A DNA stretch of 64,000 nt from Polytrichum commune. Lineage: Eukaryota > Streptophyta > Polytrichopsida > Polytrichales > Polytrichaceae. The notes under the pieces are model-generated. The model was not told where the DNA came from. It did no database searches and saw only the letters and a list, made by a program, of their open reading frames with translations. The translations under genes were made by a program, and so were the position numbers. Positions 1 to 64,000 of this stretch are shown piece after piece. The stretch spans positions 43,054,758-43,118,757 of the forward strand of contig OX485805.1 of NCBI GenBank assembly GCA_950295325.1, given 5' to 3'. Every line of letters begins with the position of its first letter. Within the stretch, counting starts at the first letter, position 1.

Positions 1-330
1 GAACGGCAAGGCCTCCATGGGCTTTGGCCTATTGTGAGGCCATAGTTGCCTAGTATGCTTCGGGTTGTTGTAGTGTTGCTCCGGCAACGCGATGATCAAC
101 ATAGGATTGGACTTCCATGGATGGAAGTCCACATTGGGGAAATGGGTTACCGATTAAGGGGTGAGTCCCGAAAGCAAAGTAGGAGGGTTGGTTCCCTCCT
201 ATGAACTATTGGTCCGGGGTAAGAGGAGCTATCCATTAGCATGGCGGAATGCGAAGGGTTAGCGACTCGTAACCTTTGCTAGAATTGAAAATTGGCAAGA
301 TTATTAAGGGACCTAGCAAGGGTTGCGACA
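1..330 (+). repeat. Partial 5' LTR
   Basis: This stretch matches the last 330 bp of the 3' LTR (6,309-6,638) and ends in GCGACA just before the primer binding site. About 643 bp of the LTR lie before the window start. Confidence 0.9.
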
Positions 331-332
331 CT

Positions 333-344
333 TGGTATCAGAGC
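333..344 (+). other. Primer binding site, initiator tRNA-Met type
   Basis: TGGTATCAGAGC, two bases after the LTR end, is the usual plant primer site complementary to the 3' end of initiator tRNA-Met. Confidence 0.9.
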
Positions 345-1010
345 AGGGTTCCAAGTTTTGAGCTCGCACTTTGAGGGAAACATGGCTATCAAAAATGCGG
401 GTTATGATGGTGAGCCCGGGGTTTCCAAAAGGTTGTGAGGCTCAAATTGGAACAAGGATCATGTGCAAGTGGAATTTGACCATACCATTGGTTCTAATGA
501 CAATGGTGGGCATGAGGGTGGATTTGGTAAGGAAAATGGAGGAGTGATTTGAAAAGGGCTCCCGCAAACCTCAAAAAAACATTTGGGGCCTAGAATACCG
601 AATGCACCCAAAACCTTGGAGGGTATTAATGTTGGATTGAAATTTCAATTCGAGATGTTTCGAAGGTTCGGATGTTGAAATGAACTTGGTGCTAATGAGG
701 CACCCATGGCCTCTTATGGCCTATGTGCGCTATTCAAACGCACAAATGAAGGATACACCTAAAACGGACGAGCTTTCTAAGAAATGCATCGTTTTAGGTG
801 GGGCTTTAAAAGCGGGTGGTGGATGCCTTGTTTAAGTCCCCAAGGCTTCTTGAGGACATGGTGGGGACCATCAAGTTCGCAAGAGCATTGAAGCCGATGG
901 TCCCAAAGAGAAGTTTGGCGGCGCATGACCACAAGTGGCTTTAGCCAAAGTAGGTCCCAAAGAAATGAGTGCAAATTGTTTGGTCCATTTTACTTAGGCA
1001 AAACATGTTG

Positions 1011-1290
1011 GTGCCGCGGACGGAATGTTGAAAGGTGGCTTTATGCTTCCAAGCAAATCATACTTGTGCCGCGGACGGAATGTTGGGAGGTGGGTTTGTC
1101 CTACCAAGGCAATTCATGTTCGTGCCGCGGACGGAGTGTGGGAAGGTGGCTTTGTGCTACCAAGGCAAAACATGTTTGTTTTGCGGACAAATGATTAGAA
1201 ATTGGTTTTGTGGCACCAAACCAATTTGTCCCGCGCACGAAATGTTTGAAGTTGGCTTTGCGGACCAAGCCAAGCCAAGTTGCGGAGGAC
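1011..1290 (+). repeat. About 56-bp degenerate tandem repeat in the gag position
   Basis: Around five units, recognisable by GTGCCGCGGACGG followed by a GGTGGCTTTGTGCTACC-like stretch, recur every 55-57 bp. They sit where gag would be and occur in the second copy too (about 40,000-40,290, other strand). The short reading frames here are repeat artefacts. No zinc knuckle is visible. Confidence 0.7.
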
Positions 1291-2049
1291 CAAATGTAAG
1301 ACGATGGCATTGTGGCCAAGGCTAGTAGCCTTAAGCCGAGGCCAAGTCTTTTGTACCTTGAGGCTCAAATGAATGGGAGATATGTCTCATGAGTTGACAA
1401 AGAGGCAATGGACTCTTTCATGAGCCCAAAGCTCACAAGGGAGTTGGGGCTTGCCAATTGATAGAGCGGGCAAGCCCACCAAGGTGCGGTTTGGAAAGGG
1501 CGAACCGCATGAGACAAAGGAGGCCGCGATGCATGTAACCTTTCAATGTGGGACATTGGATTTTTGTCAAAATTTCACACCAAGTGAAATAGATGAAATG
1601 CATGTCATTGTGAAGGCCGCCTTCTTTGAAACTCACATGATAGATGTGAGGTGCAAGCCGGGTGTTTGCAATGCATTATGATGTGTCATAATAGCAAAGA
1701 ATTGAAGTTCAAATTGACAAGGACTCCTATGGTAGGAGGACCCAAGTTGAATTTGGTCTTAATGGACCAAATGCAAAATATAAACATAATTGTCGTGGTT
1801 CAATTGGAGCAACTCCAAAGAACGTATGGGGAGGCGAGGAAAGATGGGCCTCCCCCAAATCACATTGGTGGGATGTTGGTGAGATACAAGGATGTATTCA
1901 CCAATGTGTTGCCCAAAAAAATTACCGCCAAGGAGTGAAAAATAACTTTGCTCAACGAGAGATTGAGTTCTTGAGGTATGTGGTGACAAAGGATGTTGGT
2001 GGATGAACATGAAGAATGTCAAAGCAATCCAAAAGGAGAATTGGCCCTT

Positions 2050-3045
2050 CATTCAAAAAAATGCTTAGGTCATTTGTTGGCCTAGCCAACTACTACCACC
2101 ACTTCATTCAAGAGTTTTTGAAGGTTGCTAGGACCTTAATCAACTTATTGAGGAAAATGGCTATCCCAAGAGTGGGATGAGCCTTGTCACCAAGCCTTTG
2201 GGGAGCTCAAGAGTAAGTTCTCTTCACAAGATGTGGTTAAGTTTCCGGATTTTCGTAAGCATTTTGAGGTGCACATGGAGGCGAAGGACTTTACCATTGG
2301 CGGATGTTGATCCAAGATGGATGACCATTGCTTATGGGAGCATTAACCTCCATGGTTGTTGAACCTTGTCCGGCGTGTGCAAGAAATGGTTATCCCAAGA
2401 GTGGGATGAGCCTTGCCACAAAGCCTTCGGGAAGCTTAAGACCAAGTTCTCTTCGCCGCCCGTGTTCAAGTTCGTGGAGTTGGCAAACCTTTGAGGTGCA
2501 TACGGGGGCGGGTGACTTTACCATTGGCGGATGTTAAGGCAAAATGGATGGCCATTGCATATAAGAGCATGAAGCTTGATGGTTGTTCAACCTTGTCCAA
2601 CTTGTGCAAGAAATGGCTATCCCAAGAGTGGGATGAGCCTTGCCACCAAGTCTTTGAGGAGCTTAAGACCAAGTTCTATTCGCCACCCGTGCTCAAGTTT
2701 TTGGAGTTTGACAAACCTTTTGAGGTGCATACGGGGGCGAGTGACTTTACCATTGGTGGATGTTGATGCACGATGGATGACCATTGTATATGGGAGCATG
2801 AAGCTCGATGGTTGTCCGACCTTCTGTGACTCGTGAAAGAAATGGCTATCCCAAGAATGGGATGAGCCTTGTCACCAACTCTTTGGGGAGCTTAAGAGCA
2901 AGTTCTCTTCGCCGCCCGTGCTCAAGTTCGCGGAGCTTGACAAACCTTTTGAGGTGCATACGGGGGTGAATGACTTTGCCAATGGTGGATTTTGTGTAAG
3001 ATGGATGGCCATTGCATATGGGAGCATGAAGCTCGATGGTTGTCA
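2050..3045 (+). pseudogene. RT/RNase H junction remnant, amplified as a ~229-bp tandem repeat
   Basis: Translation shows the conserved FVGLANYYHHFI motif at the end of reverse transcriptase, then the RNase H entry (PFEVHTGASDF). The segment from ATGGCTATCCCAAGAGTGGG recurs at 2,157, 2,385, 2,613 and 2,842, giving about four tandem units of 228-230 bp, each broken by stops. The second copy of the element has about three units. The central reverse transcriptase, including the YLDD-type catalytic box, is not visible upstream. No enzyme is encoded. Confidence 0.75.
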
Positions 3046-3389
3046 AAGAAGACAACCAACTCATGACAAAGAACTTCTTTGCCGTAGTGCATTGCTTGAA
3101 GATGTGGCGACATTATATGGGGTCGCACAAAGCAAAGGTCTACATGGACAATGTGTCCTAAAAGTATTTTGACATACAAGCATAAGTGAACGCCAAGTCA
3201 TTGCGGAGGCATGATAGTTTGGCGCTTATGAAGGTGGATTTGATCCACAAACCGGACCGTGGAAATGTGGTGCCGGATGCGCGAAGTAGACCGGAAGAGT
3301 TCCAAGCAATGAGAACCATCCAAACCTTGTGGCTAATGTGTGCCGGCGAAGAAAACTTGTGATACAAGATACGGGAGGGGTAAATTAAC

Positions 3390-4250
3390 TACCCCAAAGC
3401 ACAAAAGCTTTTAGGTGAGCTTCGCAAGAGCAAGGTGCTCAAAGATATTAAGTTGGTGGACGGATTGTTCAAGTGCAAACAAAGTCGGGTATATGTGCCA
3501 CAAGGCAAGTTGAGGCTATCGGTTTTGAAGGAGGAATATGATAGTCCTATTGCCGGCCAAAGAGGAGAAAAATAAAACCGCCATAGAATGGTGTCAAAGA
3601 GGTACCATTGGCGGTGCATAAAGGAAGATATAGCCCACTTTGTGAAGGCTTGAATCAAAGTGCAAAGTGAACCGAGCCTCTTACCAAAAGCAAGGCGGCT
3701 TCTTGCAACCGTTGCCTATCCCGTTGGCGCCATGGCATGGTATGTGCATGGACTTGATCACAAGTTTGCCGGAGTCACATGGGTATGATGCCATCTTGTT
3801 GATGGTAGAGCGGTTTGCCAAGTTGGCACACATGGTGCCGATAGTGGGAACCGCCACCACGTTGGAGACCGCATAGCCTTTTCTCAAAGGATGGTTGAGG
3901 CACCACGGGTTGCCAAGAGTGATTGTGTGGGATCAAGATCCAAAGTTCACAAGTGCATTTTCAATGCATTGCTCTAAGGAGGTCGGAATGAAACTAAGGT
4001 TTAGCACGACCTTGCATTCCCAAATGAATGGGAAATCGGAACGTGTGAATGGAGTCTTGAAGCAATACTTGAGGAACTTGGTGGGGGCGGACCAAGGAGA
4101 TTGGGCGGACTATGTGGGTCGAGCGGAGTGTAATTGAAATGTAGCCACGCACTTGGCTACCAAGGGGTGGTCTTTCGTGGTGGCTTATGGAGTGGATGCG
4201 CTCCAACCTATTAACCTAGCTCTCGAGGGGGCACATTCAACACTAGAGTT
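3390..4250 (+). pseudogene. Gypsy integrase remnant
   Basis: Conceptual translation across several stops gives the stretch before the integrase core (NRASYQKQGG, LQPLPIP), core motifs (MDLITSLPES, DAILLMVERFAKLAHMVP), a catalytic-type aspartate stretch (IVWDQDPKFTSAF) and a glutamate motif region (HSQMNGKSERVNGVLKQYLR). The order matches a Ty3/Gypsy integrase. In-frame stops near 3,650, 3,870 and 4,130 break it. The equivalent in the other copy is at about 37,100-38,110, where the first half is open for 156 codons. Confidence 0.8.
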
Positions 4251-4499
4251 CAACCAAGATGGTGAGGACTTGGCCAAGAATGTAAACAAGTCTTGGAGAT
4301 GACCAAGTTGTTGGTGGAGAAAACCCGAAGGTGCTACGGAGTGCAAGTCAATGCCGGAAGACGCGAAGTGGAGAATGAGGTGGGCCAAAAGGCGTTGTTG
4401 AATGTGAACAACTTCACTTAGCCGGAAGGCCTCACTCCAAAGTTTATGTCCAAAATTGGAGCTCCGTTTCCCATTGTGGAACAAGTGGTCAAGGACATA

Positions 4500-4880
4500 T
4501 ATAAGTTGGAATTACCGCCGGAGATCAAAGTGCATCCGACATTTCATGTCTCATTACGAAAGTCATTTTAGGACGACACCTTGTGGCCCGATCACAAGCA
4601 AGTGATTAGGCCACCTCCCGACCTTGTGGACGTCATTTGGAACATGAGGTAAGAGGGCATCCTCAAGTGTAGGAAGCCCAAGTGAAAATGAAAGAAAAAG
4701 TACAAAGGAGTACTTGGTGAAATGGTGAGGATACCATGAGAAAGAAACCGCTTGGATGGCGGCAAGAGACATGGTCAACACCAATGAATTGGTGAAGCAC
4801 TTTGGAGAAACTAAGGCTAAGGATTCCAATAAAATGAAGCGTAGGCATTGATGAGGACATCAATCTCCTTTAGTGGGGGA
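4500..4880 (+). pseudogene. Chromodomain remnant
   Basis: Across frames one can read YLVKW-like and HEKETAWMAARDMVNTNELVKHFGE-like pieces, the usual end of chromovirus polyproteins. Stops and shifts make it non-coding. Its presence places the element among the Ty3/Gypsy chromoviruses. About 780 bp of untranslated sequence follow before the 3' LTR. Confidence 0.6.
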
Positions 4881-5649
4881 GAGACGCTAGTAGCACACTT
4901 AGCTTCGAGGTTAATTACTCCACAACATTAACTTGTTCTTTGGCTTGAGGGAATAAAGTCCAAACTTTAGTGGTGCAAAGAGAAAAGTATGAGATGAGGT
5001 CCTAGTCTTGTACTTGTGCTTGGTTAATGGAAGAGGGGGAATAGATATGCCAAACTAGGTTGGGTAAGCCGAGTAATTGGGGGCCATGGCTTGGAGGGGC
5101 CTTGGATAAAACCAAGAAACTTCTTAGTTGTGGGCTTGTCCGGGCGGGGACAAGGTGATGGCGCGTGCTCATAAAAGTGCTACCCGCGAGCTAACGAAAG
5201 TTGGCGCATGGGAGTCATGAACCCATGTCTCGAAAGAGCAAAGTGGGAACCGAGTCGGGCGGGACTTGGCATCACCCCCGTGCGATGGAGGCGTGGCTTA
5301 ACAATGGAAAGTCATCTCGGAGTTGCAACCGAGACAACTTAGTGGAAGCGTTGAGGTCTCGCCTAGATGTGTCAGGTTAGGCTAGAGGAGCCTAACGGGG
5401 GAGGCCCCAAAGGAGGGGCAACCCAAGTGAGTCCTAAAGTAGGTGGGTCTAGTATAGGTTAGGTCCTTGGATGAGAGATCCAAGGTCGCTAACGGACCAC
5501 CTAGGAACGACACCTTTGGGACTATGCCAAATTTGAAGATGCATTGTGGGGGTCGCGCCCTAAGGTAAACACAATGCCGCACCATAGAGGATGGCAACTT
5601 GAGAATTGGTGTGCCGACTACGAGTATAGTCGATGAGGGCATCGACTCC

Positions 5650-5665
5650 GTTTGGTGGGGGTGAG
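5650..5665 (+). other. Polypurine tract of the left retroelement
   Basis: A purine-rich GGTGGGGGTGAG lies immediately before the TGTCGC start of the 3' LTR. The same tract flanks the LTR of the other copy at 35,847-35,862 on the opposite strand. Confidence 0.65.
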
Positions 5666-6638
5666 TGTCGCGCACCTCTCCATGAGGAGTGCCCGAAACA
5701 CCATGGGCACAAGGGGGACCCCGGAGTGACACCCGGGACTTGTGGCGCCGTTGGTGAGAGGGCCCAAGTGATCCTAGTGTGGGTGAGGGCCCCGGGCGTT
5801 GGGAACGCCTCCCACCCACGAAGACTAGGAGGCACAAGGGTAAGGCCATGAGTTATGCGTAGCTCATGGCGTGGTGATTCTAGAAAGCTCAAGAACACCT
5901 CAATCGGAGGTGTGAGCTAGGAGTTATGGCCATTTGAGTGGGGCGCTGTCCCGGGACAGCGCCCTGTTACAGCAGTGCCTGGGAGCGATTCCCGGGACTG
6001 CCAAGGTTCAAACAGGCATAACTTCCTCAATACTTGCCCGAATGGGGCAAGTGAGGAGTCCATCGGCATCTACGTGAAGCGTAGATGAAGATGGAGTGGT
6101 TGGTTGTTATGATCAGACATCATACAAGGAAGTTATGATGGTCTGAAGCTGCTGGGGGGTTCTAGGCCCAGCAGCTAAAGGAAAATGTCCACTTGGCCCC
6201 AACTCTTGGTAGAGAGACAAGAGGTTGGTTGACGGTGGGGTAGGGGCCCCGCGTAGAGTCCTAGAGGCTTATATGGGTGAGGTGGTGTGGCCTCACCCAC
6301 CCGAGGCCGAACGGCAAGGCCTCCATGGGCTTTGGCCTATTGTGAGGCCATAGTTGCCTAGTATGCTTCGGGTTGTTGTAGTGTTGCTCCGGCAACGCGA
6401 TGATCAACATAGGATTGGACTTCCATGGATGGAAGTCCACATTGGGGAAATGGGTTACCGATTAAGGGGTGAGTCCCGAAAGCAAAGTAGGAGGGTTGGT
6501 TCCCTCCTATGAACTATTGGTCCGGGGTAAGAGGAGCTATCCATTAGCATGGCGGAATGCGAAGGGTTAGCGACTCGTAACCTTTGCTAGAATTGAAAAT
6601 TGGCAAGATTATTAAGGGACCTAGCAAGGGTTGCGACA
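5666..6638 (+). repeat. 3' LTR (973 bp)
   Basis: It begins TGTCGC and ends GCGACA, a 6-bp terminal inverted repeat. The other copy has LTRs of the same length. It contains a 24-bp perfect palindrome at 5,941-5,964 with arms GGGCGCTGTCCC and its complement. The open frames inside it (for example 5,382-5,898, minus) recur in every LTR copy and show no protein similarity I recognise. Confidence 0.9.
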
Positions 6639-9087
6639 TAGCTGGCCCCACGTAAGCATAATCAGTGATGTTTTCCTCAAATAGATGCTCATTATCCACA
6701 TGGAGGGTTGGTGCAATGGAGAACCGTGTAGCAGGCCAGAAAGGGTCGCTAAGTTCAGATGGAGTTGGGAGTAAAGGTTGATCCATAGCCGCAAGCACAT
6801 TCTCCCAATATAAAATTGTTGGCGCAATGGACTCCATATATTGACCCGAACTATCTTGATCTGCCGTATCCTTCCAATACTTAATAAAACCTTGCACCCC
6901 AAGCTTTATGTTCACGGAATCTTTCATCTCCCTTTTTGGAACGGGACGGGGGCACCCTACAAAAACAAACATACAATGAGCTCGGAGCAATACGACGGAC
7001 TAACTGCCCACGGGTGATCACCCGTGGGCCACATACTTCACGCCATGTATTTTCTAGTGCACTTCCAAAGCAATACAAACAAGGGACCCACTAACCTGTA
7101 GGGACCATGGTCTTCTTTGTGATAGGGTCCACTTTCCAAAGAGCAATTCCTCCATCAGGCACCCAACTTGGATCTGTACAATACACTTTGTACTGCATCA
7201 ATGGCACTCCTTGAGGGTCTACATAAAAACGGAATTGGTGCGCCTTGGAATGCCCAATAAGTCGATCTTGACCAAACTCATTGTAGTATCCCTTCACCCA
7301 TTCCTTGAAATCAGCAACCTCGTGGATTAACGACGGAACAATAGTGGGTTCCCCAGCAGCCATGAACGATGCCATGAGGTCTGGGAGTGTATGGCAATCC
7401 TCAATCTTCAGCCTTTGTCCAAACCTCCCAAACATTGCATCCACATCCTCATGCGTATGTCCAACAATAAGGAAAGACACCCTGACTTCCCGAAAAATTC
7501 CCTTTGCAGTCAGAGCTGACCAAAACAACATGTTGTATTTTGATTTGTTGTCCTTCGCACAATTGTCCATTTGAACAAGCAGGAGGGGTGGCAAACCTCT
7601 AGGAGGAATACTTGCGGGCGGTGGCAAGGGAAGTATTCCTGAACACTTCTCTACACCAACCACCAATGCGTCGTGTAAAGGATCACCTATGGACGAAATC
7701 GGAATGTGTCTACTAGAGCAAACATGTTATACTTCAAGTTGACAAAGCAACTTCATCATCGAGGTGATAGTGAAGTTGGCATCGGATGGGTACATATCAA
7801 GGACATAATGCGCATAATTCACATCTGAGTGACCATGCGCAATCATCCCCGCAATGGATATGGGGAATCGCTCGTATTTATCAACACGTTTGTTTTTGTG
7901 CGCGAAAACGGGAAGAGCCGTTTTCCCATAATCCATTTTGTCATGGATTATACAAAGCACCTCATTGGGAGCATACTTTGACAAAATCCTATCTTTATAG
8001 TAACTGTTTCTATGAGCCTCCTACAATGTTAGATGACGAAGGCTAGCATTCGAGATGGCCAAGTGACCAACTGTGTTCTTTGTGTGTATTCGCAACAAAT
8101 CCTTGAATGCTGCACAAGTTCCACAACGCGAGAAGTTGTCACCGGGGCTCTTTATAACATACTGCTTGTAATGTTGTCAATGTAGGCGGCTGAAGGTGGA
8201 CATAGAGATAGGCGTGTACCCTAGGTCTCCGCCCAAGTTGTTCACTTCCTGCAACAGGTTGCACCACGTTGTTCCCACAGGGAGCATCTCTGTCCCTATC
8301 TTCTCACCAGTTGGAAGAGTCCGAGTCATATGGGGCATGGCGTCCGCCCTACCCTCAACCAATACTCCAAGGGTGGCTCGTGCCTGCACTGTATTTGCCC
8401 GTGGTTTTCTAGTTCCTGTATTTCCATGATCTCGAGATCTAACCCCCATCAAGCTTTCGGCCTTGTTCCTATTATATTGTGCCCTTGATATCATATAGAT
8501 GTTCATCCATGCGCGAGTGCATATTGTTCTCCCTTCCAATTGCACCATTTCACGTCCGTTGTGCTCATGTTTATGGATTGATTGGAACACTGACAGGGCT
8601 ATGAGCTTCCGAGCATTGAATGGCAATGCGAAGTAGTGTTCCCGAATACTCATCAACAAAGGCCTTGGGAATACCTGGCAACAATGCTCCGAACAACAAT
8701 CCACCGCTGATAACATCCGCGCATGCTCCTCAGTGGCTCCCCAAATTTTCTTCCCAGGTGGCCGAGGTGCACACATCCTCGCAGTGTTGTATTGGCGTTT
8801 TCCAAGCAAGCGCCGATGACTTTGAACTTCGCGGGTCGCATTATGATGGACCAACAATATTTCCGCTAATGTATGTCCTTCAAATTTCGTGAGTGAAAGT
8901 GGCCATCGGTGCAGAGTATTCTCCCAATCCCGCGAAATAACATTGTCAGTTGGGTTCAAGATAATAACTCCAACATCCTCAGCCCCAAGGATGCTATTGT
9001 CAACACAATCCAACGGATTTGTGTTGCAAATCAATCCATCACACAAAGCATGGCCCTGTGAGCCCAAAATGATGCCCACATGTGGTG
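6639..9087 (-). pseudogene. DUF7869-like protein gene, copy 1 (decayed, truncated by LTR insertion)
   Basis: The translation aligns along its length with copies 2 and 3 but is clearly diverged. Shared landmarks are the cysteine motif CC-x3-CCQ-x-F, HGNTG-KKPR-like and ADAMPH-TLSTGEK-like blocks, IIHDKMD, GMIAHGH, QMDNCAKDNKS (near 7,560) and VGHTHEDVDAMFGR (near 7,450). I take the last two as the core of the family named DUF7869; its biochemical role is unknown to me. In-frame stops occur near 8,175 (TGA), 8,019 (TAG) and 7,728 (TAA) with the frame otherwise kept. A 139-bp intron (6,957-7,095) is absent from the other copies. The C-terminal part is cut off by the retroelement at 6,638. Confidence 0.72.
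7007..7028. repeat. Family 2 dyad inside an intron of DUF7869-like copy 1
   Basis: CCCACGGGTG-AT-CACCCGTGGG is a perfect palindrome with 10-bp arms and a 2-bp centre. It lies in the 139-bp intron 6,957-7,095. The same dyad is clustered upstream of the gene at 10,567-11,306. Confidence 0.9.
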
Positions 9088-10566
9088 ATTAACTCTTCGA
9101 AACCAATTTTAGTTTGACTTTGATGTGTTATGACTATTCACAAAACATAAAAAGAGTGAAGTGTGGTGTGGATTTAAGTTTAGGCATTAGAATGTGTTGT
9201 GTAGTTAATTCAAGGTTTGATTTCCAATAAGAGGATGCCTTGATTATGTGAGTAAGGGGTAAGGTGAGGCAAGGTGAGGTCCGCGGGTTAAATGCCCACT
9301 TTTGGATCCACTTTGGTAGTTTAGGAAGAAGGAGCTTGGTGGATGGGGATTAGTCCCTACTTTGGAGGAGAGGGTTAAAGGATTGTGCTTGGAGGTGCTA
9401 ATCCTCCCACCTTATCCTCACCTCTCTCTCCCTCTCTCCCTCTCTCCCTCTTTACTACTTAAGGTGTTTTTCTCTCATTTTTTTTCTCTATCCATCAAGC
9501 GCTCTCAAGGGGAGCAAGCTCTTAAAGAGCTTGAGCACGTGTGTGTGACATTAGTTTTTAGTAGAGTTGATTAATTAAGCTCTCTCTCAAGGCCCCAAGT
9601 GAGGGAGCTCTTGAGTTTAAGGTTGCATGTAGTGATTAGGTGTTAGTTAGTTAAAGTAGTGTGTTAGATTAGCGCATGACTTAGCATCAAAAGAAAGAAA
9701 AAAGAGGAAGAATTAGAACCTTGATGATGGGATGGAAAGGTTGTATTAAGGGTAGCCAAGACTAAGGTGAGGAGTTAACTGCTGGAGGGATTCGGCTGGG
9801 CCTAAGGCCAACCAGCTTAGCTGCTGGACTAAGGTGAGGAGCGACTGCTGGAGGGATTCGGCTGGGGCCTAAGGCCTAAGCAGCTTGGCTGCGGGAAGAT
9901 AATTTGGCTTGGGCCTAAGTATTTCATTAGCTCTAATTAGTCAAACTACTAGGGGGGTTGTAGTTAGGGGGATAATCCTTTTAGGATTGATAGACCATGA
10001 TAGATTATTGCATGCCATCTTGGCTTTAGGTAGAGTTGGATTTACTAGGAAAGTAGAAGTGTGTGGGACTTTCAAATGTGTGGATGGTTACCCATTGAAG
10101 CAAGTGTTTTTAAACACTCGTACCTTTGGTTGGAATATAATACGTGCACAATCAATGGGAACTGTGGAGGATCCTAGCAAGGACAAGATAAAGGAAGTAA
10201 AAATCAAGAAGTCTAGAGGGATCTCTTTAAGGGCATGCGTGGCCAAGGCCGCGGGTTGGACCCTTGAAAAATCGAATTCCACTACGAGCAACGATGCTCA
10301 CAATAATAAAGCAAAGGAGTTAAGATGAAGTTAGTGCCTTGAACATGAGAGCCATATAGCAATTCATGTTATGGTATTAGGAATTGAATGTGATTCTCAA
10401 AGCCATCACCCGGACTAGGACGCCTAAGGGTGGTGGATTTGGCCTCACAGGCCCTCATCATCAAAGAGCACAACGACCTTCCCCTTCAAGTCCGTCCTCG
10501 ACAGTCCAATGTAATGTGGAATCTGAACATCGATATCAAAGTATGTCAACACACATTGACCAAAAG
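9088..10566. other. No clear gene; possible insertion upstream of DUF7869-like copy 1
   Basis: The homology of copy 1 stops near 9,087. A CT-rich microsatellite lies at 9,421-9,450. A roughly 65-bp segment (CTGCTGGAGGGATTCGGCTG core) is duplicated at about 9,778-9,895. An open frame of 139 codons (9,909-10,328, plus) has no similarity I recognise. On the minus strand at about 10,440-10,540 a short stretch reads GLSRTDLKGKVVVLFDDEG, weakly like the N-terminal GLSRASWVNLDVVL block of copies 2/3, so 9,088-10,400 may be an insertion splitting the N-terminus. That is tentative. Confidence 0.35.
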
Positions 10567-11306
10567 CTCACGGGTGTTCACCCGTGGGGGACAACAGTGA
10601 CATCTCAGCAGAATATTTACATTCATATAGGGGTGAGCTCTACACCTCACTTCACACAACTCAAGTGAAGTATGTGTTACTTATCATATCCCCATTGGGA
10701 GAATGACCCTTCTTACCAGTTTCCACAAAGCCCCAACACCAAAACTAACACCCCCAACACTTACTTGTGTACAAGTATTACTATGGATGTAGGTCTCACA
10801 TTTTCTAGCCCAAGTGCTAGCAAAATAGTTGCCATTCAGGATAGTGTCAACATTCCAGTTTAACAAATATCATCGTCACCATATATCATAATGCATCACG
10901 AATAATATGTACCTATTACCCATTGACAACATATTTCACATACTCAGAACTAAGCATAATTGCATCTACAACTATTGAGTATGTCACACACATTATATAT
11001 GGCCAACTTATAACCACACATATGCAGGGAGAACTAAAATACAAATCATGAACTGCCACGGGTGAACACCCGTGGGGGCTTCCATGCTGACATCTACTAC
11101 TAGAAATTTTGTTACACATGAACATATGGGTAACTTCTATTCTGACATATACTAGGATAATTGAAATATAAACCATAAGCTCCCACGGGTGAACACCCGT
11201 GGGGGCCCCCAACCGGGTGCCAGAGTCTCCCACGGGTGAACACCCGTGGCATACTTGGCCGTACAATGGGGTACGGCCAGAGTGTTGTCACGGGTGCACC
11301 CGTGGG
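10567..11306. repeat. Cluster of five family 2 dyads
   Basis: Dyads lie at 10,567-10,588 (centre TT, one arm mismatch), 11,055-11,076 (AA), 11,182-11,203 (AA), 11,229-11,250 (AA, last base differs) and 11,287-11,306 (no spacer). Intervening sequence is not repeated in step, so the dyad itself is the conserved unit. The cluster lies upstream of DUF7869-like copy 1 on its transcribed strand, as family 1 dyads lie upstream of copies 2 and 3. Confidence 0.88.
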
Positions 11307-11309
11307 AAA

Positions 11310-12550
11310 GTGGATGCACATTAGGGTTATAGCACTAACCTCTTCACTCATGCGAGGCACGCTCTCCATGGTTGCTCCTCAAGGGTGAAGGGGGGTGGAC
11401 TCAAATGAGGAGAAAGAAATGACCCTCCAAATGGTGGCCTTTATATAGGTCGTGAGGATGGCCTCCAATTTCACATGAGGAAGTACAAGGCATTCCCTCC
11501 AAATTCGTAAGTACATAGACGTCATTCCCTCCAATTCCAACCGCCATTAGCTAATCACGTACTAACCTTCCTCATATTGAATAATGATGACCTTCGGTAG
11601 TGGGGTTGTACCTCGTATGTACATGGAGTGAAAATTTGATACAAGGCGAACAAGAGTCTTCGCGGTACCAATGATCATGGTGTAACCTTTGCATACACCT
11701 CATACCACTACCGAGCATAGTCATGCCAAAATTACATAAGCGAAACAACAATATAGTTGATTACAAGCACAAGGATCGTGTGTAAGTAACCTACGACGAG
11801 GGGAAATTGGTAGAGTTGCACAATTCTTCCGTTGACGCATGACAATTAAGGGGTTACTATCCTAGCAAGTGTAACACACTTTTTTTATTAATCCAAATTA
11901 GAAAATTACATAATGATAGCTTTTGAAAAAAAAATTGAAAGTAATACTCCCGTATAAAATAGTGGTTGTTTGCACATGTATACTTGACTCTTTAACACAC
12001 TGAGGTCCCCCGTGAGTTGAGGTGAGCCAACGTGATGTTAGAGGTTCGCCATCAATGAGAAGAGTGTTTTTTTTTTAGATTTATATCTTCAACATTCCTT
12101 TTAGAGATATGAACCACCTAAGATATAAGACCATGCCATGGGGCAATGGAATAAATGCACATTAACTTCTACTTGATATTGTGATATGATATTGTCTTTC
12201 TCTCACCACGTTTTTTAGTCGAACACCAATTATACACGTCCCCGTCCCCGCCCCCGCCCCTACCCAGATGGAGTCAAGGTGGAGTCATGGTCATCACATA
12301 TAATTCAAGAAGCACTTTATCACGTGCAAAAGGTGGCCCAACATAACTCAAACGGATAGCCCAACATAACTCAAACGGATAGCCCAACATAACTCAAACG
12401 GTTAGCCCAACATAACTCAAACGGATAGTGCATAACGTGTTTGGAGTGTAGTGTCTAGTTGTGCGGAATAGGGAGCAATTTGTTTAGGAGAATCCTATAC
12501 ACGATGTAATGTTCTTTGTGAAATAGAGTTATGCATTTCCTAAAATTGAT
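11310..12550. other. Intergenic, low-complexity patches only
   Basis: No coding signal. It holds poly-T runs near 11,880 and 12,067 and a C-rich stretch at 12,239-12,265. Confidence 0.5.
12337..12429. repeat. 23-bp tandem repeat, four copies
   Basis: CCCAACATAACTC plus AAACGGATAG recurs at 12,337, 12,360, 12,383 and 12,406 with one or two base changes. It lies just outside segment A. Confidence 0.85.
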
Positions 12551-12605
12551 TTTAACACTATATTCGTTAAATTGAGACTTTCTCTAGTCTCAAATTAATA
12601 TATGG
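12551..12605. repeat. Foldback element at the left end of segment A
   Basis: AACACTATATTCGTTAAA is followed by TTGAGACT...AGTCTCAA, a short self-complementary hairpin, then TTAATATATGGATC. Near-identical copies sit at 45,083-45,138 and 32,690-32,740, and a shorter one at 22,851-22,885, at or near the edges of segments A and A'. Confidence 0.65.
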
Positions 12606-13084
12606 ATCAAACAACATTCCGTGTTCCGAAACTATATTGAGAACAATCTCAAATATAATATATGTTCTAATATCCCAAATCTATTATGTGTGGACATAAG
12701 CACATATGGTAGAGCACTCAACACCAACTTCATCAACAAAAACACTTTGGGTAGAGCACTCCAAACTAGTTTCACCCAAGAAACATATAAAATGATTTCT
12801 ATTATTAGCATGGTCAATAAAATATAGACCTTGCAACATACAAAGTACATGCAATAAATGCATTTTTCTTCAATGGAAAATTTAGTCCCAAACTTAATAA
12901 AAAAATGAACTTCACAACTGTATTGAAATATAGTAAATGGATATTCATCCAACCCCAAACAATATAGCATTCGCAAGTTCTACCCAAACTTTGCCCCAAG
13001 TTTGAGGAGCACACATATGAGTAATATATATTCGTCGAATTACATATTACACTATAATCATGCTAACACAATCCTCTCAACTTC

Positions 13085-16000
13085 TCATTCAACGTGGGTT
13101 GCTTCTTATGCGATCCGAGCAAGGTTGTCTTTTGCAAAAGTTATGTACTTTTGAGGGATGGACACTGATCCACTATGATTTTTCCGTGGTTTCCATGCTA
13201 TGAATATGGAATCTGTATCTACCCAAGATGAACCGTGCTCAGAATCCACCTTCCACCGAAAGTTAGGGTTTGTATCCCAGCCTGTATAATGCCGAATCAC
13301 ATCTTCATTCCTTGCCGTCGGTCGGTAGTACTCTACTTGTATTTGTCGAAAATGAGGGCTGGAAGTTACAAAATTGGGTTTGGACAAAGCTCTTGCCACC
13401 CACACTGGCTTCGCATATGTCTCGTCTCCAGGACGCAAAATGAGCATATAACCTTCATGACAATCCACTGCAATGCGGAAAGATGGTGGCGGACGACTAC
13501 TAGCAGGCCCCACGTAATGGTCGTCCACATCAAACTCCTCTCGAACCTCTCCATTTCCCAAAAGACTAGCCTCCAAAGCTTGTACATTGACACGTGTTTG
13601 TGGCCAAAACCCATGCCTTAAAGTAAGGGGTGTATCTTGATGAAGGTTTGCCAAAGCGCCACGAACACGTGTCCAATATTGTATCCAACTTCTGTAACGA
13701 AGCCAACACGATCCACCAACATCCGCTACCCTCAAACTCTCCCAATATTGTATGAAGCCTAATATGCCTTTACAAATGTCCTCCAAATTCTTCATGGGTA
13801 TTGGTTTGCAAGGCTTAGGCTCTCCGTCAGGCAACATCGTCCTTCCCTCCCCATCAACACGCCATACAAGGAGACCCTCCGGCGGGCTCCAGTCTTATGA
13901 TGTGCACAACAACTTGTATTGCATGGCGGGGACACCATCGTCACGCACGTAGAACCGAAATTGTTGTGCCTTCGTATGCCCGATCAATCGGTGAGCTCCG
14001 CTTCGAATATACGGTTCTATAAATGCCTTGAAGTCGGGAACCTCCTCGATCATATGGGGGATGACGGGAATGTTCTCCAAATCCATGTACGACTTCATCA
14101 ACAATGGGATTGTTGGAAAATCCTCCTCGCGCAACTTTATGCTCCACCGCCCAAAAGAGGCATCGATATCGTCGTGCGTGTGGCCTACCAATAGAAAGGA
14201 CACAAAAACCTCCTTGAAGAAGCCTTTCGCCACCAACAACGACCAATATGCAAAAACATATCTACTTTTATTGTCCTTCGTACAATTGTCCAATTGGACA
14301 CGCAGAGTTGGGAGCAACTTCTTGGCAATCACATCTTTACTTGGTGGCTCCGGCAAGGAGTGCACGCATACATCTCTTCCATCCAAGACCGCTTCATATA
14401 GAGGTGTTGATCCCGAGTTTTCAAATAACAATCTTGATGAATAGGACGGCGGTTTCTCCAAATCACGTAAAAGCTTTGCAAATGACCCTATCGTGTGGTT
14501 TGAATCCGCCGGATACAAATCAAGAGCATAATGAGCATACTTGACATCGCCATGTCCATGTGCAATCATTCCTGCAAAGCCAACCCAATGGTTTAATATT
14601 CAACTATAACACCAAAAAATTCACATGGTGTACATCTATGGCCCCAAATACAAACCTAAAAGCACAAATTTGTGCTGAGGTAACGCAATGCAATTGTTAT
14701 CCAAATCACCTGTAACCGAAACAGGAAGCTTAAAAAGGCCGTCTGTGGTTTTGATTCGATTTGCAAAACATGGTGAGGCTGTTTTGGCATGGTCCATTTT
14801 GTCATGGATGATTGTAAGGACCTCCAAAGGCCTGGAGATGGACAAAGCTCTATTTGTGTAGTAATCATTACGGTGTGCCTCTTGCATGTTCACATGCTTG
14901 AAATAGTTCATTTGATGTGCGGCATAGGACTCTGTCCCCATCGTGTGTGCATCTCAAAGGCGTTTCAACTTCTCGCATTTGGAACAACGGGCAAATTTGT
15001 CGCCTCGTCTTTTTGTGATGTATTCGCTAAAGTGAGATTTTTTGATAGCACTTAGTTTCGACAACGAAATTGGGTCCAACCCGGCCTTCTCGCCAACTGC
15101 GTTTACGTCCAACAATATGTCTTTCCATTTCGTGCCTGTAGGAAGAACCTTCTCCACAACCTTTTCACCGGTTGAGAGTGTGCGTGTTTTGTGCGGCATT
15201 GCATCGGCAAGGGGGACAATGATGGTTGCCAGAGTCGCTGTTAATTGTCTCCTTGCTTCCCTTGGTTTCTTTAAGCCCGTATTCCCATGGTGACGGGAAC
15301 GGCGGCCTTCCTTGGCATACGCGGCTTGTCTATAAAATTCCGCTTTCGACACACCGTGAATGGTGTACCATGCCGTACAACACACGTCTATGCTCTCAAG
15401 GGTGATGACCTTGCGACCCACTCCGTTCACATGTATCGCCCTATGGACATCAAGCTTTTTGGTGGATCTTAGACGGAAATCTCCAAGCCACATTTCCTTG
15501 CGGATGGCCTTCAATTTATCCCTTGGGAACAATTGGCAACAATGATGTACACAACAATCCTTTGTGGCAACTTCTCTAATAGACTCCTCACAGAGCAACC
15601 TTTGACGTTTACACTCATTTGCAGACGGAGTAGGACGTGCCAATGTATCGTACTTCCGTAGGCCTTTGCGTGGCCGAATGTTTGCTTGGAGCTCCTATTG
15701 GATTTGGATGTGTCATCGCTCATGCTCATGCAAATTAACCCCATCAATTGTCACATTCCTCAACGGCCACCTTCGCAACGAGAACCTATGAGTTGGATTC
15801 ACTTCGGAATGTACGAGTGATTCCAATATAACAACTCCAACGTCGTCGGTGCCAAGGGGGTTTTCATCAATGCAATCTTGTGGATGTGTGTTACGACAAA
15901 TACCCTCCGCCACAGCAACTCCATTGTCATTAACAAGTACCACATCCAAATTCACCCATGAAGCTCGTGAAAGCCCAGCACATTCCACAGTGGGGCAAGA

Positions 16001-16174
16001 AGGGGCAGATGGTGAAGGACTCCCCAAATGACCTTCATCTCCACTGTCACCAAAACTATCCTCCCCGACAATGTCTACGTCATCCCCAGAAGAGGAATGG
16101 GAGTTGCCCATGTCTTTAGAGAAGGCATCCCCTCTTCCACCAACTCCCTCCATTGCGCCTACACACATGCGCAT
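13085..16174 (-). pseudogene. DUF7869-like protein gene, copy 2 (pseudogene)
   Basis: Closely similar to copy 3, with the same exon layout including a 137-bp intron (14,573-14,709). Landmarks: acidic/serine-rich N-terminus, CC-x3-CCQ-x-F, CSKCEKL, IIHDKMD, GMIAHGHGDVKYAHY, QLDNCTKDNKS and VGHTHDDIDASFGRW. It is disabled by a frameshift near 15,715 and in-frame stops near 14,952 (CGA to TGA), 13,895 (CAA to TAA) and 13,111 (GAA to TAA) relative to copy 3. The 141-bp dyad satellite begins about 155 bp upstream. The family's function is unknown to me; paired cysteines suggest a metal-binding or DNA-binding segment, which is inference. Confidence 0.75.
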
Positions 16175-16329
16175 GAAACCTCAACAAACATGCACACCAT
16201 GTAAGGGTTCAAAAGAATCAAATATCAAAAAATGCAAGACATCATGATAAATGGGGACACCGAGGATAAAGACATTTGCAACACAACTACAATGTGAACT
16301 CCCAATACTTTGCACAAGTTCCAAAAACA

Positions 16330-19300
16330 ATTTAGGGAGGGGGTTTGGGTCGACCGACCCAAACCTTCTCATGGTCAACCTCCAGCCGCCCAAGCTGGGG
16401 TTGGGGTTTGGGTCGGTCGACCCAAACATTCTATGGCAAGGGGTCGAGGGGTTTTGGTCAAACCCGCCCACACTGGTCCAGGGGTTTGGGTCGACCGACC
16501 CAAACCTTCTCATGGTGAACCTCCAGCCGCCCAAGCTGGGGTTGGGGTTTGGGTCGGTCGACCCAAACATTCTATGGCAAGGGGTCGAGGGGTTTTGGTC
16601 AAGCCCGCCCACACTGGTCCAGGGGTTTGGGTCGGTCGACCCAAACATTCTATGGCAAGGGGTCGAGGGGTTTTGGTCAAGCCCGCCCACACTGGTCCAG
16701 GGGTTTGGGTCGACCGACCCAAACCTTCTCATGGTCAACCTCCAGCCGCCCAAGCTGGGGTTGGGGTTTGGGTCGGTCGACCCAAACATTCTATGGCAAG
16801 GGGTCGAGGGGTTTTGGTCAAGCCCGCCCACACTGGTCCAGGGGTTTGGGTCGACCGACCCAAACCTTCTCATGGTCAACCTCCAGCCCCCCAAGTTGGG
16901 GTTGGGATTTGGGTCGGTCGACCCAAACATTCTATGCCAAGGGGTCGAGGGGTTTTGGTCAAGCCCGCCCACACTGGTCCAGGGGTTTGGATCGACCGAC
17001 CCAAACCTTCTCATGGTCAACCTCCAGCCCCCCAAGTTGGGGTTGGGGTTTGGGTCGGTCGACCCAAACATTCTATGGAAAGGGGTCGAGGGGTTTTGGT
17101 CAAGCCCGCCCACACTGGTCCAGGGGTTTGGGTCGACCGACCCAAACCTTCTCATGGTCCACCTCCAGCCACCCAAGCTGGGGTTGGGGTTTGGGTCGGT
17201 CGACCCAAACATTCTATGCCAAGGGGTCGAGGGGTTTTGGTCAAGCCCGCCCACACTGGTCCAGGGGTTTGGGTCGACCGACCCAAACCTTCTCATGGTC
17301 AACCTCCAACCGCCCAAGCTGGGGTTGGGGTTTGGGTCGGTCGACCCAAACATTCTATACCAAGGGGTCGAGGGGTTTTGGTCAAGCCCGCCCACACTGG
17401 TCCAGGGGTTTGGGTCGACCGACCCAAACCTTCTCATGGTCCACCTCCAGCCCCCCAAGCTGGGGTTGGGGTTTGGGTCGGTCGACCCAAACATTCTATG
17501 CCAAGGGGTCGAGGGGTTTTGATCAAGCCCGCCCACACTGGTCCAGGGGTTTGGGTCGACCGACCCAAACCTTCTCATGGTCGACCTCCAGCCACCCAAG
17601 CTGGGGTTGGGGTTTGGGTCGGTCGACCCAAACATTCTATGCCAAGGGGTTTTGGTCAAGCCCGCCCACACTGGTCCAGGGGTTTGGATCGACCGACCCA
17701 AACCTTCTCATGGTCGACCTCCAGCCACCCAAGCTGGGGTTGGGGTTTGGGTCGGTCGACCCAAACATTCTATGGCAAGGGGTCGAGGGGTTTTGGTCAA
17801 GCCCGCCCACACTGGTCCAGGGGTTTGGGTCGACCGACCCAAACCTTCTCATGGTCAACCTCCAGCCCCCCAAGTTGGGGTTGGGATTTGGGTCGGTCGA
17901 CCCAAACATTCTATGCCAAGGGGTCGAGGGGTTTTGGTCAAGCCCGCCCACACTGGTCCAGGGGTTTGGATCGACCGACCCAAACCTTCTCATGGTCAAC
18001 CTCCAGCCCCCCAAGTTGGGGTTGGGGTTTGGGTCGGTCGACCCAAACATTCTATGGAAAGGGGTCGAGGGGTTTTGGTCAAGCCCGCCCACACTGGTCC
18101 AGGGGTTTGGGTCGACCGACCCAAACCTTCTCATGGTCCACCTCCAGCCACCCAAGCTGGGGTTGGGGTTTGGGTCGGTCGACCCAAACATTCTATGCCA
18201 AGGGGTCGAGGGGTTTTGGTCAAGCCCGCCCACACTGGTCCAGGGGTTTGGGTCGACCGACCCAAACCTTCTCATGGTCAACCTCCAGCCGCCCAAGCTG
18301 GGGTTGGGGTTTGGGTCGGTCGACCCAAACATTCTATACCAAGGGGTCGAGGGGTTTTGGTCAAGCCCGCCCACACTGGTCCAGGGGTTTGGGTCGACCG
18401 ACCCAAACCTTCTCATGGTCCACCTCCAGCCCCCCAAGCTGGGGTTGGGGTTTGGGTCGGTCGACCCAAACATTCTATGCCAAGGGGTCGAGGGGTTTTG
18501 ATCAAGCCCGCCCACACTGGTCCAGGGGTTTGGGTCGACCGACCCAAACCTTCTCATGGTCGACCTCCAGCCACCCAAGCTGGGGTTGGGGTTTGGGTCG
18601 GTCGACCCAAACATTCTATGCCAAGGGGTTTTGGTCAAGCCCGCCCACACTGGTCCAGGGGTTTGGATTGACCGACCCAAACCTTCTCATGGTCGACCTC
18701 CAGCCACCCAAGCTGGGGTTGGGGTTTGGGTCGGTCGACCCAAACATTCTATGCCAAGGGGTCGAGGGGTTTTGGTCAAGCCCGCCCACATTGGTCCAGT
18801 GGTTTGGGTCGACCGACCCAAACCTTCTCATGGTCCACCTCCAGCCACCCAAGCTGGGGTTGGGGTTTGGGTCGGTCGACCCAAACATTCTATGCCAAGG
18901 GGTCGAGGGGTTTTGGTCAAGCCCGCCCACACTGGTCCAAGGGTTTGGGTCGACCGACCCAAACCTTCTCATGGTCCACCTCCAGCCACCCAAGCTGGGG
19001 TTGGGGTTTGGGTCGGTCGACCCAAACATTCTATGCCAAGGGGTGGAGGGGTTTTGGTCAAGCCCGCCCACACTGGTCCTGGGGTTTGGTTCGACCGACC
19101 CAAACCTTGTCATGGTCCACCTGCAGCCACCCAAGCTGGGGTTGGGGTTTGGGTCGGTCGACCCAAACATTCTATGCCAAGGGGTCGAGGGGTTTTGGTC
19201 AAGCCCGCCCACAGTGGTCCAGTGGTTTGGGTCGACCGACCCAAACCTTCTCATGGTCCACCTCCAGCCACCCAAGCTGGGGTTGGGGTTTGGGTCGGTC

Positions 19301-20790
19301 GACCCAAACATTCTATGCCAAGGGGTCGAGGGGTTTTGGTCAAGCCCACCCACACTGCTCCAGGGGTTTGGGTCGACCTACCCAAACCTTCTCATGGTCG
19401 ACCTCCAGCCACCCAAGCTGGGGTTGGGGTTTGGGTCGGTCGACCCAAACATTCTATGCCAAGGGGTCGAGGGGTTTTGGTCAAGCCCGCCCACACTGGT
19501 CCAGGGGTTTGGGTCGACCGACCCAAACCTGCTCATGGTCAACCTCCAGCCACCCAAGCTGGGGTTGGGGTTTGGGTCGGTCGACCCAAACATTCTATGC
19601 CAAGGGGTCGAGGGGTTTTGGTCAAGCCCGCCCACACTGGTCCAGGGGTTTGGGTCGACCGACCCAAACCTTCTCATGGTCCACCTCCAGCCACCCAAGC
19701 TGGGGTTGGGGTTTGGGTCGGTCGACCCAAACATTCTATGCCAAGGGGTCGAGGGGTTTTGGTCAAGCCCGCCCACACTGGTCCAAGGGTTTGGGTCGAC
19801 CGACCCAAACCTTCTCATGGTCCACCTCCAGCCACCCAAGCTGGGGTTGGGGTTTGGGTCGGTCGACCCAAACATTGTATGCCAAGGGGTCGAGGGGTTT
19901 TGGTCAAGCCCGCCCACACTGGTCCTGGGGTTTGGTTCGACCGACCCAAACCTTGTCATGGTCCACCTGCAGCCACCCAAGCTGGGGTTGGGGTTTGGGT
20001 CGGTCGACCCAAACATTCTATGCCAAGGGGTCGAGGGGTTTTGGTCAAGCCCGCCCACATTGGTCCAGTGGTTTGGGTCGACCGACCCAAACCTTCTCAT
20101 GGTCCACCTCCAGCCACCCAAGCTGGGGTTGGGGTTTGGGTCGGTCGACCCAAACATTGTATGCCAAGGGGTCGAGGGGTTTTGGTCAAGCCCGCCCACA
20201 CTGGTCCTGGGGTTTGGTTCGACCGACCCAAACCTTGTCATGGTCCACCTGCAGCCACCCAAGCTGGGGTTGGGGTTTGGGTCGGTCGACCCAAACATTC
20301 TATGCCAAGGGGTCGAGGGGTTTTGGTCAAGCCCGCCCACATTGGTCCAGTGGTTTGGGTCGACCGACCCAAACCTTCTCATGGTCCACCTCCAGCCACC
20401 CAAGCTGGGGTTGGGGTTTGGGTCGGTCGACCCAAACATTCTATGCCAAGGGGTCGAGGGGTTTTGGTCAAGCCCACCCACACTGCTCCAGGGGTTTGGG
20501 TCGACCTACCCAAACCTTCTCATGGTCGACCTCCAGCCACCCAAGCTGGGGTTGGGGTTTGGGTCGGTCGACCCAAACATTCTATGCCAAGGGGTCGAGG
20601 GGTTTTGGTCAAGCCCGCCCACACTGGTCCAGGGGTTTGGGTCGACCGACCCAAACCTTCTCATGGTCAGGGTGAAACCCGCCCCCACTAGTGGAGGGGT
20701 TTGGGTCGACCGACCCAAACCTGATCAGTGTCACGCTGAAACCCGCCCACACTAGCGGAGGGGTTTGGGTCGGCCGACCCAAACCTTATA
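16330..20790. repeat. Satellite of ~31 units of 141 bp, two family 1 dyads per unit
   Basis: The unit repeats every 141 bp (dyads at 16,343, 16,484 and 16,406, 16,547). Each unit holds two dyads, one with centre AC and one with centre GT, alternately 63 and 78 bp apart. Higher-order copies exist: about 979 bp (seven units, one lacking the 8 bp TCGAGGGG, near 17,645 and 18,625) and 1,128 bp (eight units, marked by the variant centred at 19,366 and 20,494). The right edge (20,660-20,790) has simpler ~65-bp units like those at 33,493-33,780, probably the ancestral form. Because 141 is a multiple of three and the unit lacks stops, several frames stay open for hundreds of codons. Confidence 0.95.
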
Positions 20791-23394
20791 AGAGTCACAC
20801 TAGAACCCGCAAAATCCGGCGGATAATGCGGTGGATAATCCGAAATCCCATATGATTTTGAGATCATTGCAAAGTTCCCGGTGGGCTTCCATGCTGTGGA
20901 TAGGTGCTCATGAACTTGCATGCTGTGGATAAGTGCTAATGAACGGCAGCATGCACGAACCTTGAAGTATAGCTCCGACTAAGAGTTCTCTCAACGAATT
21001 CAAGAGTGGGAGAAGAGCAAAAAATGACAGACTTTTGGAGGGTGCGTCCCTTTATACTATGCACCTCCGTTTCTCCGACTTCCTCATTGGATGCCTTTCC
21101 CGCCTTGTTCTCCTGTAGAGGTTATTTCAAACCTCCTGACATAATTCCCCGTTTTCTGTTTATAGTAGAAAATGCGCATCTATCAATGCCCCTCTGATAC
21201 CCCAGCCGTCATATGACTTGGTCTATGATATTTAATCTATTTATTTTGTTTTGGGTGGATATGACACACGCCATTGGGAGGAACAGTGGCGGCCACATTG
21301 ATTTTTTCAAGTGTCATAACGGTATACTTTAACCAATATGTAGACCAAAACACAACTCCATTCAATGTTTTCATGTGTAAACCTATTTCGGTGGGGTTAG
21401 GGCCATTTGGAGGCTGCAATTATGAGAGAGTTTCGAAGGCTTGAGGCCATTGTCATGATGAATAAAATTATTTATTTGTCTCCCCTAAACCCTAAACCCT
21501 AAAACATTGCTCTATTCTCTCGCATGCAATTGTGGCAATGACGGATATGACATGCACCATTGGGAAAAGGGTGGCGGCCACATAATGTTTTTCAAGTGTC
21601 ATGAGGGAAAATGTTTGTGATAAGTGATTTAGAATAAAAACTTCTACAATATCACTCTAATGCATCATATACATATTAAATCATTATATTACTATATTTG
21701 AACTCAAACATTACGGTATATTTTAACCAATATGTAGACAAATGAAGTCTAAACATTGTGTAACGCCTTATGGTAAGAGTCACAAAAAATACAATAGTTA
21801 AAGTGTAGTTATTAAGATCCTCGCATGAGGAATTATTAATATTGAAAACAAATGATGTCATGACAAAGTTGATTTATTGTTCCAAATCTCAATTTGCAGC
21901 AATGCCAGTGACAAAAGCTTTTAAAGAACATGTTATGTCATTTGTAATGATTGCATACAACAGTGCTCTATCTCTCGCATGCAAGTGTGGCAATGACGAA
22001 AATATGCGGACGTCGTTAAGGGGATACAAACCACCAATGTTGCTTTTTAGTTCAATCTTTCAATGATATTTGAATCCATCCTCAAGTTTACTAATGTGTG
22101 TGAGGAAAACATCCAAAGTTGTACCCTAACCCCTTATGACATCCACAACATGAAATCTGTATTGAATAAACACAAGACCAATATTTAGTATAATATCATG
22201 TTTAAACATCCCAAATAACATTGCAGTTACTGTAACCTTCCTATTAGACTCTTCTTCATATCCAAACAACATCTATTACATCTTGTGCCATTATCTAATA
22301 TATGCGGAGGGAACATTGAATAACAACATGAATTTGATGTTGTATTTATCCGATTTAGTCTTATATTACATTCCATATATTAAATACCATGTATATTGGC
22401 GACTATGTGACTCATCAAAGTGAGACAAATATCCAAAGTCCGGCCCCTTAACCCTAATAACATCCACAACATAAGATGTTTTTTTTCCTAAACACAAGAC
22501 CAATCAGTATATCACGTTTAAACGTCCCAAATAACATATTAACGTAATCAAGATTGTCTTTACTATAACCTTCCTATAAGACTCTTCTCACCATTAAGAC
22601 AATGTTATACGTTAATATTGGATAGATTAATATGTTATAACCCTAACTCCTAAACCCTAAACCCTAAACACCAAATCTCCTAGTTGTTCAATATTGCCTC
22701 CATATACAAACAACATCTACTTTATCTTGCGCCATTATCTAATATACGTGGAGAGAACATTGAATAAGAACATGATTGATTTCATGGCTTCATACGATGT
22801 TGTGCTTCTCCAATTTACTTTTATATCACATCCCAAGTAAATATATCATGATCCAAACACTATATTCGTTAAATTGAGACTTTTTGGGCATTTTGAGACA
22901 ATCACAGAAATAAGAACAAGGATAAATGGAACACATATTGGAGAAAGTTGTAAGATGCGAACACTTTGAAGCGGGTGTTTAGAACAAGAACCCCATTAAT
23001 AACTCATATTTGGGATTGTTTAGGGTGGGCAATCCAAACCTTAGGCCAAGTTGAAGGGGAAATCTTAAAACATTTATATTATCGCACAAAAACTTGTATG
23101 AATATGGTTTAGGTAGCGCAATCCAAACCATAGATCATATTGAAGGGGAAATATGTGAACCAATATAATATAACATACAAAATATTCCAAACTCATATTT
23201 GTGATGGTTTAGGTAGGGCAATCCAAACCTTAGACCATATGGAAGGGGAAATCATGTGACACTTATATTATTGCAAAAAAAAACATACAAAGTGTGGCAT
23301 GTAAAATGCATAGCATGCTAACACAACACATCCATTGGATAGTGCGACCCAAAATGTTCTTGCCTATGGCCCAAAACCCTACGCCTACTATGGC
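20791..23394. other. Non-coding flank with telomere-like runs
   Basis: AT-rich, no gene. CCCTAAA-type runs lie at 21,486-21,504 and 22,640-22,670. To 22,856 it is part of segment A. The part 22,890-23,394 contains three diverged ~100-bp repeats around TTTAGGTAGGGCAATCCAAACC (about 23,015-23,240) and no recognised feature. Confidence 0.5.
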
Positions 23395-24212
23395 CTATCT
23401 AGCCTCGGAGACTACCTCTTTTTCTTTTGCTTCATTTTCTTTTGCTTTTTTTTCTTTTGCCTCTTTTTCTTTTGCCTCTTTTTCTTTTGCTCCGGCTTCT
23501 TTTGCTCGCATTGCTTCAACATTCCTGAAAATCTCCGCCCCGCGACTATAGCCATTCTTGGGGTGACCGCCATCAATAACACATTTTGGATTCCGTCGGC
23601 CGCCCGAATTATACGACGAAGAATTCGAATACGATGAAGTGGACTGTCTTGCATTTCTGGTCATGGAGTAGAAACGCTCCAACTCGACGGACGTACTAGC
23701 CCGCATAGGTTTACGGGTGGGAGCAACCTGCAACGCGTGAATGCAAGAACACACGTGTTAGTTTAGGGAGGAAGACCCAAATGTGTCACACGTTCATTTT
23801 TTAAGTGCCGGATGATTGTAATGCGCGGTTAACCATGTTTTGGGGGGGGGGTGTTCACCTTGTCACCGGGGGCGTTCCCGTCGGAGTTGGCGAGGAGGGG
23901 CAATGCGTCCCGCAAAGGAATAGGAAGGGTGCCACTCTTCGTAGGCCAAGCGTCCATCCGCAGCCGCCGTTGAGGTGTACTATTGCCGCCGGGCCGAGAG
24001 GGGGACGTCCGGACGCATTTGCGATTTATGCCCTTGAGCGGCGACGGGGACGGAGATCGCCGGAAGATTTGCTTGGGTGGGGGGCTATCGACGACGCCGG
24101 CGTCAAGAGGCTCCTTGGAGTAGTCGATGGTGGACGCGGCATCGTAGACGGTCTCGTAGAAGAAGCTCCCCAAGTTTGATTCGCTGACGATGTCAATCGA
24201 GGGTTCCAAACG
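23395..24212 (-). CDS. Hypothetical protein, two 3' exons, Lys/Glu-rich C-terminus
   Basis: Exon 24,212-23,859 follows a good acceptor (TTTTCCCATCAG) and ends with a donor GTGAAC. Exon 23,727-23,395 follows GTTGCAG and ends in TAG; the junction keeps frame. The first exon is Ser/Pro-rich and basic. The second has VELERFYSMTRNARQ, a Ser/Asn/Tyr-rich linker, and a run of about 35 residues of A-K-E repeats that should form a charged helix or coiled coil. I do not recognise the family. The 5' end is missing: there is no clear first exon in the 110 bp before the HAD exon ends at 24,323, so this may be a partial gene or an alternatively spliced continuation. Confidence 0.45.
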
Positions 24213-24322
24213 CTGATGGGAAAATTAAAACAAACAAAACCCAAGGGGAGGGGGGAGCATGTGAAAATCGATATACAATTGAGGCATAATATATCACACA
24301 CAATGGCACACCATGTAGTATC

Positions 24323-25135
24323 TCAAATGAGTTTATTATATTTTGCGTGAGAGTACAACTCTCTGTACATATAGTCCTTCGGATCCATGTATCTTTCGCC
24401 TATCGGATTACAACTAAGGAACCGGGGCACGGGTAGTCCGCTCCCCACGAGCGTTTGAAGGTACTTAAGTAGGTCTAACAAAAAGCGGTCTCGGACCTTC
24501 TCGACCGTCCACGTGGGGCAAACTATGAAGTTCGAGGTCGGGTTCAAAATGTTCTTGGAAGCGCTATCGTCCACCATCAACGTGTTGTCACGGGTGGGGC
24601 GAACATCGTAGGGACAGCCAACCATAGTTGGATGCTGGTCCCATACGACTGGCTTCAAGACCTTAAGAAATTGGTTTACGGCGGGGTTGTTGGGCTTCTT
24701 CACAACCCTGCCCTCGGGGGTGTATAATGTTTTACAAGAATCCTGTCCTAGGACCAAACACGGGGGTTGGAGTCCCTTGAAGATGAACTCCACGACGGCC
24801 TGGGTGTTCTCGGACTTCATGGAGCTCCACACGATCACCCACCATTTGGATAGGGCGACCTGCAGGAAGCGCCGAAGCCACGGGCGGAGGTACACTAGCT
24901 TGCTTTTGATGTACGCGGGGGGACCATCGTAGTTCCCGTCCTCGGGCTTGCAGAAAGGCACCGTGGGGACCTTGGGACAGTGCACGCACTGGATGAGGAC
25001 CCCGTTGAGGTCTAGCACCAGGAACCGTGTCTTGGGCGGCGGAGACGGGGAGGGCAAAATCGGGGGGACCACCGCGCTGTCCTCCACGCTCCTCGGGGAG
25101 GACCGGTGGGGAGCCACGACGCTATGCTCCGATCC
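24323..25135 (-). CDS. FCP1-like HAD phosphatase domain exon
   Basis: An open exon of 270 codons preceded by an acceptor (GCTTGTCGCCGCAG). It carries HAD motifs: LVLDLNGVLIQ (motif I, with Asn where the second Asp usually is), WSSMK (motif II), a lysine region, and TLMVDDSASKN (motif IV). This is the DLNG-type FCP1/NLI-interacting-factor phosphatase seen in plants. The altered motif I may lower or change activity. There is no ATG before motif I, so this is unlikely to be a free-standing gene. The likely upstream partner is the 3' exon of the ParB-like gene (ends 25,602), and both splice junctions are phase 0. It ends at TGA 24,323-24,325. Confidence 0.7.
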   Translation of the reverse strand, partial: GSEHSVVAPHRSSPRSVEDSAVVPPILPSPSPPPKTRFLVLDLNGVLIQCVHCPKVPTVPFCKPEDGNYDGPPAYIKSKLVYLRPWLRRFLQVALSKWWVIVWSSMKSENTQAVVEFIFKGLQPPCLVLGQDSCKTLYTPEGRVVKKPNNPAVNQFLKVLKPVVWDQHPTMVGCPYDVRPTRDNTLMVDDSASKNILNPTSNFIVCPTWTVEKVRDRFLLDLLKYLQTLVGSGLPVPRFLSCNPIGERYMDPKDYMYRELYSHAKYNKLI

Positions 25136-25601
25136 CTGCGGCGACAAGCGAGAGAAGGCGGCGAGGACTATGTTATGCTATGTTTAATTCAAGCAGAACG
25201 GAAATTTTGTGCAAACACAAGAAGAATTGGACCATTGGTGGCAACAAAAACATACAAGGGGAACAACATACATTGGGACACGGATGCTAACATATGGGCG
25301 CCAAAAATAATAATTTTATTGTTACAAATCTCTATGTACAATTTGAGGGGGGGGGGGGGGGGCGCGGTGAACGAGGGCATTCACACTATCCTAATTGTAC
25401 ATCTACAAAATTGGTTGCGCGCCGCCAAGGTTGAGCGTAGTCAAGTGAGGTGAGACGAAGGGGATCGCGGGGGGAGCACGTTGTTGGGTGCGTCGGGGGG
25501 TGTAGTTCCTCATAGCTAGGGGGGACAAGACCACGCCAACAAGACAATGACCAAGGAAGTTTGGGTCGGTCGACCCAAACTGGGAGGGCTTAGTGTGTTA
25601 C
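25136..25601 (-). other. Probable intron with a family 1 dyad
   Basis: Donor GTAACA at 25,601 and acceptor CAG at 25,136-25,138 join the ParB-like 3' exon to the HAD exon in phase. The intron contains the dyad at 25,559-25,580 (centre GT) and a run of about 18 G at 25,345-25,362. Other introns of this gene family carry the same dyad (51,108-51,321 and 52,654-52,843). Confidence 0.6.
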
Positions 25602-26621
25602 CTCGCCCTGGTCATGTCTCGACGATGTGGATGCCTCCACCGTCCCCGGTGCCCCACCTCTCTCGCCACCGCCTTCTCCGCCTACGTCAGGGACCTTGTC
25701 CTGCAAAGGTTGAGCATCAGGCCCTTGTCCTAAACCAATCTCCGCATATGCATCATGCATGGGTTCATCGATTTGGTTAGGATTAGAGGTATCACCAGGC
25801 CCTTGGAGGCCTTCAACATCTAACATGGTTGTGTCTCTTTGAGACACAAGTTCATCAAGGGAGGACTGAGCTGCTCCGGGGTTTGGGTCGCCCGACCCAA
25901 ATTGTCCTGCATCGGGGGAGGCGCCTTGGGGCACTACAGTCGACGGTGGGTTTGGGTCGGTCGACCCAAACATTCTGGGATCGTCCGGCTGGTGAGGGGG
26001 CGCCATCACTATGGGGGGTCGTAGTGGTGGAGGGCCCAACGGGGAGGAGACTCCAGATACGCGCCAGATGTTGGGATCGTCCACTTGTTGGACCGGCGCG
26101 TACGGAACATGGGGCGACCGCATCATGTGCTGGAAGCTGAATGACCCTTGCGACACTGGGTGTTGAGGGATGCTCTGCGCTGGGAAACCGGGGGGCAAGT
26201 GCGGAAACGAGCTGGATGGAGCCACCACTGGATGTTCCAAGAGGAGAGCCCTCAACTCTGCGACCTCGTTCCGCACGGAGGGTTCTTCCGCGGCAGCCCT
26301 CTGCAGGCGCTGCTCCTCGTCTCTACGCATCTTCTCGTTGGCTTCCTCCACAGTGAGGACTTCGGGTTTCACCCTAACCATGCCTGCGAACGCTGTCGGG
26401 GAGGGGGGATCCGATCTGAGCCGTTTGGCGAGCTCAATGTCGTCGTCGTCCTCGCTGCTAATGGCAATGGTCTCCTCCAATGCGTAATCGCCATAGAGCT
26501 TCTTTCCCTTTAACTTCCTCCTATCCCGGAACGTGGCAGTCGCGTCCCTGGAGTACATGTCCCTCGCATCGTCCACCGTAAGGACGGGCATCATCTTACT
26601 CTGTGGGGTTGCCACACGCAT
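25602..26621 (-). pseudogene. ParB-like/methyltransferase-like gene, minus-strand copy: 3' exon
   Basis: The first about 350 bp (26,621-26,268) closely match 53,222-53,582 of the plus-strand copy (MMPVLTVDDAR, GDYALEETIAISSEDDDDIELAKRL, VKPEVLTVEEANEKM). It then extends with a Pro/Ser/Gln-rich low-complexity tail missing from the other copy. Two family 1 dyads lie inside this coding exon (25,881-25,902 and 25,950-25,971) and are translated as FGSGDPNP and FGSTDPNP. Upstream, the reading frame runs directly into a Gypsy LTR end, so the ParB-like and methyltransferase-like exons are absent. The matching 5' exon is at 29,911-30,491. Confidence 0.72.
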
Positions 26622-27062
26622 TGTCGCGCACCTCTCCATGAGGAGTGCCCGAAACACCATGGGCACAAGGGGGACCCCGGAGTGACACCCGGGACTTGTG
26701 GCGCCGTTGGTGAGAGGGCCCAAGTGATCCTAGTGTGGATGAGGTCCCCGGGCGTTGGGAACGCCTCCCATCCACGAAGACTAGGAGGCGCAAGGGTAAG
26801 GCCATGAGCTATGCGTAGCTCATGGCGTGGTGATTCTAGAAAGCTCAAGAACACCTCAATCGGAGGTGTGAGCTAGGAGTTATGGCCATTTGAGTGGGGC
26901 GCTGTCCCGGGACAGCGCCCTGCTACAGCAGTGCCTGGGAGTGATTCCCGGGACTGCCAAGGTTCAAACAAGCATAACTTCCTCACCACTTGCCCGAATG
27001 GGGCAAGTGAGGAGTCCATCGGCATCTACGTGAAGCGTAGATGAAGATGGAGTGGTTGGTTG
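26622..27062 (+). repeat. Truncated Gypsy LTR fragment (441 bp)
   Basis: It starts with the intact LTR terminus TGTCGC and matches the LTR from 5,666 to about 6,106, including the 24-bp palindrome (26,897-26,920). It stops abruptly in GGTTGGTTG. Ten bases of unknown origin (27,063-27,072) separate it from the next repeat. It marks an LTR insertion followed by a deletion that removed the middle of the ParB-like gene. Confidence 0.88.
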
Positions 27063-27072
27063 CTGGAATCAG

Positions 27073-29910
27073 TGTGGTATTTTTGGGCCACCCCCTTTCG
27101 AGGGAACCTAAAAGTATCACACAAGCCCTTCGGTGAAGGTGGCCTGCATTTGCAGGCGCCCAAGCCGAACCCGGATGATAGGTGTATAACGTGAGTAGTT
27201 AGATTTTTAAGGGAGATTAAATATGCGTCGTAGTACCTCCGGAGGTTAGGCCTTAGTTTTTTACTAGTGTGGCTTTAAAGTCCACTAACCAATTTCATAT
27301 CTAGTTCTAACCTTAACCTACAACCTATTCTACGCGCAGACGCACCAGCCTTGAAACCAAGGCAATCCTAATTTGTGAATTGGGATGGTTCTGATACACC
27401 CAACCGGGTGTGACTCATACCACCCTAACTCAACGAACGGAATAACGACAATTTGATGGACCATTCAATTCTTCCTATTTCTTTATTTAGTTCTATTTAG
27501 TTTTCTAAGCGGGGGAACTTGGCCTAAGTCCCACCCTTCACACAAATTCCTTCTTAATTACTTACTTTTGTTTGCACGTCCTAACTTACTACATTAACAT
27601 ATTAGGCATCACCCCTTACCTCGGGTCTCTTGCCAACAAGGGTTTACGATTTATTTTGTATGTTTTGATTGTTAAATGTGTTTACACTGGATAGACCACG
27701 AAATGCAACTCAATGGGACCAGGGTGACGGGCGACCTGTAGGTTCAACCTGTTGCGCAATCTTCATAAATTGGGGCCATTACTCCCAATCTATGGGGCCA
27801 ACAACATAATAGTGGATTCGCGGGTCATTAACCCCACCTTTCCACCAACAACATTCAGAGTGGTCGTGTCGGTGATTAATCCGACTTACCACACACGAAA
27901 CTTGCTAATAAATGAAGCTACTACCACAAAACATACCAAGGGCCCCGAAAACAATGGAATTGGGTACTCCCTTGGCGGTCAAGTGGTCAAGCCACTTGAC
28001 CTTACGAGATAGGTGAGTGGGTTTAGAGATGCGTACCTTAGCCGTGCTCCCTCCAATCCTAAATGGAAGGCTTAAGGTTAGTTAATTTACCTCAATTTTC
28101 CTCGGTTGATTTGGGCTTGATGTAGGCCGAGCCGCTACCTCCTTCCTTGCTCCACTTTCCGAGCGTCGACCTTGCCTCCTTCTTTGTAACTAGTTTGGTA
28201 GTAAGCGTACCTTAGTTAACAATTAAAATATAAAGTGTTATTCTGCCCTGTAATTTAATCCTAAGCATAATATTTATACTTAGTGCACCAAATTATCTTT
28301 CCAATGATCTAAAAATCACTCTAATCGGATAAGAAATGCAAAAGTTATGAGGGTTGGAAGTGTGAGGTCGATTCAACCGACCCTTCCAACCCACCTATCT
28401 ACCTTCTAACTTCAAAAATTCATAGCACATTCCTTACTACTTGGATCTAGGCTTTCCTTATACCATTGGAAAGCTATGAACAAGCTCTAACTAGAAAAAT
28501 TATGACATCAGCAGGTTAAGCTAATAGAAATTCAGCGGACTCCTTGTAACACAGCAGTCAATCAAGAAGGCTTAAACTATGTATCTCGCCTTCAACAATT
28601 CATATCTAATTCAAATCTTAGTCAAATCAAACGTTCTATATGACCCTGGAGAGATATTAAAAAGATGTATTTGATAAAAATATGTGATTAGAAAGGTAAG
28701 CCGAAGTGAACCCAGCAGGTCCTCTGTAATGCAGCAGTCAACCAAAAGTTCTCAAACTATGTGTCCCATCTTGCACAATTCATATCTAATTCAAATCATG
28801 CTCAAATCAAATGTTCTAAGCCATTTTGGAAAGCTACACAAAAGTTCTACTTGGGAAAAATATAATTTCTTGGAATTAAAATTCCTATTGGGCTCGCAGG
28901 TCTGATCCAGCAGCCGCTACCCACAAGACCACCCAGTTTTTCTACTCCATCTTTGGAAATCCATAACTAATTGTCATCTCAACCAAATCACAAATGGGAA
29001 ACGGCTATGGATAGCTATATGAAATCTCTCTAAGAGAAAAATGATAAGTATCTTGTTCTAGCTTTTGAACTAAGCCTTCAGGGCATTGGCAGATGAGGTC
29101 TATAATGCCTCTACTCAAAACTCTACCATCCAACCTACCTCTACAAAAGAAGGAATAATTTTGTTGGTGTATTAATAAACACACAACCTAACTAGGAGAG
29201 AGAGAGTAGAGGAGGTTCTCAAGCCTTTCTTTTAGACCATTGAGAATACATGCTAAAGGATTTTTTCCTAACTACATTGAAGCAGGGCTTCGCCCAAAAA
29301 CTAGAGAAAGAGAGAGAGCTACAAGGTGGAAGGAGGGGTTTTTAAACCCTCTCACAAAAGGGTTGGACCCCTCCTCCACCGGATCCATTTTTCAAACCCT
29401 TTCCCGAAATTTTGGCTCGGGGGTTTTCCCGGTTGAGGTTGCCACCCTCTCGCCGAGGTGGCTCCGACAAAAAACCTTTAGAAATCTTTCTAATTTTTCC
29501 GCCATCGAGTTGGCAAGGGGGCAAGTGGGCAAGTATCCCCCTTGCTCTCTTTCTTTTTTTCTTCAAAATTCTTCACGCCGATTTTATCTTCTTACGTAAA
29601 ACACCTCCAATAGTCTTGTGTGCCTCACACTAACTAATAAACTAACACTTGCTTAGCTAGCATCTACTAACATTTGCTTAATAACTAGCATCTACTAATA
29701 TTTGCTTAGCTAGTTGTTTTTACTAGCTAGCACATTTTTTCTACTTTGCTATCTTCTAGCACTACTTAGTTTCATTTTGACCTTCCTTCTTCTAGGCTAA
29801 ATGCTAAATGAACTAATTTTTCCTAAATTCCCTATCAATTCTAACTTTTAATGCTAACATTCTAACTAAAAGTGATCCCGCAGAGTGGTGGACCACTCAA
29901 AGGGTTCACA
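27073..29910 (-). mobile_element. Solo-LTR-like element, left copy (2,838 bp)
   Basis: A near-identical inverted copy of 47,520-50,357, same length. On the minus strand it runs TGTGAACCC to ACCACA. The GCAGC (29,911-29,915) next to its inner end is the reverse complement of the GCTGC duplication in the other copy; the outer flank lacks it because the flanking gene is deleted. No domain-bearing frame is present, and the frames at 27,752-28,012 and 29,240-29,599 show nothing recognisable. Confidence 0.78.
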
Positions 29911-30491
29911 GCAGCCGGGATTGGTCGCGGCATCCTCACCGATTGAGGCCTTGACGACCCTGCACCTTCCTCAGCGGTTGCTTTCCGCCTCACTGGTTGC
30001 TGAGATTTTGTCTTGCTCTACAGTGCTTTGTTCAACACGCTAATCGCAAGTTTTAGTTTGGTAAACCGGCTCGACACCTTTGTGTTCGATGTACTGGCAT
30101 CGATGAAAATTGTCTCGGGTTTGATTACATCAGGTTCGACACATGACTCCCTTGCATATGTAGCGTCAAAGGGTTCGACGAACTGGTGCAGAAACATATG
30201 AGCATTTTGCACAGCGCTGTTCTCAAGGATGACGTCTGCGTAGTCTCCAAAAGACTGGACCGACGCCACCTCCCATCCCGTAAGAGTCGCCCAGGTATGT
30301 TTTTCCACGGTCCCTACTTTGACAACGAATATCAGTTTGCAAATGGAGGTTTTTACTACTTGAATTGATCAGGCGAGGACAAGCCCGTCCTTAGGGACAT
30401 ATGAGTCATCCTGAGGTGTTTCGTGCTCCTGCCATAACACGTCTGGCGCAAGCATGAACCACCTTTCTCCTGGTCTTTTCTTTGGGGCCAT
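29911..30491 (-). pseudogene. ParB-like/methyltransferase-like gene, minus-strand copy: 5' exon
   Basis: Equivalent to 46,939-47,519 and almost identical. ATG at 30,491 follows the acceptor TTTCTTTGCAG. The frame starts MAPKKRPGERWF and continues through an in-frame TGA (codon 41) and TAG (codon 158) to the solo-LTR-like element at 29,910. Both stops are shared with the other copy. A region reading GWEVASVQSFGDYADVILENSA is well preserved. No domain is recognised in this N-terminal part. Confidence 0.6.
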
Positions 30492-30517
30492 CTGCAAAGA
30501 AAGAAGCAAGGATGTTA

Positions 30518-30950
30518 GTTTCGGTCGTTCGACCCAAACTTCTTCACAATAGATTAGATGTCACGTGATGGAAGGGAAATGTAATGCATCAACGCATTTA
30601 TTTTTGGATTGTGTCTTGTTATTTTAGAACTTCATTTATATGTTTATATGGTATTTCGTTATCTTGGGTGGATTTGCGTTTTATATTGTCATCAAGGATT
30701 TCTTGAAAAGTTTATACTGTAGAGGTTGCGTTTGGGTCGACCGACCCAAACAGCAGGATGTGCTTTGGGTCGATCGACCCAAACTATAGGCTGTGTTTAG
30801 GGTTTAGGGACCCAAAGCACATCGTGTTGTTTGGGTCGATCGACCCAAACTATAGGCTGTGTTTAGGGTTTAGGGACCCAAAGCACATCGTGCTGTTTGG
30901 GTCGATCGACCCAAACTATAGGCTGTGTTTGGGTCGTCTTCCCAAACTGT
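30518..30950. repeat. Family 1 dyads upstream of the minus-strand ParB-like copy
   Basis: Dyads at 30,518-30,539 (centre TT, one arm mismatch), 30,730-30,751 (AC) and 30,763-30,784 (AT), then two more AT-centred dyads in a ~67-bp tandem repeat that also contains GTTTAGGGTTTAGGGACCC. The other arm has only three (46,647-46,912), so this side has expanded. Confidence 0.85.
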
Positions 30951-32036
30951 TCTATTTTAATATAGTTTTTTAAACTTGGCATGTAGCATATACAATGCTT
31001 ATGCATTGTGTATGCTACAACACTGTCAATTAAGAAACACATATTGGAACCCCTTGAAAAACAATACCTTTGCTGAGGGTTTCTGTTGTAGTCGTTGCAG
31101 ATGGTTGCTTTTGAACAAGTGCTCTTCTTCGACTAAGACAGAATCAGTGCATTCCTATTCGCAGACACGCTAAAACTCACAAACAACTACCAAAGATTTC
31201 AAACCTTTCTTGAATCTCTCAATAAACCCACAATCTCTCACACAACTCCTGAGTCTCTTCAGAATCACTCAAACAACAACTGAGTCTGTTAAAACAACAA
31301 CTGAATCTCTCAAAACACCACGGCGCTTCAGGAGAGGTGGCGCTTCCACAAGAGGCGCGGAGCGAAAGGTTGGCGGGAGAGAGAGAGAGAAAGGAGGAGA
31401 ATGCTTGGCGGCTGGGGTTTTGTTACCCTCGGGAATTGGCCCCCAACCGCGCGAATAGGGTGCCAACGTGATTAGGGCAGCAACGGGAATAGGGTTACGG
31501 GGAACCCTAACTCCCATCCCTCTAAGGAGTAAACCCTTAGCGGGTGGTACAATTTTGAATAGACTTTGGAGTAGCCTAAGGTATACATCAAATGAGGTAT
31601 TCTAAAAAACTAAACCATTTATACAACTAATACATCTTTACAACGCAACTTTATGCTAACACTAATACTTAATTCCTACTTACATGACACCATTAACTAA
31701 ATTTTCCAAACAAGTTGAAGTCATTGGTTTCTCGTTTGTTTGAGCACGTTATAAAAAAAATACAATTACGTGCCAAATACAATAGACTTTACCATTGATG
31801 CCAACAACTCACACAATATGCAATGAATAAAAAAGACAATCCCCACCCCCCAACATGAAATTCGGAAATTGAGGATATTTGAATGTGGAGCCTAAATGAA
31901 TACCTTCCCCAAGTGCATATTGTGAGGGTTTGGAATTGCATGATCTTTATTTCAAAATGCTAACATGCTCAAGTTTTATAGGGTATCCCCTAGATATTCA
32001 CTTTGATGAATCACATAGTCACCAATAAACCATGGA
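30951..32036. other. Diverged inverted match to 45,139-46,620, upstream region of the ParB-like gene
   Basis: No coding signal. It matches the other arm imperfectly (for example 31,801-32,030 with 45,145-45,365). Content includes a GAGA-rich stretch at 31,378-31,400. It probably holds the promoter and 5' leader of the minus-strand gene copy. Confidence 0.55.
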
Positions 32037-33492
32037 TCGTGATATATGTACTTGGAATGTGATATAAAAGCAAATCGGAGAACCACAACATCATATGAAG
32101 CCCTTCAAGCAATCATGTTGTTATTGAAGGTTCGTTCCAAGTATATTAGATAATGGCGCAAGACAAACTTGATGTTGTTTGTATATGGAGGTAGCACTGA
32201 ACAACTACAAGATTTGGGATTTAGGGTTTAGGGTTTAGGGTTTAGGAGTCATGGTTATAACATATTAATCTATCCAATATTAACGTACAACATTGACTTA
32301 CTGGTGAGAAGAGTCTTATAGGAAGGTTATAGTAAAGATGATGTTGAGTTTAGGTTGTAGGGTTTAGGGTTTAGGGATGACAACATATTATATATAAAAG
32401 CTCTTGTCACTTGCATTGTTGCAAATTCAGATTTGGAACAATAAATGAACTTTGTCATGACATAATTTGATTTCAAAATTAATAATTCCCCTTGCGAGGA
32501 TCTTCATAACCACTTTAACTATTGTATTTAGTGACTCTTACCATAAGGCGTTACACAATGTTTAGACTTCTTTTGTCTACATATTGGTTAATGCCATACC
32601 GTAATGTTTGAGTGAAAGTAGATCAATATCATCATTTAATATGTATATGATGCATTAGGGTGACATTGTAGAAGTTTTTGTTTGATCCATATATTAATTT
32701 GAGACTAGAGAAAGTCTGAATTTAACGAATATAGTGTTACATACGTTTATCATTGCCACACTTCCATGCGAGATAATAGAGCAATGTTCTAGGGTTTAGG
32801 GTTTAGGGGAGACAAATAAATAATTTTATTCATCATGACAATGGCCTCAAGCCTTGGAAACTCTCTCATAATTGCAGCCTCCAAATGGCCCCAACCCCAC
32901 TGAAATAGGTTTGCACTTGAAAGCATTGAATGGAGTTGTGGTTGGGTATACATATTGGTTAAAATATACCGTTGTGACACTTGAAAAAATTAATGTGGCT
33001 GCCACCCTTCCTCCCAATGTCGTATGTCATATACACACAAAACCAAAAAAAGATTAAATATCATAGACTAAATCATATGACGGCTGGGGTATGAGAGGGG
33101 CATTGAAAGATGCGCATTTTCTACAATAAACAGAAAACGGGGAATTCTGTCAGGAGGTTTGAAATAACAAGGCGGGAAAGGCATCCAATGAGGAAGTCGG
33201 GCAAGTGGAGGTGGATAGTATAAAGGGGCGCACCCCCCAAAAGTTGGTTTTTTTTGCTCTTCTCCCACTCCTGAATTCATAGAGAGAACTCTTAGTCGGA
33301 GCTGTACTTCGAGGTTCGTTCACGCTGCTGTTTATGAGGACCTATCCACAGCATGCAAGTCCGCAGTGAACTTTGCAATGAGCTGAAATCCCACACACCT
33401 CTCAATATCCGCTGCATTATACGCCGCATTATACGTTGTATTATACGTCGGTCGACACTAGTGTTGGCGGGTTCCAGTCTGACCCTTGTGAG

Positions 33493-34279
33493 GTTTGGGT
33501 CGGTCGACCCAAACCCCTCCAGTAGTGTGGGCGGGTTCTAGTCTCACCCTTGTGAGGTTTGGGTCGGTCAACCCAAACCCCTTCACTAGTGTTGGGGGGG
33601 GGTCTACTCTGACCCTTGTGAGGTTTGGGTCGGTCGACCCAAACCCCTTCACTAGTGTTGGGGGGGATCTACTTTGACCCTTGTGAGGTTTGGGTCGGTC
33701 GACCCAAACCCCTTTACTAGTGTTGGGGGGGGTCTACTCTGACCCTTGTGAGGTTTGGGTCGGTCGACCCAAACTTTTTCGCACATCGTGAACGAATTGT
33801 TAATGGCCCTTACCCAAGGTACTCAGAAGGTTTGGACTGACAGAGTAGGAACCTTATCCCATCATATGTAATGTTTGGGTCGAGCGACCCAAACCCCAAC
33901 CCCAGCTTGGGTGGATTTACACTGTGAAAGTTTGGGTCGACCGACCCAAACCCTTTCCCGGTGTGGGTGGACTTACCCTGTGAAAGTTTGGGTCGACCGA
34001 CCCAAACCCCTTCTGAGTGTGGGTGGGTTTACCCTGTGAAAGTTTGGGTCGGTCGACCCAAACCCCTTCCCCAGTTTCGGCGGTTGTAGTTGACCATGAC
34101 AAGGATTGGGTCGGTCGACCCAAAGTTTTCCCCACAATGTGATGGAATTCTAAATGGCCCTCAACCCATCATTGTACAAGGTTTGAGTCGGTCGACCGGA
34201 ACCCGACCCTATCCCACGGGCAAGGTGTGGATGGCCCTCAATCCCTGGTGCCACAGGGTTTAGGTCGGCCGACCCAAAC
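33493..34279. repeat. Cluster of at least ten family 1 dyads upstream of DUF7869-like copy 3
   Basis: Dyads start at 33,493, 33,557, 33,623, 33,688, 33,753, 33,873, 33,930, 33,986, 34,042 and 34,258, with weaker ones near 34,104 and 34,184. Centres are GT, AC, AG and GC while arms stay nearly constant. The first five are in ~65-bp tandem units; the rest are in unrelated context. The cluster ends about 180 bp before the gene. Confidence 0.93.
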
Positions 34280-34868
34280 TCCCACCCAAAATATTTTGTG
34301 GAACATTTTGTGGACTGGCGCACAGTATTGGGAGCTCACATTGCATTTGTGTTGCAAATGTCTTGATCCTCAGTGTCCCCATTCATCGTGATGTTTTGCA
34401 TTTTCCAATATTTGATTCTTTTGGACCCTTACGTTGTGTCCATGTTTGTTGAGGTTTCATGTGCATGTGTGTAGGCGTAATGGAGGGAGTTGGTGGAAGA
34501 GGGGATTCCTTCTCTGAAGACATGGGCAGCACCCAATCTCTGTCTGGGGATGAGCTAGACATTGTCGGGGAGGATAGTTTTGATGACAGTGCAGATGAAG
34601 GTCATTTGGGGAGTCCTTCGCCATCTAACCCTTTTTGCCCCATTGTGGAATGTGCGGGGCTTTCACGAGCTTCATGGGTGAATTTGGATGTGGTACTTGT
34701 TAATGACAGTGGAGTTGCTGTGGCGGAGGGTATTTGTCGTAACACACATCCACAAGATTGCATTGATGAACACCCCCTTGGCACCGAGGACGTTGGAGTT
34801 GTTATATTAGAATCACTCGTACATTCGGAAGTCAATCCAACTCATAGGTTCTCGTTGCGAAGGTGGCC

Positions 34869-34873
34869 GTTGA
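34869..34873. other. Target site duplication GTTGA, left
   Basis: GTTGA flanks the retroelement here and at 41,928-41,932. Copy 2 has a single GTTGA at the same gene position (CCGTTGAGG), confirming the pre-insertion site. Confidence 0.95.
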
Positions 34874-35846
34874 TGTCGCAACCCTTGCTAGGTCCCTTAA
34901 CAATCTTGCCAATTTTCGTTTCTAGCAAAGGTTACGAGCGCTAACCATTCGCATTCCGCCATGCTAATGGTTAGCTCCTCTTACCCCGGACCAATAGTTC
35001 ATAGGAGGGAACCAACCCTCCTACTTTGCTTTCGGGACTCACCCCTTAATTGGTAACCCATTTCCCCAATGTGGACTTCCATCCATGGAAGTCCAATCCT
35101 ATGTTGATCATCGCATTGCCGGAGCAACACTACAACAACCCGAAGCATACTAGGCAACTATGGCCTCACAATAGGCCAAAGCCCATGGAGGCCTTGCCGT
35201 TCGGCCTCGGGTGGGTGAGGCCACACCACCTCACCCATATAAGCCTCTAGGACTCTCCACGGAGCCCCTACCCCACCGCCAACCAACCTCTTGTCTCTCT
35301 ACCAAGAGTTGGGGCCAAGTGGACATTTTCCTTTAGCTGCTGGGCCTAGAACCCCCCCAGCAGCTTCAGACCATCATAACTTCCTTGTATGATGTCTGAT
35401 CATAACAACCAACCACTCCATCCTCATCTACGCTTCACGTAGATGCCGATGGACTCCTCACTTGCCCCATTCGGGCAAGTCTTGAGGAAGTTATGCGTGT
35501 TTGAACCTTGGCAGTCCCGGGAATCACTCCCAGGCACTGCTGTACCAGGGCGCTGTCCCGGGACAGCGCCCCACTCAAATGGCCATAACTCCTAGCTCAC
35601 ACCTCCGATTGAGGTGTTCTTGAGCTTTCTAGAATCACCACGCCATGAGCTACGCATAGCTCATGGCCTTACCCTTGTGCCTCCTAGTCTTCGTGGGTGG
35701 GAGGCGTTCCCAACGCCCGGGGCCCTCACCCACACTAGGATCACTTGGGCCCTCTCACCAACGGCGCCACAAGTCCCGGGTGTCACTCCGGGGTCCCCCT
35801 TGTGCCCATGGTGTTTCGGGCACTCCTCATGGAGAGGTGCGCGACA
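34874..35846 (-). repeat. 3' LTR of the right retroelement
   Basis: 973 bp, on the minus strand TGTCGC...GCGACA. The 24-bp palindrome is at 35,548-35,571. Confidence 0.92.
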
Positions 35847-37126
35847 CTCACCCCCACCAAACGGAGTCGATGCCCTCATCGACTATACTCGTAGTCGGCA
35901 CACCAATTCTCAAGTTGCCATCCTCTATGGTGCGGCATTGTGTTTACCTTAGGGCGCGACCCCCACAATGCATCTTCAAATTTGGCATAGTCCCAAAGGT
36001 GTCGTTACTAGGTGGTCCGTTAGCGACCTTGGAACTCCTCCAAGGACCTAACCTATACTAGACCCACCTACTTCGGGACTCACATGGGTTGCCCCTCTTT
36101 TGGGGCCTCCCCCCCCCCCGTTAGGCTCCACTAGCCTAACGTGACACATCTAGGCGAGACCTCAACGCTTCCACTAAGTTGTCTCGGTTGCAACTCCGAG
36201 ATGGCTTTCCATTGTTAAGCCACGCCTCCATCGCACGGGGGTGATGCCAAGTCCCGCCCGACTCGGTTCCCACTTTGCTCTTTCGAGACATGGGTTCATG
36301 ACTCCCATGCGCCAACTCTCGTTAGCTCGCGGGTAGCACTTTTATGAGCACGCGCCATCACCTTGCCCCCGCCCGGACAAGCCCACAACTAAGAAGTTTC
36401 TTGGTTTTATCCAAGGCCCCTCCAAGCCATGGCCCCCAATTACTCGGCTTACCCAACCTAGTTTGGCATATCTATTCCCCCTCTTCCATTAACCAAGCAC
36501 AAGTACAAGACTAGGACCTCATCTCATACTTTTCTCTTTGCACCACTAAAGTTTGGACTTTATTCCCTCAAGCCAAAGAACAAGTTCATGTTGTGGAGTA
36601 ATTAACCTCGAAGCTAAGTGTGCTACTAGCGTCTCTCCCCCACTAAAGGAGATTGATGTCCTCATCAATGCCTACGCTTCTTTTTATTGGAATCCTTAGC
36701 CTTAGTTTCTTCAAAGTGCTTCACCTATTCATTGGTGTTCACCATGTCTCTTGCCGCCACCCAAGCGGTTTCTTTTTCATGGTATCCTCACCATTTCACC
36801 AAGTACTCTTTTGTACATTTTTTTTCATTTTCACTTGGGCTTCCTACACTTGAGGGTGCCCTCCTACCTCATGTTCCAAATGACCTCCATAAGGTCGGGA
36901 GGTGGCCTAATCACTTGCTTGTGATCGGGCCACAAGGTGTCGTCCTAAAATGACTTTCGTATTGAGACATGAAATTTCGGATGCACTTTGATCTCCGGCG
37001 GTAATTCCAACTTATACATGTCCTTGAACACTTGTTCCACAATGGAAAACGAAGCTCCAATTTTGGACATGAACTTTTGAAGTAAGGCCTTTGGGCAAGG
37101 TGAAGTTGTCCACATTCAACAACACC

Positions 37127-38112
37127 TTATTGGCCCACCTCATACTCCACTTCGCGTCTTCCGGCATTGATTTGCACTCCGTAGCACCTTCGGGCTTTCT
37201 CCACCAACAACTTGGTCATCTCCAAGACTTGTTTACCATCCTTGGCCAAGTCCTCACCATCTTGGTTGAACTCTAGTGTTGAATGTGCCCCCTCGAGAGC
37301 TAGGTTAATAGGTTGGAGCGCATCCACTCCATAAGCCACCACGAAAGACCACCCCTTGGTAGCCAAGTGCGTGGCTACATTGCAATTACACTCCGCTCGA
37401 CCCACATAGACCGCCCAATCTCCTTGGTCCGCCCCCACCAAGTTCCTCAAGTATTGCTTCAAGACTACATTCACATGCTCCGCTTTCCCATTCATTTGGG
37501 AATGCAAGGCCGTGGTAAACCTTAGTTTCATCCGACCTCCTTAGAGAATTGCATTGAAAATGCACTTGTGAACTTTGGATCTTGATCCCACACAATCACT
37601 CTTGGCAACCCGTGGTGCCTCAACCATCCTTTGAGAAAAGGCTATGCGGTCTCCAACGCGGTGGCGGTTCCCACAATTGGCACCATGTGTGCCAACTTGG
37701 CAAACCGCTCTACCATCAACAAGATGGCATCATACCCATGTGACTCCGACAAACTTGTGATCAAGTCCATGCACATACTATGCCATGGCCCCGACGGGAT
37801 AGGCAACGGTTGCAAGAAACCGCCTTGCTTTTGGTAAGAGGGTCGGTTCACTTGGCACTTCATCCAAGCCTTCACAAAGTGGGTTATATCCTTCTTTATG
37901 CACCGCCAATGGTACCCCCATGACACCATTCTATGGCGGCTTTTTCTTTCTCCTCTATGGCCGGCAATAGGACTATCACATTCTTCCTTCAAAACCGATA
38001 GCCTCAACTTGCCTTGTGGCACATACACCTGACTTTGTTTACACTTGAACAATCCGTCCACCAACTTAACTTCTTTGAGCACCTTGCTCTTGCGAAGCTC
38101 ACCTAAAAACAT
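37127..38112 (-). pseudogene. Gypsy integrase remnant, right copy
   Basis: Two open blocks remain. One is 156 codons (38,112-37,642): a zinc-finger-like region, then SYQKQGGFLQPLPIP and the MDLITSL...DAILLMVERFAKLA core. The other is 134 codons (37,531-37,127): LHSQMNGKAEHVNVVLKQYLRNLV and the C-terminal region. Between them a shift and the stretch carrying the second catalytic aspartate (WDQDPKFTSAF in the left copy) are out of frame. It is non-functional as a whole. Confidence 0.75.
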
Positions 38113-40954
38113 TTGTGCTTTGGGGTAGTAAATTTACCCCTCCCGTATCTTGCATCACAAGTTTCCTTCGCCGGCACACATTAGCCACAAGGTTTGGATG
38201 GTTCTCATTGCTTGGAACTCTTCCCGTCTACTTAGCGCATCCGGCACCACATTTCCACGGTCCGGTTTGTGGACCAAATCCACCTTCATAAGCGCCAAGC
38301 TATCATGCCAACGCAATGACTTGGCGCTCACTTGCGCTTGTATGTCAAAATACTTTTAGGACACATTGTCCTTGTAGACCTTTGCTTTGTGCGACCCCAA
38401 CTAGTGTCGCCACATCTTCAAGCAATGCACTACGGCAAAGAAGTTCTTTGTCATGAGTTGGTTGTCTTCTTTGACAACCATCGAGCCTCAAGCCCCCATA
38501 TGCAAAGGCCATCCATCTTACATTAACAATCCATCATTGGCAAAGTTACTCGCCCCCGTATGCACCTCAAAAGGTTTGTCAAACTCCATGAACTTGAGCA
38601 CGGGCGGTGAAGAGAACTTGCTCTTAAGCTTCCCAAAGACTTGGTGACAAGGCTAGTCCCACTCTTGGGATAGCCATTTCTTTCACAAGTCGGACAACCA
38701 TCGAGCTTCATGCTCTCATATGCAATGGCCATCCATCTTGCATTAGCATCCGCCAATGGTAAAGTCACTCGCCCCCCGTATGCACCTCAAAAGGTTTTTT
38801 CAAGCTCCGCGAACTTGAACACGGGTGGTAAAGAGGAACTTGGTCTTAAGCTCCTCAAAGACTTGGTGGCAAGGCTCATCCCACTCTTGGGATAGCCATT
38901 TCTTGCACAAGTTGGACAAGCTTCTACAACCATGGAGTTTAATGCTCCTATAAGCAATGGTTATCCATCTTGGATCAACATCCGCCAATGGTGAAGTCCT
39001 TCGCCTTCATGTGCACCTCAACATGCTCATGAAAACCCGGAAACTTAACCACATGTTGTGAAGAGAAGTTACTCTTGAGCTCCCCAAAGGCTTGGTGACA
39101 AGGCTCATCCCACTCTTGGGATAGCCATTTTTTCCAACATGTTGACTAAGGTTCTAGCAACCTTAGAAAAACCATGAATGAAATGGTGGTAGTAGTTGTC
39201 TAAGCCAACAAATGACCTAAGCCCTTTTCTTGAATCAAGGGCCAATTCTCTTCTTGGATTGCCTTGACATTCTTCATGTTCGTCCACCAACTTCCTTTGT
39301 CACCACATACCTCAAGAACTCAATCTCTCGTTGAGCAAAGTTATTTTTCACTTCTTGGCGGTAATTTTTTGGGCAACACATTGGTGAATACATCCTTGTA
39401 TCTCACCAACATCCCACCAATGTGGTTTGGAGGAGGCCCATCTTTCCTAACCTCCCCATTCATTCCTTGGAGTTGCTCCAATCGAACCACGACCATTATG
39501 TTTTCTATTTTTCATTTGGTCCATTAAGACCAAATTCAACTTGGGTCCTCCTACCATAGGAGTCCTTGTCAATTTGAACTTCAATTCTTTGCCATTATGA
39601 CACATCATAATGCACCGCAAGCTCACCGGCTTGCACCTCACATCTATCATGTGAGTTTCAAAGTAGGCGGCCTTCACAATGACATGCATTTCATTTATTT
39701 CACATGGTGTGAAATTTTGACAAAAATCCAATGTCCCACATTGAAAGGTTACATGCATCGCGGCCTCCTTTGTCTCATGCGGTTCGCCCTTTCCAAACCG
39801 CACCTTGGTGGGCTTGCTTTCTCTATCAATCGGCAAGCCCCAACTCCCTTATGAGTTTTGGGCTCAAGAAGGCATGGCTTGCCTCTTTGTCAACCCATTA
39901 GACGTTTGTCCCATTCATTTGAGCCTCAAGATATAAAATAGTTGGCCTTGGCTTAAGGCTACTAGCCTTGGCCACAATGCCATTGTCTTACATTTGGTCC
40001 TCGGCAACTTGGCTTGGCTTGGTCCGCAAAGCCAACTTTAAACATTTCGTCCGCGGGACAAATTGGTTTGGTGCCACAAAACCAATTTCTAATAGTTTGT
40101 CCGCAAAACAAACATGTTTTGCCTTGGTAGCACAAAGCCACCTTCCCACACTCCGTCCGCAACACGAACATGAATTGCCTTGGTAGGACAAACCCACCTC
40201 CCAACATTCCGTCCGCGGCACAAGTATGATTTGCTTTGGAAGCATAAAGCCACCTTTCAACATTCCGTCCGCGGCACCAACATGTTTTGCCTAAGTAAAA
40301 TGGACCAAACAATTTGCACTCATTTCTTTGGGACCTACTTTGGCTAAAGCCACTTGTGGTGATGCGCCGCCAAACTTCTCTTTGGGACCATCGGCTTCAA
40401 TGCTCTTGCAAACTTGATGGTCCCCACCATGTCCTCAAGAAGCCTTAGGGACTTAAACAAGGCATCCACCACCCGCTTTTAAAACCCCACCTAAAGGATG
40501 CATTTCTTAGAAACCTCGTCCGTTTTAGGTGTATCCTTCATTTGTGCGTTTGAATAGCGCACATAGGCCTTAAGAGGCCCCGGGTGCCTCTTTAGCACCA
40601 AATTCATTCCAACATCAATACCTTCCAAGCATTTCGAATTGGAATTTCAATCCAACATTAATGCCCTCCAAGGTTTTGGGTGCATTCGGTATTCTAGCCC
40701 CCGAATACTTTTCGAGGTTTGCGGGAGCCTTTTCAAAGCATTCCTCCATTTTCCTCACCGAATCCACCCTCATGCCCACCATTGTCATTAGAATCAATGG
40801 TATGGTCAAAATCCACTTGCACATGATCCTTGTTCCAATTTGAGCCTCACAACCTTTTGGAAATCCCGGGCTCACCATCATAACCCGCATTTTTGATAGC
40901 CATGTCTCCCTCAAAGTGCTAGCTCAAATATTGGAACCTTGCTCTGATACCAAG

Positions 40955-41927
40955 TGTCGCAACCCTTGCTAGGTCCCTTAACAATCTTGCCAATTTTCGT
41001 TTCTAGCAAAGGTTACGAGCGCTAACCATTCGCATTCCGCCATGCTAATGGTTAGCTCCTCTTACCCCGGACCAATAGTTCATAGGAGGGAACCAACCCT
41101 CCTACTTTGCTTTCGGGACTCACCCCTTAATTGGTAACCCATTTCCCCAATGTGGACTTCCATCCATGGAAGTCCAATCCTATGTTGATCATCGCATTGC
41201 CGGAGCAACACTACAACAACCCGAAGCATACTAGGCAACTATGGCCTCACAATAGGCCAAAGCCCATGGAGGCCTTGCCGTTCGGCCTCGGGTGGGTGAG
41301 GCCACACCACCTCACCCATATAAGCCTCTAGGACTCTACACGGAGCCCCTACCCCACCGCCAACCAACCTCTTGTCTCTCTACCAAGAGTTGGGGCCAAG
41401 TGGACATTTTCCTTTAGCTGCTGGGCCTAGAACCCCCCCAGCAGCTTCAGACCATCATAACTTCCTTGTATGATGTCTGATCATAACAACCAACCACTCC
41501 ATCCTCATCTACGCTTCACGTAGATGCCGATGGACTCCTCACTTGCCCCATTCGGGCAAGTCTTGAGGAAGTTATGCGTGTTTGAACCTTGGCAGTCCCG
41601 GGAATCACTCCCAGGCACTGCTGTACCAGGGCGCTGTCCCGGGACAGCGCCCCACTCAAATGGCCATAACTCCTAGCTCACACCTCCGATTGAGGTGTTC
41701 TTGAGCTTTCTAGAATCACCACGCCATGAGCTACGCATAGCTCATGGCCTTACCCTTGTGCCTCCTAGTCTTCGTGGGTGGGAGGCGTTCCCAACGCCCG
41801 GGGCCCTCACCCACACTAGGATCACTTGGGCCCTCTCACCAACGGCGCCACAAGTCCCGGGTGTCACTCCGGGGTCCCCCTTGTGCCCATGGTGTTTCGG
41901 GCACTCCTCATGGAGAGGTGCGCGACA
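40955..41927 (-). repeat. 5' LTR of the right retroelement
   Basis: 973 bp, equal in length to the 3' LTR, flanked inside by the tRNA-Met primer site. The 24-bp palindrome is at 41,629-41,652. Confidence 0.92.
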
Positions 41928-41932
41928 GTTGA
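41928..41932. other. Target site duplication GTTGA, right
   Basis: Second copy of the 5-bp duplication; the gene reads on from it (GTTGAGGAATGTG). Confidence 0.95.
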
Positions 41933-44900
41933 GGAATGTGACAATTGAGGGGGTTAGCTTGCGCGACCATGAGCGACGACACGTCCAAATCCAACAGGAG
42001 CTCCAAGCAAACATTCGGCCACGCAAAGGCCTTCGGAAGTACGAAACATTGACACGTCCTATTCCGTCTGCAAATAAGTGTAAACGTCAAAGGTTGCTCT
42101 GTGAGGAGTCTATTAGAGAAGTTGCTACGAAGGATTGTTGTGTACATCGTTGTTGCCAATTGTTCCCAAGAGATAAATTGAAGGCCATCTGTGAACAAAT
42201 GTGGCTTGGAGATTTCCGTCTAAGATCCACCAAAAAACTTGATGTCCATAGGGCGATACATGTGAACGGAGCGGGTCGCAAGGTCATCACCCTTGAGAGC
42301 ATAGACGTGTGTTGTACGGCATGGTACACCATTCATGGTGTGTCGAAAGCGGAATTTTATAGACAAGCCGCGTATGCCAATGAAGGCCGCCGTGCCCATC
42401 ACCATGGGAACATGGGCTTAAAGAAACCAAGAGAAGCAACGAGACAAGCAACAGCCACTTTGGCAACCATCATTGTCCCCCTTGCCGATGCAATGCCGCA
42501 CAAAACATGCACACTCTCAACCGGTGAAAAGGTTGTGGAGAAGGTTCTTCCTACAGGCACGAAATGGAAAGACATATTGTTGGACGTAAACGCAGTTGGC
42601 GAGAAGGCCGGGTTGGACCCAATTTCGTTGTCGAAACTAAGTGCTATCAAAAAATCTCACTTTAGCGAATACATCACAAAAAGACGAGGCGACAAATTTG
42701 CCCGTTGTTCCAAATGCGAGAAGTTGAAACGCCTTCGAGATGCACACACGATGGGGACAGAGTCCTATGCCGCACATCAAATGAACTATTTCAAGCATGT
42801 GAACATGCAAGAGGCACACCGTAATGATTACTACACAAATAGAGCTTTGTCCATCTCCAGGCCTTTGGAAGTCCTTACAATCATCCATGACAAGATGGAC
42901 CATGCCAAAACAGCCTCACCATGTTTTGCAAATCGAATCAAAGCCACGGACGGCCTTTTTAAGCTTCCTGTTTCGGTTACAGGTGATTTTGATAACAATT
43001 GCATTGCATTACCTAAATACAAATTTGTGCGTTTAGGTTTGTATTTGGGGCCATACATGTACACCATGTGAATTTTTTGGTGTTATAGTTGAATATTAAA
43101 CCATTGGGTTGGCTTTGCAGGAATGATTGCACATGGGCATGGTGATGTCAAATATGCTCATTATGCTCTTGATTTGTATCCGGCGGATTCAAACCACACG
43201 ATAGGGTCATTTGCAAAGCTTTTACGTGATTTGGAGAAACCGCCGTCCTATTCATCAAGATTGTTATTTGAAAACTCGGGATCAACACCTCTATATGAAG
43301 AGGGCTTGGATGGAAGAGATGTATGCGTGCACTCATTGCCGGAGCCACCAAGTGAAGATATGATTGTCAAGAATTTGCCCCCAACTCTGCGTGTCCAATT
43401 GGACAATTGTACGAAGGACAATAAAAGTAGATATGTTTTTGCATATTGGTCGTTGTTGGTTGCGAAAGGCATTTTCAAGGAGGTTTTTGTGTCCTTCCTA
43501 TTGGTAGGCCACACGCACGATGATATTGATGCGTCCTTTGGGCGGTGGAGCATGAAGTTGCGCGAGGAGGATTTTCCAACAATCCCATTGTTGATGAAGT
43601 CGTACATGGATTTGGAGAACATTCCCGTCATCCCCCATATGATCGAGGAGGTTCCCGACTTCAAGGCATTTATAGAACCGTATATTCGAAGCAGAGCTCA
43701 CCGATTGATCGGGCATACGAAGGCACAACAATTTCGGTTCTACGTGCGTGACGATGGTGTCCCCGCCATGCAATACAAGTTGTTGTGCACATCACAAGAC
43801 TGGAGCCCGCCGGAGGGTCTCCTTGTATGGTGTGTTGATGGGGAGGGAAGGACGATGTTGCCTGACGGAGAGCCTAAGCCTTGCAAACCAATACCCATGA
43901 AGAATTTGGATGACATTTGTAAAGGCATATTAGGCTTCATACAATATTGGGAGAGTTTGAGGGTAGCGGATGTTGGTGGATCGTGTTGGCTTCGTTACAG
44001 AAGTTGGATACAATATTGGACACGTGTTCGTGGCGCTTTGGCAAACCTTCATCAAGATACACCCCTTACTTTAAGGCATGGGTTTTGGCCACAAACACGT
44101 GTCAATGTACAAGCTTCGGAGGCTAGTCTTTTGGGAAATGGAGAGGTTCGAGAGGAGTTTGATGTGGACGACCATTACGTGGGGCCTGCTAGTAGTCGTC
44201 CGCCACCATCTTTCCGCATTGCAGTGGATTGTCATGAAGGTTATATGCTCATTTTGCGTCCTGGAGATGAGACATATGCAAAGCCAGTGTGGGTGGTAAG
44301 AGCTTTGTCCAAACCAAATTTTGTAACTTCCAGCCTTCATTTTCGACAAATACAAGTAGAGTACTACCGACCGACAACACGGAATGAAGATGTTGTTCGG
44401 CATTATACAGGCTGGGATACAAACCCTAACTTTCGGTGGAAGGTGGATTCTGAGCATGGTCCATCTTGGGTAGATACAGATTCCATATTCATAGCATGGA
44501 AACCACGGAAAAATCATAGTGGATCACTGTCCATCCCTCAAAAGTACATAACTTTTGCAAAAGACAACCTTGCTCGGATCGCAGAAGAAGCAACCCACGT
44601 TGAATGAGAAGTTGGTAGGATTGTGTTAGCATGATTATAGTGTAAACTGTAATTCGACGAATATATATTAGTCATATGTGTGCTCCTCAAACTTGGGGCA
44701 AAGTTTGGATAGAACTTGCGAATGCTATATTGTTTGGGGTTGGATGAATATCCATTTACTATATTTCAATACAGTTGTGAAGTTCATTTTTTTTATTAAG
44801 TTTGGGACTAAATTTTCCATTGAAGAAAAATGCATTTATTGCATGTACTTTGTATGTTGCAAGGTCTATATTTTATTGACCATGCTAATAATAGAAATCA

Positions 44901-45082
44901 TTTTATATGTTTCTTGGGTTAAACTAGTTTGGAGTGCTCTACCCAAAGTGTTTTTGTAGATGAAGTTGGTGTTGAGTGCTCTACCACATGTGCTTATGTC
45001 CACACATAATAGATTTGGGATATTATAACATATAATATATTTGAGATCGTTCTCAATATAGTTTCGGAACACGGAATGTTGT

Positions 45083-45138
45083 TTGATCCATATATTAATT
45101 TGAGACTAGAGAAAGTCTCAATTTAACGAATATAGTGT
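45083..45138. repeat. Foldback element at the right end of segment A'
   Basis: Reverse complement of 12,551-12,605: GATCCATATATTAATT, then the TTGAGACT...AGTCTCAA hairpin, then AACGAATATAGTGTT. It marks the junction between A' and the outer arm. Confidence 0.65.
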
Positions 45139-46938
45139 TTCCACGGTTTATTGGCGACTATGTCTTGCATCATAGTGAATATCTATGGGATTTACTAAAA
45201 ACTTGAGCATGTTAGCATGTTGAAATAAGGATCATGCAATTCAAAACCCTGACAAAATGCACTTTGGGAAGGTATTCATTTAGGCTCCACATTCAAGTCT
45301 TCAAAATTTCGGAATTTCATGTTGGGGGGTGGGGGTTATCTTTTTTATTCATGGAATATTGTGTGAGTTGTTGGCATCATTGGTAAAGTCTAAATGTCAA
45401 TGATTACATCGTTCAATGTCACGCAATTGTATTATTTTCCTAACGTGCTCAAACAAAAGATAAACCAATGATTTCAACTTGTTTGGAAAATTAAGGTTAT
45501 GGTGTCATGTAAGTAGGGGTTGAGTCTTAGTTTTAGCATAAAGTTGCGTTGTTAAAATCCATTAGTTATATAAATGGTTAGTTTTGTAGATTACCGCAGT
45601 TGATGTGGAACCTTAGGGTACTCCAAAGTGTCGTTAAAAAGTTAATCCCCGCTAAGGGGTTTGAGTTAGGCTTTAGGATTTTGGTTCCCGCGTAACCCTA
45701 TTTCTGTTGGTGCCCTAATCTTGTGGGCACCCTATTCGTGCGGTTGGGCGCCAATTCCCGAGGCAAACAAAACCCCAACCGTCACTTTTTTTCATTCTTT
45801 CTCTCTCTCTCCTCGCCAAGCACTTAATCCGCGCCTCGTTTGGAAGCGCCGCCTCTCTTGAAGCGCCGAGGCGATTCAGGCTCTCTTTAGCTATTTCCCT
45901 GCTTTGTCTTTCTCTCTACTTCGTCTATTTCCCTGCTTTCTCTTGCTCTATTCACAGTAGAACTTCTGCAATCTTAGAAGTTAGGAGGAGTTTAGAATAG
46001 AACAGAAACCTACGGAGGAGGGTTTCAGGGCGTGAAGGTGAAGGGAGTTCGTAGAGGAGTCGTGAAGTGTTTTAGAACATTGTGTGAGAGCTTTAGTTTG
46101 TGTTTCGAAGTGCATGTGATTGTAGATTTGTATCACATGTGTAATTTTTTGCGGGTTTTGGAGTTCTTATGTTTTTGGAGTGCTCGTGAGCTTTAGGAGT
46201 TCTTCAAAGATAATGAGGAGGTGTTTGAGAGATAGAAAAATCATTTGAAAGGGTCACTTGTTGTTTGAGAGATTCAGTTCTTGTTTTGAGAGTTTCAGTT
46301 GTTGTTTGAGAGATTCAAAAGCTTGTTGAAAGACACAGGCTTTTGATCTGTGTTGAGAGACTAAAGAACTGTTTGAAATATTCAGTAGATGCTTGGAAAT
46401 TTCAGAGTGTGTGTGAGTTGCATTCTGTAGTTTGTGTGTTATTGGAAGAAGAACACCAGATCCACTCCATCCCTACTGCAACAACAACCCTGAAAGGTAT
46501 TCTATGTTATTAAATCAAACATGTGTTTGTTAATTCATGTTGTTGTAGCATACACAACGCATAAGCACTGTATATGCTACATGCCAAGTTCAAAAAACTA
46601 TATTAAAATAGAACAGTTTGGGGAGACGACCCAAACACAGCCTATAGTTTGGGTCGATCGACCCAAACACAGCCTGCTGTTTGGGTCGATCGACCCAAAC
46701 GCAACCTCTACAGTATAAACTTTTCAAGAAATCCTTGATGACAATATAAAACGCAAATCCACCCAAGATAACGAAATACCATATAAACATATAAATGAAG
46801 TTCTAAAATAACAAGACACAATCCAAAAATAAATGCGTTGATGCATTACATTTCCCTTCCATCACGTGACATCTAATCTATTGTGAAGAAGTTTGGGTCG
46901 AACGACCGAAACTAACATCCTTGCTTCTTTCTTTGCAG
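45139..46938 (+). promoter_or_regulatory. Upstream and leader region of the ParB-like gene, with family 1 dyads
   Basis: No coding signal to 46,938. Pyrimidine-rich CTCTCT stretches at 45,800-45,815 and a purine-rich leader from 45,980 look like plant 5' UTR sequence. A possible leader intron runs from a donor near 46,496 (AAAG-GTATTC) to the acceptor TTTCTTTGCAG at 46,928-46,938. It contains dyads at 46,647-46,668 (AT), 46,679-46,700 (AT) and 46,891-46,912 (AA, one arm mismatch). The transcription start is not visible. Confidence 0.45.
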
Positions 46939-47514
46939 ATGGCCCCAAAGAAAAGACCAGGAGAAAGGTGGTTCATGCTTGCGCCAGACGTGTTATGGCA
47001 GGAGCACGAAACACCTCAGGATGACTCATATGTCCCTAAGGACGGGCTTGTCCTCGCCTGATCAATTCAAGTAGTAAAAACCTCCATTTGCAAACTGATA
47101 TTCGTTGTCAAAGTAGGGACCGTGGAAAAACATACCTGGGCGACTCTTACGGGATGGGAGGTGGCGTCGGTCCAGTCTTTTGGAGACTACGCAGACGTCA
47201 TCCTTGAGAACAGCGCTGTGCAAAATGCTCATATGTTTCTGCACCAGTTCGTCGAACCCTTTGACGCTACATATGCAAGGGAGTCATGTGTCGAACCTGA
47301 TGTAATCAAACCCGAGACAATTTTCATCGATGCCAGTACATCGAACACAAAGGTGTCGAGCCGGTTTACCAAACTAAAACTTGCGATTAGCGTGTTGAAC
47401 AAAGCACTGTAGAGCAAGACAAAATCTCAGCAACCAGTGAGGCGGAAAGCAACCGCTGAGGAAGGTGCAGGGTCGTCAAGGCCTCAATCGGTGAGGATGC
47501 CGCGACCAATCCCG

Positions 47515-47519
47515 GCTGC
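47515..47519. other. Target site duplication GCTGC, left
   Basis: GCTGC precedes TGTGAACCC here and follows ACCACA at 50,358-50,362. Removing the insert and one copy joins the reading frame of the ParB-like gene without a shift. Confidence 0.9.
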
Positions 47520-50357
47520 TGTGAACCCTTTGAGTGGTCCACCACTCTGCGGGATCACTTTTAGTTAGAATGTTAGCATTAAAAGTTAGAATTGATAGGG
47601 AATTTAGGAAAAATTAGTTCATTTAGCATTTAGCCTAGAAGAAGGAAGGTCAAAATGAAACTAAGTAGTGCTAGAAGATAGCAAAGTAGAAAAAATGTGC
47701 TAGCTAGTAAAAACAACTAGCTAAGCAAATATTAGTAGATGCTAGTTATTAAGCAAATGTTAGTAGATGCTAGCTAAGCAAGTGTTAGTTTATTAGTTAG
47801 TGTGAGGCACACAAGACTATTGGAGGTGTTTTACGTAAGAAGATAAAATCGGCGTGAAGAATTTTGAAGAAAAAAAGAAAGAGAGCAAGGGGGATACTTG
47901 CCCACTTGCCCCCTTGCCAACTCGATGGCGGAAAAATTAGAAAGATTTCTAAAGGTTTTTTGTCGGAGCCACCTCGGCGAGAGGGTGGCAACCTCAACCG
48001 GGAAAACCCCCGAGCCAAAATTTCGGGAAAGGGTTTGAAAAATGGATCCGGTGGAGGAGGGGTCCAACCCTTTTGTGAGAGGGTTTAAAAACCCCTCCTT
48101 CCACCTTGTAGCTCTCTCTCTTTCTCTAGTTTTTGGGCGAAGCCCTGCTTCAATGTAGTTAGGAAAAAATCCTTTAGCATGTATTCTCAATGGTCTAAAA
48201 GAAAGGCTTGAGAACCTCCTCTACTCTCTCTCTCCTAGTTAGGTTGTGTGTTTATTAATACACCAACAAAATTATTCCTTCTTTTGTAGAGGTAGGTTGG
48301 ATGGTAGAGTTTTGAGTAGAGGCATTATAGACCTCATCTGCCAATGCCCTGAAGGCTTAGTTCAAAAGCTAGAACAAGATACTTATCATTTTTCTCTTAG
48401 AGAGATTTCATATAGCTATCCATAGCCGTTTCCCATTTGTGATTTGGTTGAGATGACAATTAGTTATGGATTTCCAAAGATGGAGTAGAAAAACTGGGTG
48501 GTCTTGTGGGTAGCGGCTGCTGGATCAGACCTGCGAGCCCAATAGGAATTTTAATTCCAAGAAATTATATTTTTCCCAAGTAGAACTTTTGTGTAGCTTT
48601 CCAAAATGGCTTAGAACATTTGATTTGAGCATGATTTGAATTAGATATGAATTGTGCAAGATGGGACACATAGTTTGAGAACTTTTGGTTGACTGCTGCA
48701 TTACAGAGGACCTGCTGGGTTCACTTCGGCTTACCTTTCTAATCACATATTTTTATCAAATACATCTTTTTAATATCTCTCCAGGGTCATATAGAACGTT
48801 TGATTTGACTAAGATTTGAATTAGATATGAATTGTTGAAGGCGAGATACATAGTTTAAGCCTTCTTGATTGACTGCTGTGTTACAAGGAGTCCGCTGAAT
48901 TTCTATTAGCTTAACCTGCTGATGTCATAATTTTTCTAGTTAGAGCTTGTTCATAGCTTTCCAATGGTATAAGGAAAGCCTAGATCCAAGTAGTAAGGAA
49001 TGTGCTATGAATTTTTGAAGTTAGAAGGTAGATAGGTGGGTTGGAAGGGTCGGTTGAATCGACCTCACACTTCCAACCCTCATAACTTTTGCATTTCTTA
49101 TCCGATTAGAGTGATTTTTAGATCATTGGAAAGATAATTTGGTGCACTAAGTATAAATATTATGCTTAGGATTAAATTACAGGGCAGAATAACACTTTAT
49201 ATTTTAATTGTTAACTAAGGTACGCTTACTACCAAACTAGTTACAAAGAAGGAGGCAAGGTCGACGCTCGGAAAGTGGAGCAAGGAAGGAGGTAGCGGCT
49301 CGGCCTACATCAAGCCCAAATCAACCGAGGAAAATTGAGGTAAATTAACTAACCTTAAGCCTTCCATTTAGGATTGGAGGGAGCACGGCTAAGGTACGCA
49401 TCTCTAAACCCACTCACCTATCTCGTAAGGTCAAGTGGCTTGACCACTTGACCGCCAAGGGAGTACCCAATTCCATTGTTTTCGGGGCCCTTGGTATGTT
49501 TTGTGGTAGTAGCTTCATTTATTAGCAAGTTTCGTGTGTGGTAAGTCGGATTAATCACCGACACGACCACTCTGAATGTTGTTGGTGGAAAGGTGGGGTT
49601 AATGACCCGCGAATCCACTATTATGTTGTTGGCCCCATAGATTGGGAGTAATGGCCCCAATTTATGAAGATTGCGCAACAGGTTGAACCTACAGGTCGCC
49701 CGTCACCCTGGTCCCATTGAGTTGCATTTCGTGGTCTATCCAGTGTAAACACATTTAACAATCAAAACATACAAAATAAATCGTAAACCCTTGTTGGCAA
49801 GAGACCCGAGGTAAGGGGTGATGCCTAATATGTTAATGTAGTAAGTTAGGACGTGCAAACAAAAGTAAGTAATTAAGAAGGAATTTGTGTGAAGGGTGGG
49901 ACTTAGGCCAAGTTCCCCCGCTTAGAAAACTAAATAGAACTAAATAAAGAAATAGGAAGAATTGAATGGTCCATCAAATTGTCGTTATTCCGTTCGTTGA
50001 GTTAGGGTGGTATGAGTCACACCCGGTTGGGTGTATCAGAACCATCCCAATTCACAAATTAGGATTGCCTTGGTTTCAAGGCTGGTGCGTCTGCGCGTAG
50101 AATAGGTTGTAGGTTAAGGTTAGAACTAGATATGAAATTGGTTAGTGGACTTTAAAGCCACACTAGTAAAAAACTAAGGCCTAACCTCCGGAGGTACTAC
50201 GACGCATATTTAATCTCCCTTAAAAATCTAACTACTCACGTTATACACCTATCATCCGGGTTCGGCTTGGGCGCCTGCAAATGCAGGCCACCTTCACCGA
50301 AGGGCTTGTGTGATACTTTTAGGCTCCCTCGAAAGGGGGTGGCCCAAAAATACCACA
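47520..50357 (+). mobile_element. Solo-LTR-like element (2,838 bp) inserted in the ParB-like gene
   Basis: Bounded by TG and CA with a 5-bp target duplication, no internal domains, no primer site and no second LTR: most simply a solo LTR of an unidentified retrotransposon with long LTRs. The frames inside (for example 47,831-48,190 and 49,418-49,678, both minus) show no known protein. Its inverted twin at 27,073-29,910 has the same length and nearly the same sequence, so one insertion was copied with the surrounding gene. Confidence 0.75.
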
Positions 50358-50362
50358 GCTGC
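50358..50362. other. Target site duplication GCTGC, right
   Basis: The second copy of the duplication; the coding frame continues with LRRTTPSETPAD. Confidence 0.9.
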
Positions 50363-51107
50363 CTTGAGGCGAACCACTCCATCGGAGACACCGGCGGATA
50401 GCGAGACTCCTACGCCTTCTGGCAGCCGCCAAACAACTCCCTCCAAGAGGGCGAGAGAGTCATCTGTGATGACTGACGAGCCAGTCTCTCCCGAATTGCG
50501 CATGCCGAAGCCAGGGCAGGAAGTGGATGCAGGGGAGATCCAAAAAATCGTGAACAATTTCACGACCAAGTGCTCCCATTGCTTTTTCATGGGCAGGAAT
50601 TTCAAATTCGACGTGAACATCAGTCAGTGTCATCTCGCGCCACCAGAAAAATGTGTCCGGGCAAAAGAAGACGCCTACGTCGATTGGATAATCGCGCAGA
50701 TCGTTAGCGAACAATTCAAAGACGATAGGAAAACCATTGTAGTGATGCCCCAGGGACTGAAGAAAATGCCTACCCCTGAAATGTGGGCGACAATTCAGAA
50801 AGGCGATTTTTGGCTCATAGACGGCCAACACAGCGTTGAGGCTTCCAAGAAAATCCAACTGATGACTGAGTGGGACGATCCCAACCATCAGAAGGAGAAG
50901 TTGAAGGTGTGGAAGGCACTGGTGGTGTGGTCTGACGATGAGACCCGACTGAGCGACATCTCCCGTTACTTTAACATGGGGAATAAGAAAAGGGCCTACC
51001 AAGCTTCCTGGATAAGGAATATCATGGCCTCGCGGGAGGTGTGGGAGTTCTATGGTAGGCCTCCCAAGGAGAGGGAGAATGCGAAGGACAAGAATCCCAA
51101 GTGGGAG

Positions 51108-51321
51108 GTGAGTATTGTTTGGGTCGATCGACCCAAACTCATTTTCCAGCTTTATTTGTGTACTTTGGGTCGCTCGACCCAAAGTCTTGTTGCAGTCATG
51201 TTTTTTTTTAGTTTGGGTCGATCGACCCAAACTCTTGGTGCAGACACTGGTCATGATATGTTTTGGAAATCACATGTACATATCTAACATGCATTCAAAT
51301 GATTGTTTTGATCACATGCAG
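51108..51321 (+). other. Intron of the ParB-like gene with three family 1 dyads
   Basis: Donor GTGAGT, acceptor ATGCAG. Dyads at 51,117-51,138 (AT), 51,163-51,184 (CT, outermost pair also changed in step, C...G) and 51,211-51,232 (AT). About a third of this 214-bp intron is dyad. Confidence 0.9.
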
Positions 51322-52653
51322 GACTTCAAATACCAAATGATAAATAAATTCTCCTCCATTGATAATGCTAGTCACAAACAGAAGAAATACAACGAGCTTA
51401 GAGGAGAGATTTATTTAATCACAGCATCCGACTCCGTTTGGATGAAGTGGAAGAGTGTATTTGAGAAGCATGAGACGGGTGAGCTCATCGACCCGGACAC
51501 AGGAATGTACTTCAACCAAACCGCGCGCTTCAAACAAATGAAGCCTCTCGTGAGAGAGTTCTTTAGAACTCTTCAAGGCCTTTCCGAGACGGAGATGGAG
51601 AAGGCGGCGGCGCATATCCTGCATTTCACGCCCACGGCGAAAAGGTGTTGGGTGCACCCGAAGATTGTCTTCTTAAAGCCCAAATCCTTCGTCCCTTCAT
51701 GCTACACTATGAAGGAATGGACGGAGAATAGGAAAAAGAAGACAACTATAGTGCAGGAGTTGCATAAATTGGTGCCGGAGAGGAATATTGTTGTGGACGG
51801 CGAGGTTCATGAGGCTAACTGGAGAGCATTCAAAGCTGAATATAAGTTCACCAGTGCCTCCATGGCGGCTCTAATAAGGGAAGCGGGGGACGACTTCCTG
51901 CGGGCCAAGATGGTGAAAGGTGGGAAGAACCGGGCGCTTCCCGACCACACAGCGCGTGCGTTCTCGAACTTCATCAAGGAGAAGAAGATTGTCCAATTTG
52001 AAGGGGACGCTTACTTCAACCTTGTCACCTTCGAGCCTTTGAAAATTCAAGGCTGGCCAGGTCAGGACGCCAAAATGGCCATAAGGACGAAAGCAGGGGG
52101 GCGTTTTCCATTCGGAATCATAGATTTCAGGAACATTCTTGGAAGCTCATTTGAGGGTACGATGAGCACACCGTTTTACGACCCCTTCCTATCTAAGTTC
52201 GTCGATTACGCGAGTCCTAAGTTCAGGGAGATTGATATCTGGCTATGGATAGTCGAGGATAGGAGGGCGGAGCAGGTGTACGACCTTGTCCGGAAATTGC
52301 AGCCGGAGTATGCAGTCTCCAAGTCTCACTACATCGCCGCACCGGCGGAGGGGGCCTACACGTTGTTGAAGGACAAGAAGACCAAGGTCGTCAACGTCCT
52401 GTGTTTGTACTTCGTGTACAAAGCGGAGTTGTTGAAGGTGCTGAACCACCCTATATCCCGGATGGACAAGCTCTTCCAAGTACCAGATGGGTTAGGTGCC
52501 AGCAAATGCCTATACGACGAGGCCAAATACGCAAACTATCCTGCAGATGAGCTGCGGATGGAATTCTACATGCGGATGCTGAGGACGCTGACGAGGAGAG
52601 GGGACTGTATCTTCAACGTGTTCGGGGGCTCGAAACCCGTTTATGCTGCCATG

Positions 52654-52843
52654 GTAAGTTACATTCTTTAGCTCTTGCGCAGCTTTGGTCGGTCGACCCA
52701 AACTAGGGTCTGTCTTGATTTGGGTCGGTCCACCCAAACTAGGCTCTCTCTTGGTTTGGGTCGGTCGACCCAAACTAGATATTGTTTTTGGTCTTGTTTT
52801 TTGTCTTGCAAATTCTAATTTCTATATAACTTGGATTGTGTAG
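52654..52843 (+). other. Intron of the ParB-like gene with three family 1 dyads
   Basis: Donor GTAAGT, acceptor TTGTGTAG. Dyads at 52,683-52,703 (one G missing), 52,718-52,739 (one arm mismatch) and 52,754-52,775 (centre GT), spaced about 35 bp apart. Confidence 0.88.
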
Positions 52844-53582
52844 ATGTTGGGGTTGAACATCTACTCGTACATAGAGGATGGCGATCTGCAATTTTACAGG
52901 ACGCAGAAATCGCTGGCAAAGAAGATGGATATCCTCGATTGGATCCCGGGAAGCTACGTGGACGAGGTTGTTGAGGGGGGTGAGAACCCTCTTGATAGGG
53001 CGAGGCGGATCAACCCGGAAGAAATTGCGATGAGGGCAACAACCCAATTACCCGAACCTCTAGTCGGGTTGCATCCGGGCAATCCGTCCCGTACAGGAGG
53101 TGGAGAGCTGGAAGAGGAGGAGGACGAAGAAGAACACGGAGAGGAGGAAAAGGAGGGGGATGTGGAGGAAGGGGCAACGGGATTCACGCAAGAATCCGAA
53201 GCCCCTCAGAGGAAGAAGGCTATGCGTGTGGCAACCCCGAAGAGTAAGATGATGCCCGTCCTTACGGTGGACGATGCGAGGGGCATGTACTCCAGGGACG
53301 CGACTGCCACGTTCCGGGAGAGGAGGAAGTTAAAGGGAAAGAAACTCTATGGCGATTACGCATTGGAGGAGACCATTGCCATTAGCAGCGAGGACGACGA
53401 CGACATTGAGCTCGCCAAACGGCTCAGATCGGATCCCCCCTCCCCGACAGCGTTCGCAGGCATGGTTAGGGTGAAACCCGAGGTCCTCACTGTGGAGGAA
53501 GCCAACGAGAAGATGCGTAGAGACGAGGAGCAGCGCGTCCGCCTGCAGAGGGCTGCCGCGGAAGAACCCTCCGTGCGGAACG

Positions 53583-54274
53583 GGAAACTCAAGTATGTGA
53601 GCATAGTTCGGAGAGCGGAGAGCGGAGAGCGGAGATTGGAGAGCGGAGATTTTCAAATTTGTTGGAATATTTTAGGGGAAGTCGTGCCTATTTCCGTGGA
53701 ATTTAGTGATAGTTTGTCTTCAATTTGTCGAAAAAGCCACCCCATTCCCGTGTAAATAATAACCGAACCTTGGTCGGTGAACCAACCGAACCTATAGGCG
53801 TGGAAGATAGTGTTTGTTATCAAACATCTTATAGTCTAGGTTTCGAATACGTTTATATTAAATTAGGGCTTACGTCATCAATTGAACATATGAGTTAAGC
53901 CTTACACAAACATTCAAGCGGTATGGAATGTGGCCAAGAGTTAAAGTTCAACACAAACATTCAAGCGGTATGGAATGTGGCCAAGAGTTAAAGTTCAACA
54001 CAAACATTCAAGCGGTATGGAATGTGGCCAAGAGTTAAAGTTCAACACAAACATTCAAAGTCACTCACAACCTTAGCATCTCTCAAATACAACTAAAGTA
54101 GACAACCTTCAAAGTATACTCAACCCGTCCACCCAACCTATCTAGAGAATTGAAATCAAACACCAACCAACTTCAATAAGGGATTGAATGAGGTTTGCAA
54201 TAGCCACATAAAAATTGAAGAAATAAACTTATAAAGTAAAATCAATACAAACAAAATGGAGGTCCGAGGCGTAG
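53583..54274. repeat. Non-coding gap with a microsatellite and a 47-bp tandem repeat
   Basis: A GAGAGCG-type microsatellite spans 53,611-53,645. A 47-bp unit (ACACAAACATTC...AAAGTTCA) repeats at 53,904, 53,951, 53,998 and in part at 54,045. It separates the convergent ends of the two ParB-like genes. Confidence 0.8.
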
Positions 54275-57200
54275 TCAAGAACTAGGACTACCATGTCTAT
54301 CACTATCCTCACCCTCCTCGGCCTCTATGTCTAGAAAATCCTCTATTAGTTTGTTGAAAGGCCGGATGCGACTAGGAGGTGGAGACGGAGCTTCCGCTAA
54401 AAGATTGGCAAAACTAGCAGCATAGGTTGGGAGCTCGAACGTCTTGGAAGGACTCGAACTCATACATGCGTTCTCCCTTGGCGCTCTGAACGAATAAGCA
54501 ATAAGATTAGAAACAAAATAACACACAAAGATGGGAAAATGACAAGAACGTAAATATGAGAAAACATAGAAATAAAACTTACGCACAAAGAAAACCGAAT
54601 GCGCGTTTGGTCATCTTCTTAGGAGGATCAAACATAGAGGTGGACGGTGTGGCATTTGAGCGGGGAGGTCGCGAAGGTTGGTTTTCACGCATGGGGAGTA
54701 GTATCGCATTAAAAATCACTGGGTCACTCTCAAGGGCCACAATATGCCGCTCAATGGAGCGACACGCTGTAATCGAACCACCTACACCACATTGCCAGTC
54801 CATAATAACATCATTCTTATCGGTGAGAGTAGCAAAAAGGATAGAAAAAAAAACTTGATGCTTTTCGCGAGCACCTCTCCAGGGTATCCCATCACTGCGC
54901 ATTGTCTGGCTCTTCTCATCGGTGAAAGCATTCAACCATCCATCTCGCTGGAGGTAGTAGCCATACTCCTGGGCGGCCTCCGGTCGCACTTTCAGAACGG
55001 AGTTAGCACGAACAAGAACCTTGATATTGAATTTGCGAGTCTGAAAAAATGACAACGATTTCATAAGAATCGGAATAAGTAAAATGAAAAACAAAACAAA
55101 AATGGACTAGGAGATGGATAGTTGCTTACCACTCCAGAGGGGTCCACCGGAGATTGGAGGTCCAAATCAGCCATTCCGAACCAATCTTCGGCGACGTAGA
55201 AGTCGTAAGTGTGTGCCCAATCGAAAACCATCCTAGAAACACTTGCACTCGCACAATGGACAAGGACAAGGACGCCATGATCATAGAGGTTAGATTTTGC
55301 AAATGCAAAAAGACACTCATAGTAAGAATCATGGAGCTTGTTCCATTCAGGAACATCCGTGGAGATGTTGGGCACCGGCAAATTTTCAGGAATGTCCGCG
55401 AAGAGTAAATTGAGGCCCTTGTGAAATGTAGAGGAGGTGTTCACACGGGAGCGACCTTCCCCGGCCTGCAATGAAAAATTCATGAGAAAAAATGGAGAAG
55501 GAAAAACAAAACCAAACCAAACGGAAAGGAGTCTGATGAATGCCAAAAGAAAACATACAAACCTTGGCAATGAACTCTTGTATGCGCGTATATGCCGGGA
55601 GGGGACCTCCTGCAAGGTCGGAATTGAGCATGAGTTGTACCATGCCCACATTTTCGATGAGGGCAAGCGTGGTAGGGGAATCCGAAGAGGTGGCACTCGT
55701 ATCCAAGAGGGCGGCCTTCCTCTTGCGAGGCAAGGAGAGTAGAGAAGTGCCACTGTGTGAAGAAGTAGCAATAGTTTGTTGACGAGATGCGGATGGAGTG
55801 ATAGAGGGGGCAGCTGATGGAGCAACTGATGGAGCAACTGATGGAGCAACGGAGGGAGTACTAGGTGGACTCTGTAAAAGGGTGGGTGGTTGAACAAGGG
55901 TCTTTGAGGCAGACCGAGTTGATTGAGTGCCGGTATTCCTAGCTCTTCCCTTTCCCTTTGGTGCCTTGGGCGGTGGAGGAGGAAGCTCAACAATGTCGGG
56001 CTCCTCAAAGGGGACAAAGGTCACCTCGGGAGCACTACTCACAAGGGTGGAAAAAAGAGGCTTCTCTACCTCAGGCACAAATCCTCCAGAACAATCCAAG
56101 TACCATCCCCCAGCCTGCAAGTGAGACTCCGAAAACTTGGAAACTTGCACGGGCGTATACACACAAAGATCGGAGTTGACATTGACCCAATCTACAAGGA
56201 AGGTTGGCAAGCACGAAGAAGGCAAAGCATTCTTCACAACGAGCTCACGGTGGATGAACCTGTAAAATGAAGAACATCATAAACAAAAAAGGTGGCGGGA
56301 TTGAAATGAAACAAAAACTATATGAAATAAAAGAAAACTCAAAATATTACCGGTAAGCGACGTGTTTGATTGCTATGGGGCCTTCCTCAAAATCCATGAG
56401 ATCAAGGCCTTTGATAAATTTCAAATCTCCCTTGTCGTCAAAATAAACCAGAAATGCCTTGTCCCAAAGATTCAGCCTCCAATGCTCAACATAATTGGCC
56501 GGTTGATAAATATCCTCCGCGGAACTCCAATCGATTTCAACGGAACACTCATTTTCAAATGAAGCTATCTCACCCTCAACCCCCTTCTCCAACTATGACA
56601 ACAAAGAAAATAGTAAGGGGATGGTACTTGATAACATACTCCACTCTAACTTGAACCATATATGAAAAACAAAATTCAATTTTGACAACATAGACCTCTA
56701 ACATGGCCCCTTAAGACATTAGAAATATGAACTTAGCTTATTAACTAGAACTCTGAAACCTTAACCTGGCCACTTATTAGGCTGAAAATTTGAATTTAGC
56801 TTATCAACTACAAATCTGAAACCTCAAACATGGCCACATATTAGACTCATAATCTAAACCTAGCTTATCAACTACAAATCTGAAACCGCAAACATGGCCA
56901 CTTATTTCCCTCATAATCTGAACCTAGCTTATCAAGTACAAATCTGAAACCTCTAACTTGGCCACTTATTAGCCTCATAATCTGAACCTTGCTTATCAAC
57001 TACAAATCTGAAACCTCTAACATGGCCACTTTTTTCCCTCATAATCTGAACCTAGCTTATCAACTAAAAATCTGAAACCTCTAACTTGGCCACTTATTAG
57101 GCTCATAATCTGGACCTAGCTTATTAACTACAAATCTGAAACCACTAACATGGCCACTTATTTCCCTCATAATCTGAACCTAGCTTATCAAGTACAAATA

Positions 57201-60200
57201 TGAAACCTCTAACTTGGCCACTTATTAGGCTCATAATCTGAACCTTGCTTATCAACTACAAATCTGAAACCTCTAACATGGCCACTTCTTTCCCTCATAA
57301 TCTGAACCTAGCTTATCAACCAAAAATCTGAAACCTCAAACTTGGCCACTTATTAGGCTCATAATCTGAACCTAGCTCATTAACTACAAATCTGAGACCT
57401 TACACATGGCCCACTAAAACCCCACTATCCCCACCCTCTCGGAATCGAGAGGGTCCCCCCCCCCTTGGCCAAATATTTAGTGGACCTCAAAACTAGACAG
57501 AGAATCTGGAATTAGCTTACATACTAGAATTCTGAACCCTCTAACATGGCCACATATTAGCCTCATAATCTAAACCTAGCTCATTAACTACAAATCTGAC
57601 ACCTTAACATGGCCCACTAAAACCCCTCTTACCCCACCCTCTCGGAAACGAGAGGCCCCCCCCCCTGTCCAAATATTTCTTTGACCTCAAAATTAGACTG
57701 AAAATCTGGAATTAGCTTACATACTAGAAATCTGAACCCTCTAACATGGCCACTTATTAGGCTCATAATCAAAACATTGATTATCAAATACAAAGCTGAA
57801 ACCTTAAACATGGCCCGCTAAAACCCCACTTACCTAATCCTCTCGGAATCGAGAGGGTCCCCCCCCCTGTCCAAATATTTAGTGGACCTCAAAACTAGAC
57901 TAAAAATCTGGAATTAGATTACATACTAGAAATCTGAACCCTCTAATATGGCCACATATTAGGCTCAAAAATTGAACCTAGCTTATCAAGTACAAATCTG
58001 AAACCTCTAACTTGGCCACTTATTAGGCTCATAATCTGAACCTAGCTTATTAACGAGTAATCTGAAACCACTAACATGGCCACTTATTAGGCTCATAATC
58101 TGAACCTTCCTTATGAACTACAAATCTGAGACCTTACACATGGCCCACAAAAACCCCAATATCCCCACCCTCTCGGAATCGAGAGGGTCCCCCCCCCCTT
58201 GGCCAAGTATTTAGTGGACCTCAAAACTAGACTGAAAATCTGGAATTAGATTACATACTAGAAATCTGAACCCTCTAATATGGCCACATATTAGGCTCAA
58301 AATCTGAACATAGCTTATCAAGTACAAATCTGAAACCTCTAACTTGGCCACTTATTAGGCTCATAATCAGAACCTTGCTTATCAACTACAAATCTGAAAC
58401 CTCAAATTGGCCACTTATGAGACTCATAATCTGAACCTTGCTTATCAACTAGAAGTCTGAAACCTCAAACATGGCCACTTATACGACTCAAAATCAGAAC
58501 TTAGCTTATATTCTAGAAAACTGAAACCTTAACCAGGCCAGTTATTCGGCTGAGAATCTGAACTTAGCTTATTAACTAGAAATCTGAGACATCAACCTGG
58601 CCACTTATTCGACTCATGATCTGAATTTAGCTTATCTAATTCAAATCCGAAACCTCAACATGGCCCACTAATACCCCACTATCCCCTTGAAATCCGAAAC
58701 CTTGGCATGACCCACTCGAATCCCACATGTAGAATGGAAAGGAAGAAACGGAGTCAAAATACTGAGGATGCACCTGAGCCCAGAAAGAAGCTTTGTTGAG
58801 CCAGTTGTCGAGGACTTTCTCCCTAAGAGGGAGATCGGAGGGAAATCTATTCTTATCCTTGACCTCGGGAGGAGAGTTCCACCAACGTAGCCACTTGGCC
58901 TTGAAGTGGGAATCTACATGTGTGGTGGCCACCTTTTGAAGTTTCTCAATTGTCATATCAGTGACCAGGAAAGCGGAGAAATGACGGTCAATCTGCCACA
59001 TAGAAGAAAGATAAGTAAAATAAAGATAAAACAAGCACGGCAAAATTCATAGGAGGATGAAAAACTAAACCAAAAAACAAAGATAGGAGAGACACCTCGT
59101 TGAAGAAATCATCACCGTTGTCCTTGTGGGCAACGGAAATGAACTTCTCAAAGTTCCGAGAACGAATGGTTTTGATCAACCTATCTTGGGCTTTTGTCAT
59201 AGCATTCCAAATATCGGTAGCAGTTCTCTGAGCCTCCGGAGTAGCCTCACGATATAACCTTGCCGCGGTATCAGCCGCGTTGGATATCTCCCTCTGAAAA
59301 AAACAAAAATAAGGATAAGAAGCGCACATAGACGTGGGAGAAGGATGGGAGTGGAAAATGTACACAAAATTTACCTTGTATAAGAACTTGACGAAGACAT
59401 CTAATGTCAGGGGATACCAAGTAGGACTCTTCTCCATCTTGGACTCACACATCTTGTAGTCCGAAACGGAAAGGAGGTCTTTGAACTCCTCTAGCCTCAT
59501 CTTTCCAAACGTGCGAATGCGAAGTAACTTGGCGGGGAGGTTGTCCTTAACATGGTCATGCTCCGTGGACCTAGACAAATAAAATGTTAGAGGAGAAAAT
59601 ACGAACAAACAAAAGAGACGATCAACAACATTAAATGTTGAACTCACCAGTTGATGTCATTCATAGCATTAAGAAAGAGAGCGGTGCAATTTCTTGCATC
59701 CACCACAATACAATCAGCCCATATATGCCAATTTTTGTCCAACGGGTGATGATTGTTGATATGCCTCCACCAAGCTGTCAATCGATGGTTCCCTTCCCAC
59801 ACGAAGCACATTTTGCCAACAAAGTAAGCAAGGTCGGAGTCTTTTTGGAGTATGGCATCAAACTCTGCATTGGCCTCCTGCCATAATGGACTCCAGGAGG
59901 ACTTGATGTCATCGGAGACATCAAGAGGCTCATCGAGGTTGTTGTATGCTGAGACGTACATAGCTCGGTCACCATCACGATACCCCATCACAAACTCATT
60001 CTCCAAACGAGAAACATCAACGTCGTTGATTGGCCGAACAAGAGGAAGAGTCCGCAACCGACACAATGGAATTGAGAAACGAGACTTCCCTAGAGGCTTG
60101 AATCGAACCCGCTGAATCACGGTGTTGGAGTCTTGTTTTTGCGATCTACGAATCGTTAACTCTGCTTCAGCTGGATTCGACTCAGCAAGAGGTCTTATGC

Positions 60201-60462
60201 AGTCGGGTATAGCCGGAACATCAATCTACAACATAAGAGAAAGAAAGCATAAGAAAAGAACTCTAAACCCAGAATGTCAATGCAACATTGATACAATACA
60301 AGAACACTTGTATCAGATGAACGAATCAAACACCTCTTCTTGTGAGATGTCATCCAAAGCCGCATGGCTAGCCTCAGGAGGCGACAATATAACAACCCCA
60401 TCCGCCATGTATTGCACCCGTGCTACAGTAAGACCCAAAGACTCCGATGCCTGCATGCACAT
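54275..60462 (-). CDS. Second ParB-like/methyltransferase-like protein, ten exons, intact (about 1,087 aa)
   Basis: Exons (minus): 60,462-60,334, 60,225-59,648, 59,570-59,375, 59,293-59,096, 58,992-58,774, 56,592-56,351, 56,259-55,563, 55,465-55,130, 55,040-54,583, 54,485-54,275. All junctions are GT-AG and phases agree throughout, summing to 1,088 codons with stop. Residues about 95-230 form a ParB-like region with CFVWEGNHRLTAWW near 185-197. The middle is Trp-rich and unassigned. A Pro/Ser/Ala-rich linker (PSVAPSVAP type) follows. The C-terminus (about 754-1,018) resembles a permuted N6/N4 methyltransferase: a NLYDHGVLVLVH strand region, then IMDWQCGVGGSITACRSIERHIVALESD near 944, like motif I. 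No DPPY-type catalytic box is visible, so methylation activity is doubtful. The start is ATG 60,462 or 60,456; an upstream exon is possible. No sign of decay. Confidence 0.75.
56593..58773 (-). repeat. 2.2-kb intron filled with a ~64-bp satellite and family 3 dyads
   Basis: The intron between exons 5 and 6 consists of many ~64-bp units (ACTACAAATCTGAAACCTC, ATGGCCACTTATTAGG, CTCATAATCTGAACCTAGC), with a longer unit containing a dyad at 57,433-57,454, 57,636-57,657, 57,837-57,858 and 58,167-58,188. The dyad is ACCCTCTCG-GAAT-CGAGAGGGT, 9-bp arms around 4 bases, usually followed by a C run. The flanking splice sites and phase are intact. Confidence 0.88.
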
Positions 60463-63400
60463 AATACACCTTAAGACACTAGAAAACACAACAAAGCATA
60501 GTCTTTGCAAAATTAGAAACCTCCAACCTGCCCCAGTAATCCTAGATGACCCACCCTGTCGATTCCAAGAAAAATCCCCTTATTCACTATATCTCCAAAT
60601 CAGAATCCACTATTGACAACAAAGAACTCCACCTGGGCCCCTCACACCCACCCTTTGGTTTCCGAGAGGGTCTAAAACTTGGACTCATAATCTGATCTTA
60701 ACGTATATAGTAGAAATCTGAACCCTCTAACATGGCCACACATTAGGCTCAAAATCTGAACCAAGCTCATTAATTACAAAGCTGAAACCTTACACATGGC
60801 CCACTAAGACCCCACTATACCCACCCTCTCCGAATCGAGAGGGTCCCCCCCCTGTCCAAATATTTAGTGCACCTCAAAACTAGACTGAGAATCTGGAATT
60901 AGCTTACACACTAGAAATTTGAACCCTCTAACATGGCCACATATTAGGCTCAAAATCTGAACCTAGCTCGTTAACTACAAATCTGAAACCACTAATATGG
61001 CCACTTATTAGGCTCATAATCAAAACCTTGCTTATCAAATACAAAGTTGAAACCTTACAAATGGCCCACTAAGACCCCACTATCCCCACCCTCTCGGAAT
61101 CGAGAGGGTCCCCCCCCCTTGGCCAAATATTTAGTGGACCTCAAAACTAGACTCAAAATATGGAATTAGCTTACACACTAGAAATTTGAACCCTCTAACA
61201 TGGCCACATATTAGGCTCAAAATATGAACCTAGCTCGTTAACTACAAATCTGAAACCACTAATATGGCCACTTATTAGGCTCATAATCAAAACCTTGCTT
61301 ATCAAATACAAAGCTGAAACCTTACACATGGCCCACTAAGACCCCACTATCCCCACCCTCTCGGAATCGAGAGGGTCCCCCCACCCTGTCCAAATATTTA
61401 GTGCACCTCAAAACTAGACTGAGAATCTGGAATTAGCTTACACACTAGAAATCTGAACCCTCTAGCATGGCCACATTTTAGGCCTAAAATCTGAACCTAG
61501 CTCATTAACTACAAATCTGATACCTTAATATGGCCCACTAAAACCCCTCTTACCCCACCCTCTCGGAATCGAGAGGCCCTTCCCCCTTGTCCAACTATTT
61601 CTTTGACCTCAAAATTAGACTGAGAATCTGTAATTAGCTTACACACTAGAAATCTGAACCCTCTAACATGGCCACATTTTAGGCCTGAAATCTGAACCTA
61701 GCTCATTAACTACAAATCTGATACCTTAATATGGCCCACTAAAACCCCTCTTACACCACCCTCTCGGAATCGAGAGGCCCTTCCCCCTTGTCCAATTATT
61801 TCTTTGACCTCAAAATTAGACTCAAAATCTGGAATTAGCTTACACACTAGAAATTTGAACCCTCTTACATGGCCACATTTTAGGCTCATAATCTGAACCT
61901 AGCTCATTAACTACAAATCTGACACCTTAACATGGCCCACTAAAACCCCTCTTACCCCACCCTCTCGGAATCGAGAGGCCCCGCCCCGGTCCAAATATTG
62001 CTTTGAATTCAAAATTAGACTCAAAATCTGAACCTAGCCTGTCAAGTACAAATCTAAAACCTCTCACTTGGCCCCCAAAAATCCCACTATCCCCACCCTC
62101 TCGGAATCGAGAGGCCCTTCCCCCTTGTGCAACTATTTCTTTGACGTCAAAATTAGACTCAAAATCTGGAATTAGCTTACACACTAGAAATCTGAACCCT
62201 CTTAGAATGGCCACATATTAGCCTCATAATCTGAACCTAGCTCATTAACTACAAATCTAATACCTTAACATGGCCCACTAAAACCCCTCTTACCCCACCC
62301 TCTCGGAATCGAGAGGCCCTTCCCCCTTGTCCAACTATTTCTTTGACCTCAAAATTAGACTGAAAATCTGGAATTAGCTTACACACCTGAAATCTGAACC
62401 CTCTTACATGGCCACATTTTAGGCTCATAATCTGAACCTAGCTCATTAACTACAAATCTAATACCTTAACATGGCCCACTAAAACCCCTCTTACCCCACC
62501 CTTTCGGAATCGAGAGGCCCTTCCCCCTTGTCCAACTATTTCTTTGACCTCAAAATTAGACTCAAAATCTGGAATTAGCTTACACACTAGAAATCTGAAC
62601 CCTCTTAGAATGGCCACATATTAGCCTCATAATCTGAACCTAGCTCATTAACTACAAATCTAATACCTTAACATGGCCCACTAAAACCCCTCTTACCCCA
62701 CCCTCTCGGAATCGAGAGGCCCTTCCCCTTGTCCAACTATTTCTTTGACCTCAAAATTAGACTCAAAAACTGGAATTAGCTTACACACTAGAAATCTGAA
62801 CCCTCTTACATGGCCACATTTTAGGCTCATAATCTGAACCTAGCTCATTAACTACAAATCGGATACCTTAACATGGCCCACTAAAACCCCTCTTACCCCA
62901 CCCTCTTGGAAACGAGAGCCCCCCCCCCCCCGGTCCAAATATTGCTTTGAACTCAAAATTAGACTCAAAATCTGAACCTAGCCTATCAAGTACAAATCTG
63001 AAACCTCTCACTTGGCCCCCAAAAATCCCACTATCCCCACCCTCTCGGAATCGAGAGGCCCTTCCCCCTTGTGCAACTATTTCTTTGACCTCAAAATTAG
63101 ACTCAAAATGTGGAATTAGCTTACACACTAGATATCTGAACTCTCTTACATGGCCACATATTAGGCTCAAAATCTGAACCTTATATCCCTCCTAATCTGA
63201 ACCTCCGTTATCAAGACCAAATCTGAAACCTCTAACTTGGCGAATAATTAGGCTCATAATCTGAACCTTTCTTATCAACTACAAATCTGATACCACAAGC
63301 ATGGCCACTTCTTTTCCTCATAATCTGAACCTAGCTTATCAAGTACAAAATCTGAAACCTCTAACTTGGCCAATTATTATGCTCATAATCTGAACCTTGC

Positions 63401-64000
63401 TTATCAACTACAACTCTGGAACCTCTAACATGGCCACTAATTAGACTCAAAATCTGGAATTAGCTTAGACACTAGAAATCTGAACCCTCTTACATGGCCA
63501 CATTTTAGGCTCAAAATCTGAACCTAGCTCATTAACTACAAATCCGATACCTTAACACGGCCCACTAAAACCCCTCTTCCACCACCCTCTCGGAATCGAG
63601 AGGCCCTTCCCCCTTGTCCAACTATTTCTCTGACCTCAAAATTAGACTGGAAATCTGGAATTAGCTTACATACTAGATTTATGAACCCTCTAACGTGGCC
63701 ACATTTTAGGCTCATAATCTGAACCTAGCTCATTAACTACAAATCCGATACCTTAACACGGCCCACTAAAACCCCTCTTGCACCACCCTCTCGGAATCGA
63801 GATGCCCTTCCCCCTTGTCCAACTATTTCTTTGACCTCAAAATTAGACTCAAAATCTGGAATTAACTTGCACACTAGAAATCTGAACCCTCTTACATGGC
63901 CACATATTAGGCTCAAAATTTGAACCTAGCCTATCAACTACAAATCTGAAACCTCTCACTTGGCCACTTATTAGGCTCATAATCTGAACCTTGCTTATCA
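60463..64000 (-). repeat. Upstream satellite array with family 3 dyads
   Basis: The same satellite as in the intron continues from about 60,670 to the window end. Dyads include 60,650-60,671 (degenerate, at the array edge), 60,823-60,844, 61,088-61,109 and 61,355-61,376, then further copies near 61,558, 61,757, 61,957, 62,096, 62,297, 62,500, 62,700, 62,903, 63,040, 63,586 and 63,786. Later copies have one decayed arm end (GAGAGGCC instead of GAGAGGGT). Longer units of about 200-270 bp alternate with ~64-bp units. The array extends past the window. No gene is seen in it. Confidence 0.9.

Follow-up and report, generated by a model that had tools for sequence, protein, structure and literature searches.

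Genes and mobile elements of the locus

The window, i.e., the whole stretch of DNA analysed, comprises 64,000 nt of Polytrichum commune OX485805.1 (GCA_950295325.1; forward strand, 43,054,758–43,118,757). GT-AG introns agree with its eukaryotic nature, and transposons abound in it. Two related LTR retrotransposon copies, one partial (1–6639) and one at 34874–41927, border or interrupt older elements; an integrase zinc-binding domain was found in an LTR retrotransposon, and each LTR (5666–6638, 34874–35846 and 40955–41927) carries a 24-bp perfect palindrome, GGGCGCTGTCCCGGGACAGCGCCC. Besides the retrotransposons, three DUF7869 genes, a NIF-type phosphatase ORF, two ParB1-type genes (one of them partial) and a further ParB-like gene, ParB2, were recognised.

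DUF7869 copy 1 (6640–9088, minus strand; PF25273, 3.6e-40) has an LTR retrotransposon adjoining its 3' end, copy 2 lies at 12554–16180 (minus strand; PF25273, 3.2e-40) and copy 3 at 34453–44607 (plus strand; PF25273, 1.6e-41), the latter with the 34874–41927 retrotransposon inserted in it. The segment 12554–15764 of copy 2 shows 96.8% identity to copy 3. Copies 2 and 3 are edged by a 28–29-bp repeat, which was rejected as an element terminus because it is direct and not inverted. The search for DUF7869 relatives found 225, and among the 120 listed four had a named organism, all mosses (Ceratodon, Physcomitrium). The predicted structure weakly suggests a DDE-transposase-like protein; comparison with solved structures by sequence gave one chance match only (E 2.3), and the word DUF7869 found no mention in the literature searched.

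Copy 3 is bracketed by two inverted arms, the left at 27073–32036 (plus strand) and the right at 45140–50357 (minus strand). The two share 99.6% identity over the outer 3.7 kb and 74–82% in the inner parts, and their outer ends revealed no target-site duplication. TTTAGGG-type telomere-like repeats are present at 30797–30935, in the left arm, and at 32220–32246, near copy 3. The arms are abutted by ParB1 (50469–53582, plus strand; exons 50469–51107, 51322–52653 and 52844–53582 or beyond), a ParB-like and methyltransferase-like gene. The right arm ends inside sequence matching the coding part of ParB1, and about 200 N-terminal residues of the ParB1 relatives are absent at this junction. A second ParB1-type gene is represented by its C-terminal part at 25590–26621 (minus strand), where nt 26267–26621 are 96.7% identical to nt 53222–53582. 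Between this partial gene and the region upstream of copy 2 lies the NLI-interacting-factor-like phosphatase ORF (24323–25177, minus strand; PF03031, E 4.6e-14), possibly a cargo gene.

In the predicted structure of the ParB1 relative P0001, a ParB-like fold adjoins a DNA-methyltransferase-like fold, in agreement with the ParB-like nature that an earlier note on this DNA had proposed for the encoded protein. The model gives the ParB1-type protein a ParB domain and, with less confidence, an N6-adenine-methyltransferase-like domain, whose methyltransferase motif is non-canonical. Foldseek with either the P0001 or the DUF7869 model gave no match at E 0.001, sequence comparison of ParB1 with solved structures retrieved none, and P0001 found nothing below E 3 among phage records. 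No relative of either ParB1 or DUF7869 was confirmed in the viral contig collection.

ParB2 (54275–60450, minus strand) is a hand-made ten-exon open model of 1083 aa, with a provisional start and with methyltransferase matches. None of the 7981 candidate relatives scored, from a collection of 5.8 billion sequences, reached E 0.001, and the ParB1 profile gave no meaningful match to ParB2; the model stays open over its ten exons although no look-alike stood among the scored candidates. A 47-bp tandem repeat (53904–54058; 3.3 copies, 100% matches) separates ParB1 from ParB2.

Three dyad families and their placement

Three families of dyads are dispersed over the window. At up to 3 mismatches, family 1 counts 93 sites (71 of them exact; 0 in 100 shuffles), family 2 five and family 3 eighteen, the shuffles again giving 0 for both. 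The earlier note had described three families that all span 22 bp: the families proved real, while the common span failed for family 3, in which the full 22-mer is found at 4 of 18 sites and an 18-bp core is kept in 14. Most upstream copies of family 3 end in an asymmetric GGCC on one side. The spacer of family 1 is 2 at every site, and family 2 has a sixth, spacer-less copy at 11289 resembling an 18-bp core. No match to the three patterns was obtained in the viral contig collection, nor to the family 1 pattern in the genome contig collection; translations of the 120 listed of the 225 DUF7869 relatives contained none of the three dyads at 0–1 mismatch.

Perfect palindromes with arms of at least 8 number 145 in the window as against 4–6 in five block shuffles. 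Since the two LTR retrotransposons together also exceed chance, with 33 single hairpins of the same arm length against 0–3 in five block shuffles, the mere presence of palindromes does not set this DNA apart. None of the retrotransposon hairpins belongs to the three families, and the special feature of the window is the dispersed multi-copy dyad families rather than palindromes as such.

Placement was counted over 116 sites, with gene and retrotransposon borders set independently and array and block borders drawn by us around the clusters. None of the 116 falls within the 13.7 kb of the two LTR retrotransposons. Family 2 accompanies DUF7869 copy 1, as the earlier note had it, with four sites upstream (10567, 11055, 11182 and 11229, within 10567–11306 together with the spacer-less variant) and one in a GT-AG intron of the gene (7007–7028). 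Family 3 likewise keeps to the second ParB-like gene: 14 sites lie upstream of ParB2 (60650–63806, mostly with one end asymmetric) and four in its intron 5 (56593–58773; dyads at 57433–58188). It mostly travels with a 64-bp satellite, whose unit fills much of intron 5 (56694–58665) and of the upstream region (60714–64000).

Sixty-four family 1 sites make up the array upstream of DUF7869 copy 2 (16343–20784), built on a 141-bp unit with two dyads, and 12 lie upstream of copy 3 (33493–34279). Introns 1 (51108–51321) and 2 (52654–52843) of ParB1 hold three each, at 51117–51232 and 52682–52775, so that the claimed presence in introns of the first ParB-like gene was borne out. The two inverted arms contain five and three sites (left, 30518–30916; right, 46647–46912), and three more are found at the 3' end of the partial ParB1-type gene (25559–25971), two of which (25881 and 25950, read as FGSGDPN and FGSTDPN) fall in the coding tail and are the only coding sites among the 116. 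Family 1 reaches 9–16 sites per kb in each of its clusters, namely the copy 2 array, the copy 3 block, the two arm blocks and ParB1 introns 1 and 2. No site of the family occurs in either retrotransposon, in any of ParB1 exons 1 to 3, in the DUF7869 genes of copies 2 and 3, or in the exon groups of ParB2 and the short introns that go with them. Because the 64 array sites form one tandem array, they are not independent of each other. Over the same array runs a stopless frame of 1485 codons (16298–20755, plus strand); the 141-bp unit is divisible by three, and the frame is likely a by-product of this periodicity more than a gene.

The proposal that every gene has a dyad of its own did not hold, as family 1 goes with ParB1 as well as with DUF7869 copies 2 and 3; at these two DUF7869 copies, moreover, the dyads are upstream only. 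Family 1 is common to two DUF7869 genes and ParB1 and thus marks a system, not one gene. That ParB1 and DUF7869 belong together is suggested mainly by this shared use of family 1.

The arrays lie within 5 kb upstream of DUF7869 copies 2 and 3, copy 1 has a family of its own and dyads are present in both inverted arms; with the DDE-transposase-like resemblance of the DUF7869 model, this would suit binding sites at which the DUF7869 transposase acts in excision and integration, in the manner of subterminal repeats, the ParB-type genes being mere carriers. We consider this unlikely, though deserving of weight, since the arm dyads lie 3.4–3.8 kb from the arm tips, with the outer 3.4 kb devoid of any, and since the gene-internal sites are densest in the ParB1 introns, where a transposase would not need them and where they recur in relatives of the gene.

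Recurrence of the dyads in diverged sequence

With strands matched, the copy 2 array proves homologous to the copy 3 block, but their spacers have diverged. In the four longest alignments, which are partly anchored by the dyads themselves, dyad columns are 0.98–0.99 identical and all other columns 0.59–0.62. Masking the dyads leaves no similarity among ParB1 intron 1, ParB1 intron 2, the 3' end of the partial gene and the DUF7869 blocks, or between the ParB1 introns and the arms. Inside the 141-bp array unit, dyads are barely more uniform than spacers. Eleven family 1 sites outside the array are divergent: ten are changed on one side, and one, at 51163 in ParB1 intron 1, is changed symmetrically on both sides and still pairs.

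In a protein collection, 19 relatives of ParB1 were found (P0001–P0019, scored with the exception of P0017–P0019). They are ORFs that run on into introns, and the intron pieces were scored by degenerate back-translation, skipping pieces under 9 residues. For intron 1, a dyad with 0–2 mismatches was obtained in 10 of 11 readable pieces, the exon 1 identities among those ten relatives ranging over 61–89%; for intron 2, a dyad with 0–3 mismatches was obtained in all six pieces (exon 2 identities among the six relatives 62–79%), that of P0003 also holding exon 3. The three readable upstream pieces fit the dyad with 1–3 mismatches. A 24-residue piece preceding exon 2 of P0007 was a miss (5 mismatches, with 49 of 300 shuffles as good), and a 442-residue piece of P0008 was left out of the count because it reads straight into the exon (5 mismatches; 276 of 300 shuffles as good). 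Frames and numbers of the dyads vary among the relatives. Some variants may be perfect palindromes, as far as degenerate back-translation allows rather than reads them: P0004 and P0005 both admit GTTTCGGTCG-NN-CGACCGAAAC, P0007 admits GTTTGGGCCG-NN-CGGCCCAAAC and P0006 admits GTTTCGGGCG-NN-CGCCCGAAAC, with P0005 also holding a site that would fit the unchanged dyad.

Because relatives repeat the dyad in both introns, in varying frames and numbers and with variants that are possibly perfect palindromes, the comparison favours dyads that are maintained as putative protein-binding sites. Functionless short palindromes, spread passively by satellite amplification and gene conversion, would account for the concentration of 64 of the 93 family 1 sites in one tandem array, for the occurrence of family 3 in its 64-bp satellite both upstream of ParB2 and in intron 5, for dyads about as uniform as spacers in the 141-bp unit and for the retrotransposon hairpins above chance. 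Such an origin appears improbable to us in view of the contrast of about 98% with about 60% identity between the copy 2 and copy 3 blocks, of the occurrence of one dyad both in otherwise dissimilar surroundings and in the corresponding introns of relatives, of variants that can stay symmetric and of the absence of all three families from the 13.7 kb of retrotransposon. Hairpins acting in RNA, e.g., in intron splicing, would also be preserved by symmetry-keeping changes and part of the sites are intronic, but this reading is very improbable, as most sites lie upstream or in arms, no Rfam family matches and the invariable family 1 spacer looks more like a helical-phase constraint on DNA.

A putative self-recognition system and its known counterparts

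On balance we lean, by a modest degree, towards the dyads being putative docking sites through which the ParB-methyltransferase-like protein encoded by a transposon family would recognise the DNA of that same family, for self-marking or anti-silencing in a VANC-like way. We infer that a ParB-type dimer would bind the two dyad halves; the protein could load at upstream arrays, introns, coding tail and arms, and then coat the element. Most likely, the element would in this way mark itself and, together with its transposase gene, stay active (anti-silencing, like Arabidopsis VANC), and a second use of the coating might be to help bring element ends together. Unrelated dyads in each family would mean that each protein serves its own kin only. 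The fold pair, the intron recurrence, the 98–99% versus about 60% identity and the symmetric variants are consistent with an element-encoded dimer that reads its own dyad. The broader proposition falls slightly short of what we would call probable: a eukaryotic ParB/parS-like self-recognition, in which transposons would place family-specific 22-bp dyads in their upstream regions, introns, coding tail and arms, to be read by their own ParB-pseudo-methyltransferase, dyad and protein co-diverging between families and the element being shielded or marked.

Bacterial ParB binds palindromic parS sites near its own gene, and the Noc-NBS pair is comparable. The ParB-like fold and a palindromic site near a ParB-like gene (family 1 in the ParB1 introns, family 3 upstream of and inside ParB2) recall these systems, whereas the sequence and setting of the site differ, the DNA is that of eukaryotic transposons and a methyltransferase-like domain is fused. 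Segregation of the bacterial type, which the earlier note had entertained, finds no backing: no ParA-like family was recognised among the 20 window ORFs scanned with Pfam, in elements that may be incomplete in the window, and the canonical chromosomal parS consensus gave 0 matches in the window at up to 3 mismatches.

A closer counterpart of the protein is on record. According to PMC12477816, the 21.5-kb DNA transposon Sola1-1_Ec32 of Ectocarpus encodes an accessory protein of about 1100 aa that combines a ParB-like domain and an N4C/N6A methyltransferase domain in one chain; its authors propose that such proteins bind and modify their own transposon, and cite ParB-methyltransferase transposon proteins in green and red algae. 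The suggestion of a system new as a whole has thus been anticipated, ParB-methyltransferase proteins of algal DNA transposons being already in print. In both cases a ParB-like domain shares one protein with a methyltransferase domain, which is tentative here, and the protein is tied, here putatively, to DNA transposons. They are set apart, as far as that description goes, by the transposase-like partner (here DUF7869, not Sola), by the non-canonical catalytic motif and by the putative target dyads that are visible here, in introns and arrays. The accessible literature gave no report of cognate dyads for such proteins, which may stand in Iyer 2011 or Petroll 2025. What is new here, judged from back-translated sequence, is that ParB1 relatives carry the putative dyad in intron 1 (10/11) and intron 2 (6/6). 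Earlier ParB-methyltransferase reports only suggest what is bound, and family-specific intronic dyads make the question of the target directly testable.

By analogy, and from PMC5735166, the nearest working model for the dyads is Arabidopsis VANC. The VANDAL motifs described there are family-specific, 8–9 bases long and tandem-repeated in introns, intergenic and terminal non-coding parts, and VANC proteins are encoded by the elements, with binding and hypomethylation demonstrated. Short motifs that are family-specific and repeated in tandem likewise occur here, in introns and elsewhere in the non-coding DNA of the same element, with 2 of 116 sites coding; the motifs are dyads of 22 bp against 8–9 bases there. 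If the proposed reading is true, ParB-type DNA recognition would be at work in eukaryotic chromatin, and the P. commune elements would provide a further case, beside VANC, of transposon self-recognition via short repeated motifs.
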